Part shown: positions 1 through 64,000 of the stretch, piece by piece
How positions within the stretch are numbered: position 1 is the first letter of the stretch
Layout of the letters: each line of letters starts with the position of its first letter
From: Polytrichum commune
Lineage: Eukaryota > Streptophyta > Polytrichopsida > Polytrichales > Polytrichaceae
Direction: 5' to 3'
NCBI GenBank assembly: GCA_950295325.1
Contig: OX485808.1
Location: 64,501 to 128,500, forward strand
Length of the DNA stretch: 64,000 nt
Notes under the pieces: generated by a model
What the model was told of the DNA's origin: nothing
Database searches by the model: none
What the model saw: only the letters and a program-made list of their open reading frames with translations
Translations under genes and position numbers: made by a program

Positions 1-544
1 TCATCTGACAGACCTGTATGGCTCCACCAGACAACCAAAAACAGATGATTGTTTTGTTATGAAATACACAATTCCTAAGCCAGTCCCCATGAGCTACCAG
101 CATAACTCTGAGAAAGCTGTGAGATTTGGAACTATGTGAGACATCTAGTGAATACCATGCTTCTAAGTTAGTTCTAACACTTACATGTTGAAATGTTTAA
201 TAGACAGTACAAAGTGCCATCTTGGAATTTTGGTAATTTTGAGAAATTACTAATTTGGAGTTTCAAAGTTAGCAGAAAATCTAGAAATATATAGCTGAAT
301 ATATATAAATGCCTACAATTCTTTTAAAATTCAGACATGCTTCAAAATTTTCTTAATTTAGGTAGATGGACCTTATGTGGTTTATATTTGTTATTTTCTA
401 CCTCATACTACTCAAATCCACAAAGTGAAATGTATGTGCATCTGCATATGTATCTAAAGAATCCAAGATCAATCCCAGAAAGTTTTGAAGCCCATCTCAA
501 ATTGTTAAGATTTATCAAAGTCCACTGACAGTGAGCTATAAGAA

Positions 545-740
545 GGCTACATAGGTACCCCCCCCCCCAATTACATTGACTATTGAACCTAGAATGGCTA
601 ACAAATTTTGAGCTGTAGTCCAATCTCTTTTATAGACATGTCTTTCTGGTGCCAATTCTTAGATGTGGACCTAACTGCCCACCTCTCAGATATAGGTGTC
701 CAATTAAGATAAGTACCCGAATTAGGCCTGCTTACGATGT
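545..740 (-). repeat. Dispersed ~190-bp repeat R, copy 1 (in PATROL1 intron)
   Basis: On the minus strand this contains the block AATTGGACACCTATATCTGA, then AAGACATGTCTATAAAAGAG, a TTGGACTA motif and a poly-G run (seen as ten or so C on the plus strand near 560). The same order recurs at about 4690, 13200, 30640, 33350 and 56240. It looks like the end of an unidentified mobile element. The length of the poly-G run differs between copies. Confidence 0.6.
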
Positions 741-1270
741 TCATGAACCTGACCCGATGTAGGATACCCATGATTGTACCAAAGGCAACGCATATTATTC
801 TCAATAAACCATTCGGGCCACTCTTTTGCAGTTCCTGACATGGATTTTAAATCTCGCAGTTGACTGGAATTGCCACTTATGTATATGAATAAGAGCAACA
901 ACGCCACAACATCACTGACTACAGGAGGATAAACTTCATTTAGTATGAAATGTTTACTTCAGTGAGACACGTGCTGCATATGAAAAAGGTTCCTCCTGAG
1001 CATAACTTCTAGATCACATATGTAGTAGGACCTGTGGAATCATGCAGCAGCCCCATATTCAGGTCTAATTTCGTGAATACCTGAGTCCCCTATTTCAGGC
1101 CGTGACACGTGATAGGTTGAAAGACCTCTAAAATGTCGAAGAACTATTTCAGTACCACATTCAGTATTTTATAGAAAATCACACCAGTAATCAACCGCTT
1201 AACAAACAATTATCACTCCTCTATGCAAACCTGGAACCTGAAGGTATTTAGAATGAGATAACTACCTTAC

Positions 1271-2414
1271 CTGTAGCAAAAGGTGGCAAGTCTAGCATGA
1301 AGTTACTGATATCATTCAGAGCCCGATTTGATTTTTGCGGAAGCTCTTCGTCATCCTCAAAATCATCAATTTCGTCATCAACATCAACACGTTGTGATGG
1401 TGTAGACTGCAAAGAAAAGCTCTTGGATACTGGAGTGGAAGGGGTAGAAGCTGCCTTTGGGGGCGGGCGCCGTGTTGGCATTGGACCAGATAAATCCGGT
1501 TGTGTGACCAGGAAATATACATCCCCTAATGCATTGCTTGCCTGCATTTTAAACAGAACAAAATATCGATTGAGAGGTAGCCAGTTGACAAATGACGATC
1601 TTACAACCATCAATTGAAGAGCATGATCCATCACAGTGAAATCACCAAAGATAAGCATGAATCCATTAAATATGGAAGAGGACTATGTTAGCTACTTGGA
1701 CGCAGCTCCTAACATACACATGCAACTGTTTCTGACTCTTGACTAGAGCAAGAGCGGCAAATTGAGCCATAAGGACTGTGCATCAATAAGCTCATCTGCT
1801 ACCATGTTGCTGCATCTACTCAGAAGAGATTGAGCTCACTGACCGAAGGTGGCAAATTCAGCTCATCGTGATATCTTTTGATTGCCTCTGAAAGGTCCAA
1901 AACAGAATCTGCACATGATGCCAATCCTCCCACCTAAATAAGCCTCAACAGACAAAATTGAAAAATATGTTTCTGGGAACGTAGAAAAGCCATATGGACA
2001 GATTTTCCAGGTCAACAGGAAGATGCTAAAGGTCTGAACATGAGGTTACAGTGGACTATTAAGTAAAGTACGCAGATGTGGTGATGCCAGGGTTTAGACA
2101 TGAGCTGTAGAACATAAACTTTGCATTTGCTTGATCTTGTTTTCCAGAATATGTACCGATCATCTTTAGATTCCGGTGAAGTCAGCAATTCTGTAGGCAA
2201 ATAAGGTAAGTAACTCATGGGAAAGAAGTGGTACACACTTTTTCGAGCACATTCAAGAATGAAGTCCACACTGATCTGATCGAGGTCAATGTCATCATAT
2301 GAAACTGCTCCGGGTGGCATCACAACTTTCTTGATCACACTGGCAGCCAAGAGAAAATTGAGAAGTTCCCGTCGGTCTCGTCGGTAGCGCTGCAGTAACT
2401 CCAAATCACTGGTC
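1271..2414 (-). CDS. PATROL1: PATROL1-like (DUF810/MUN domain) protein, N-terminal part, runs off the left edge
   Basis: Three exons of the 5' end are readable on the minus strand: 2414(approx.)-2239, 1908-1840 and 1525-1271. They encode ELLQRYRRDRRELLNF, VVMPPGAVSYDDIDLDQIS, LDLSEAIKRYHDELNLPP, a Pro/Ser-rich linker, then an acidic DDEIDDFEDDEELP stretch and LPPFATG. This order is that of plant PATROL1, a Munc13-like protein that helps move the plasma-membrane proton pump AHA1 to the cell surface (family knowledge). Intron phases agree (1, 1, 1) and the donors read GTGTGT, GTGAGC and GTAAGG. The initiator is not resolved: upstream in frame there is a stop and no ATG, so a short 5' exon probably joins at the CTTCAG acceptor near 2415. 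The MUN domain and the rest of the gene lie left of position 1; positions 1-1270 are intron with no exon that I recognise. Confidence 0.88.
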
Positions 2415-3150
2415 CTGAAGGGACACCATCGCCAATGAGGTCAAACTGGTACTTGATGCCAAAGACATGTCATACTCATCCTCAGGGGAGACAAGTTTCC
2501 AATCGAGTACTTTAGAGTCAGATTCAACCAAATACCTAAAGACCCCACTTGTAGAGGTAAAATCCCTCTTTAGGGTTCAGGGTTTCTCATGCAAAGTAGC
2601 AGAACGCCGAACCTACCAACATTTTAGCGACGGCAGAAACGAACAACCCAGAATCCAATAAATTGGTCCAATGTACATCCTTACATTTGTCTTTAGAAGA
2701 GTATCTAGGTACTGTGTAATTATCGCCCTTGAAGGCCTATGAACTTTCAACACAGTGCACATTTTGAAGTCACAGTACCGTAGTGAACACGATAGAGCAT
2801 CCCTATTTTTTAGGAAAAACATGTCGCATTGGTCGTCTACAGCAGATTGCTGGATATGTATGTGAGTTTTCAATGGCCTTGCAATTTTGGTGAGAAGGGT
2901 GGGACAATTGGAGTTACTGTGAAAAACTTCATGTTACTCAAAATGCCTGTAAGGATTTCAAGACACTCAGATGCCAATCTCCCCACTTTGCCTTGTTTAT
3001 TCTCGACACGCAGCAGATTCCTGCATACGCCCTTGTTCAATTTACTTGTGGCACGAGATGAATCGGATGGCGATTGTGGGGAAAACCACAATGCCCAATC
3101 ATAGAGGTAGAGCAAGCAATTTGTGGCATGTGCATACCCATCCATGATGC
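2415..3150. other. Region upstream of PATROL1, no assignable gene
   Basis: Probably 5' exon/intron or leader of the PATROL1 gene. One minus-strand frame near 2400-2520 looks protein-like but is out of frame with the PATROL1 exon and has no recognised family. A start exon for PATROL1 should lie here or a little further upstream. Confidence 0.4.
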
Positions 3151-3339
3151 CCCCTCAATCCGGTTGATGTGTTGCAATGGTGGTGTATAAGAGACAGCTG
3201 GCATCCACGCCCTTGGACTTCACGGCCCCATGCTGCTGTAAAACCTGGTGGGTGCGTAGGTAGGTGTGAAAGTTAGAACGTGCCCGGCATGATGATGGAC
3301 TCTTGTCACTCCAACTCAGTTACTCAAGTGCAACAAGGA

Positions 3340-3830
3340 ACATGCAATGCAGAGAGAGAGAGAGAGAGAGATGGTTCCGCCTAACTTACAAGAGAGAGTG
3401 AGTGAGTAGAAAGAGGGAGGGAGGGAGGGAGGGAGGGAGAGTACCTACTTGGACATGTGAGAGTAAGTGTGCGTTGAAGGAGAAGTGAACCCTGAAAGGC
3501 CTGAGAGCAGCGTGATAGCAAGGCGTTTAAGGAGATCTAGAGTTGCAGATCGGGGAGTCCAGGGATGAGTGAGCGAGGGGCAAGCTTACCACTGAAGTAG
3601 CAAGGGCGGGGGCTGGGGGAGCTGTGCGAAGGAAGGAGAGAAGAGCCAGGAAGCAGCAAGCAGCAGCCTGGCTGGGTGTACCAGTACAATGATAGCCTGG
3701 TAGAGAGAGGAGTCAGAAAGAACGAACGAACAAACGAACGAACGAGGCTAAGTAACTCTGCTCTGCTTGCTCTCTCTCTCTCTCTGGCAGGCTCGAATCA
3801 AACGTCATTTATCATATGCGAATTAAGCAT
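3340..3830 (-). promoter_or_regulatory. GA/CT-rich leader or promoter zone of PATROL1 with microsatellites
   Basis: The plus strand shows a GA run near 3353-3371, GGGA repeats near 3413-3440, AACG repeats near 3719-3745 and a TC run near 3770-3786. Read from the minus strand the first two are CT tracts, which are common in plant 5' leaders and core promoters. Position about 1 kb upstream of the PATROL1 coding start fits a leader or promoter. A precise start site cannot be set. Confidence 0.4.
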
Positions 3831-3880
3831 ATAGGCTTTATTTGCTGCTCGACTAAACCATGCACAAGGAAGTTGTTGTA

Positions 3881-4375
3881 AGGGCCACTTCACACACGAG
3901 CCAAGAGCCATGACCATGAAATTGTGAGAGCCCAAAAGAAAGTGTCCAAAGGCCGTCCCAACACACCCCAAAATCATGTAGTGTGGTCACGGATCCCCAA
4001 GTGTAGTGTGAAGTCATATGTGATCGGGCCCTCAACCAAATGTTATTTCAATGAAATTATATTCATGCGGGTCTTCAAACATGATAAAATAGAATAAACC
4101 AACGGTTATGAGCGTTCGGAGTGCCATGGTCTCCCGGTTTTGTGTTAGGCCTACCTCCAAGAGATGGTTTTTGAAAATAATCCAAGTGACCATGAAACAT
4201 GATCAATTCGATGCTAGAATCCATGTAGACTTCACATCCATCTTGCATTCACATACTCCGTTGGTCCCTCAAGCGTAGTGTGAAGCGAACTTGGACTGGC
4301 TCCGCCTTTTCCACCAATGAGAGTGCTTGAAGTGTACTAGCCACGGGCTCTCAGTCTCATGTGTAAAGTGGCCCT
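3881..4375 (+). mobile_element. Non-autonomous MITE family A, copy 1 (hAT-like ends)
   Basis: The element starts AGGGCCACTTCACACACGAG and ends with the near inverted complement CATGTGTAAAGTGGCCCT. Two further copies lie at 8411-8876 (inverted) and 30157-30634 (same direction) and match along most of their length, including internal phrases such as GTGTTAGGCCTACCTCCAAG. It has no coding capacity. No exact target duplication is visible at this copy, so superfamily assignment rests on end similarity only. Confidence 0.75.
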
Positions 4376-4689
4376 AACTTAAACACTCGATTTTCAACTT
4401 GGTACATCCATACTTGCACCGGTTGGAATAAAGATCACTTACCAGGAGACCTGCCAAATCACTTTAGAAGTTCTTTCATACAAATAATTACTAGATTTCA
4501 AGATATTCAAAAATCACTTGGTCTTTGGATTGATTGGCATAAAGCATGAGTGTCATACCTAGGTTGGAAAAGTCAACATTCTCCTTCCTTTCCTCAAAGT
4601 ATAAACTTTGAACTGAAGAAAAATCAAGAGTTCCAACCACTTTGAAGTTCATTCGGAATAACATTTAATAAGGTAGATGGGTCTTAGGT

Positions 4690-4900
4690 GGCTCATTTCT
4701 TAATCAGACTCCTAGATTTGATTGATATGTGGTTCGGTGAGGAGCGAAGAGCAAACACCATGAAGACACATGTTTAGGAGAAATGGGATTGGGTCTTCAA
4801 ATCTTAATAACTACACTACATTCAATAGTGAACACATTTGGGAGGACTTATATATCAAGTTAAGAAATCAACAAACATGCACTTCCGATAACCATAACTC
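4690..4900 (+). repeat. Repeat R, copy 2
   Basis: Plus-strand copy of the repeat described at 545-740: TTTGATTGATATGTGGTT, GAAGACACATGTTTAGGAG, then a TTCAAATCTTAATAACTAC block. It lies about 300 bp beyond a family A MITE, as does the copy near 30.6 kb. No poly-G run here. Confidence 0.55.
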
Positions 4901-5292
4901 AATTAGAGGAAGTCCGATTTTCAATCTAGTTTTGGAATGTGTACTAGTGTACATTCCTCAAAGCTCAATTGCACATAGGAGGGGGTCAACTTTTGATATG
5001 TCTCCAAATACAAAAATTTAGAAAATCAAGCAATCTATGACCTAAAAATTAAATCTATAGTTTAAAGTCCTCATGCATGAAAGATACTAGCAAAATTTTA
5101 GCATGCTTTCTTCAAGAGGTGGAGAAGGTTCAAAGAAAGAAAGAAAGAAAAGAAAAATTACGCCCGTACATTGAACCGGCATGAATGTGAGCCCGTTATC
5201 CAAATGCTTAACATAGCGGACCGTGTTGTAGCATGAGGAGTTATGCCTCTTTTGGGAGGTGGGCTCTATTAGTTAAAAGGTTCGGTCCCATT

Positions 5293-6670
5293 TTAGGGAG
5301 GTGCGACAATAGTTTGTTTATTGTCAAGTTTCCTTTTGTTGAGTACAAGATAGGTAAGGTATTTAATGGCATTTTGATGTATGTTTTTCATGAGAGTTTT
5401 GATGTTAGTCTGTGGGATTTTGAGGTCGATTAGTTTTTCAATGGATTGTTCGTGTATAGCTCCTCTTACTTATGTTGTAATAGTGATAAGGGGGTTCGTT
5501 TTCCAGCCTTTGTTTCATATAGTATTAATTAGTGGGTCGTATTTTGCGTGTTTTTGTGTGAGGGCTTGTTCGGGGAATCTATCGTGGCAATATGTGAATT
5601 CAATAAATCATATTGTGTGTGTGTGTGAAGGTAGTAAGGGAGTTGGAGTGTGGTTTGGGGTGCCTAATATGCAGAGGATATATGGTCTTAATCTGGCTTG
5701 GCATTGGCAACTTGTTTGTGGGCATGTACATTCTATTAGCCATTCTGGGACAGTTTGTTCTTGGTTCATGTTATTGAGTTTGCATGCGTTTGTTAGAGTG
5801 TAGTATCACGGGTAGATCACTCCATTGTCAAGTTGAACACCACGTGCGACCAAAAAAAATCTTCTTTTGGTAAGTTGCACCACCAAAATGGGTCAAAATT
5901 TTATCAAATTTTTTTCATGAGTAGATATACACAGTACCTATGACATAGTCAAAAGTGGTAACTAAATTTGATGATTTCTTTTTTTCATAAAACATACCAT
6001 TTCTAACTAGAATGACATAGAATTGAACTAAAACAATTACTTAAAAAAATAAATATGACTAAAATTTTCAAAAAAGTATACAAAAGATACTATCAATGGT
6101 TATGTATATGTAGAAAAAATATCATAATTTTTAAAATTATATATGGCATGTAATATAGGGGTAGCAAACTTTGTCCGCACGTGGTGTCAACTTGACAATG
6201 AAGTGACCTCCCCGTGTGTAGTATCGGGTGTGTTTGTTGGCTTGTAGTGTCTGAGTGATGAGGTGTACCGCCTTATTGTGGCGAGCTATTCTTAGGCCTT
6301 TCAGATAAGGGTGTTCGCACATTGATAGTAAATGGGGCCATGTATCTCTGTCATTTTTGTGGCATAGTGTGCAGTTGGGGTTTTGGAATTTGAGAGGCCA
6401 AAAGATGTTTTTTCCTATGGTTGCCCATGTATTGGGCATATCTAAATTTTAATGTTTGGCTAATTTGGGCATCCGTTACTTCTTTATTTTTCTAGAAATG
6501 ATTGGAGAGTTTTTGATTTATTTGTTTGTTGGTTAGCCATTTTTCTACGTATGGGAATTTGTTTTGGGCACTTGCTACTTCGCGGTTGTCGTGTGCTTTT
6601 ATTATGAATTTGTGTACGTTTCTAATGGCTCCATCGTGTGAAGGTTCAAAGAACAAAATGTGTTGTAAAT
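5293..6670 (-). mobile_element. 5'-truncated LINE (non-LTR retrotransposon), 3' part of ORF2
   Basis: The minus strand reads, in order, LTNKQINQKLSNHF, KFRYAQYMGNHRK, a zinc-knuckle CTLCHKNDRDTWPHLLSMC with GLRIARHNKAV, then, beyond a MITE insertion, VPEWLIECTCPQTSCQCQ, FIEFTYCHDRFPEQAL and NPLITITT-VRGAIHEQSIEK, ending PP-stop at 5293-5295. This is the usual C-terminal layout of plant LINE ORF2 after RNase H. In-frame stops and small breaks show it is dead. The frame is continuous once the MITE at 5807-6216 and one target copy are removed. The 5' end is lost near 6670. Confidence 0.85.
5807..6216 (+). mobile_element. hAT-like MITE family B, copy 1, with exact 8-bp duplication
   Basis: It starts CACGGGTAGATCACTCC and ends as the inverse of CACGGGGAGGTCACTTC, with inverted ends of about 44 bp that include GTCAAGTTGACACCACGTGC. 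Flanks are TGTAGTAT at 5799-5806 and again at 6217-6224. Eight-base duplication and CA..TG ends fit the hAT superfamily. There is no coding capacity. It sits inside the coding part of the LINE remnant. Confidence 0.93.
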
Positions 6671-6854
6671 AAATCTTTGGAACTTGGTTGACTCAAGGAG
6701 AAATAATATTTTTATGGGTTTTAATCAACTAAGAAAAGTATGACAAACACGTAATTTTACCTCCAAATGGAACTTTGGGATTTGCAGTATGTTTGCATGA
6801 GCACATTCCACAACTTGATGGTGCCATTAAAAGGAGCAGGCTATGGAAATGGGA

Positions 6855-7250
6855 CACGGGGAGGTCACTTCATTGTCAAGTTGACACCACGTGCGGACAA
6901 AGTTTGCTACCCCTATATTACATGCCATATATAATTTTAAAATTTATGATATTTTTTCTACATATACATAACTATTGATAGTATCTTTTGTATACTGTTT
7001 TGAAATTTTTAGTCATCTTTATTTTTTTAGTTCAATTATGTGTCATTCTAGTTAGAAACGGTATGTTTTATGAAAAAAAAAATCATCAAATTTAGTTACC
7101 ACTTTTGACTATGTCATAGGTACTGTGTATATATACTCATGAAAAAAATTTGATAAAATTTTGACCCATTTTGGTGGTGCAACTTACCAAAAGAAGATTC
7201 TTTTTGGTCGCACGTGGTGTTCAACTTGACAATGGAGTGATCTACCCGTG
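6855..7250 (-). mobile_element. hAT-like MITE family B, copy 2, inverted, with exact 8-bp duplication
   Basis: This is the same element as at 5807-6216 in opposite orientation, about 640 bp away, with the same ends and interior (for example CCCATTTTGGTGGTGCAACT and its complement). It is flanked by AAATGGGA at 6847-6854 and 7251-7258. The two copies together form a large inverted repeat that could pair in a transcript or during replication. Confidence 0.93.
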
Positions 7251-8410
7251 AAATGGGACTTAAGCATAGAGGGATTGATTTTGGTGGAGTTGCTAATGTT
7301 TGGCTATAAGCTAACCTCATGAAGACTCCAATGGTAAAATTGAAGAAGTTTGAACCACATATTTCTTATATAGTTTTATTTGTATGATATAGCAATTGGA
7401 ATAGATTATTAAATTTGTGTGGACAAAAGCGTTAGAACTCAATTTTGTTACGAAAAGATCGTTGGTGTTGCATATATAGAGAGTTCATTGGGAGCAGATT
7501 TGGAAGCAAAAAAATAAAATAAAAACGCATTAGGGGTCAGAAAGCATGGGCAAATAGCCCAAAAATGGGCGCTATACATGCATGCAACCGTTTGGGAGGC
7601 CGGAAAACATTAATGTGCAACCAAATCTATGTTTAGCCTAGGCAAAACCACCACAAAAGCTGCATAGTTGTAATTTGAACAATGTTTTCGTTTAATCTTA
7701 GCACATTAAAAATCGTGATTTTTAATGTGATATTTTATTCTTACTTTTGCATACAAATACGACAACTTGTTTGTACCCCATAGACATGGGAATTTAAGGT
7801 AGTTTGCTTGTTGGTATTAAGGCATATCGGGATATTACAAGTGTGTTTGGTTTTGTGCTTGCCGTTTTCTCAAGTTATGGTATTACTTTGAGTAGTAAAT
7901 TAAGTCAAATAGTTCACGTGCCTACTTGTGATGGGTACCAACCCATATTTTAAGCCTAGAAGCTCAAATCCATGCTTGCAAATTGAAAAACCATACAAAA
8001 AAATCACCATAATGTCCATCTCATCCATCCTACTTGAAGCAGCCCGTACCCTATAGATTAATACGACCTCAAACACTAAACTCCATGTTGACCTCTTTAC
8101 TACGATGTTCTTCAAGACACTAAAGATGTCAAATTTTTTCTAATGAAAACTTTTCTTGAATTTACCTAGCCTAGTGAGTCGTATGGGCAATTCATTCAAG
8201 GGTTCTCATTGGCCCTTGGTGTTTTCTCCCATTGGCCAAGCTAAAACCCATGATGTGCCGCCGCAACCATGTGCCAGGCTAGGCATGCCAACAACTTGGG
8301 TGCACCAAACCCTGCTTAAATTGGGTGGCATGGCCCACATCCTCCAATAGCCACCTAGGCTATGGAAGCCATGCCATGTGCCTATGACAATAGGGAGCAT
8401 GCAAGGCACG
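7251..8410. other. Intergenic, nothing assignable
   Basis: AT-rich DNA with only short open frames. I see no conserved protein motif, RNA gene or clean element boundary here. Confidence 0.5.
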
Positions 8411-8876
8411 TGGCCACCTCTCACACAGAGATTGAGGGCATGTGAACATTGCACAACGAGCACTCTCACTGGTGAAAAAGGCAGAGTTGGTCCAAGTTCA
8501 CTTCACACTATGCTTCAGGGAGGAATGGAGTAAGTGAATGCAAGATGGATGTAAAGTCTACATGGATTCCTACATGTCGTCAAATGGATCATGTTTCATG
8601 GTCACTTGGACTATATTCCAAAACCACTTCTTGGAGGCAAGCCTAACACAAAATTGGGAGACCATAGCACTCTGAAATCTCACAACTGTTGGTTTAATCT
8701 ATTTTTTCATGTGTGATGACCCCACATGAATAGAAATTCATTGAAATAACATTTGATTGAGGGCCCATGACCACACTACATGATTTTGGATGTGTCTTGT
8801 GACAACCTTTGGACACTTCTTTTGGGCTCTCACAATCTCATGGTCGCGGCTCTTGGCTCATGTGTGAAGTGGCCCT
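8411..8876 (-). mobile_element. MITE family A, copy 2 (inverted)
   Basis: It ends CTCATGTGTGAAGTGGCCCT at 8857-8876, which is the inverse of the family A start, and its interior mirrors the copy at 3881-4375. The left end (GGCCACCTCTCACACAGAG) is diverged. No exact target duplication remains. Confidence 0.72.
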
Positions 8877-9385
8877 TAGGCATTCTAGATCCCCATGTGA
8901 TGAGGTTCACAAGGTGGCACCATTGTCAGGCTACTGGTTGAGGCAATGGGGAGACCTAGGGGAGAGTGTGCAAGGAATGTGCTTAAGTAGCATGCGTTGA
9001 AGATGGGCATGAAGATGTGTTGCAGTGAGCCAGGGAGAACCACCAAAGTTGGAAGATGACCAATTTACTTCAATCATACTCAAGACCTAGGGATGTAGTT
9101 GTTTTGTATTTAGAGTGACATAGTAAATTCTAAATAGCAATTTAGGGGACTTAGTTAGTAACCGAGTTAGATGTCTTTTAGGTGCCGGATATTGGAAGAA
9201 GAAGAACTTCGGTTTCTTGGGGAAGCCGTAGTGAGTAGAGTGTTTGTTCATAAGATATTTTTGGTCGTGTTCTAAGGGATGGTGGCATTAGATGTGGAAC
9301 TTCTTCACCCTGTACATGGAGTAGACACTACATTAGTAATCAGTAGCCGGTTACCATCAATAGCCAATAGGTAATAGCATGTAAC
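8877..9385. other. Intergenic, nothing assignable
   Basis: No open frame with recognisable motifs and no repeat boundary that I can define. Confidence 0.4.
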
Positions 9386-11385
9386 CATGTTAGTTGGGTG
9401 TTGTCTAGGAGTATAGTATTTTTGTGAGGTAGGCTATAAGGGTATATTTTTGGCATCGAGTGGACACCATGTCATTAACTCCTTGTTGGTTGGGATTGAG
9501 TGTGAATATTGTATCATTTGATATGAGTTCAATCCATGTGGAGCTTGTTTGAACGAGTGTGATTGTAAAATGGCACGGTGTTGATCTTGTGAATAAAGGT
9601 ATGAAATGTAGTATCAACAAATGGGTTATCCCTGAGAAATTGTTAATTGAGCTAAAACAATGGTGTGTGCCATTACCAAGCTTTTATTTATTTATATAAA
9701 AGCATGGGTTTGGGAGGTTTGTAATGGGTTGTTTGTTTGTAGGATGTATTGTAAGTCTAATAGCATAGGTTTGTGTTTGGAATATGCCCTTTTCGATTCA
9801 TGATCTAAGGCGGGTCACGGAGGTTGTGACAAATTGTTGGTTTTCTAGTCGATGTTTATGGATTCGTATGGAGTGTGCATATTGTGTGGCAATTGTGTTG
9901 ATTTGTTTAAATGTGTTTTTGATTTTTGCGACATGAAGTTTAAGTTTAGTTTCTAGACTTTTCATTGATGGGATGTGTGTAGTGGCTCATGCGCTTGCAA
10001 CCAAAACTATGATTGGGGTGACGGTCTATCTTTTGTTGCAATGTTGTTGACGAATGGTCAATATGGTGTAGTTTTCATGTTGAGGGTTTATGCGGCAAAT
10101 CTTATCGTTACAATATGTAAATTCTATGAATTGTAATGTGAGGTTCGGTGTAGAGGTTTATGGTGGGGGTGGTTGTAAGGGTGGCCTATGACACATAGTA
10201 TTTCGGGTTTAAACCTAGCATAACAGTGGCATCATTGGGTGTCACGAGTGCATCGTAATAGCCATGTTGATATTATGTTTTCTCAAGGTAGTCCATTATA
10301 AGTTCCAACATTCATAAGTGTATAATGTCTTGATAATGTGTTGGATATGAGAAGTTTTCACATTTCCCATACGATTTTGTTGTGTGTTTTTTGTTTGTTT
10401 GTTACTAGCGCATGTATGTGCTATTGTTTGCATTTAAGTAGTACATGTAGCCATGTGTCAGGATGTGGTGAGTTGCAAATAGGCCATGTTTTTGATGGAA
10501 AGGCTTCTTTACCAAAGAATAGTTTTTTTTTATAGTTTGGCCCGTATATTGTCCCATTCGAAATTTAATTAGGTTTGTGTTTTGTTTGTTTGTAATAGTG
10601 AGCTTTTTCCATAAACCATTTTATATTATTTTATCAATATCTTTGTTTTTTGAGTCATTTGTGTAATTGGTGTGATTGGTCTGCTATGGTTGTTAGATTG
10701 TGTCTTTTATCATATTTGAGGATGTGTTTTTCTAGGTGTCTAATGGGGCCTTTGACTAGTGTTTCTTGCATTGAAATGTCACCAATTTTTTTTGAAGATA
10801 ATATGGTGTAGAATGGGCGTGCTCAAATGGTGTTGCAACATTTCTATGGTCTAATTTGTGTCCCAATTTAGCCAATGCATTTGCTTGTTCATTGCCATTT
10901 ATATTAGCATGGGCTTTGACTTTGTGAAGTATGGTGGTTTGTATGAGGGATTGTAATAGTTGGATATTGGGCATTTAGTGTTATACACTGTGGATTGGTG
11001 TTGGGACTCAAATTCTCGGGGGGGGGGGCAGTGTGTTAAAAAGTTAAGGATATAGGTGCGAACAACCACTATTTTATAGGGGGGTATTACTTTCAATTTT
11101 TTTTTTCACATGCTATCATTATGTAAATTTCTACTTTGGGTTAATAGAAAAATGGCTTGCATTACTTATAATTCCAAATTACCTATTACTCCATACCCTA
11201 TAGTACTTTAAAGATGTCCAATGCCATTTTTGATGCCCTATATTACTCTTAAGTCCATTTATAATTTTTAGCCCCCATGTTTTTTAAATAACCTATCATT
11301 TGTTCGCACGTATATTGCTACTCCAACCAATGACTACCCCCCCCCCCCCGAGCTCAAATTGCAGGTTGTCCACATTTGTAAGTGG
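9385..11385 (-). mobile_element. LINE remnant, RNase H to C-terminus, with a MITE inside
   Basis: On the minus strand the RNase H end is clear at 10974-10756: TILHKVKAHANINGNEQANA followed by LAKLGHKLDHRNVATPFEHA. Further along are KGPIRHLEKHILKYDK and a zinc-knuckle fragment PDTWLHVLLKC near 10450, then badly broken C-terminal sequence down to about 9385. Stops and frame breaks are frequent. It is a second, more decayed copy of the LINE type seen at 5.3-6.7 kb. The MITE at 11015-11352 interrupts its upstream part. Confidence 0.78.
11015..11352. mobile_element. Poly-G-ended hAT-like MITE with exact 8-bp duplication
   Basis: Left end is CTC followed by about ten G, right end is a run of C followed by GAG. 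Both ends carry GTGCGAACAA about 35-45 nt inside. The target duplication CTCAAATT is at 11007-11014 and 11353-11360. The element is 338 bp with no coding capacity. The G runs of different length at the two ends suggest slippage within the terminal repeats. Confidence 0.88.
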
Positions 11386-12178
11386 CCTCGAGGTGATCAC
11401 ACCCCCTTACGTTCTGTAACCACGTGCAATAATGGGGTATGTAATGGGGGGATATTCATGCACCTCTCAATGTTTTTTTCTTGCCCTATTTGTAGATATA
11501 AAGCTATTTTGATGTATTTTTTAGCACCCTATATTTATTTGTAATTATCTAGAGAGGCTAATTTTTGGCACCATATTTTTTTTATAAATCATACAAGTAC
11601 CAAATAGTTATAGCATTGCAAAATCAACTATGTGAGCAACAAACATTTCATACCATTCATCTTGTCATTCAAATGGTTTCAATTAGTTATACCAATCCTA
11701 AACCATTCAAAGTACCATTCAAAACACAATCAATAGCATTTGGTTACTAGTTAAAGGGTTATCAATAAACACGGAGATAACAAAATATACAAGCTAACAT
11801 AAACAAGTTGTAAACACATATATAGAACAAAACAAGAATTATAATCAGTTGTGACAAGACATAGAATTTTGCACAACTACCTACTCCAAAAAAAATTACA
11901 TTCAAATTCAAGAAAGCTAAATACAAAAGCCATAATTATTCTAACAATCCTACTCTACACTTTTAAGGGGATTCAATATCTATAACCCTATTTTTTTCTA
12001 TTGACTACTAAAATGAAGGAATTATTCACCACCTTATTTTACATATAATCATGTAGGGGACGTATTTCCAATGCTATGATAGATCTAATGAAATTATAAT
12101 TTCTACCCTCAACGAATTAAATTGATCCTATTTTTTATCTCGCGTGGTTTCTAAAATTCGGATGGTCACCTCCCCGAG
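11386..12178. mobile_element. Non-autonomous hAT-like element family C, internally deleted copy
   Basis: It begins near CGAGGTGATCACACCCCCTT with TGTAACCACGTGC just inside, and ends CGGATGGTCACCTCCCCGAG. The sequence follows the 54166-55519 element closely at both sides (for example GCAACAAACATTTCATACC) but lacks about 560 bp of the interior, so it is a deletion derivative. Terminal bases are diverged and no exact duplication is left. Confidence 0.8.
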
Positions 12179-12489
12179 GCCTTGGCAAAAAAAAAATGTA
12201 TACGTTGTTATTGACATGTGGGGATGTCTCCATAAATAAAAACTCCCACTTCCCTTTTTGTGCCACGAGTTTTTCATCACTGTAGATGGGAATAGACCTA
12301 ATAGCCTCAACAATTATGACCTTAAAATTCACGCAAAAAAAATCACCATTGTTTTTTTTCTTCTTCTTTTTATTTGCACCTTCTTCGATCGTTTAGACTC
12401 CCATCTTACATTGTTTGTGCGGACAAATGAAAGACGAGGTAAAATGGAAGAAAGATTGAAGTAGAAACACTGGGAGTGTCTCTCAAGGG

Positions 12490-13095
12490 CGGGGGGGGGG
12501 GGGTCACTCCCTCTTGTGTTATGTAATCATGTGCGTATAAAGGGTATTTTTATGGGGGCTATTTAGCTCTTCATTTGGATTTTAGGGAACCCTTCAAGTA
12601 CAAAATAATTTAAAAAAAAAACTTCATCAAATATTCAACAGCCTATAAGTAATTATAAAAGAAAACCTATATCATTTTAGATGATGCTAAATTACTTATA
12701 AATTATTGATTTACTCGTTCCGTATGGAGGCAAACTTAAGACTCCAAGATGGCATGGTGTATATTCACGTTGCTATATATTGGTGAAAGAAGAGTGTACA
12801 CATCATAACCCAATCGTTCAATTTTCATCCATTTTGCATGTATCATACGCGAATATACTCATTCTATTTTAAAAAAATCCTCTATGATTTTTGTCATACT
12901 AATTTCTTTCTATCTCAAACCTAGAGTGGGGGTTTCCCCCTTATGCCAAATGTTAAATAATCACATGTTTCACAATTTCGGTAGGCTATGTTAGATCCAA
13001 AGTTTCTATAATTTTTCTTGCCCATGAATAAAAAACACCCTATAGTTGTTCTCACGTGGTTTCTACTTTTCGCATGGTCACCCTCCCAAGGAGGG
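12490..13095. mobile_element. Short hAT-like element related to family C
   Basis: The left end is a run of about 13 G followed by GTCACTCCCTCTTGTG and ATCATGTGCG. The right end reads CTCACGTGGTTTCTACTTTT then GCATGGTCACCCTCCCAAGG. Both ends match family C in design, but the interior is different and shorter. No exact target duplication could be read. Confidence 0.6.
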
Positions 13096-13199
13096 TCTCC
13101 CTTGCAAGGCTAGGTTATTTTCACTACCCAAGCTAGAATGATTAGCAAACTTTGAGCAATATCTTTTAAACATTCATCTTTTGGTTTATGTTCTTAGAT

Positions 13200-13440
13200 C
13201 CACACCTAGCCACTCACAACTAAATTAAGCTATGTGGGTGTTATTCAATTATTTTTCTTAGTTAGATACTTATATTTGATTGGTGTGTGGTTAGGTGAAT
13301 ATCCAAGAACAAACACCATAAAGACACGTGTTAAAAAAAGATTGGACTACGTCTTCAAATTTTATTAACTGCTCCATACTCAGTAGTGAACATAATTGCA
13401 AGGACCTCTATATTTGCTTAAGGCTTCATTAGTTATGCAC
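13200..13440 (+). repeat. Repeat R, copy 3
   Basis: Plus-strand copy: ATATTTGATTGGTGTGTGGT, CATAAAGACACGTGTTAAAA, GATTGGACTACGTCTTCAAA. It shares order and spacing with the copies near 4690 and 30640. Confidence 0.55.
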
Positions 13441-14260
13441 TACTGATAACCACAACTTAATCCGGGGAGGGCTGATATTCAATATGGATTTTGTTGATGT
13501 TTCATCATGGATTTGCTATTTTAACATAGATTTGAAGATATGGTTATGATAAATAGAAGGTGGAGAAGAAGAAATACTAACCAAAACACAGTAATGCATT
13601 TTGCTTGATGGGATTAATTGAGGACGTATGGATGGCATTTCCTTGCATTGCCTAGGTGGCACCTAGATAGCATAACATTATTAAGTAGTGTGCGTTCGTT
13701 CATGTGCACCGCGAGAATATAACCATGGGATGCCGCAACTAGTGCAAATTTAGGGCGACTTTATACACGGCCTAGGGCCGGCCGGAGCACCGGCCTGATT
13801 AAGCCCTCAATCCGGCCCCACTTTATGAACTTTTTGGAGGCCCAACCTTGTCATATGTAAAGTGGTGAGGCCCGATTCTAGGGCCCGATGGTCTTGAGGG
13901 TTAAGTTTTATAGAACTTACCGTGGTCAATGTCCGGTGTTCTCGACAATTAAGTTTCACGACACTTAATACTATGAGGGATGACATCTATAGGGTTGTGG
14001 TTAGCGAATCGAAATTGGGTCCCACTAGACTAAATTGGGGCCTTTGAATATATTATGGCGTCAAAATGCTCCTATAAATTTATATACCATGTTCAATGGA
14101 TGGGTGTGGTTTAGAAGACACACCATATTCTTGATTAACGGCTTAAATGTTTCATTTTTATCTTAAGTGCATAATTAACACCTTAATTTTTGTGTTATTA
14201 GCCTAATGTTATCATATTTACACTAATTGTTATCTTATTAGACTAATCCATAGCCTAAGC

Positions 14261-15994
14261 CAGTGTCCGGGGAGTTTTATACAAAAATCGGTACATTGCC
14301 GATCTTTTATAAAGACATTCGGATTTTTATTTTTTTGCTCGGAAGCTACCTAAATCCAAAAAAAATCTCGGTTAAAAACCGATATTTAACTTTACCATTC
14401 GGTAATTTTCCGACTTTCTGAATTTCATTTCGGTATGTTTCCGAAGATTTGTATTGTATGTCGGATTTGTTTTTTAAAGTATTGTAAAAAAATTTGGTGT
14501 TATGCTTTTAAAGGGGTGAATTTGTGTTGATAGAAAATCCAAGTATCCTTGGAAGGATTTGAACCTTGCCAAGCCCCCACCAACTTGGGGCCAAGGATTT
14601 AGCCTTTAAAAATATATATAAATCCAAAAAGGGTTCATACATTATTTAGAGGCTAGTTAGTACAACAATACATGCAACTTTTAAACATCCGTATCCTCAT
14701 AATTAGAAAACACAGTTGAACTTTCTGAACAAGATGCATCACTTGCAGAAGACACATAACGTGAAGGATTAGCATATAAAAACCGGTATTTGGTTCCAGT
14801 TTTCCACAAAGGAATTGCCTCTTCAATAATATTATCAAAGTTTTAATATGGTCCCTCTAAAGCAATTCTAAGCATAGCTTCCAAATTTTTACTTCCAAGT
14901 TTGTTTCTCACTCGTGTTTTTATTAAATTTTGGACACTAAATGCCCTTTCACAAGTGGATGTTGATACACATTGTACTCTAGCCAAATCAGCAAGGACAA
15001 GCAAATTAGGATATCGGGTTTATAAATAATGATTTCATGTGATCATGCCCCATAAATCTCTACAAGTTTTATTTCCCCATTCAGTGGTGGTTTGCAGTTT
15101 GAAAGCTAGAAATTCACGCTTACAAGCCATCACATCAAAGAATGAAGGAAATTTTGAACCTTCTTGATAGTGATCATGCCCATTAGTAATTTTTCTAATT
15201 CAATCACCCCCAAATTTGGAGGCCTATCTGCTTTGAAGGCATATTAATAGGATTTAAAAATTTAAAACATGAAATAAGATCATTGTTTATAAATCTAGCA
15301 TCTAAGCCTACACAAACAATCTCTGCAAATGCACGTTGGAATTTAAGTGCTTCCTCAAGGTCATCTTCTAATCTAGACCGGTCCATTTCAAAACCGTGAT
15401 ACATTTTTCCAGAGCAGGTGGATCGCCGCACCGAACTGGACCTTCGAACTGGACCTCCGAAACAAATGTCTCCAACTAGATCGCAAGTGGATCGCCGCAA
15501 GTGGATGCGGAAACAAACATAAGCGAAAGAGCAGTAGTGAAAGAACACAGAGAGAAATTCCAGTAGAGGAGTGAGAGGATTGAGATACTTTGCACAAGGG
15601 ACTCAAACTCCTTATACTCATGAGAGAGGGTCCTTGGGTGCTTAGAGCCTCAAAACCCTAATCGGCCCAGTGAACGGAACCAACCCTAAATTAATTAACC
15701 TCCATGGTTCTTGACCTTATGAGTCATGACTCTAGTATTACCCTAGTAGAAATTTCCGCCCTATCCCTAGTCCCTTCGGCTACTTGCCTAAAATTTAAAA
15801 ATTGGCTCGGTAAATATCCTAAAATATGATGCCTCAACCGGCTATATTGCCGATCTTTTCTCATTTGAACCGGTCAATTTCCGACCTTAACAATTTTAAG
15901 TCGGTACCTCATCCGAATCATTGCGAACTCATTCGGAAATTTCCAAAAAAATTCGGCTAGCTCGTAACTAAAGTTCGGTACTCCCCGTTCATTG
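14261..15994 (-). mobile_element. hAT transposon (1734 bp) with exact 8-bp duplication
   Basis: Ends are CAGTGTCCGGGGAGT and, inverted, CAATGAACGGGGAGT. The target duplication GCCTAAGC is at 14253-14260 and 15995-16002. The first and last ~250 bp are dense in short CGGTA/CCGA motifs in both directions, typical of subterminal transposase-binding repeats in hAT elements. The interior carries a decayed transposase. It is inserted in the tandem array, and removing it with one duplication restores the array. Confidence 0.93.
14640..15400 (-). pseudogene. hAT transposase remnant (C-terminal dimerisation region)
   Basis: The minus strand reads FEMDRSRLEDDLEEALKF, LDARFINNDLISCFKFLNP and MPSKQIGLQIWG near 15400-15205, then CVSTSTCERAFSVQN followed by IKTRVRNKLGS and LEAMLRIALEGP near 15000-14850, and EEAIPLWKTGTKYR near 14800. 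This is the C-terminal part of the hAT transposase type that has the STSSCER-FS-QN dimerisation motif. Stops occur (after LQIWG and after LEGP) and the N-terminal zinc finger and catalytic core are missing. The copy cannot encode an active enzyme. Confidence 0.88.
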
Positions 15995-16548
15995 GCCTAA
16001 GCCATACCATATGCTTGATTAAATGCTTAAATGTTTCATTTCTATCTTAAGTGTGTGATTAGCACCCTAATTGTACCATATTTGTGCTAATTATTGTGTT
16101 AGTGGACTAGCCCATTGAATAATGCACGCCAAATTCTTGATTGACAACTTAAAATGTTTCATTTTTATCTTAAGTGTATGATTAGTGTCTTAATTGTTAT
16201 GTTAGTACCCTATTGCTAACATACTTATACTAATTGTTGCCTTATTAGACCAACCCATAGCCTAAGCCATACCATGTGTTTGATTAAATGCTTCAATGTT
16301 TCATTTTTATCTTAATGGTTTAGAAGACACACCATATTCTTGATTAACGGCTTAAATGTTTCATTTTTGTCTTAAGTGCATAATTAGCACCTTAATTTTT
16401 GTGTTATTAGCCTAATGTTATCACATCTACACTAATTTTTATCTTATTAGACTAATCCATAGCCTAAGCCATACCATATGCTTGATTAAATGCTTAAATG
16501 TTTCATTTCTATCTTAAGTGTGTGATTAACACCCTAATTGTTGTATTA

Positions 16549-18299
16549 TGTAGAATTGATTTTTTGGCTATCGCCTGTCTGAAAAGGGCAATTCTTGAAA
16601 TTTAACGTCTTTCATTCGGCTATAGGCAGTCAATAGCCATCCAAAGGGATGAAAGCATGCAATAGCCGTTAAGAAGTGGTTACGACGGCTAACCACCTGG
16701 TCTTCTCTCTCGGCATTAAGAGGGAGCCAGGCAAGTAGGAAGACAGGCTATTTGCAAGCAACAAGATCTTACATAGTCTCAGATTAGCAATAGGCGTAGA
16801 AGTCTGTAGCTCAGTGATTGAGCCAGGCAACAGTCTTGAACTAGCAGGAAGTTTGGAATGACAATATTAGGAAGTTAAAGGGCCACAAAACTTGGACCCT
16901 GAAGTGGACTTATCTCTTTTGTGTTAATGAGATGATTATGAGTGAAGTATTATGTGTAATTGGTTGTCTTATGAGCGAAGAGGATTGTTGAAGTAAGTGA
17001 TGTGTAATGTCGTGAATGATACTTAGAAAGCGAGTTGGGCAAGTAGTCTGACTTAGCATTGTAATGTCAAGATCAGGCAAATAGGCTGAGAGGAAGTTTG
17101 TATTTGGGGCAAGACAATGCTGATTAAATGTGAGTGATAGAAGTGAAGCACAAGAGGCTGAGAAGTTGTAGAGTGATGAGAAACAATGAGGCAATATTCT
17201 GAGAGATGTGTCTGAGGGCTATGAAAAGCCGAAGCCAAGATGTGGCAATAGTCCGGTAGAAGGCCAGAGAGTGGCAAGGCAACTGGTCAGAGAGAGTTTG
17301 ACGGATACATACCGCCTGTCGTGAAGAAGGCAAGTAAGGAAAGGCTTGATAGGAAGCAAGAAAGGCAATAGGCTTGGCTAAAGACTAGTAGCTGAGACCC
17401 GCGGGATCAGGCCATGGGCCAAGTCAAGAAAAGATAATGGCCATAGTCTGTAGAGAGGACTGAGAGGTCCCGAGGGGCTGCTTAGTAGCCAGCCGAGAAG
17501 GGCAATAGTCTTAGGAAGAGAGAAAGACAGGGAGGTTAGAGTGAGGCCATCGCCTGGGCTAGTGCCCCAAAATTCCAGCCTTTGGTCAGTGTGTCAGAAA
17601 GGGAAAGAAGAGGAGAGTTAGGCAAGTGTCAGCAGAAAGATGGAAGGGCTAGAGGCAGGCTATAGGCTGTCAAGGCGGTACCTTCCCCTGAAGGAAAGAA
17701 TATCTTACTGGAGTAAGACTTTACCCTTTGTATGTTGATTGATTAGTTTATAGAGGACTAAAGCCTTAAGGAAGAACATCGCCTAGCTGTGAATGCATTA
17801 CCTTTGTATTAACAAGTGAATGGTTGTTGAGATGAGTCACCAGATGGTTGAAGACTAAGGTGGTGACTTGAGCACATGAAGACATGTATGAGGCTGGTAA
17901 GTTGATAACAAGGAGTTAATTAAGGAATTTGCAAGTTTTATCTCTGGCATACTCAAGACGATGTGGTTACTAAAAGACATTACCCGGACGACGTCCTGAC
18001 AAATTGCCCTGCCAACTTGCCAAGCTTTTGAGCTTCACGACTGATATAGGTCACAACCATAGAGTGATAGAAAATTACCTTATGATAGGACGGAATCACC
18101 CACTACTGAAAGTGCACAAAATAATCATAAGAGTGTGGAATAAGTGGAATAATGAAGGAACGAAGAAGGAAAAGTCTTAAGTTGTTAATAAAGTCCTTAA
18201 TCCAATGTGACAATAACCCTTATAGACACTAGCTCAGTCTTCCTAGAGACCTTGTTCCCTGGGTTTTGTTCTTTTAAGCCATAGCAAAAACTAACTACA
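16549..18299. mobile_element. Probable solo LTR (1751 bp)
   Basis: It begins TGTAGAATTG and ends CTAACTACA, giving TG..CA termini and a 5-bp inverted TGTAG/CTACA. It is flanked by TATTA at 16544-16548 and 18300-18304. Removing it and one TATTA restores the tandem-array text TTGTTGTATTATTAGCC. There is no retroelement coding sequence inside. The plus strand is purine-rich with recurrent GGCAAGT/AGGCTAT phrases. Unequal recombination between two LTRs of one retrotransposon is the usual origin (general knowledge). Confidence 0.8.
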
Positions 18300-18575
18300 T
18301 ATTATTAGCCTAATGATATCATATTTTAACTAATTGATGCGTTATTAGACTAACCTATAGCCTAAGCCATACTATATGCTTGATTAAATGCTTGAATGTT
18401 TCACTTTTATCGTAAGTGTGTGATTAACGCCCTAATTGTTGCCTTATTAGTCTAATGCAATCATATTTATGCTAATTGTTGTGTTATTAGAAGAGTGGAG
18501 TGAAGAGGAGAGGAAAATAATTTACTCTGGTAGTGATTGACGGACAAGATGAGCTCAATCTGACGGAGGAGCCCA

Positions 18576-18641
18576 ATCGGGCCCTAGATGGGAGTTTGGG
18601 ACGAGGAAAAGCTCGTCCCGAACTCTCATCTAGGGCCCGAT
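18576..18641. repeat. Near-perfect hairpin with 30-bp arms
   Basis: Arm 1 is 18576-18605, starting ATCGGGCCCTAGATGGGAG. Arm 2 is 18612-18641, ending ATCTAGGGCCCGAT. The loop is GAAAAG. Only two positions mismatch, both compatible with G-U pairing in RNA. Confidence 0.9.
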
Positions 18642-18945
18642 GGTTTGATGTCAAAATTATGCCACCTAAGAGACATGGGATGAGAGTGAGTGTTCGGGCT
18701 GGCCCCAAGTATAAAGCCCTTGGCATCAAATCGAGCGATCCTATTGCCCCAAATTTTGAGAGTTCCGGCCGGCCCTCAATCCGGCCCCAAGTATAAAGTG
18801 GCCCACTGTCTGAACTAACGATAGTAATGTCATGAGCTTACGGTAAATTAGAACTTAGGCGGTTCCGTCGTTTGTGTAAAGTTAGTGTAATCAGCTTCCT
18901 TTCTTCCTTACGAGGCATTTGCGACGATCGCCATAGCCAGGAAAC

Positions 18946-21257
18946 ATGAAGCGGCTATGGCCTACGCTGCAGCAGCTGCTCCAGCGTCTCAAGCTTCGCC
19001 TCCGACTCTCCGTCCGCCGCCGCCTGGCCCTCGGTTATCTCCCCACTTTCTTTTGCATCACAAAGTTCACAAATTGTTTTGTGTTTTCTTCCTCACTCTT
19101 CGAGTGATCAACCCTAAACCCTAAACCCTTTGTGCAGATGTCATGGCTCTCACCACTGGGTTGCGGCCTGTGGTAATGCTCGATTACATCACCTACTCCA
19201 CATCGACTATGCAGCAATTATGCCAGCTTCTCTTTCACCTCTCGCAGGTTTTACTTCTGTTTACCTTCAATCTAATTCCCACGGAGGATGAGGCGACTTA
19301 AGGTTTCAGCTTGTAGCTTCCCAGGGATGTGACTGGAGGTTTCAGCGAGTTCATCCAGACACACCTGAAATGACAAAAACACATCCATCAACGAAGCACC
19401 AGAAAGAAACGAATATTCACATTTACAAGTAGAAGTGAATGTCGTAATCCGTACAAAACGGTGAGGTGATGGAAATACTTTCACAGAAACACAAGCGATG
19501 TTCTTCCAGGAAATCCAAGTCAAGAAGTTAATTGACACAATACTAAAGCACACTTTTAATTCAACTTATCAAGAACACAAGTGTTCCTGATACATGTGCT
19601 AAATCACAAAATATCAGGTTCTGTACTAGGCTCACAATTGGCGATGAGGTTGTCACCACTAATGAACCTCAAACAGTTGAGCTACAGAGTCAGGTGTTCA
19701 AATGTGTTTCATGAAGGAGGCTAGTTCTATTAGTTTTGAAGCATTTATGATACTCCAAAATCAGCAGATGTTCCAGCCAAGAACTGATCTGGTGTGCTTG
19801 GAGATCATGCATCTTAGGATACATGATGAACTACTAATGTGATTATGAACCCTGAATTAGGGCAATGCCTAATTTGATGTAGTTCTGTGTAATTTTCACG
19901 TGGCCATATGACAATCAGCTGCTTAATTGGGTATGGTGGCCATTCTCTAGGTGACCTCCTCTATGTGACAATTTTGAAATGGGTGGGTAGGAAGTGGAGA
20001 ATGTGAGGGCGCTGCGGGTGCTCGATATGGAAGGCTGTGGGTACCTGGTTCACCCTGCGTATTTGGTGGGATTTATGGAGCAGAGCCTAATTTCCAGTTC
20101 GGAGCCTGTTTTTGTTGTTCTTGACGACAGCTCTCCTCGGGTGTGTATCCATGCAGCGGCCATCCTGTGCTTGAGTTTCAGATGTCACGTAATGGAATTT
20201 TGTTCAGAATCTCACCTGGCTGGAATTGTGGCTAAAATTGTGACAGAAAGCTTCAGCGGCGGAACAGGGGACCATTATGAAGAACCTCTCGGGAGTACGA
20301 CAACGACTCTCTTCTCTTTTAATGGCACAAGAGACCGAGCCTTGCTTCAATCCTAGTACAAAAGATTCGAGCGGAGCGAATCATCAGCGAGTGGTATCTG
20401 AAGATGCTGTAGGCCCGGGCCTGCTAGTTGCAGGCAACATCACTTGCGATTCTGGCATTCTGCTGCCAACACTTAATGGGTGCAGTCATGTGCTCTTTCA
20501 TAACTCTTTGATTGCTTTGCGTTTTATCGCTCTATGTTCAGCATAATATATTTCCAGGCTCAATGGCATTTCTGCTTGTGCAGATGGTTGCTGGGCTATC
20601 CAGTTGTGTACGTATTTACAGAATCGAGGGCTTCTTGGGCAGGGCAATGTGTGGGCAGTGACACGCTCCACCTCTACCAGATTCTTGTGAACAGGTGTGA
20701 AGGTTTGAAACTTAAAAAGTGTCTTGGTAGACAAAGTTCTCATGGATTTTTTTGAAATCACTTTTTTGTGCTACCAAGCTGGTGTTTCAGTCCCATACTT
20801 TGTGGATTTCATCATTACTTTCACAATGACTCTGATGTAAAATTCTCTGGATGTACAGTCCTTTACTCCCACCAATGCCATCTCAAGGCAGTGGTGGGCC
20901 GATGCATGATGAGGATGACCTTTTGAGGTCAGTGAGATTTCGTTTTATCATGGTTGGCTTATGGCGGTTTCAGTTTTGTTGTTTCGTTGTTTAATTTGCA
21001 TGTATGATGCAACATCACCACTTATATGAGTTTCCTTACAAGTTGATGACTTAGTTTGCAGGCCTGCGCTGTTCTGATGTCTTGTGGATTGTTGCAGTTT
21101 CACAGTACCCTGTTCTCTCAGCCTGCTAGGTTCAGCAGAGGTTTGGGTCAAAGTCTTCTTTGAGTCGATTGCAAGATGCACAGAACAATCTCCAGAGGTA
21201 TGGATGTCTGTACGGCTTGAAGTCACTGAACGCAGGATGGAGTCTATTGCTTTCTAA
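18946..21257 (+). CDS. DUF4504 family protein (C1orf74/UPF0739-like)
   Basis: Proposed exons: 18946-19033, 19138-19247, 19991-20294, 20434-20479, 20584-20694 and 21098-21257. The protein starts MKRLWPTLQQLLQRLK and carries VMALTTGLRPVVMLDY, then VRALRVLDMEG-GYLVHP, WLLGYPVVYVF, and the tail SFTVPCSLSLLGSAEVW ending MESIAF-stop. This order (TGLRP..DY near the N-terminus, LGYPV-Y, then FTVP and a hydrophobic C-terminal tail) is that of the uncharacterised eukaryotic family that includes human C1orf74. Its function is not known. Splice phases agree at all joints, but exons 3/4 (20294/20434) are the least certain, because two open frames overlap there. The next gene (LPP) is convergent. The family assignment is from remembered motif order and should be checked by a profile search. 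Confidence 0.75.
19110..19130 (+). promoter_or_regulatory. Telo-box cluster in DUF4504 intron 1
   Basis: Three tandem CCCTAAA units occur just before the CTTTGTGCAG acceptor. AAACCCTA motifs near the 5' end of plant housekeeping genes act as binding sites for telomere-repeat-binding factors (family knowledge). Confidence 0.5.
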
Positions 21258-21575
21258 GAACGATGTCTTGGAATTATGGAGGGAAAACTGCTAGCCCGAA
21301 GCTAAAGGGTTCTTCAATATGCCTGAGGACATTCAGCATGCATCATGGTATGCTGTGGCACTTTTGACTTCATTGCTATTTGAAATGTGTACATCTTGTC
21401 ACTTGAATTCCACTGTGTTTGTGTAAGATAGTGTCTCAAGATTAGCAAAGATATATACATACATACATATATATATATAAATTTGATCTTTATTGATAAG
21501 CCTGCAGCCAACATTGTCATGGACTGAAAGCGAACCAGGTGCAAATTCTAATATGTATCCTATTACTATCTGCAG

Positions 21576-22590
21576 GTGATGAAGGTTGGGCCCTCTGCCA
21601 TAACTCTCTAGAGACTTTGGCTAGCTTTGCACAAATCCTTTACAGCCAGCATGCAGTTGAAGCATGTTATGACGTAGATTTGAAATTCCAAAAAAGTTTG
21701 TCACTGACAATGTGATCTTCTCCTCAAATACTTCACAAGAGAGGGATTTTTTTTACAAGGGTTCTTCCACCTGATTCAAGGTGTCCAAGCTGGTGCAAAG
21801 ATGCAAGTGCTGGAGGACGCCATTTCTTCAGTGAAATTGGGGTGAAATTGATGCCACTGAATGATGGGACGAAACCCTATGCTCAAGTTCCAACCTGCAT
21901 ACTAGTTGCACCGAGTGGCACAGTTGCTCTAATTAGCAGATTGTAAGTGGTCGCATGGAAACAAGTTGGAACTCTGTCGTATTGAACATTTCAATTGTTT
22001 GTATGAAGAGATCTTTAAGCAGGAGTTTCCTTTTCACTTGTGTCTTGTGCCAATCTTCTCTCGACTCAATGTTTTGGATTCTGAACTACATTGTCCTCTT
22101 TTGATTGCCATAACGTTGCCCTAATTTGAATTATCTGAACCAAATCACTGGATTGCCATTGAAGAGCACAGATCACTGTCTGCCCACATGACAAAGACAT
22201 TGCTCCTCAACGTCAGGAGTCAGTTGACCAAAGAAAATTGAATGGTTGGCTACTGGCTACATTGCTCTCATTTCTGTCCAGCTTCTCCCCTTACACATGG
22301 TGTCGTGGTTGTATTCATAGGTCTGCATTGGAATTAATAGATCACAATGAAATACTGTTGTGTTTTGAAAAACCCTTTGACAGCATATTAAAAGAATTAG
22401 TTCCACTGTTGAGTTCAGAAGTAATTATGTATTGGTGGACGTCAGGCAGGGATACTAAAAATAAAACCACTCCTATCTCATGCTCAGGTAGTTTCATCCC
22501 TTTTCATCTTATCTTTTCAAGCTGTTTGTTTGAGAAAAGATATTGGTTTGGGCTTCAATGCAAGCCAGTGATGTTTGGGGGGCTGCGTAA
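21576..22590 (+). other. Coding-like segments of an unrecognised gene or pseudogene
   Basis: Three stretches look like exons. 21576-21716 reads DEGWALCHNSLETLASFAQI then LYSQHAVEACYDVDLKFQ. 21740-21943 reads RVLPPDSRCPSWCKDASAGG, then HFFSEIGVKLMPLNDGTKPY and TCILVAPSGTVALISRL-stop. 22321-22486 reads SALELIDHNEILLCFEKPFD, then ILKELVPLLSSEVIMYWW, between an AG and a GT. Their composition and amphipathic patterns are protein-like, but I do not recognise the family and no continuous gene model closes. A T8 run at 21749 may hide a frameshift between the first two. They follow DUF4504 by about 300 bp on the same strand, so a small downstream gene or a decayed one are both possible. Confidence 0.4.
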
Positions 22591-22599
22591 CAGCTGACT

Positions 22600-23524
22600 A
22601 CAGAAAGACATTGTTTGCTACAATTTTAGAAAACCCTTTGCACCTGAGCTGTGACCACTGCTGTGGCTTATGAGCAAATCAAAGATTGGATTGTGCTGCA
22701 TTATGTCATCTGGTTGTGATAGGAACCAATGTGCTTTTGGGTGTCTGAACTCTAAACAAGAATCTCATGATCCATTTCTAGTTTGTAACAAGTTGGTAGA
22801 TCGTTTTGAGCATTTAATCTGGACGCTATAGTGTCAGTGTACTATTGCTGCAAGAGGTGACATTGTATTGTTCATTCCCCATGAAAGCACATGGTTCGGT
22901 AAAGGAAGCCGAATGGACCCAAGATTGTTGAACATCCATCCTTGCTTGAGTGTAACATCAGAAAGCCCTAATGTTAACCATTCATAACTCTTAATCCAGT
23001 TGCAGGCTTTGAATGCATCACAAACAGAAATTCATTACTGGGTGATATACCCACCAAAAGTCTACCTACCATTGAACTATACATACACTAATTCAAGACC
23101 ATAATCTGGGAGGTAGCATTGACCAAGCCACTTCTCTTAGATATAAATGGATGATTTCCTAGATGAAACAACAATTAAAGAGGTGAGGGGCCCTACATAT
23201 TATCCTTTTCAACTATAAAAGTTAACAAATTGTTGTAAAATGAATCACGACACAATGGGTTTTCTTTTTAAGGAAGTTTGGATTGCATGCCCAGATTAGG
23301 TCAATCCATGATCCCACAAAGATAATTTCCCTTTCCGTGTTGCTATAGCATTTGGCTAAGAGAGACAATTTTTACCAAGTAAGTCATATTGAGTTTGTTG
23401 ATGTACTATATGTTTAGATTAGCAGGGTAAAAATTGATACTATCAGTACAAGATTATAAGAATTCATAACTCCAAATGGTACACCACAGCAATATGTTTG
23501 AAAGGTGTACTGCAGTGTGTTGGC
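22600..23524. other. Intergenic, nothing assignable
   Basis: Short open frames only; no conserved motifs, RNA gene or element ends seen. Confidence 0.4.
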
Positions 23525-24120
23525 AAAGTGAATAGTTGTGCGTGCCATGTCAGAATTCCTGTGCAAAGAAATTTGATCATTGGCCGGAGGGAAGGATGTT
23601 TTTCTTTTGGCAATTTGAGGGAGCTACAATAAATATGATATTTAGGGTCATACGGTATTTTAGGCCACTATGGTAACTTTCTGGATGACACTTCTTATGA
23701 ATAAGTGAACAATAATTTATATTCTCATGAATGATGGATTCATTGGCCAAAACCCTATCTTCTCTTGTCAGCAACTTGTGATGAAATATTGTCATGGATG
23801 ACTGAAATTTGGGTGAAAATCACTTGGTAAGTGACCGTAATTGCAACACTGTAAATCTACCCCCCCCCCCCAAAATAAAATTACTGGGAATGACAAATAA
23901 TGTTGGGTTGACATTTAGTGGTGGTGACACTATGTGCTATACCACGGTTTACAATTAGTATTGAGCAACGCAATTAGAATTGGTGACACTAAATATCATA
24001 TTTTGTGTAGTAAAAGAGCTGCTGGTAAGAGATAGGAATCTGATCATGTGGCCGGTGAAAGAGCTGGGCGGAAAGACAGGTGTTCGATGAGACAAGTAGG
24101 CAAGAGAGACAAGTGGCCGA
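23525..24120 (+). repeat. Dispersed repeat D, copy 1, split by a MITE
   Basis: 23535-23623 (GTGAATAGTTGTGCGTGCC, CTGTGCAAAGAAATTTGATC) and 24016-24110 (TAAGAGATAGGAATCTGATC, AAAGACAGGTGTTCGATGAG) match the continuous block 55524-55715. The sequence between is the family T MITE. The left side also shows the uninterrupted version of the site where the 54166-55519 element sits. Confidence 0.8.
23624..24010 (+). mobile_element. MITE family T, copy 1
   Basis: Ends are CTACAATAAATATGATATTT and, inverted, CTACACAAAATATGATATTT, both followed by AG(G/T)GTCA. It is 387 bp, non-coding, and carries a poly-C run near 23863. Absence of this block from the matching locus at 55.6 kb confirms that it is an insertion. 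GAGCT occurs at both outer flanks, but the exact duplication is unclear. Partial relatives lie at 48211-48430 and 53930-54149. Confidence 0.82.
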
Positions 24121-25499
24121 TGAGGTTCGCTAATGTCAGAAGGCGGCTGCTTTCCTCCGTGGTGATGGCGTTGGTTTCCTTAGGCCGCAACGGAGGTTGC
24201 TACGGGCGGCAGGGTAGCGTGGTGCGGCATAGCACAGAGTAGCTCTGCTCTGATTATTTTGGTGTTTACTTATTTATTGGGAGTCTACTCCGGTGAGGAG
24301 CTCTCTGTGTTGATATGTTGCATGCTTTGTGAATTCTCTTGTTTCTTAGTTCTCTGCTTTGTGAATGAGCTCTCTACTTATTGAGTGGTTTTTGTTGAAA
24401 ACAGAGAATAGTTATGGGCGGTGCCAGAATACGGTTGGGATGGTGAGTAGGGTGAAAGAGAGGAGGAAGTGGTGGGCGTGGGGAGACGCCATAGCTAGAA
24501 AGCTCGGAGACTTTTGTGACAAATGGGGAAGCTTAAGTCTTTTTTACTTGAAACAAAACTGAAAATGTGTTGGTGTTGGTGATGTGTTTCTGTGTCTGTT
24601 TTTCTTTCCTAAAATATGTACTAAGGGGTCCTACTATATTAATAGAACCCCCAATAACATGTTAGATTAAGCTCATGGAGGATTGTGAGTACTGTTAACA
24701 CTTTTGTACATACTAAACACATGAAACAAACATGCCCTTCCAGAAAATTCGGGAATTCAAAGAGCATAGGATAGAGGGCGCTCTATTTCATTTTTATTAG
24801 TGCCCGGGTGTAGTTTCTGCATGGGATACAAAGGGTCTCAACCAAAGTAGGATTGACACTATGTATATGGCTTTCAACTCTACGAGTGTACATTTAGAAT
24901 CTACCATTTCCATAGATCTTTAAACCACCTAGTGGATGAGAACTACAGTAGTGGCAAGATTACATGATCCCGGGACATAGTGTCTTGAAGATGGTTGTCA
25001 AAGAAATATGTTGGTTGGGCTTTGATCCAAGCAAGATACACAAAGATTATCATACAAGCTTTGCATGCTGTTGATATATCAATAGCATATAGGAGATGGC
25101 CAACCTTCATCTTCTGCAGCTGACTTCAAAGGCACATTAAAAACTGTTGAGGTTCATATCCAACATATTCTGTAACATCAATGGTTGGAGACTCGTGATC
25201 CACAAATGCAAAATGTAAGGAGTAGTGAAATTTAAACGAACTACTACGCTCAATTTTAAAGCACCAAATAGCAGGGCAAGCTGCACCAGATGCTAACATA
25301 AGAATACATCTGCACATTGATGATTAGAGTGCAAAGAAAACACTCTTTTCTGTTGCACCCGTTACAAACCTCAGAAATCCAAAATGATAACCAGCTCTTG
25401 ATACGCAAGAGTAATACCTATGCACACTATCCAACAAACATTGGTTAAATTTAAAGCCATATTTCCCCGTCTTTCTTTGTAGAAAGGGTGTGCTGCATG
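24121..25499. other. Intergenic and LPP 3' flank, nothing further assignable
   Basis: No convincing gene. The last few hundred bases before 25500 are likely the LPP 3' untranslated region (minus strand). Confidence 0.4.
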
Positions 25500-28364
25500 T
25501 CAACCTCGTGCAATATTGGAAAGTTCCACAGATCGTTTGTCTTGTCCTGCTTCCAAATCATCTGGTGGGCCATGTAGAGTAGGCACAGCATGAGGACCAT
25601 GTAAACCATGGCTGAATATTGGCTGTGGTTCATACTCATACGGATATCCAGCTGTAAAACAAATTGAAAGCCACCAATTTCAGTCCAAGAACAAGTATGA
25701 GAAGTTATGAACTCAATCTACAAAGCAGCTAGTGTCATGTTAATCTCACCAAGGGAACTCCCCTGAGACTCCAATCTAGAGAAGTACTTCAAAAATCAAA
25801 GCAAATTCTTCAGAGTGAGGTCGAATATGTCCTTTGCAGGAACAGTGTATTTCATAGCACAAGATCACTCCAAGTATTCCAGAATAGACAGGAAGAAAAT
25901 TGCAACCAAGTTTCTAGTATTCATTGGGCTTCACAGACCATTTTAATAACTTACTCTAATGAATAGCACGCATGTCATAATCCTAGCTAGAATCTAGAAT
26001 CACTCAATTCTGGTTCTGGACTGAGCGAGATCCAGTGCTGACGTGAGCCCATGACCTTTTTTGAGGATCGAGTATTCTAAATTTCTGATCAAATACTCCA
26101 GGTGGAGCCCTTTCTACTGATTCTGAGATTCTGTTAATGGTCCTAGAGGAGGGTGCTTGAAATCTGAAATTTACTAGTCATTTTATCATAGAAATATACC
26201 AAGTTAATACAGTTCCAGTTCAGTATAAGATGCCCGGAATAGAGTCCCTCATAAGATGAACTCACCCCATTCTCCAAAAAAGATGCTTGGAAAATGTTGC
26301 CTGTAAACCAAGTAGGCAATGGGAAGTCCTGCAAAATGTAGCGAAGAACAGTGAATCAAACAACCAATCAAGCATTTCAGACAAAATAAAATGAGATTTA
26401 CATTCTCATTAGACTGCTCCATATACCCACAACTGAATAACGTAGATACTCCATGGAGTAACTGATGTTGGATGCAGTTTGAAAATTCAGTATTGATCGA
26501 TGCCAGGAGACAACCAGAGATCCAGCGAAAGTACAAGAGCAAGATTTACAGTTGCTTACCTACAGCAGCTGCACCGATGATATCCACCCACCGGTGTTGA
26601 TAATCATTAACCCTAGATATCGCAATCAAAAGCGACACCAGTTCTGGGAAAAGCACAAAAAATATTCTCGATGTGTAGCCCCTTTTGTCAAAGATGCTTA
26701 GCTTTCCAGCCAGGTACAGTGACAGGTAACCGAGTCCACCAAAGCACCCTGGTATTATACCAGCGAACCAGATACCACAACTGACATTCTTAGATGCATT
26801 CTCTCGTATCAATGCAAAATTTTCAAGATTCTGAAGTACAGGACTGGTCCACTTGTGAAGCGGTGATAGTTTTCATTTTCCAGTATGAAGCCATCCAGCA
26901 AAATTCTATTGAAAATCCCCACTTCACGAATCTGGAGACTTGATAAATAGAGTAGCAGAAACTGGCCATTCAACAGTAAATACAAGTCCCTTTCAAGAGG
27001 TATTCCCTACTTCAATCCAGAAGTGAGAGTCGAATATTCCATGCTCGAGCATACCAGACACACAATTTGTTTACATGCAACAAATGCTGACATACTTACA
27101 TGAAACATGTCCACTGGGGAAGCTTTTATAACCATCGCGATACTCGCTTAAGTTCACAGGGTGACAAATTGCTTGTCCAGTAACATTGGAATAATTCTGC
27201 AAAATATCAAATTTGTGCCCGAAATTTTCCATCAGAGCAGAGTTTCAGTCCCTTCTTACTGGAGTTGACAACATAAGAAAGCCTCCTTTGACAGGATTGG
27301 TAAGAGTTACTCGTACCGCGATGCCATCAGGGAAGCACCTATCAAAGAAATCAGGTCGTGGCATCCCAACCATATTCTTGATGGAGTCTGTGAATAGTGC
27401 AGTCATCGCAACTGTTGTTGCAAGGCCTGTAGAAAAGCAACTTTGCAACCACTTCATTTATGACAATAAACAGTATGACATGTTGTCAGATATGCGCCTG
27501 AAACTTCTGCACCATCACCTCACCCATCTAAGGGTACTGAAATAACCCAGATACAATGTTATAACAGTAATAGGTGTGCCGTAATGATAGATTGAAATGT
27601 TTCTAGGTATTTTGTACAAGCAGTCTCCTTGATTTCAACGAGACAAGATACAACTTTTTGGCATGTAAAGCGCAAGAGTAGAAACTTCATGTAGAGTAGT
27701 TTCACCGAACACATGAAACTCAAACTCTGAGCACATCTAAGATCACAGGTGTAAACATAGCCTGAGAACCATACAGGGAAGGCAAATTTGCATACAAAAT
27801 AACGCCAAGATAAATGTAACAGGTTCATCATCTAACATAATACTTGAAACAACCACTGCTTACCGAGGCAAGCATTGTGAAAATCACGGATGCTTCTCCT
27901 CCTGATGAAGAAGGCAAGGAACATGAAAAACGGAAAGAGGACTGCAACAATCTGTTTCCAAAATACAGTCAAAGAACCGATTAGTGCACCTAATTCTAGA
28001 GGTCTAGTACCCGTTGACACAAAAACCAGAACTACTTTGTTCTGCACAAACATGGGATTCTATGGGCGGTTCACAAAATTTGAGGCAGGGTTAAATTTGT
28101 CTACCTCCAACAGGCCGGAGAAGAGAGAGTTATGTGACCATGACAGAGATTACATACCCCTATCGTCCATGTTGGGACGGTGTCCGGTCCTGTTGGAAAC
28201 ATGTACTCCTGCATCTTCACTTTGTCCACAAAGCGGTGAAATGGCGTAATGGCGATGTATACGACAAGCTCCAGGGCAATCATGACAAGAATGCCCAACC
28301 AGTCTCGCAAGTGATGCTTAAGCAATGCACCCAGGCCCACCTTTTGATGGGGCGGGCGCTCCAT
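25500..28364 (-). CDS. LPP: Lipid phosphate phosphatase (PAP2 superfamily), complete
   Basis: Seven exons on the minus strand: 28364-28158, 27951-27864, 27426-27317, 27196-27100, 26748-26560, 26328-26266 and 25651-25500. They join to 906 nt, predicting 301 residues; every joint is in phase. The three phosphatase signature motifs are intact: K-NMVGMP-RP (KX6RP), KSFPSGHVS (PSGH), and SRVNDYQHRWVD (SRX5HX3D). Around them are about six hydrophobic spans (for example DWLGILVMIALELVVYIAI and IVAVLFPFFMFLAFFI). Such integral membrane enzymes dephosphorylate phosphatidate and related lipid phosphates, with the active site facing the lumen or outside (family knowledge). The start ATG at 28364 gives MERPPHQKVG; length is close to Arabidopsis LPP proteins. 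Upstream leader introns probably extend the transcript to about 29.9 kb. Confidence 0.95.
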
Positions 28365-29960
28365 TGCCTCCCTTGATGTGGACTCATGTCTGCCTACGAG
28401 ATTACACAGGACAATGAATCAGCACAGAATACCCCAAACCCTGTAAGCAACCTCTCAAAAGATCTCATGAGGACAACAACGCAATCCTATTGATCCCAGA
28501 ATTCGAAGGTTAACTATAACGGTCTGCACGTACCATAATTCATGGTGACCACCACAAGACGACCTCACCGGCAGGCGAAGTGTTTTTGTACTCTTGAGCT
28601 CGCCGTAGAACATAATCCGCGCCTCGTACGTGCTTCCAATCTGTCATAGGAGTACAAAAGATACAAATTATCAGGGTAAACACATCACTCGGTTCCCAAT
28701 AACTTGATTACTTATTAAATTTCGAAGACCACAACAAAATCCAGGGAAACAAGAGCAGTCAAAACGGATCATTGTTGTCCTGCCAAATATCATCTTAGCT
28801 CAGGACGCAGGAAATTTTCCTTCGGAATCTGCTTTTTGCACCATCCAACTTCAAGAGAAGGGAGGATGAATGTCTGGAGCGCCATAGCATATGCATATCC
28901 GACCGCTTACAATCCTTGTACTTTGAGAAAGTTTGGGAAAGAATGCTTAGAAGCAGCAAGGGATCAATGACATGGCCAGATCATTAAGCAGCAAAAGTAC
29001 TATATACACCATCCCAAAGCAAGTGACGGCATATCTCATGTACAAACACCAGCATCTGCAAGAATTCCCGCGGGATCAGCTCCTATTCAGATATTCCTGA
29101 TGATTCCTTATTCAATTCTCAAGCCTACAATAACACATTTCACATTCATGTGGTGCCAAACATTGTCCTATCTTCTCATCTTACAGGAGCATCTTGGAGG
29201 AAGCAGCTGCACCACACACTGCCCGATCCTCTTGCTCATGAGCCTTTGGGAAAGACAGATGACTGCAATAATTAGAATGCTCTCGATATTCTTATCCATC
29301 ATCAATCCCCTCAAGTAGACACAACACCACTTGGCAAGATACCTATCCACCATCCATCCTTCACGCGGATGGAGGAGCTGATGCATATAACTTACGGACT
29401 CCAGAGCCAACCCACTGGCCACTAAGACGCAACAAAAGTGAGGTGAACACTGACCACATGGATGCAGCACGTAACCTGCAAATGAGCAAGACATGCATAC
29501 CGGCCCCCTTCATTGCGGAAGATGATTTTGTGTGTTTGTAAATCTCCAAGTGTTTGAAGTTTGAGCGTACATGCAGATGTTGTATGTACCGAGAATGACT
29601 CCGAAATAGGTTACTCACCACAACATCAACACTTGGATGCTACCCAAAATGTGAGGCATAAGTCGAGCTGTAAGTACTACTGATGAAGTGTGTGTTTGAA
29701 GTTGAAGGTCCGAGATTTGCAACATGAGCGAGCGAGAAAGGGCGGCAGGAGGCGGAGGCACACCTGGCAGAGTGATGTGTCGGTGATCGGAGGGCACGAA
29801 AGCCTCCTCCCGTACAGCCTCCCGTACACAAGACGAATCCACAGAAGAGCAGGAGCCGGCTGGAGCAGGCTGCCCTGCCTAACCTTCCCTCCTCCTTCAA
29901 GTGGTGACCGAGTCTCTTTCTCTCTCTCTCTGTGGGAACAAGTCAGTTAATGAGCTGTAT
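28365..29960 (-). promoter_or_regulatory. LPP leader and upstream region
   Basis: A CTCGTAGGCAG acceptor lies just upstream of the first coding exon, and a possible leader exon with a CTGCCG/GTGAGG donor lies near 28560-28650. The zone ends in a TC run near 29921-29935. The leader exon contains an upstream ATG out of frame with the main start. Transcript ends are not determinable. Confidence 0.4.
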
Positions 29961-30156
29961 GGACATTCATCCTTGGGAATGTGCTCATCTGCGACGGAGG
30001 GGCCTCCAACAATTATTTTAGCTGAGAATTTCAGTGACCATAACATTCTTCAGATCCATAACAGTGTTCTGTGGGAATGACAGACTGAATGTGGGGAATA
30101 TTTTGCAGAATATTGTTAGTCTCACATAACCTTGTTATGAATATGAATAATGCTAT

Positions 30157-30634
30157 GACACAAGTCAAGAGCCGTGACCATGAAATTGTGAGAGCCCGAA
30201 AGAAAGTGTCCAAAGGCCGTCCCAACACTCCTCCAAACTCATGTAGTGTGGTCACGGACCCTCAAGTGTAGTGTGAAGCCATATGTGACTAGGCCCTAAA
30301 CCAAATGCTATTTCGATGAGTTTCTATTCATGCGGGTCCTCACGCATGATAAAATAGAATAAACTAACGGTTGTGAGCATTCAGAGTGCCATGGTCTCCT
30401 GCTTTTGTGTTAGGCCTACCTCCAAGAGCTGGTGTTTGAAAACAATCCAAGTGACCATGAAACATGATTCATTTGATGCCATGTAGGAATCCATGTAGAC
30501 TTTACATTCATCTTGCATTCACTAACTCCGTTGGTCCCTCAAGCATAGTGTGAATTGGCTCCGCCTTTTCCACCAATGAGAGTGCTTGAAATGTGACAGT
30601 CATGGGCTCTCAATCTCGTGTGTGAAGTGGCCCT
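30157..30634 (+). mobile_element. MITE family A, copy 3
   Basis: Matches 3881-4375 from CAAGAGCCGTGACCATGAAA through to the end GTGTGTGAAGTGGCCCT. The first ~12 bases of the left end are replaced or lost. Confidence 0.75.
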
Positions 30635-30639
30635 CAGTT

Positions 30640-30830
30640 ACTTCTTCAAATTGGACGCCTATATTTGAGTGGTCTCTAATTTAGTGTGGCTCTCACAATG
30701 GATATAAAAAAAGAAATCCATTTAAAAGAAGAGAGTGGACTATAGGTTTAAATTATAATAACCATTATAGACTCAATAATCAACATAATTTGGGGGGGGG
30801 GGGGAGAGACCTATTTGATTAGTTGAATCA
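30640..30830 (+). repeat. Repeat R, copy 4, with a 14-base G run
   Basis: AAATTGGACGCCTATATTTG, GAAATCCATTTAAAAGAAG, AGTGGACTATAGGTTTAAAT and a poly-G run at about 30790-30803, then AGAGACCTATTTG. It directly abuts the end of MITE A copy 3. Confidence 0.58.
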
Positions 30831-33350
30831 ACACATGAGTCTTCAATTTGTTAATGAATGAGATATTCATATGAGCTCCGTAAATCATGAAGAAAGCAGT
30901 TGTGGCTTGTATTTGAAATTGCGAACCATCTTGTACTAATTGCGTGTTTCATATCACATGAGAAGTAGGCTAGTCGAATAAAGAAACCCTTTAAGACCCA
31001 TCTACTTTAGAAATTCTTAAAGGCCCTAAATGCCAAAGCAACATCGCCCCAAAATTGTCTAGAATTGTTAGGTGCACTTAGAAGTTCATTAAATACTTCA
31101 TGGGGGAGACTCTGCATACTATGTATGAACTAATGTGCTTGATAGAGACCGGAGTTCTTCTTCTTCTTATGAACTAATATGAGTGTAAGAAGAGGTGTTA
31201 TTTGAGGCATTAGTGTACATAGTATACCTAATGAGAGGTATTATTTCTCTCTAGTGTGTACAATTAAAAAAGCTATTCAAAATGTTGAAGTAAAGGCAGA
31301 TTTACAAAAGGGGGCCCTAGGGTTTGGAGAAAAAATTGCCAATAGATGTGTTAGTTTCATCTAATTAACATTTTCATCCATTGTTGTCATATGGTGACAA
31401 TCCTTAATGACTACCTTGTTCATTATTGTTGGGGTTTGCATTTAGATTCAAGGTTATCACAAACTAAAGGCTCATGAGTGCTTGACATGGCCCCCCTTGA
31501 GTTTTGCTCACTAGATTGTGGCTAAGTTATTATGCTCTTGTCTTTGTTTGCTTGACGCAATCTTTGAGTTACATGTTATGGATGAAAAAGTGTTCAATGA
31601 CTTTCTTATTGGAAATCGAAAGTGCATTTCATATGTAATTAATAATTATTGAATTCAAATTATGTATTTTGTACATGTAGTGGAGGCATTTCTTACATTA
31701 TATTGAAAAGCCTAGTATAAATACATGAGTCCATTTCCTAGCATATCGTTAGTACGTATACACTTGTTTTTCACTATAAAACTTCTCGTTTATAGGGGTT
31801 TTAATTTCATAGTGACGACACGTATGTCATTTAGGTTTCTAATGAAAAGTTTACCCCCTAGGTTTAAAAAAAATTGGCAATTCTTATAGTATATTTAACC
31901 ATACGGATGGAAGCTTTGCGAGCTTGGATTATTCACACAAATTTTCAAATTTGTGTGGACATGATTTGTAAATGGCCACATGTCCAAAAGTCATAAGATT
32001 ATAACGTAACGCGTGTGCTGATATTGTTGGGGAGCAGTGATTGTCCATGCAAAGACATGCACTTCAAACTTTAGTGGTTAATGTTCTTGATGTTGGATAT
32101 GGTTGTAGGATCTTGTATGTGCAAAGGTCTTGATTAAATTTTTAGTTTATGTTCGCCATGACCGTAGCATTCTTAAGCATGACATGTAAGAGTGTTTTTT
32201 TTCAACCCATTTGTATTTAGTTTGGAAACAAAAAAAACCCAAGAATCAAGGTTTTTGATTCCATGCATGAATGCCAAGAATAGGTAGTCAAATGGCAAGC
32301 TTTCATCAATAGACATTGTATTTAGGTTTGAGAATTTGCACACACTTGGATGTGAGCCCCACCATCCATGTGGTATTATCTAGGCATGCTTTCAAATAAA
32401 CTTTCTTCTAGGGTAGATGTAAATCATCTAGTTCCGATCACTTTATAAATTCAATTTGATATAAGAGTATAGATATTTACATATTTGAGCAACTTTCATT
32501 ATCAAAAAGATTTTGATCGTATTTCATGAAATGGCATGCAGGGAGTTGAACATATGTTGGGAATTTAAAGTGTCAAACGTGCCATGCGATGAGAACAATA
32601 ATTAGTAGATTGGACGATGACAAATACCTAATTTTAAAATTACTATATCTTGTTAGAAGATAAAGGTTGGTGGGGAACGATGTGAGGACTCCCCATTCCC
32701 TAGTGACCTCTACTTTCTCACATAATAGCTAATGTAGCTTTGGAGGGGTGAATTCGAAGTGTTGCAATTATTTTAAAAATTAATTAATTCTTTCTATTTG
32801 CTCCGGGATGTCCAAAAAAGTAGTGGGGGATGTTGGTCTACCGTCAAGGTGCGTGCATATCCCTTGCTCTTTATTTTGTCTATCCTACCAAGATTCAACT
32901 AAAGAGGTGCATCCCAAACAAACTCATTCTTAGGTTCTCAACACAACACAGTTCAATGATTTCATTTGTGTTAGCATCTAGATAGCTATATCAAGAATGT
33001 AATGAACAATAAATGTGTATATCGAATGCACACGATTTGCGTGACATACACATTGGCTAACTTGACAATATGAAAAGTACGAAAATGGTATATGAAGACA
33101 TAACTTTTACATACATGTGTTGCTATCATTGTGTTTTGCATCTGGTTCCAGATTGTGTTACAAACGTAGCTGTAGTATTATAATGGTGAATGACATTAGT
33201 GCGTACTCTTTGCTTTAAAGCATGGATTTTTTTTTTCAAAGAAAAATTCTTCCATTAAGAAAATTTCTCGCATTTAACTTCTTATTTGTTTTATGATATT
33301 CGGAACGAAAACAAAATTTAATTCACAAATAAGTCCCCTCAATAATTGAT
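30831..33350. other. AT-rich intergenic DNA, nothing assignable
   Basis: No open frame above about 60 codons with protein-like content, no RNA gene and no element ends that I can pair. Confidence 0.5.
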
Positions 33351-33520
33351 CATATAGGTCCCCCAGATTATATTAACTATTGGACCAAAAATGAATAACA
33401 AATTTTAAATATGTAGTCCAATCTCTTTTGAACACATGTCTTGTTGGTGCCCCGTCCTTCAGCCCACAACTAACCACACAAAACTCAAATATAAGTGTCT
33501 GACGAAAACAAGTAAGCGGG
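33350..33520 (-). repeat. Repeat R, copy 5
   Basis: Minus-orientation copy sharing AGTCCAATCTCTTTT, GAACACATGTCTTG and CAAATATAAGTGTC with the copies at 545-740 and 56240-56410. The poly-C run is reduced to five C near 33360. Confidence 0.55.
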
Positions 33521-33829
33521 TGCTGAAGGCCCGCGTCCCCGAGTAGAGTGACAAGCGTGAGGAAGATGCTCCCCGCCAATAGGAAGGCTCCTTTCTTCAA
33601 TCTTTACCTTATTAGTGTACAAGGGGGACTAAGTGCGAACCTGGAAGTAAGGCACCTCCGACCCTCCCCTCCCCTCCCTTGCTCCGCATACGGAGCGTGG
33701 CAGGCACGTAGCAAATTCAGGTGCTAGGGAAGGTTGTGGCACCGATTGCTTGCATAATTTGTAAGCGTCGGGCTCAAACTTCACCGATTGCAGCCGCTTT
33801 TCACCTTCAATTACTTATACTTACCGATT

Positions 33830-34495
33830 ACGTGACCTTTGAACAAATCCTCTGTTTATTCAGCTTGCTTCGGAATGAATGAATTTGGATGATCAGACGC
33901 TCCGCGCTCTTCAAGGAGTTTCAAACCCTACTTACATTTTCGTGTTTCATTGGAGCAAACCCTGTTTGGTGCTCATTGCCACTCCTCACCTTTCAATTAC
34001 TTCCTCACACGTCGCCTTTCAACAATGTCTCTGCTTATTCAGCTTGCTTCGGAATGAGTGAATTTGGATGATCGGAGGCTCCGGCTCTTCGTTGCACATG
34101 AGGAGCTGCAAACCCTAGAATTGATTTCGTGTTTCCTTGGAGAGCATGAAGCCCAGAGTTGCTAGAGTGCATGGATTGACGGAGGCTGTGTAGAAGGTAG
34201 GACGATGATACCTCTGGAGAATTATGGTGTTTGGGGCTCATTGCCACTCCTCACCTTCATTTACTTACTTACACTTCACCTTTCAACAATTCCTCTGTTT
34301 ATTCAGCTTGCTTCGGAATCAGTGAATATGGATGATCGGAGGCCCCGGCTCTTGATTGCATATGGGGAGCTTTAAACCCTAGAATTGATGTCGTGTTTCT
34401 TTGGAGAGCATGAAGCCGAGAGTTGCTTGAGTGCATGGACTGATCGAGGCTGTATAGAAGGTAGGACGATGATACATCTGGAGAATTATGGTGCT
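33830..34495 (+). repeat. Triplicated segment in the VPS15 upstream region
   Basis: Three direct copies share TTATTCAGCTTGCTTCGGAA, TGAATTTGGATGATC and AAACCCTA: about 33850-33976, 33980-34240 and 34241-34495. Copies 2 and 3 are nearly the same for about 250 bp (GTAGGACGATGATACNTCTG, GAGAATTATGGTG). Copy 1 is shorter. Each holds an AAACCCTA telo-box-like motif. They end about 260 bp before the VPS15 ATG, so they probably cover its promoter and leader. Confidence 0.8.
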
Positions 34496-34754
34496 GGAAT
34501 CGAAGGCTAGGCGCGATGATTCTGGGAAGATTGCGTTGTACGAGGTGTTTTAGAGTTTTAGTATTGTTCTAGGGGCGAATTTTAAAAGTCAATTGCGTAT
34601 GCTAAATTGATTGCTGCCTCGAGATGCCTGCCTGCGTCAACAGCAGGTTGTAAGAATTGTGGCATGCTGCAATTGATATTTACGTGGAGCAGACTTAACC
34701 TAGATACTCATGAGCTCTGCATGTGTATGTGAATTAGTTTAAACTAGCGCAAGC

Positions 34755-37700
34755 ATGGGGAACAAGCTAGCCCGCACCACACAGGTGTCGCCATCGGAGT
34801 ATTATTTACACGATTTGCCGTCTTCCTACAACTTGGTGTTGAAGGAGGCCCTGGGAGGTGGCCGATTATTGAAGTCGGTCCAGTGTGTTCACGATGAAGG
34901 GCTGTTGCTGGTGAAAGTGTACTTCAAACGAGGCGAATCTCTTGATTTGAAGGTACTCTCCCTGTCTACGTGGATGGGCTCTTTGGCTTGTCGATTGACT
35001 CATCGAAATGCCAAACCTTCACGGGCTCTTTGTTAATTGGAGAATGAGTTCCTATTATGACTTTTGCTGGTATGTGTCTATAGCTCGATGCTTTCCTATT
35101 TACCATCTCACGTCTCTTGGGCCTGAGCAGGAGTACGAGAAGAAGTTACATGAAATTCGAGATCAGCTCAAGGACATTGAACACTCGCATGTATGGCCTT
35201 TTCAGGTGAGGAGGTTATTCCAACCTTTAATCCTACCTATAAGTTTATTCTGAATCTGCCTCATTTGAGCACGAGCATTTGCTGAATTCGTTTTTGTGTT
35301 GGTCCCGGTGCTAATTGATATGGTATTTTTAAATCGGTAAATTTCCTGAATTCAGTTAAAATTTGCATTAGCAATTGGTACGGAGCGTGGAGCCCTGCAA
35401 GTGCTAGGTATCATTCTCGACGTACCAATTGTGGCACTGACTGAGCACAACCGACGAAGTGCTTGACAAATCAATGGATGACGAGGTCATAGATACATAT
35501 ATATTTCCCCTTCGAGTCTAAGCGTGACTCCAGCAATCTTGATTCAGGGAACACATGTAATATAGATCGTCAGAGCCCGAGTCAAGAAGAGCTGTGGAAA
35601 ATTTGAAATCGTCCAGGCTATAAAATGATAGAAGATTCAGGTGCCCTGGATGATTGAGCCATGACGAGGACTGTCTGCTCATAGAAGCGATTCTGCCTTC
35701 ATATCACCGAAGAGATCGTGTCTCTAAATGCGTTTTTAAAGATTATATGTTTGCAGTAGAGAAAGTTTGAAAGGTTTTCTAGAGGTCATAGTACATCATT
35801 ATGCCAAGCATATCACCTCGGTGCAATGATTACTTCAGTTTACTTCAGTATGTGTATGCACATATGGAGAAGGGTTGGTGTGTTGTACAGGGCATACCCT
35901 TGGAGGTCCTATTGCCGGAATCATTACCCAAAAACTTGAACCTAATTGTAGCTGTCTGATTTCTGGCAAGAACTACATGGAGATGTAAAGGGAAGAAGTA
36001 GTAGTAGAAGAAGAAGCAAGACATGTATCTTGCTCTTGTACACTGTCTCTTGTCATTTCTATGTGAAGGACAATATTCCTGTGTTTTTGTAATCGGCTCT
36101 TAATTTGTACTTCAATATGTTGTATTCTACATGTTCAGTTCTATGTCCTGCAAGGGTTTTTCCGGACTTGGTATTTTGTTTTGTTTATTTTCAGTCTATA
36201 GAATGGACTTACATTGACTTGTAAGCGCAATGCAGCATTGGCTTGAGACTGATAAGGCGGCCTTCTTATTACGACAATACTTCTTCAGTAATTTGCACGA
36301 TCGCATCAGTACACGTCCATTTCTAAGCCTAATTGAGAAGAAATGGCTCGCTTTTCAGGTATTTGTTTCTGTTGCATTTTTAAAAATGATGGGGCCTTGT
36401 ACAGTTGGCAATTTATCTGGATCATGAACTTTGGTTCCTTCCTTGCCTCAAAGATGTTGATATCAATGTGAAGACAATAGTGATTGTATATGTGCACTTC
36501 TGTTTCTGTCAATGAAGAAGATTTGCCTGATGTGAATGAGCATTTCTTGTGGCTTTTGCAGCTGCTACATGCTTTGAAACAGAGCCATGAGCGTGGAGTG
36601 TGTCACGGTACTTGCTTGAACATTACCTGTTTTAATTTCTTGACAGACTCATGGATATCAAATGATTAGAGATCCTTCGAAATTATATGGTCATATTTAT
36701 TTGAATCAACATTATGTAGGATCAATCAACTTGAGAAAAAGTCCTTATTAGTGATCCTAGTGATTGTGATTAATCTGGAGATGCAGGTCTTTATAGCCCA
36801 ACATAACTTCACAATAGTTAGATTCTTGTAGTCCATTTAAGATGCTTGATTGGGATAGTACCATAATTATCTGTATTCTTCACTTCTGCCTCCCTTATGT
36901 AATGGGTTCACAATGGCCTTCAGATCGTTTCATAATAAATGAAAGCTTGAAATTGTACAGTGCTTGCATACTGGTCCAATGAAATGAATACAAATTGATA
37001 GTTGTTCAACGAGGAATAGTTGACTTCAAAACCTTCATTCTTTTTAATTAACATGGATATGGCATTTTAGTGTCCAATGTGAATATGGCAGTTATTTTTT
37101 ACTGTTCTTTTGAAACCTCTGGATCTTGATGAACTGATCTTGGGTGGCCTACATTCGCTTCATGACAGCGACCCCTAGTCCTTTCATCTGTTGTTAGTTT
37201 ACAAGTCTTATTTGTACTTATGATTTTGTTGGTTGATTGTCTTATTGGCAGGAGACATAAAGTGTGAGAATGTGTTGGTTACATCATGGAACTGGGTGTA
37301 TCTGGCCGACTACTATGGTTCTCTGAAGCCCACCTTTTTACCATTGGACAATCCATCCGATTTCTCCTTCTTTTTTGATACAGGAGGTCGGCGTCGTTGT
37401 TATTTAGCACCTGAGGTCTGGAAAATCTATACCTTCTCTTCTCTGCTTTCCAAATAGTTCAGGTTTTGGGCTTGTGCATTGTGGCAAAAAAAAGATTCTG
37501 TGGCTTTTTACTGCGAATTCTTGATTTTTCACTTTTTGAAACATCATCCCTGATTACATAGCCAGGTTAAGTATATTCTTTGTCTTTCTTTCTTTACAAC
37601 CCTCTTTTTATCCCTACTTCATTACATGGGTTTCTCCCTCTCTTCAATGCCTGTTTTGCACAGCTTATTCTTGTCAACACTAATCAGAGGAGATTATCTT

Positions 37701-40700
37701 AGTGTATATGGTTACTGCTTGGATGACAGTGCTTAATTATATCTGCACCAAGTCTGCGAGGTTAAAACCTCTTTGAAGTGCATGCTTGCCACTATTTGGC
37801 TATTTCTGCATGTTTGCTATATTTTCTAATTCATTGGTGTTCTTGTTTGCATCCTTTGGATTGCTTTAGGTTGAGTATGTAACCCTAGTATATCTGGTTT
37901 AGCCCTCTCTTGGTTACTTACTGGGCTATGTACTAGTTACCTACATCTGTATGTGTTGTCTGAAACATGATACCACAAGGATATGTATGCATATTTCAAT
38001 TTGTAGAAACTTGATACTATCATTGTGCACAGTAGGTTCCTAAGAGTCAAAGGAGCATGAAAAATTCAGTATGATTCCATGTGTTGCATGCAGAGATTCT
38101 ATGAGCCCAATGTTGACCCGCATACAACTCTAGATGCTCCACTAACGCCTGCAATGGACATCTTTTCTCTTGGGTAAGCGTTTGCTTGAAAGATTGGTTA
38201 CTCTCAAGTTGAGTAGGTCTACATATTTTATTTGTTTGAGAATACTCAAGTGATAATGTTTAAGAATATCCGTCTAGGTGGTGTGTATTTTCTTCAGGTT
38301 CTTAAACGTTCTGGGTAAATCAACATTTTGCAGTACCAATTAAAAGTATGTCTACAATGTCAGGTGCGTTATTGGGGAGATGTTTCTGGAAGGAAAAGCA
38401 CTATTTGATTTGTCACAACTCCTAGCTTATCGGAAGGGAAATTTTGATCCGCGCCCATCACTTGAGAAGGTGATTCTCATTCCTTTATGCCCTTTAGGCT
38501 GACTGATTTTTGAAACATACCAGTGTCTTAAGGTTGATTTTTGGTGTACCAGTAATATTCTCCTAATGATTGCAGGGTGTGGTATTGATAGAATGCCCAT
38601 GATTCCATAGTCAAGCAGCTTTTTGTTTATTGTTGGAAGGGCCTATTGTTACAAGGGAATTTCTTTGCATAATGATGTTTACTTGTCTATTGCATGCCCA
38701 GATCCCAGATGCCGGAGTGCGTGATATGATTCTGGATATGATTCAAGTTCTGCCAGACAAGCGCTCTACTCCAGAAGAGTACTTGAAAATGTGGTCTCCT
38801 TCAGTATTTCCAGATTATTTTTCACCCCTTCTGCATGACTTCTTCTCATATCTTGTTCCTCTGGACACTGATAATCGAGTAAGTCACTAACTCTTTCTTG
38901 GCAATTTTTGTGACCTGAGTTCTTGTTAATTGTGAGGTCTTCTGAAATTTGAGATTGAATTGAATTTAAAAACTATTAACATCCTGAAACAGTCTAATGT
39001 CCCAAAGTACTACTGAGGATATGCAGCCATATTTGTCATTTGTGAAATTATTCTCCTGAGCTAAGTAACTTGGAGATTTTTTACGAGAATCTGTTGGAGA
39101 TTGTGGGTTTACTATTTAAAGTCACATGATGAGGTGAGGACTACCTGTTATGTTTATTTCTCTCGTAATCATGCGTATATCTTGAACAGGTGGCTGTGAC
39201 ACAAACCTTTTTCCCAGAAATTCGCAAGCAAATGCTTGCAGATTCTCATAGGCGGCAAGCACGGGAAGGAGGGAGTGGCGGTATTGTTGATTTGGTGTCC
39301 CCTAAGAGACCCAGCATATCACCTTGTCAAAATAATGAAGGCCATGGTGTTGGAGATTTTATTGTAGATGAACTTTTTACTGCCGACTCACCAAATTATT
39401 TGTCGGAAATTCATCTTCATCCAGATACAGCATCTGGTTCTCCACACCGAGTCAAAGCTGCAGCTGTGGCCATGGCCGAGGCTGCGTCTGCTGTCGAAGA
39501 GGTTGTCACTGAGGAGGTTAGCTCAATTCTTTCTTTGATCTTGCTTGTGATCGGCGGGCTTATTGGTACTTTTCAAAGATGTGAAAGTGGATAGAGTGGA
39601 TCATATCTTATTGGTGTTTGTTTTCCTTTGAGCCCTGAGGGTACTTAATTCTGTGTGTTTGTAGACTGTGAGGTAAAACTGTAGATGTTCAGTTTTTGTT
39701 GCTGGGATCAATTGGCTGTATTAGCGAACAGTTTTAAAATGCAGGCTGAAAGCTATGCTATCTAGAACATTCTTTTCCAGTTTATTGTCAATAGTTCTGG
39801 TACACAAGCCATCTTATCTCATCCAAGAATTTGAGCTCATTGGTGTAGCCAAATTTTCATCTGGCTGTAGGTTTATGAGAACCAGGTGAGAGAATCAGGT
39901 GGCATATTTAATGAACGACTTCTCCACACTGGCGAAGTTACCATGCCTAGTTATGGAATCACAGGGTCTGGTCGACGAAAAGATGATGTTAGTCTTCCTG
40001 TGGAGGGCGGATGGAGGTGGGATGGGGATTGGGAAGTTGACTTAAGCTGGGCTCAGAGTGGTATGTTGCGCACAGAACTTCTTGTCTCTACTGTGTATCT
40101 TACTTGGATTGCCCTTGGCTACACCCAATCTTCATTTGAGGCTTAGCAGTGTGCATAATGAGTCGTGATGTTGAGTATTTGTATTAAATGAAACTGCTAT
40201 TGAACTAGTGCTCCTGAGCAAATACAACAGTTTTGAAGTTGCACTTTTACTTCAGTGTCATGATTGGTGTGAAAGGACAGTTATTTTTGTAATTCCCGAG
40301 ATATTTAATAGTGTCAGTCCTGTCTTTGCAGGGGTAGGAGCTGATGAAGAAGGTTGGAAATATAGGAAGATGAATACTGGTGATTCAGAGGGTGAAGGGG
40401 GAGTTCCTGCCAAGAATGAAGGTGTTGGTATGAAGGGGAGTGCATTAGGGGACAGTGCCCTCAAACGTACCTTGTCTACATCTCGTGGTTGGACATCCAC
40501 TTGCACATCTGATTGCATGTGGAGGCAAAGGAAATGGATACGCAGGCGCCGAAGGCGACCTTGCCACCCCCTGCTGGTCTTGCAACCAAGTGCCGTATCA
40601 CCATCTAAGTCAGGAAGTAAATTTGAGGGATCACCTATACGATCCTCCAAGGTCCTGGATAGTGGTTATGAGGTGGTTAATGAACAACCACAGAAATGTG

Positions 40701-43700
40701 AAGGCATGGTTCTGATAGCAGCCCTTTTGTGTTCATGCTTGCGTAATGTCAAGCTGCCCCAGGCTAGACGAGGTGCTATCCAGCTACTTAAAGAGTCCTC
40801 TCTTTACATAGATGATGATGCTCGACTCCAGCATGTAATACCTTATGTTGTAGCCCTACTATCTGATTCCGCTGCAATTGTTCGATGCGCTGCTCTGCAA
40901 ACTTTGTGCAATGTATTGTCTCTGGTGCAGGTAAATCCTCTCCCTGTATGACCTTGTTTTCTGTCACTGGATGCCTCCTTGATCACTGCCTCCTGAGCTA
41001 CCCTTTCATTACAATGAGTAGGAGATATGGAGAATTGGTTTAGCTTGTCATCTCCCTGCAAGAATGTCACTATGATCCATTTTTTAGCTTTGAATTATGT
41101 GAGTAACTACTGGGGCAGGTTGTGCATTCTGAGTTGGCATAGTCATCCATGGCATCCATTCAAAGATATTAGTCCTCAATATGAAAATATGGTAATTCTC
41201 TCTACTTACAATTTCCTTGGCTGAAGGTGTTCCCGCCAAGTGATGCAAAAATATTCCCAGAATATATTCTACCCTTGCTGTCAATGTTACCAGATGATCC
41301 AGAGGAGAGTGTTCGCATTGCGTACGCTGCAAATATCCACAAGATTGCGGAGACTGCAAACAGGTTCATGACGCACTCACAGGAAATTCATGAGATAGGA
41401 GGTCTGGATTCTCCATTGAACCGTGCAAAAGGCTCGTACATGGAGAGGAAGCTAATGAGTACTGTCAAGCATACGGTACGCTTATTGACCTTGTCATTGT
41501 TTATTTTACGCTTCACTGTTCACTTTCATTTTAGAGAGTGCTTGTTGTAGATCAAAGCATCTGGGTGTAGTTCCTTCAAAACCTGAGGAGCTTGTGACTT
41601 GCTTAAGTTGGCTTCTTCAGTGTAGGTCTTCAGCATGACTATGTCCTATACTAATGGATGTGTAAATGTTCTTGTGCTGTTAAGAATACAAATTTATTTT
41701 TGTACTGTGGAATAGGTTCTATGGAGAGAAAAAAACTTGGGCAATTTGATGCACTGATTTGCAATGTTCCAACCTATGAGTGTTTGTCCCATTTTTGTTG
41801 AGGTTTGATGTTTTATGTGCCAAGCTTGCAACTACAACTAGGTATAGGCCACACATTCAGGATTATATAGTTGTGTGGATGGTGTTTCATGGAACAGGGG
41901 AATTCAGGGCCTGGAGGCACAAATCTTGCGGTGGGGCGCACTGAAGGAGAGCTTGCACATTTGAGAGAAACAATTGCTCGTGTTATACAAGAACTAGTGA
42001 TGGGTCAAAAACAAACTCCAACAATTCGACGGGCCCTTTTACAGCATGTGGGGTCTCTCTGCCGTTTCTTTGGTCCCAAACAGAGCAATGACTTTTTGCT
42101 GCCAATTCTTCCTGCTTTTCTCAATGACCGTGATGAACAGTTACGGGCAGTATTCTTTGAGCATATTGTTCATGTGTGTCTTTTTGTTGGACAAATGAGT
42201 CTGGAAGCCTATTTGCTCCCTTATGTAGAACAAGCTCTCAATGATGTGGAGGAAACAGTGATAGTCAATGCAACAGAATGTCTTGCTGCTCTTTGTACAC
42301 ATCGTCTTCTCCGTAAGAGGGTGCTACTAGAGGCTGTTGAAAGAGCATCTCCACTTTTGTGCCACCCAAGCCAATGGGTACGGAGGGCAGCTATTACTTT
42401 TGTAGCTGCAACAAGTGCAAATCTAGAGCCAGCTGATTCTTATGCTTTTTTGTCACCAATTCTGGAGCCATTTCTACGACGAAAACCTGCTTCTTTGTGT
42501 GCTGAGGCTGCCCTACTAGCATGCCTTAAACCACCGGTCTCAAGGGAGGTATTCAATCGTGTTTTAAGTGATGTCATGTTCCTGCAAAATGAGAGGGAGA
42601 AGGCACTTGCAACCAAACAGGGTAATCAAAAAATGAAGAGCCGGCGAGTTGCTCCCATTCAGCCTGCTCCTGAGCTTGCTGTGGGTAGTGGTCTGAGACC
42701 TGCAACTGACAGGAAAAGAAGTGAAAGAGGTGGAGACTATTCTTCCATATCAAGCGATGTCCCTCAAGGTCCACCTAGAGGTGCTGCCAAACGAAGTGGA
42801 GTTCCCAGTCTTGTACCTCAGTCTCTGCAGAAACCAGCTACTGTGGAAAATGATGATGGAGAAAAAATGAAAGCAATGGAGGGCTACATCCGGAACTTGT
42901 CCAGCACCATGCAAACACGGATGCATAATTGGGAGGCAGAGAACACAGAGAAACTTCAAGGATCTGCCATTGGTTTTGCAGCTGGTGTTGGTGCTGGGTT
43001 TTACTCAAACTATGATGGTTCTTCTGAAGGGATTCCTCTTTACTCAGTTCCCTTGAGTGAGAGAAAGCTTGATCATCCTCCATCAGGACAAGGAGGAATG
43101 GTGCAGGGCGGGGATGCTAACCCTTCCTTCAATGAAGAGTGGAGCAGAGTGTTTGGTGTTCGGCAGGGATCAATGCCCTATCTCATGGCAACAATAGCAG
43201 GGACTCCAATAAGCCCTTCATTAGGTCCAGCGTCCTCACAATGGGCAAACATTGCTGCTCATGCATCCATGTCTTCTGTGGAGCCCTCTTTACACAGGTA
43301 TAAGCAATCAATCTCCAGGTTTTATTTCGGTGCCCACAGAAAATGCTTGCAGCTTTATCTGCATTTGATATAAATGCTTTGGAATCTCAACCTTTCCCTC
43401 ATCCCTCTTTCTTCTGATTTCGTGAAGTTTAAGTAGCCTTTGCTCCTTTCCTGTCATCTTCAGAGTGATTTGTGTGCCTCCTTGAAACCATGTCATGCGA
43501 TATGGTACTATTTGGCTTTTGTAATCCTTAGTTATCCCAAACTCACCCATCACTTCATACTATTGGTGTCTGCATCTCTTGGTTGATCTTTTAGGGAAGC
43601 CATCTTACTAAGAATGTACCTGCTGCTAGGCCTGTGTTGGTCACTTGCAGGAATTTTAGTATGATAAAGTAGTGGCATTTTTGCAGATCACACGTGGCAA

Positions 43701-46700
43701 TGACAGGTTCGAGTGCCCCACGGCTGCTTGCAGGATCTGTGTATCAGGGAGCCAATCCTATTTCTTACAGGAAGTTTGAAGTGCTGAAAGATGCTGCAAG
43801 ACAAGATTCTGGGGAAGGTTTTCTGGCCACTGGGTTTGGAAGTGGCATCAACAGCATGGCGACCAGCAAAGGCAGTGTAGCATCGACTTCTGAAATGCTT
43901 GGAGGTGGGAACTTGACCAAGCCCAGTTCCAATGAGATCTCTTCTAGTGAAGTATCTCTTGACTCGTGCAGCCCTCCATTGGGATCATCAGGAGCTGCAG
44001 AAAGCTCTTGGAGGCCCCGTGGTGTTCTTATTGCACATCTTCAAGAGCATCAACGGGCAGTGAATGAGGTTGCAGTTTCCAGTGACAATATATTTTTGGC
44101 AAGTGCATCAGATGATGGAACGGTGAAGATCTGGGATTGTAGAAAACTTGAGAGAGACATTTCCTTTAGGTCACGCCTGACTTATCCCCTACAAGGCGAA
44201 GGACGTGCACTTTGTGTATCTATCTTGGGTAATGGGCATCAAGTTGCTGCAGCCTCCAGTAAGGGAACTATACATGTGGTCACAGTTGATTATGTGGCAC
44301 GACTGGGAGGCAGTTCAGATCGTTACACTGGTATCTCAGATACTCGGAAGCTGGACACCCAGGAGGGTAATGTTTTGACCATGCAAAACCTTGTCACTGA
44401 AGGACCTTCTCAGCTGCTGTACAGTACACAGAGAAATGGCATTCACCTTTGGGACCTGAGGACCCAAACTGATGCTTGGACATTAAGAGCAAAACCAGAC
44501 CAAGGGTTTATATCGGCAATTTCAGTAGATCCTGCATGTAATTGGTTGGTGTCAGCAACATCTCGTGGAGTATTGACGCTTTGGGACTTGCGCTTCCAGG
44601 TTTGTCATTCTCAATCCATCAGTGTGTATAGAATTCTATTAGTGGTTGCTTTCACACGCTTTGCATACAGCAAGGCTGTGGCCTTCTCTTGTGGGTTTGT
44701 GGGTCTGACACAACTATTATTACTTTGATGGCGACACCATTATCTCAGCTGGCAAGTCTTGGACCTAAGTTAATTTTTTTAGGATTCACTTGTCCCTATG
44801 TGGTTCAAGACATGGCAACGTAGAAGGTTCGTCATCTTCCACCAGTCTGGGCTTGGATGTTGTTTGTGAGGAAGTAGAGAAGATAAAGGTCCAAGTAAAT
44901 GTGAAAGGATCAAGCAAGGCCTTCCTCAGCAAGTGTAGAATGTAACCCGCATTGAATGTTGTCATCTATGAAAGCCTAACAAATTGGAGCTCTTTGTTTT
45001 GGTAGGCTCTTCAACATCAAACCCTCTCCAGTGAATTGACTCTACAAGATTATCAGAAATTTTGTCCGGCAACTGTGCCAATAAATGTATTCTAAATCAG
45101 GAGAGATCCTGAGAAGCAGTCATCTCAAACATCTCACTAATTTCTGTATCAAGCTCAGTTTCTATCATCTATATTGATGTCATCTTGTCAACTTTCCACA
45201 CAGATCCCAGTCAACATGTGGCAGCATCCAGCATGTTCTCGAGTTGAAAGCATGTGCGTCTTAGTTCCTGGTACAGGCACAACAGCAGCAACAAGCCAGC
45301 GTCCATATGTTTATGTTGCTGCTGGGCGGAATGAAGTAGCTCTATGGAACGCAGAAGATGGAACATGTCATCAGGTATTAGCTTTGTTTCCATCAAAAAG
45401 AACGGAATCTTGATTATGAGGAATTGGAGAATTGAGCACTCTAGTAATCAATACATCACAACACTTCTGGCATAATGTTTGAGTAGGTATGATTTCTCTG
45501 GAAGGATATGTTTTTGTAAAATATCCGCTGCCCAAATATGATAGATGTTCTAATTTATTGCTGCTGCTTCTAAAAAGTTTAAGTTTGGTGCTGGCTTGTG
45601 CTTAATGCAGGTTCTTAGGTTGTACTCTGATGTGGTGAACAATGACATGAATACTGTTCCAGCAGCTCTCAGTCAACCTGTAGCAAGCTCTCAGTCTGCA
45701 AGAGACACCAATTTTGTACGTGGTGTAAAACTGACCGATTACCGTATGGAGGAGCTAAATGAGCCTCCTCCTAGGTTGCCGGGGGTTCGTGCACTCCTAC
45801 CTTTGTCAGGAGGACTTGCTCTTCTCACTGCTGGATCAGACTGTCAGATTCGAATGTGGGATCGGTTGAGGTTAGCTGCTCTTGTCTATAATCAAAGTCA
45901 CATCATATTTGGACTAAGGGCCCCAGTCTCTTGCTGATTGTTTATCTGGTCACCTGTTTGACAAGGAGTTTAAAATACCTTGAAATACTTAAGTTAGTTG
46001 AATTGATGACTATTCCTTGTAAGTCTCACATAATATGTTTTCTTGCTCGCTGTGCAGTGGCTCCATTTTCCTGCAGTGCGATTGGCTTGCCTTGTGTATG
46101 CTGTTGATACATTGCTTTCTATAGATGTCTAATAAGTGTTTGATTGCAGACCTGAACGAAGCTATTGTGTAAGTGGCCCCACCACTTCAAGGAGTTCAGG
46201 AACCACAGATGTTCCCACATATGAACTACGTTCACTGACAGGTGTCCGTATTGTCCAGGTTGGTGCTCTAAAATCTTTGGTGTTCCTAAGAGTCGTCGTT
46301 TTGTGTAGCTGAGTTTGAGTGCTGGGAAGCACTATCCATGGTTGCCTGGGGACCCCATGAATCTTCTTTTGATGGATGCAGAGATCACTGCATTTTTTTC
46401 TGGCTTTATCGCCAACAGCAATGGCCTGCACAATGTGGTTTTAGTTCATCAGAGTATGTTAGTTAGTGGGGGTCATGAGACTCTCTATGAGCCACCGAAA
46501 TGATCGACGGACTCCATAGTGTGCTTAAACGGGTAGTGGCCATGGTACCAATAAGATTGCACTAGATGCTTTGATTTGTTTTCTTATCAGAATGACCTGC
46601 ACCTACTCACAGGAAAGAATTCATGATCCTGGAATGACCTGGTTGGGAATCTGTTATCTTGCAGGAGACACCCGGAATGGACAGTGGCAGTCGCTCATCA

Positions 46701-46856
46701 TCGAGCAAAAATGTGTCAAAGAATGGGTTGTCAGCAGCTGCTGTGGACAGTGCTGGCTGTCATCGTGACTGCATACTCAGTCTTGCCTCTGCTCAAACTA
46801 ACCAACGCCTTCTGATATCAAGCAGTAGAGATGGTGCTATCAAGGTCTGGAAATAA
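34755..46856 (+). CDS. VPS15: VPS15 / PI3-kinase regulatory subunit 4, complete
   Basis: Eighteen exons: 34755-34952, 35131-35205, 36236-36358, 36562-36607, 37252-37415, 38094-38173, 38364-38469, 38702-38878, 39190-39516, 39871-40060, 40332-40930, 41227-41475, 41898-43297, 43687-44599, 45204-45374, 45611-45870, 46150-46258 and 46665-46856. All joints are in phase; the predicted protein is 1792 residues. Domains in order: an MGNK N-terminus for myristoylation, a protein kinase domain ([38 protein letters not shown] in the place of DFG, CYLAPE), HEAT-type helical repeats ([53 protein letters not shown]), and C-terminal WD40 repeats ([23 protein letters not shown], ending [12 protein letters not shown]). 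VPS15 holds VPS34 and ATG6 in the class III PI3-kinase complex on endosomes and autophagosomes. The length exceeds the roughly 1500 residues of Arabidopsis, mostly from Ser/Gly/Arg-rich linkers in exons 9-11 and 13-14. Confidence 0.97.
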
Positions 46857-48210
46857 GTCAACAGTACTTCAATATCGCTCCAATTCTGTTCCGGGATGTG
46901 ATTGTAAATTCATGTTAATAGAAGGCAAATAACCAGAAGTTGGAGGGGTAACAGCAGCGACCTTTGTTCCTACATATTTGGAGGAAATGGGAAACCCTGT
47001 ATGTTTCAGAGCCCTGTGTGTTTCGTTTGAAGAGTGTAGAACTCTTGCAAACCAGGTAACTGAATGACACAGTTCTGGTGCAAGCCAATTCATTATTGTA
47101 AATAGTAGTGCAGCTCAAGTTATGGTCACAGGACCTTTGTTGTAAAATATCCTTTTTCAGTAATGTAGAAAAACGAGGATCACCTTCTGGTTCCAGCTTG
47201 ATGAAGTTGATGATTCAGTGTCGGATACCGTTCATGGAAGTCAATTTGATTTATTAACAGTTCATGCACCTCCACTTCGCGGAAATTGTTGAAGACTTTG
47301 AGCCTTTAATGAGCTTCAATGAACACATCCTTACCCGTGGAGTCAAAAAGAGTATTTTGGACCATGGTGCCCAGTTCGCTCCATGGAACTTGACCTTAAG
47401 CCTCATGTCTCACGTCAAAGTGCGTTCTTTGATTACCTGTCATATCTTATTGGCCGAATTTGGAGAACTTCTCAAACAATTATATGCTCTCAAGCTTATT
47501 ACGGGCTTTCAACAACGGCTCGTCCACCAATCCCCCTCTTGGCTAGTCAGTATAGCAACCTTGCTATCCCAACACATGGCCAACTCCAAAATCCATGCAT
47601 CAGAAGATATTTGAAGGCATTTGGATCATACATGAGATTGGGATAGCCCAACATTGTCAAAGTTTCCAAGTTGGGCAACATTGAATAAAGACATGTTTTC
47701 TATTATTTGATCATGGGGTTAACCCTTTATTGCCACCCAGAGGCCCACAAGCTCTCTCAAAGAGAAGCCACTACAAAGCCATTTCATGTCTTCATCCGAG
47801 GCCCGCACTAGGAATGGAGATTCTTTAATGTTTTAAGACTAGGTATGTGCAATTCTCGATTGTTTTTGTTTGAATATGGAGAACAATGTTCTAAAGTTTT
47901 TTTTGAAGCTTGGAGGTCACTAGGACTTGAACGAGGAAGCAAATTTTATCCATGGGTTATTGGCCCATTGCAAGTATCAACCATCTTTCTAATGTGTACC
48001 CCCAACCAAAATTGTTTTAAAAATTGTTATTCAAGATCATTGTGAGAGGCACTCATCATCCGGTCAATGAACTTTGACCACCTCTAGAATAGGGAAATTT
48101 CAACTCCAAATTTCAAATTCCTCACATATGTGTATTGTAAATATATATAGCTGGTCCTATTTTTTAATGAACCTCTTTCACCTTGTCAACCAAATTTAGA
48201 AAAAAATTCA
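46857..48210 (+). other. VPS15 3' flank and intergenic DNA
   Basis: The first ~250 bp probably hold the VPS15 3' untranslated region. Two overlapping open frames at 47264-47646 have no recognised motif. Nothing else is assignable. Confidence 0.4.
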
Positions 48211-48430
48211 CTACACTAAACGTTGTGGTTAGTGTCACTTACAGTTTGGAGTTACACAATGCTATATCTTTACTATAATTGTAAATTTTTCCAAGTAAAA
48301 ACATTAATGTTTTATAATGTCCAAACAACCAATTTGACATTTGTTGACAAAAAATGAGATATGCAATAAATAGTTGTAGCATTGTGTGATTCCAAATATT
48401 AAGTGACACTAAATACAATATTTAGTGTAG
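48211..48430. mobile_element. MITE family T, short copy
   Basis: Starts CTACACTAAACGTTGTGG..TTAGTGTCACTTA and ends TAAGTGACACTAAATACAA..TTTAGTGTAG, an inverted pair of about 33 bp. It is 220 bp and non-coding. Related ends are at 23624-24010 and 54149. Confidence 0.78.
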
Positions 48431-48708
48431 TTGCCCCAACTTGGGAACTTTGCAATTGTTGGATCTTCCCAAGGTCCTTTGTGATGGAGTTGGTTTGCAT
48501 ATACAAGTGGTTGATCATAAAATTTGTTGATGATAGTGGGTTGAGTTGCCCTTGACATCAAATATTTGACAATTTGAAGGTGATGTTGGCAAACATATGG
48601 ACTTCAATTACAAATTATAGATAACTCTTTGAGAATCTTGAAGTGAATCTTTATTTCAATTTTGTTGAATTTTTAGGTGAAATACTTATGAGTTAACTAT
48701 AGTATAAT
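48431..48708. other. Spacer between two MITEs
   Basis: Nothing assignable. Confidence 0.3.
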
Positions 48709-48982
48709 GGCCGGTTTACACCATGGACCATGAAATCACACCATGGAAGATGGCCTTTTTCTACTAGAACACCCCTTTTGTCTCTCCCACTGCAAAACCC
48801 ATTGGACCATGTCAATGAATAATGTAGGCCTTAAAATATGTCTTTTGGGGACCTCAAACTCCATGGTCACTCTCACATTTTGTCCTTGGTGTAAACCAAA
48901 GTGGTCCCGGGATGAGTTCAACAACCAATCACATATTTTACAGAGCCTTGGGACACCTTCATGGCCCATGGTGTAAACAACC
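48709..48982. mobile_element. MITE with TTTACACCATGG ends
   Basis: The left end GGCCGGTTTACACCATGGAC and the inverse of the right end GGTTGTTTACACCATGGGCC match over about 24 bp. The interior is non-coding. No target duplication could be read, so the class is open. Confidence 0.6.
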
Positions 48983-49009
48983 CCTAAACCATGTTGTTCC
49001 CAATTTGGG

Positions 49010-49100
49010 CAAACCAACCCATACACTCGTTCCTTGTTGGATGCCTAAACCCTTGCCTCCAAGGAACCAATGTACAGGTTGGTTCACCCCAACATGTTGT
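49010..49100 (-). repeat. Short dispersed repeat shared with 55725-55800
   Basis: ACACTCGTTCCTTGTTGGAT and CCAAGGAACCAATGTACAG recur as the inverse complement at 55725-55800. It directly follows the MITE at 48709-48982. Confidence 0.65.
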
Positions 49101-50007
49101 TCCCCTATTTGCAATAGGAGTTCATAAATATGTGTATAACCATGCACTTGGCCATTAAAATAGCTTTAGAATGTGACCATTTAAACCATGCATTTCTGCT
49201 GTGAAACTTTCTATATTGGGTTACCAAGACTCGTCACATAGATTTATAATGTGGATGGTGGTGAATTCGTCATATTATTAGATTTAATAGGTTGCAAATG
49301 ATAAATGACAGGGGATTCGAATTTCCACACTGAAGGATGTATGTTAAAGTTATTAAGGGATAAAAAGTTTCTTGGCAGATGATCAAAAACCAACACGGAG
49401 CAGTTTTTAAGGTGTTAAGGTGGAGGACATTCTCAGAATCAATATGTACTTATTGTGCAAGAATGAGGTGTTAGTTTTGGTTGGGGTGATGGTTATAGCA
49501 TCATCTACCTAATATGAATACTCAACTCGTGCTACAGGGGCCCAAAGCCAGCACCATAACAGCCACTCCCATCCTCAGTCATTGATGAAGAAAACGCTTG
49601 CACAAGACATTGCTCATTCTGATTGATTTAAAGTACATTCAATTTGTTAAGGAAACCTCAGAACTTCACAACCCTCATTCGAGTCACACTCAATGCAGGG
49701 TTACTATTTTTCAGATTCACCACATGCACACCAAAACCTGTAGTCGCAAATTAAGTAAATAGAGCAGAATACATGAAATTGACACAAGTATATTATTACA
49801 AATGTGAATGTCTTCTCACAAGAGCCCGAGATCTACAATTTGGACAAGAATTACCTGCATTTGCAAAGGCTCACAAAATGGTATCAAGCAAACTGTAATT
49901 CTTTATCTCCACCTTGTTGACATTCACCACTGCGTTTGTGATTGGCTAGGCTTGAACATCTCCCATCATTCAGGACAATAACTTGAATACATGATGACAC
50001 TGAAATG
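49101..50007. other. Intergenic and NAA20 3' flank
   Basis: No gene visible. The part next to 50008 is probably the NAA20 3' untranslated region. Confidence 0.4.
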
Positions 50008-52974
50008 TCAGTCATACTCCAATTCTTCAGGGGTTACTGCTCGTTTTAATGGTATGATTGACTTCTTATGCACATCTCGAGGCATAGCTTTACGCATATC
50101 TGCCAAAACAAACATCATGAACCAAATTCCAACAGTATTTGAGAATGTAACATATGCCACAAAGGAAGACCATGATCAATTCTATGAAAGGGTATATCAC
50201 GGTCCTCTACATAAGTACAGATAAATAGTGTGCACAAAAAGGACCAACTGCTCCACATACATATATCCCAACATCAAGGCAGCATTTATCTTCAGTAGAC
50301 ATACCTAGTCCATCTTCCTCGCCTGAATAATACCTGAGCACCCGCCGATAAACAGAATATCCTAGCTGTATACAGAGATGCATGAGCAAAATGTGAGTCC
50401 GTTGTATCTCAGACACTTGATTTCACACTCACCCTCACAAGTAATGAGAATCTTAAATCTTGGACAGTAAGATGTCTAACAGATTTCATAAGGAATCCTT
50501 CTGGTAAGCAAACAAACAACAAAAAATGACCCAAAGGCTTTTGAGACATTTGTTCAGATGAGAGACCATCCTTCACTACCGTAGAATCCAGGTTTCAGGG
50601 TTTAAAAGTTTAGGTCCCCCAAGTCCTAAACCCTTGACACCCCTACTGAAGTCATCAGGAACACAGAAAGAAGGTTAACTTGTGGTGAACTAGGTTACAC
50701 TGGCGGTACAGGAATCTCATCATATAGCAAGAAAACTCACTCCAAAATCAAAGACAATAGAGGAGGAATAAAGATGCATCTAGACATGTAAGTGTTCCTC
50801 ATGGTGCATATCACCTCTTTATCAGCCACTCACTCAAATCTTCGTTCAAATAGTTGAATGTCCATCAAGACAGACTTGAATTGCAAGAAAACTTGCATTG
50901 ATGCAACCTGAATTTGTAGTCCTTACCTTTTGATACATTGTGATTGCCGGATTATTTGACGCTCGTACAAACAAGTCCACAAAGTAGCCATTGTAACTGG
51001 TCAATAGACAAACCCCACACACACTCTCAGATCAGAGCTCTTTCAGACGGTAGCCATGGAACCCCACCTTACATGACCTCACATGCTAAGAGAAGGTGAT
51101 CACAATCTTGTAACTCCCAGCAAAGGCAAATCCTTGAAAGCTTAGAGAGTAACAGGTGAATACATAGTTCACATAGCTATGACCTGATATACAACAATTT
51201 AGATATACGGAATCAACAGAAAATATACATGTATACATACACACATAGATATATACATTGCACAATATCACGCGAGGCTGACTTTGCTGACTATAAGAAT
51301 ACCTATCTTAGAGGTTGGTACACCAGCTATAAGAAAGAAAAATGACCAATAGCAGCACCCTAACAACACTATGTTCAATTTTTATAGCCACGCAGGTGCT
51401 CTTACTTGAATACTTGTGCACGAATGAGTAAGAATGTGCAGTGATGTACTCTAAATACCAAGTCCTACATCTAAATTTCCAAGCCAAACTTCAACCAGAT
51501 TTTCGAGTATGTTTACGTCATTTTACAGAAGTGACCTTACGTTTTCTCAGTGATGTCTTCCAGAATGTTCATCAGCTTCTTGGCAAGCTGCTGGCGACGA
51601 TATTCAGGTGCCACAGTAACGGCTGTGACATGGCCGTGCCAATTCTGCCCCTGGCCTTCCACCTTTCCCAAGACTGCCAACAGTGCATTCATCAACCACA
51701 AATTTCCACTTCCATCACTCTCTCCTCAACAGAACTTGGCTTCAACGTCTGTGTGAGCATCATGTTGTGAGAAATGCTCTCAGAGCTATCTTACTCTCTA
51801 CATTTGCACTCCATAGTCAACTGCACATCCTACATCCTAACGAGTATATATCTGCACTCGAGTTCATCTACATGACTTATCTGAGCATGATTTTCAAACG
51901 AGGTACTCTTACTTCTAGAAAAAGGATTAAACATTCTTTAAATATTAGGTGAAGAGCAAGAAGTAGACTCTCACCTAATTCTAAATTAGAGCAAGCTTGT
52001 AAATATCGTTTTCCAGAGCGTCCTTAAACATATTGGTAACCATTAAACAACACAATAGAAAATGAAGAGAGGTAGCTAATCCACAGACTTATACTTACAT
52101 ACTAAACTAAAAGCAAGTATAAAGACGTAACCAAGAACAATATTGAATTAAAAAGAAAACAATCATGCAGCAATAGCCAATTTGTGGCAAGCCTAAACCC
52201 TAAACAATCTGGATGGAAATAGCCACCTTCCACAACATGCCAACTCACTTCGCAACAGTGGATCCTAGTCTTAAGTTTATGATATATCTCCGGAGGCACC
52301 CGGCAGACTCGAGCAAAAGTGTTGTATAGCATGTGTGTACTCAGTCGCCAATTGAAACCAGGGAAATCAAGACGGCTACGCCTCTTCTCGGACGTAGAAA
52401 CTTCTAAAGAGAGATATATTGATTGTTTGAAGTAAGCATCCTATCTCTGCTAAGAGCAAGAAGTACACTCTTCTCTAATGGGAGGTTGAGAGCAAAGCCG
52501 AATTGCACTAGACGTAGATTAGATGATGGGAGGCCAGGCTTTGGTACAATAGGCTACAGAATTGACGAAGAGACAGAGAAGCAAGTGAAATATCAGGTTC
52601 GCATACTGTAGCCCATAATGGATCCGTTTGGCGCCTCCGCCAGATGGCAATAATCCGGCCATCTCGCCATGTAGGTCTGATAAAACGCCATGCTGAACTG
52701 AGGACACATAACCACATACGCAACAAGCTCCATCTTCAGCAAGACGATGAATTATATTCCCAGAACACTCGTGCTTCCTCAAGTACACACATGGCAATGC
52801 CTTCCAATATCGGAGTGCATCTCTAGTCCAGAAATGCAGCAACAACGAAAATGAACCCCAATCGATCAGACAACAGAGAAGAAGGGGAGAAATTACCGTT
52901 TCAGTGAGGTGGTCGATGTTGACATTGGCAAATTTGAGGAGATCGTCGCAACAGAATCGCCGAATCGTTGTCAT
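50008..52974 (-). CDS. NAA20: NAA20, catalytic subunit of N-terminal acetyltransferase NatB, complete
   Basis: Six exons on the minus strand: 52974-52897, 52697-52607, 51673-51541, 50996-50927, 50365-50305 and 50099-50008. They join to 525 nt, predicting 174 residues, with every intron phase consistent. The protein reads MTTIRRFCCDDLLKFANVNI, then DHLTETFSMAFYQTYMARWP, YILGKVEGQGQNWHGHVTAV, the acetyl-CoA-binding stretch APEYRRQQLAKKLM, YFVDLFVRASNNPAITMYQK, LGYSVYRRVLRYYSGEEDGL and ends TPEELEYD. These are the GNAT-fold features of NAA20 and the length equals that of plant NAA20. With NAA25 it acetylates N-termini starting Met-Asp, Met-Glu, Met-Asn or Met-Gln at the ribosome (family knowledge). 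It is convergent with VPS15. Confidence 0.97.
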
Positions 52975-53929
52975 CTTGCCGCACCTAATAATACTTTGTC
53001 TTCTAGTCCTAAACAAAAGCTCCACCAATTTACTCCAACTTTACGTTTTTCATTGACCTCTATGTGATGTGAGGGAGGGCGACGTGACACCCTAGCTTTT
53101 AAAACATCGCTAATATAACTCGCATCTGTCTGTCTGTCTAGCTCTTCCTTGTAGCAGAATTGGAAGACAAATGTAGTAGAGAATTGAAGCTTCTTATAAG
53201 AATTCAAAGCTAACTAAAACCCTGCATATACAAACATACCCACCCTCGTAACCTAGTTTCACATTGCACTCTCATCAAAGCACTCTGTCAATCGCCTCTC
53301 GGAAACAAACAACCTCAAAAGCAGAGATCATGATAAATTCTGCAAAGCGCCGTGAATTCTGAACACCGAAGTATATGAGCAGTAATTGAAGAGATTTAAA
53401 AACAGCCGGTACCTATGACCGGAGTGGCGATGCTGAATTTTAGCTTGGATGTTTTCAGAGTCATCAGAGTTTGGCAATCAAATATGAGGGATCATGGCAC
53501 AGGCCGAATCATGAAACCCTAATTATCGTATTTGTTACATAGGTGCTCCAGTGTCTCTAGGCAGGGTTCCATTCCATCCAACTCCGATTCTCGTGAGTAG
53601 CCATTCATCCCCTTCGCTATCTGTATTTTACTAGACATTGGCCACTGTGTCGACCCGGGCCATGACCATTACCTAACGTAATTTTCTTATAATCAGGAAG
53701 TGATTATGCACAAAATTAAAGAACTTTGCAAACAATTTGTTGGAAAATATGACAGTTTCATAATGAGATGGGTATGGTTGAATGTATGCTTCACCCTAAG
53801 AAACTTTGTAAATATTTATGGTTAAATATGGTGAAATTAAATATGGTTAAATATAGTGAAACCATGTATCACCACGTTAAAGCGCTTATTAAATATTTAC
53901 ATGGTGAAATTATGGACATTAAATATTTA
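52975..53929 (-). promoter_or_regulatory. NAA20 upstream region
   Basis: Holds the probable leader and promoter; AAACCCTAATTA at about 53513 is a telo-box-like motif. Beyond 53640 the DNA is AT-rich with repeated TTAAATATGGTGAAA-like phrases (53815-53935). No other gene is seen. Confidence 0.35.
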
Positions 53930-54149
53930 CAAAGTTGTAATTGTGGTCACTTACTAAGTGATTTCTCATCCAAATTTCAATGATCCATGACAATATTTCA
54001 TTGCATGAATGTTAGGATGCTGAATATACTAAACTTCATTTCAATCATTAATGACAATATTTGTGACCATATTCATAAGAAGCGTTGATAGAAAAGTTAC
54101 CAGAGTGACATAGAATACCATGTCACACTAAATACAATATTTAGTGTAG
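53930..54149 (-). mobile_element. MITE family T, partial copy (inverted)
   Basis: From the end CTACACTAAATATTGTATTT (inverse of 54130-54149) the minus strand follows the 23624-24010 element through CTGGTAACTTTTCTATC, GAAATATTGTCATGGATCA and AATCACTTAGTAAGTGACC. The far end cannot be located; it degrades into a repeat of AAATATTTA phrases. Confidence 0.72.
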
Positions 54150-54165
54150 TGGGTTGGCACGATGA

Positions 54166-55519
54166 CACGGGGGGGATCACACCCTCTTGCATTTTGTAAC
54201 CACGTGCGATAATGGGGTATTTAATGGGGGGGTATTTGTGCACCTCTCGGTATTTTTTCCCTCCCTATTTGTAGATATAAAGTTGCATTGACATATTTTT
54301 AAGCACCCTATGTTTATTTGTAATTTTTTGGAGAGACCAATTTTTAGCATCATATTTTTTTTATAAACTGTACAGGTACCAAATAATGAACATAATATTA
54401 TAGCATTGCAAAATCAACTATGTGAGCAACAAACGTTCCATACCATCCATCTTGTTATTTAATCGGTTTCAATTAGTTATACCAATGCTAAAGCATTCAA
54501 AGTGCCATTCAAAACACAATCAATAACACTTGGAGTTTAGTTAAAAGATTACCAATGAACATGAAGATGACAAAATGTACAAGCTAACATAGACAAGTTG
54601 TAAACATGGATAGAACAAAACAAGAAATATAATCAATTGTCATAAGACATGAAAATTTTGCATAATTATCTACTCCAAAACAAAAGATTGCATTCAATTG
54701 AAAAAACAAATACACAAATTGAAAATATTTACTTTAATTGTGTTCACAAACACATTCAACCTTGTACCAAATATTTACAATGTGAAGGGTTAATTAGGAT
54801 ATAACTATGCACCCTCCAATATATGTCAAGGTACATATCAATATCCTCTACAATGTCATGATAAGACAAAAAAATTGGAGAGATTTAACACCTATGATGA
54901 CAAAGAACTAAAACTAATTGTTGGCATGAGGCGGACATACCTCACGAGAGCGGAGCAAGCCGAATCTTTGGCGCTTGTAAAACACCCTGTGTGAATGCTG
55001 TGACTGCTATGGAGCAAAGAAGAAAGCTCCAAAAAATGTGTCTTACCTACCACCTTTGTGTCACGCTTCACCAATGTAAGACCTCCTACCCAAACACTTC
55101 ACCGCCTTCACACCACTATGATTGTTCAAACCCTAAGCAAACCCAAAGGCCGTTGAGAAGTCACAACATTCCTTCCCCCAAAAAAATCCACAACGTTTCC
55201 CTCCAAACTAACGCGTTTCATTCAAAATTGGACAGAATTTATACAATTCTTCATCTAAGTAGTCAAACCTATAAATATTCTATTGATTCTACTACACACA
55301 TTTGGGGGGATCCAATATCTATAATCCTATTTTTTTTTCTACTGATTACTAAAATGGAGGAATTATTCACCGTCTTATTTTACATATAAACATGTAGGGG
55401 ACATATTTCCAAAGCTATGGTAGATCTAATGAATGTATAAATTTTACCCTCAACGAATTAAATTGACCCTATTTTTTATCTCACGTGGTTTCTAAAATTC
55501 CGATAGTCACCTCCCCGTG
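54166..55519. mobile_element. Non-autonomous hAT-like element family C, full-length copy, exact 8-bp duplication
   Basis: It starts CACGGGGGGGATCACACC with TGTAACCACGTGCG inside, and its inverse end starts CACGGGGAGGTGACTATCGG with GAAACCACGTGAGA inside. The duplication CACGATGA lies at 54158-54165 and 55520-55527. The element is 1354 bp. About 560 bp of interior (54690-55290) is missing from the 11.4-12.2 kb copy. That interior has an open frame from 54991 with no family I recognise; it may be captured host sequence. No transposase motif. Confidence 0.93.
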
Positions 55520-55715
55520 CACGATGAATAGTTGTGAGTGCCATGTCAGAATTCTTGTGCAAGGGAATTTGATCGTTGGCCAGGGAGAAGGGTAATTTGC
55601 ATTTGAAAAGTTGAGAGAGCTGGTGAGAGAGATAGGAATGTGATCGTGTGGCTTGTGAGCAAGCTGGGTGAAGAGACAGGTGTTCGGTGAGAGAGCTAGG
55701 CCAGGAGAGGGCTGG
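55520..55715 (+). repeat. Dispersed repeat D, copy 2 (uninterrupted right part)
   Basis: GAATAGTTGTGAGTGCCATG, GATCGTTGGCCAGGGAGA, GAGATAGGAATGTGATCG and AGACAGGTGTTCGGTGAGA match 23535-23623 plus 24016-24110, with no sequence corresponding to the MITE at 23624-24010. Confidence 0.8.
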
Positions 55716-55724
55716 ATGGAACCA

Positions 55725-55800
55725 AATTGTACATTGGTTCCTTGGAGGTAAGGGTTTAAGCATCCAACAAGGAACGAGTGTATGGGTTGGTTCGCCCAAA
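55725..55800 (+). repeat. Short dispersed repeat, inverse of 49010-49100
   Basis: TGTACATTGGTTCCTTGGAG and ATCCAACAAGGAACGAGTGT are the inverse complement of the 49.0-kb block. It is unlike repeat D, which it adjoins. Confidence 0.65.
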
Positions 55801-56239
55801 TCCCGGGATAGGCATGTGTCCGGCCCAAGTCCTTGGTTGGGGCATAAAGCAAGTCAAGGATGGAGGGTAGGGGCATTTGAACTGTCTGCTACCTACGCGC
55901 AAGATGGAGAAGGAAGTCCCATTTTTTTGGTTGCCTGAAGGCTTGTTGCCCGATTGTATATGTCCCCTAGAAAAATAAGACAGGTATGTGGCCCTAGTGT
56001 GGGAAACTTGCAGCTCCACATAACAAGGTAGACATGCCTTAAATAGTTACTTCTTCTCCGACTAGCCTGCATTTCCTAGGGTATGGAACACGTGATTAGT
56101 ACAAGATGGTTAGTAAATCTAAATCAAAGTTGCATCCACTTTCCTCATCATTTTGGAGCTCGTATGAACAAATTTATCATTATCAAAGAATAGTTTTTCC
56201 ACGCTCATTATATGGTCATCCCCCTCACCCATACACACA

Positions 56240-56410
56240 CAAAAACAACCATGTTGACTATTGAGCTTACAATGGTTATGCAATTGCTTTGAACACGTGT
56301 CTCCTTGGTATCCATTTTTAAGGCCTCACCGCACCACACCGCACCATATACCATTCAAATATAGGTGTCCAATTAAGATAAGTAACCAAGTTAGGCACGG
56401 AAAATGTTTC
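56240..56410 (-). repeat. Repeat R, copy 6
   Basis: GTTGACTATTGAGC, TTGAACACGTGTCTCCTTGG and AATATAGGTGTCCAATTAAG match copy 1 (545-740), including the end AAGATAAGTA. Confidence 0.58.
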
Positions 56411-58105
56411 TTCTGGTTAACTATCGTGAGTCCTAAATGTTGTCACTTTGATTCTCAACATCGGATTTGACATGCTAAAACTATAAAATCTCAAATAAAA
56501 GTACATTTGTTTCTAACCTCTGAGAACAATGCATCACCAAAGTTTAGTCGACCTCAAGACATGAATTTTTTCTCATTTTTAGGGTCATTTTCACAACATT
56601 CTTTTCACTCTTTTGAAAGAGGGCTTCTTGTACATCATTGTGTACTCCCTAATGAATTGAAACATGTAATTATTAACTTCATTGATAAAATTATCAATTT
56701 GTTTACAATGCTACAAAGTAGGTCATTAGAAACTACTCCTAAGACTATTGTTTGGCTCTTTTTCAATTTGGACGACTTTATGAACCTAAGATTAGGAATT
56801 TACCAACACAAAGAAATATTCATATGACAAGCGTTCATAAAGAAATTACATGATTGGACAACACCTCACAAAACGAGCCACTTGGGGCTGAGGCCCTTCC
56901 GTTGGTGGGAGGAGGAGGCCCCTCGTAGGAGAGGCGGTTCATTTGAAACGCAACGAGGGTATGCGGGTGTGAAGTTAAGACCAAACTCAATCATGATCTA
57001 CTCAATAACGGGGGGGGGGGGGATAACCAAAAATAAGAACTCAGATTGATATCTTTGAGGTATAATTACATGTTGGCTTTGTGATCTTGACATTTCCTCA
57101 TCCAAAAAACGCAACGTAGATTGTTCACAACAGGCTTCCATTCCGAGCTAACTTATGATTAGTGTAACTTAATGTAACTCCTTTGGGGTATCCCACTTAC
57201 ATTTTGAGGTGGCCCTAGCGTGCATTAAAAGCACAATCAGATATAGCAAAATGATGATGGTAATTGGAACTACACGAAGGAGGTAATCGATAGCATCAGC
57301 AAACAAAAGATAACCTACCAAGACTTCGAGCAAGATAAAATGCTCAAATCAAGAACACAATATGTATTTGAGGATCACAAAGATAACTCCATTAGAATGT
57401 CATGCACACCAAACCTGAAATCTAAAACCTTCCAGCATGTAAAAAGAAGATTAATTACTGTGGTAGGGTGTTTCTGCAAGTTTTATTTGTAAAATAAACA
57501 TAGGCTTGTTATAAAACTCAAACACTTGACTACACTATTTATCTCATTTAGTGAGGGTGGGATAATAGTGCGTGTGGGAAATTAGTGAAGGTGATACTAA
57601 ATTTCTTCATGCTATGAAATTAGTGCCACCATAAGATCTAGGAAGCATTATTCATCCCGACACTAGTACCAACACTATTTACTATAAATAATATACTCAC
57701 AACAAAACTATTCACAACATTCATGCTATTCATACCAACATCAATTTCTCCTTATTATCTAAGTTTCTTTCCCAAATTAGTCTAGTTCAAGTGATATGAG
57801 GTGAATCAACAACAACCCTATAGGGGGTCAAGTTTTGATGTTGGATAGATGAGATATACGTTTGTATGCAATAATTCCCCCTCTCCAACTTAATTTAGCT
57901 AATACTTGTCCCAAGAAAACTTTGATGTGTTGATTTTTTCCCTAAATAACCCTTTGAGGATGTGTATTGAAGTTTATGATCATGATTCTTCAATGACCAA
58001 AAGAGCCATGATTCAGCTCCCAATAAAGTTATGCCTACAAGTTTGTATTCCTATTGAATGATTTCCCTTGTAAAGGGACAGTATATACACACTACTACTA
58101 GATTT
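56411..58105. other. Intergenic, nothing assignable
   Basis: A G run lies at 57009-57020. An open frame at 56507-56827 has no known motif and low-complexity composition. No gene supported. Confidence 0.4.
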
Positions 58106-58419
58106 AACAAGACTAACACTTCCTTCCTGATAACTCAGACATGACTTTGAAGGCAGATCGTTTGGTAAAAAGGTCATCAACATGTTGAATCATAACACGT
58201 TTCCAACCACCTCGTGGTCTCATTCTGAATTCGATATCTTCAACTTCAAAATCTACAACATGTACTAGCCAGAACTAATGTCAATGAATAGGTCAATTTT
58301 GAGAAATGGTAGTATTAGGTCAGAACGTTCTTTGCCATGAGACCTGCTGCAAAGTAGTCACTGTGCTCTATGAGCAAGAAACCAATGTTGACATTCCTGA
58401 ACCTCTTTGATTAGCACAC

Positions 58420-58684
58420 CTTTAGCTCTTGAATCTCTTGACGGAGGCCGTTCAGATCTCTAGAAGCGCCTTCATTTACAACCGCCTGTCAATTGAATTG
58501 CATCATTGTAAGACTGTTAAGAATCAAACAATCTCTACGTTTTGGTCATAACATCATATGATTAGTAAGAACACGAAAGTAGCAATAATTATGTCGAAAA
58601 AGTTTGGTACGACATCATACATTATTACGGATGAATTTGGCTTGTTGAGCAAATTTGAGCGTACTCAAAATTTCAAGCGCATAG
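58420..58684 (-). pseudogene. Kinesin-12-like motor fragment, two intact exons
   Basis: Minus strand exon 58684-58621 (after a GGCAG acceptor) reads YALEILSTLKFAQQAKFIRN and N, with a GTATGA donor. Exon 58485-58420 (after TTGACAG) reads AVVNEGASRDLNGLRQEIQE then LK, with a GTGTGC donor. Phases match. The text LETLSTLKFAQRAKFIKNN-A(V/I)VNED-SGD is the end of the motor domain and start of the neck in plant kinesin-12 (PAKRP1/POK). No P-loop, switch or stalk exons are found on either side, so this is an isolated fragment, either a decayed gene or captured by a transposon. A protein-like stretch (EDIEFRMRPRGGWKRVMIQH) at 58240-58120 on the same strand is unassigned. Confidence 0.8.
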
Positions 58685-59099
58685 CTGCCATACATAGAGC
58701 CAGGACAAATAATTTATGTAAGGCTCAATGAATGTCTTTGGATTGGATGAGAAGTTGCCTCAATTGATTAAAAGTCATTGAATATAGATGTTGGCAAGTT
58801 TGGGGTGGTCATTAAGGGTTTCAAGATAGTGTTATAACTACATACCATTCCATTTTATTTGCATGTAGCATTCAAAGTATTGTTTTTGTTTTGTTATGAA
58901 TGGACCTCAATTTATGTCAAGGTCCCAATTTTTTTTATAAATGGCACAATTTACAAACAAAATAGAGTCTATAAAAGAAATTTATAGTGTAAATTATACT
59001 TACCTATAGACTCTTGTTAGAGCCACTTGTTGTGCACCATCTCTACAAGGTTACACGTTGGCATTTTCATTGTCATATCTTACAAACATCACACAAACA

Positions 59100-59560
59100 T
59101 CACACAAAATATATTGTATACATATCATTGTATACATAACATTGTTGCATAAAGGGTGTTGATGCATTTACAAAAATCATATGACAACATGATTGCATGT
59201 AATGGAAGTGCCAAAACCCCAACCACTCGGAGAGACCAAAAAAGCCTTCTTTTGTGACAACTCCCAATGACAACAATTGTGAGCGAATCATATGAACTTA
59301 AGCTCGACTTCATCATAATTTTTGCAGCCTTGTAATCCTAGCATAGTTGTTTGTATTGATAACTTTGCATAACCTAATCCAAGTTTGCCAACCAATGGAA
59401 AAGACAAGTGCACTCATGTTCCACCATTGCCAAACTTGGATCACCTTCATCATACATCTTCATGACAACATTCTAACTTGGTTGAGCACTATTTGTCATG
59501 AAACCCTTGAAGTTCACGTTTGGCACTCCAATCTTTGCCATGACTTAATTCAAGTTTTCC
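59100..59560 (-). mobile_element. Transposase-like remnant
   Basis: The minus strand reads MAKIGVPNVNFKGFMTNSAQ, PSWNVVMKMYDEGDPSLAMV and CTCLFHWLANLD from 59541, stop at 59374, then, after a break, VTKEGFFGLSEWLGFWHFHY near 59250-59190. The pairing of an FKGFM-DSAQ-NWN-V block, an ERTCLFHW block and a WL-FWHFRY block is one I associate with a transposon-encoded protein common in non-flowering plants, but I cannot name the superfamily with confidence. Stops and frame changes show decay. No termini identified. Confidence 0.5.
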
Positions 59561-59889
59561 TAGAAGAGAGTTTGTGTTGCTCCATCTTTAGATTGCATGT
59601 TACAACACGCAATCGTGAGGACCTTGCAATACTTACTAATATACACATGGTACACCATTGTGGTCAAACCATGATAGCACTCCCCCTTTTGTCATGGATG
59701 AAGGAGATGTATCTTATATTCTATAATTCTCTCCCTCTGCCAAAAACCTTATGAGATTGGCAATCCATTCATTATAAGGTATAGGCACATACTGTAATTA
59801 CTTCCAAAAAAATTGGCATATTTTAATGTCTAATAAACACAAGAAAAACAACCTAATCAATAAGCATAACTTGTGGTAATTTAATGCCA

Positions 59890-60400
59890 TAAGAGTGATA
59901 TCACAGGGGAGAGGGGTGACTCCTTGGAGAGGGTTGTATATCACGTGTGACTGAAGGGTATTATTATAGGGGGAATTTTGATGGCCTAGATTAAATTAAT
60001 GGACCATTCAATTACCTAGTTATCTAATTCATGGTGTTTTAAGGGTTCATTTAATTACTTATAAATTGTGAAGGGGAGAATTTTTTCAGCATTTAAATCT
60101 ATTATAACAAACTAAAGTAAATGAAAAAAGGAAAATCCAACAACCAAAGACAAATATGTTTATAACAATTTGAATGTAAAATTAAGATCGAGTTATCAAG
60201 GAATGATCCAAACAAAACACAAATGCTCCATTATCAACATGAAGATAATCTAATTTACAAATACAAACATGAAATTCAATACACTTTACTGCATTTGTTT
60301 AGAAACACAATGTATAACATTCTTCACATAACCCCCGATCCTACGACAAAATAGCCCTACATAAGAGTAGATAAAACCAAAAAAATGAGCACAAGCCGCA
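59890..60400. other. Possible diverged hAT-like end
   Basis: CACAGGGGAGAGGGGTGACTCC-like text (59905 on) with TATCACGTGTGACTG about 25 nt further resembles the family C end design. No partner end was found. Otherwise AT-rich and featureless. Confidence 0.3.
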
Positions 60401-62355
60401 AAATCCTAAACGGGTGAAGTTTGGAGACGTCGGGCATTTGATAGTTTAACTGCAACTGTTTCAACCATGTTTGCATATATCTCAGTCTGTTCAAGTCTTT
60501 AAAAACTTCACATCAACTTCGAACGGACTCAATAACGAAGTCACAAAGATTTCCTTGTCAAGCTATCAGGACACATCATACAAAAGAAAAATGGAGGACA
60601 ATAAGCACAGAACAACTTCGATTGTAAAACAATGATTAGAACAGTGGCATAGACTCTAGCTTCAAGCGAAGAGACCATGTTACATTTCCAATTTTTTCAT
60701 GCAGATAAGGAAGGAAAGATTTGACACTTAAATTCAAGCAGCGAGATTCTTTACCTCTTCCAAGTCATCTTGAAATTCTTCACAGGTTAAGAGCTACTAG
60801 GAGGATTTTCTAAAGAGAAAAAATAGTCGCTATTTTCAATCAATTCCCCCCTTTCTAAATTACATCAGTCCCTATTTGCTTTCATTCTCTTTGCTCATAA
60901 GCAGGGGCTCCAATCATAAATTTGTTTCTGGATCCATGGTGAAGGATATTTATACAAATGGCGTAGGACTACATGAAAATTCTGACATCTAGTTCCAATC
61001 CTAAGTGGACTAAAGGAATGAACTCTCGTTCAAAAGACAGGTAAAACCACTTGCATCTCCAAGACCTAGGAATATCAAAATCAGGTAGCAACCATATCAT
61101 GTACAGTTTTCAAAATTTCTGCTCTTCTTTACTGACTTACTAGACTTAGTTTCCATTTTTGGTGTTGTTTTCGAAGATGTCTGCTAAAAACAAGTTCTAC
61201 GAAAATGTGATCTACGTGAATGAAGGTACTGTAGTTGCTGAAGAAACACCGCCTCCTTCATCCGCTGACCAAAACTGTATGAAAAGGCTCCGCTCATTCA
61301 ACGTAAACCACCGAAGCCATTAAACATCTGCTTGCGATGAACACTTGCATCAGGACGTCGAGACACCTCTTAATCATTTCTTGTTGGCCTTCTTGCATTA
61401 GTATTATTGCGACATACCATCACATGACAAAGTTCTCGCACCACAACAAGAGCCCAGACTCCATTCATGTAAGCCATCAAAGTCATTCCTGCAACTAAAG
61501 CAAGAGACCTTTGAGCACGTATTCCCATTCGATCTCAAGAAAGATCAACATCTTACTTTTTCAAGCTCAGCGCCAGTTGTTTGATTATTCAAACCTTGCA
61601 CGCCTTTTGAAAGTTTACAAAAATCCACCGACATTTTTAACGGCATTCATTCCACAGATCGCAGAAAACTTGAAAAGAAACCTTCGCTATACACCGAGAC
61701 TACACCAAGACTCCAGGTGGTTTAGTGAGTGTTCACCCTAGAGATGGATACACTCAGTTCAGAGGTTTCTTTCTGGCAAGTTCATTGAGTTGAATCTTGG
61801 TAGTTGAGAGTTTTGTCCAATGTCCAAAGACAGATAGGTAACAATGAGGTCTCAACAACTAATGAGAGCTTAATGCCACTTGACAATGCATGTAACTGGT
61901 GACCTTGACTCTTAATTTCATTCTTGAAGTTGGAATAGAAAGTGACCTACTACACATGCTTAAGAATCCAATGCCCGCTCTTGGGAAAATTTAGCATACC
62001 GAGGGTTCAAGAAACGTCATCACAAGTTCTTCAATTCAAAGAGATTTCTTTCATGGCAAAATTGAAAGATTTGCTCACGAGACTGTCTCTTTATCTAAGT
62101 CTCCAACCTAAACCACATTGGAATTCCTCGATGATTAGCCGATTCTAGGGCATAATTCACCACAATGAAGGGTTCAAAAATCTTCAAAAGTTCAAGGATC
62201 TGCTTATAATTTATTTTCCTCTTGCGTTCACTGTCTTCGTGGTTAGATTCCTTCGAAGGATTTCCACCTCCGCTTCGAGCTCTTCCACATCCGCCTGAAC
62301 TCATACATTACCTTCACAATTAGTCGACTAATCTACTTCCAAGGCGACCTTCGAT
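60401..62355. other. Intergenic, no gene supported
   Basis: Scattered short open frames on both strands without recognised domains. Upstream exons of the RAD16-like sequence were sought here and not found. Confidence 0.35.
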
Positions 62356-62359
62356 TTCC

Positions 62360-63048
62360 GAACACCGGGGCATACTTGCAAACGAAATGGGCATGGGAAA
62401 AACTGTTCAAGCTCTTTCACTTATTGTTACTAGGTAGCCTCGTCGAGGAGGGTGTACTGAAATCTGTTCAAGACAGTCCACAGACATTTAAAGAAATATG
62501 TGTGTGAAACGCTGGAGTTTGAAATATGTGTGCCAAACCTGTGTAATTCAAAACCAGGAACCTCTCTAACCACCACCAAATTGCTTGGTAATAAAAAGCT
62601 GCTACCAGCAGTGAAGGCGACACTCGTTGTCTACCCTAGCGTGGCAGTCAATCAATGGCATAGGGAGATTATTCGGTTTACAGGTGCAGGTACTTTGAAG
62701 GTGTTGGTGCACCATGTACCCCAGCAAGCCATTCCGTTTCAAGATATTTTTCAGTATGACATTGTGCTCACAACGTACTCTATATGGGAAGTTGAGAAAC
62801 GAAAACTTGCCCTTCGATCGATGAAGTTCTGCCAACAGTGTGGGGAGCAATTTCTTTCTGATAGATCGATCCATCGCGAGTGTCAGGATTGGTCACGACC
62901 TGCTGCTGGTGAAAGATTGTCGGTTCAGGATAATGATGGGGTTCAAGTAGATAGCAGCCATCACTTCGTGCAGTCGCAACACAAGGGAGTGGAAGTGCAG
63001 TTCGTAGATGTGGACACAGGAGAAGATGAATCTCAGAGAAAAAGAAAA
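62360..63048 (+). pseudogene. RAD16-like SNF2 helicase fragment (first ATPase lobe only)
   Basis: 62376-62443 reads RGILANEMGMGKTVQALSLI then VTR, the SNF2 motif I (Walker A, GMGKT). 62600-63048 reads KATLVVYPSVAVNQWHREII, RFTGAGTLKVLVHH, FQYDIVLTTYSIWEVE (motif Ia/Ib region), then CQQCGEQFLSDRSIHRECQ and a Lys/Arg-rich end at an AAAAG/GTAAAT donor. This layout, with a zinc-binding insert after TTYS-VE, is that of plant RAD16 (global-genome nucleotide excision repair). The DEAH box, RING finger and second helicase lobe are absent, and the next 950 bp contain an unrelated gene on the other strand. The two parts do not join in a clear phase. Probably a pseudogene or captured fragment. Confidence 0.75.
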
Positions 63049-63182
63049 GGTAAATTGTAACCTTGTTGCAACCTCGACACCTTCTTGCAATGCCATTGAA
63101 CTGACCAACCTCAACACCGCCACTTCTCGCAATTCGCAAGATTGCGGCAAGAGGTCGTAGAACTCAAAAACGGTCGTAGAAC

Positions 63183-63233
63183 CAACCCTAACCCTAACCC
63201 TACCCTCTGAGGCGACGTGGCCGCCTCAGAGGG
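63183..63233. repeat. Short CCCTAA repeat and perfect 12-bp hairpin
   Basis: AACCCTAACCCTAACCCTA is followed by CCCTCTGAGGCG (63203-63214) and its exact inverse CGCCTCAGAGGG (63222-63233), loop ACGTGGC. It lies 20 bp beyond the stop codon of the minus-strand gene that ends at 63254. Confidence 0.85.
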
Positions 63234-63253
63234 CAGCATTTCGGCAGGAGGTT

Positions 63254-63703
63254 CTAGGCCTCCTCCTCGACAACAAATGTGTCAGGAGTGACCCAACGCA
63301 TTAAATCAGCATGTCCACATTCCTGCAGCCATCCACACACCTTGTTAGCAACCTAAACAATTGAAATACAAACTACAGAGGGCATTGATGAAACCACTCA
63401 TTTGAATTGATCTTGAAAGGGATCCCACCTGAAGGCAAACTTTGGCTGGATTTAATGCACATATGGTGCAAGCTTGAAGAGGTTTTTTTGCAATCGACAG
63501 GCTGGTAGTAACACTATTGGGTGAATCCTCATGTGATAAATGAGGTGAACCATCAGGGGAATCTTGGTGTGAGCCCTCGGGTGTTTGTTGAGGTGTGGGG
63601 AGTCCAAGTAGATCCACAGTAGCCAATGAGTGTGGTGATCCAGTCAAAGGTGAGCTAGATGGGGCATAGCATGATGCCCCATGTTCTGAAATAGTTCCTG
63701 AAT
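63254..63703 (-). CDS. Last two exons of an unrecognised protein
   Basis: Exon 63703-63429 (acceptor TTTTCCAG, donor CTTCAG/GTGGGA) reads SGTISEHGASCYAPSSSPLT, then LATVDLLGLPTPQQTPEG, a short internal repeat SHQDSPDGSPHLSHEDSPNS, and LQACTICALNPAKVCLQ. Exon 63352-63254 (acceptor TTGTTTAG) reads VANKVCGWLQECGHADLMRW then VTPDTFVVEEEA-stop. The joint is in phase 0 and the first exon enters in phase 1, so upstream exons lie to the right of the window or in its last 300 bp. Ser/Pro/His/Asp repeats suggest a disordered linker; the clustered Cys and His (CTIC, VCLQ, VCGW, ECGH) could bind metal. I do not recognise the family; a transposon-encoded protein is possible. Confidence 0.5.
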
Positions 63704-63882
63704 CTGGAAAACCAACAAGTAAATCAAAATCAATGTTTTAATTGTTGCAATTATAGTTCAAAGGAATTTTTCCCTAAATAATTCAGGAAGGTAAAAGTAG
63801 TAATTCAGGAAGGCTAGAAGTACTTTGCCATGCAAAAGGAAGCCACCATGTCACTCAAGGAAAATTCAGGGATTGTTGATGT

Positions 63883-63979
63883 ACTTTTGGTATGATTCAT
63901 GATCTTTGAAGGACTTTTTGGTATGATTCAGGACCTTTGAAGGACTTTTTGATATGTTTTAGGACCTCTAAAGGATTTT
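63883..63979. repeat. ~31-bp tandem repeat, three copies
   Basis: Unit TTTTTGGTATGATTCAGGAC followed by CTTTGAAGGAC, repeated three times with drift in the last copy. Probably in an intron of the minus-strand gene at the right edge. Confidence 0.75.
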
Positions 63980-64000
63980 AATACTGAAAACAAGCCAAAA

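Follow-up and report, generated by a model that had tools for sequence, protein, structure and literature searches.

Reciprocal insertion footprints of two DNA elements in two copies of a repeat within a 64-kb window

The stretch of DNA analyzed here (the window; 64 kb, approximately 40% G+C and no unknown bases) contains two copies of a sequence, termed repeat D, that lie approximately 30 kb apart and span, with their insertions included, positions 23516-24108 and 54150-55709. Each copy is interrupted by a different element, and this arrangement raises the question of whether each locus preserves a related version of the site into which the other's element was inserted. An earlier note on this DNA had proposed precisely such a reciprocal relationship, quoting sequence texts that are indeed present at both loci. 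The components of the two loci are as follows.

23516-23623, plus strand: left block of the first copy of repeat D (D1), aligned to the second copy and containing, at 23524-23531, the E1 empty site (CAAAGTGA)
23616-23623, plus strand: left duplication copy of T1, TGAGGGAG, for which the empty-site 8-mer in the second copy is TGAGAGAG
23624-24010, plus strand: T1, a 387-bp MITE with 27-nt inverted repeats starting CTACA
24011-24018, plus strand: right duplication copy of T1, TAAAAGAG, which matches the left one at 5/8 positions
24019-24108, plus strand: right block of D1, aligned to the second copy
54150-54165, plus strand: left block of the second copy of repeat D (D2), including the left duplication copy of E1, CACGATGA, at 54158-54165
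54166-55519, plus strand: E1, an element of 1354 bp that starts with CACGGGG and finishes with CCCCGTG, and whose longest frame (54901-55386) has no match in Pfam
55520-55709, plus strand: right duplication copy of E1, CACGATGA (55520-55527), and right block of D2, containing the empty site of T1, TGAGAGAG, at 55612-55619

Removal of one insertion per copy yields a spliced D1 (23516-23623 joined to 24019-24108) and a spliced D2 (54150-54165 joined to 55528-55709) of 198 nt each, which align end to end with 158 of 197 columns identical. The divergence between the copies corresponds to a K2P distance of 0.23, and the gaps in their alignment amount to one single base on either side. The local score of this alignment is 228. 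Among 2000 joins of equal spacing taken from the rest of the window, with replacement of the 176 draws that had overlapped the D loci, the best score is 43, and a slightly shorter D core obtains a score of 215, with no more than 35 in 300 shuffles. Because the spliced copies align end to end, each locus serves as the related empty site for the insertion found at the other, with paralogous sequence spanning both sites without the element, in both directions. The check put forward in the earlier note, an alignment after removal of E1 and T1, gives the near end-to-end match it had anticipated, and the collinearity of the flanks of both insertions is observed directly. Together with the duplications, the alignment supports two independent insertions with limits at 54166-55519 and 23624-24010.

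The E1 element is flanked by a perfect target duplication, directly visible as CACGATGA on both sides with agreement at all eight positions, and D1 carries a single continuous CAAAGTGA as the corresponding empty site. Its terminal inverted repeats, CACGGGG on the left and CCCCGTG on the right, are short and become imperfect further in. Searching Pfam with the frame at 54901-55386 returned nothing at E 0.1, and no transposase was recognized among the 20 frames scanned out of the 56 in the window (frames of at least 95 residues). Given the 8-bp length of its target site duplication, a property documented for hAT-type elements in PMC7385995, and its short terminal inverted repeats, E1 is most likely a non-autonomous cut-and-paste DNA transposon of the hAT superfamily; the same paper lists the P-element and Novosib superfamilies, too, as occurring in plants. 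Two relatives of E1 were recognized in the window.

11387-12178, plus strand: E2, a shorter relative of E1 from which much of the middle is absent (82% identity over 552 columns, 87% over 253)
12497-13088, plus strand: E3, a decayed relative detected with nhmmer through a left-end piece (12497-12565, E 3.1e-06) and a right-end piece (12896-13088, E 2.1e-11)

The 8-mers flanking E2 agree at 4/8 positions. The end pattern CACGGGGAGGTCAC occurs seven times in the window when up to three mismatches are allowed, where 2.09 occurrences are expected and none of 100 shuffles reaches seven. All but one of these correspond to ends of E1, E2 and two further elements, P1 and P2; the exception (51625) coincides with no recognized element end.

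P1 (5807-6216) and P2 (6855-7250) are inverse copies of a MITE of approximately 400 bp, identical at 386 of 396 ungapped columns, and each is bounded by an 8-bp duplication that is perfect yet different between the two (TGTAGTAT and AAATGGGA). They are apparently the youngest pair seen in the window. To judge by their ends alone, which resemble those of E1 and E2, they may possibly be related to E1; a common origin of their interior with that of E1 is unsupported, with local scores of just 40 to 54 obtained without a shuffle control.

The T1 element is short, non-coding and bounded by inverted repeats well in excess of the 10 bp by which a MITE is recognized, with 27-nt arms that are 89% complementary. 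Its putative target duplication is decayed, with TGAGGGAG and TAAAAGAG agreeing at 5/8 positions, and the single TGAGAGAG at the empty site in D2 agrees with the former at 7/8 and with the latter at 6/8, all three differences being transitions. Removing T1 alone leaves eight surplus bases in D1, a directly observed excess, and removing T1 with one 8-mer closes the gap. Exact-pattern scans with the T end returned no matches in viral contigs and none in bacterial and archaeal genome contigs, collections in which absence says little.

The earlier note had also maintained that the comparison of the two loci yields exact element limits, and this stands insofar as the limits are drawn from the inverted repeats in combination with the duplications. 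The alignment alone locates the breakpoints only to within several bases. When the limits of E1 are shifted, 6 of 2601 pairs score 1 to 3 points above the predicted one, so that the alignment agrees with these limits and cannot fix them by itself; for T1, 5 of 2601 shifted pairs gain 3 to 4 points.

Since each element is absent from the other copy, the insertions of both E1 and T1 postdate the formation of the two D copies. The further contention that the window also reveals relative ages is not supported. None of the eight duplication bases of E1 and three of the eight of T1 have changed, and because this difference is not significant (Fisher p 0.2), a greater age of T1 than of E1 is a hint and not a result.

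The left edge of D2 raises the possibility that two insertions is an undercount, and it involves further elements of the T family.

53925-54149, minus strand (inverse to T1): T2, a second copy of the T family, with 72% identity to T1 across 237 columns
48211-48430, no strand assigned: T3, an element with T-type ends, recognized through end matches and weak nhmmer links, and mostly unrelated inside

The end of T2 abuts D2, and homology to D1 begins on the very next base (54150), at a point where D1 runs on. Because homology to D1 stops exactly at the T2 end, a third, half-visible insertion is probably present at the left edge of D2, so that the count of two made in the earlier note holds for E1 and T1 and probably falls short of the total. 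Either sequence on the left has been lost, or D naturally ends there. The latter reading, in which D is bounded on the left at 54150 and 23516 and T2 adjoins it by chance, is a possibility that we judge less likely than not. It is consistent with the lack of homology between the left flanks of D1 and D2 (300 nt, score 31, equalled by 179 of 500 shuffles) and with the search for the far end of T2 and its second duplication, in which the best candidate matched at 18/32 positions, compared with a mean of 17.1 and a maximum of 20 for the best matches in 200 shuffles. A break on exactly the last base of a T end, however, is expected of a T insertion but not of chance. A left end of T2 near 53740 that had been picked by eye was not accepted, the best search candidate (18/32) being no better than shuffles.

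The interior of T3 is linked weakly by nhmmer to T2 (E 0.053) and to T1 (E 0.53), and it has no recognizable target duplication, its flanking 8-mers agreeing at 2/8 positions. With the T1 copies agreeing at 5/8 and none found for T3, an 8-bp duplication for the T family rests on one case. One further T-like end, at 57530-57555, had no acceptable mate and was set aside. Each D copy in the window has a T element within it or directly beside it, the two elements differing in position and being oppositely oriented, and T3 is the only other T-type element recognized in the 64 kb. That the T family might insert preferentially into D is a post hoc reading of three elements, and we consider it improbable.

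As to what D is, scans of the window for tRNAs and for Rfam families gave zero and zero, and D is therefore not recognized as a tRNA-derived or known-RNA-derived repeat. An exact-pattern scan of viral contigs with a 29-base stretch of D returned no matches, in a collection whose nature means that absence says little. Within an explanation that we hold to be very likely as a whole, D would be an old, degenerate and short dispersed repeat. A real possibility, which we rate somewhat below even, is that D1 and D2 are instead what is left, after truncation at either side, of a segmental duplication or a larger element. Homology does end on both sides, the right flanks (300 nt) being as unrelated as the left (score 18, equalled by 485 of 500 shuffles), and another repeat starts 10 bases past the right edge of D2. 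Nothing decisive speaks against this origin, and it would leave the insertion history unaltered. The neighboring repeat is an 83-bp sequence present at 55719-55801 and, in inverse orientation, at 49003-49085, with 94% identity; both copies are nearly self-complementary, as in a very small palindromic element.

A different objection concerns the empty sites themselves. Cut-and-paste elements can leave their sites, and one or both of the sites could be excision products, an element having once occupied both D copies and departed from one. A perfectly clean excision is compatible with the data. Excision of hAT elements, however, as a rule leaves remnants of the two duplication copies behind, and the alignment runs through both empty sites without added bases, which makes this reading very improbable.

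The preferred history is thus one of insertion into pre-existing copies, and we regard it as highly probable taken as a whole. The two D copies would have formed first; E1, non-autonomous and with an 8-bp target duplication, would then have entered the copy at 54 kb, and the T1 MITE, with a putative 8-bp duplication, the copy at 23.5 kb, at another position of D than E1. A T-family element, T2, would probably have inserted at the present left edge of the 54-kb copy, with the sequence to its left later lost or rearranged. Mobilization is presumed to have depended on transposase encoded elsewhere. This history is favored by the spliced alignment and its controls (at most 43, versus 228), the E1 duplication, the surplus bases and inverted repeats of T1, the existence of E2 and E3 as dispersed relatives and the coincidence of the end of T2, a relative of T1, with the edge of D2. 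Against it weigh the 5/8 agreement of the T1 duplication, the lack of a duplication at T3, the slightly higher scores of some shifted breakpoints, the unlocated far end of T2 and the lack of a recognized transposase among the scanned frames (20 of 56).

Several other features were noted in the window. Two frames, 41871-43370 and 43673-44725, have Pfam matches to the VPS15 helical domain (E 5e-13) and, among solved structures, matches to phosphoinositide 3-kinase regulatory subunit 4/VPS15 (E 8e-35), with a WD-40 repeat protein as the top match (1.2e-51). The frame at 34743-35033, which returned no match in a Pfam search, looks like the N-terminus of plant VPS15, and the region 34743-45934 is probably an intron-split gene for plant VPS15 (phosphoinositide 3-kinase regulatory subunit 4). 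The DNA is taken to come from a eukaryote, probably a land plant. A SNF2-related domain is detected in the frame at 62461-63057 (E 4.5e-08, above Pfam's cut-off). Repetitive sequence includes a dispersed repeat of approximately 490 bp in three copies (3879-4381, 8412-8878 and 30158-30640; 76 to 86% identical, one inverse), two tandem copies of a 264-bp unit at 33963-34493 (89% matches) and, at 14107-18491, related tandem blocks that form a family and have a period of approximately 202 bp.

The reciprocal insertion footprints are real but ordinary. They provide well-supported limits for two element families, from which a repeat library for this genome could be started, and they show that the E1 and T1 insertions postdate the D copies; otherwise, they reflect ordinary genome history. 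The use of related empty sites to prove past mobility is well established, and PMC2213677 describes 11 such sites for Medicago elements of the PIF/Harbinger-like type. In those plant DNA transposons, as here, element-free paralogous sequence proves mobility and sets element limits; the present case differs in that the relation runs both ways between loci separated by 30 kb, a coincidence of two related empty sites that entails no new principle. The presence of an element within a repeat likewise parallels the nested insertions described as common in maize and rice MULEs in PMC3903597, the host D being short in this instance. Finally, BniHAT-1 and BniHAT-2 of Brassica nigra are presented in PMC7385995 as short non-autonomous hAT-type MITEs with inverted repeats and 8-bp duplications; these features recur in the elements described here, with the duplication of T1 being putative, the comparison is one of features, and E1, at 1354 bp, is larger than a usual MITE.
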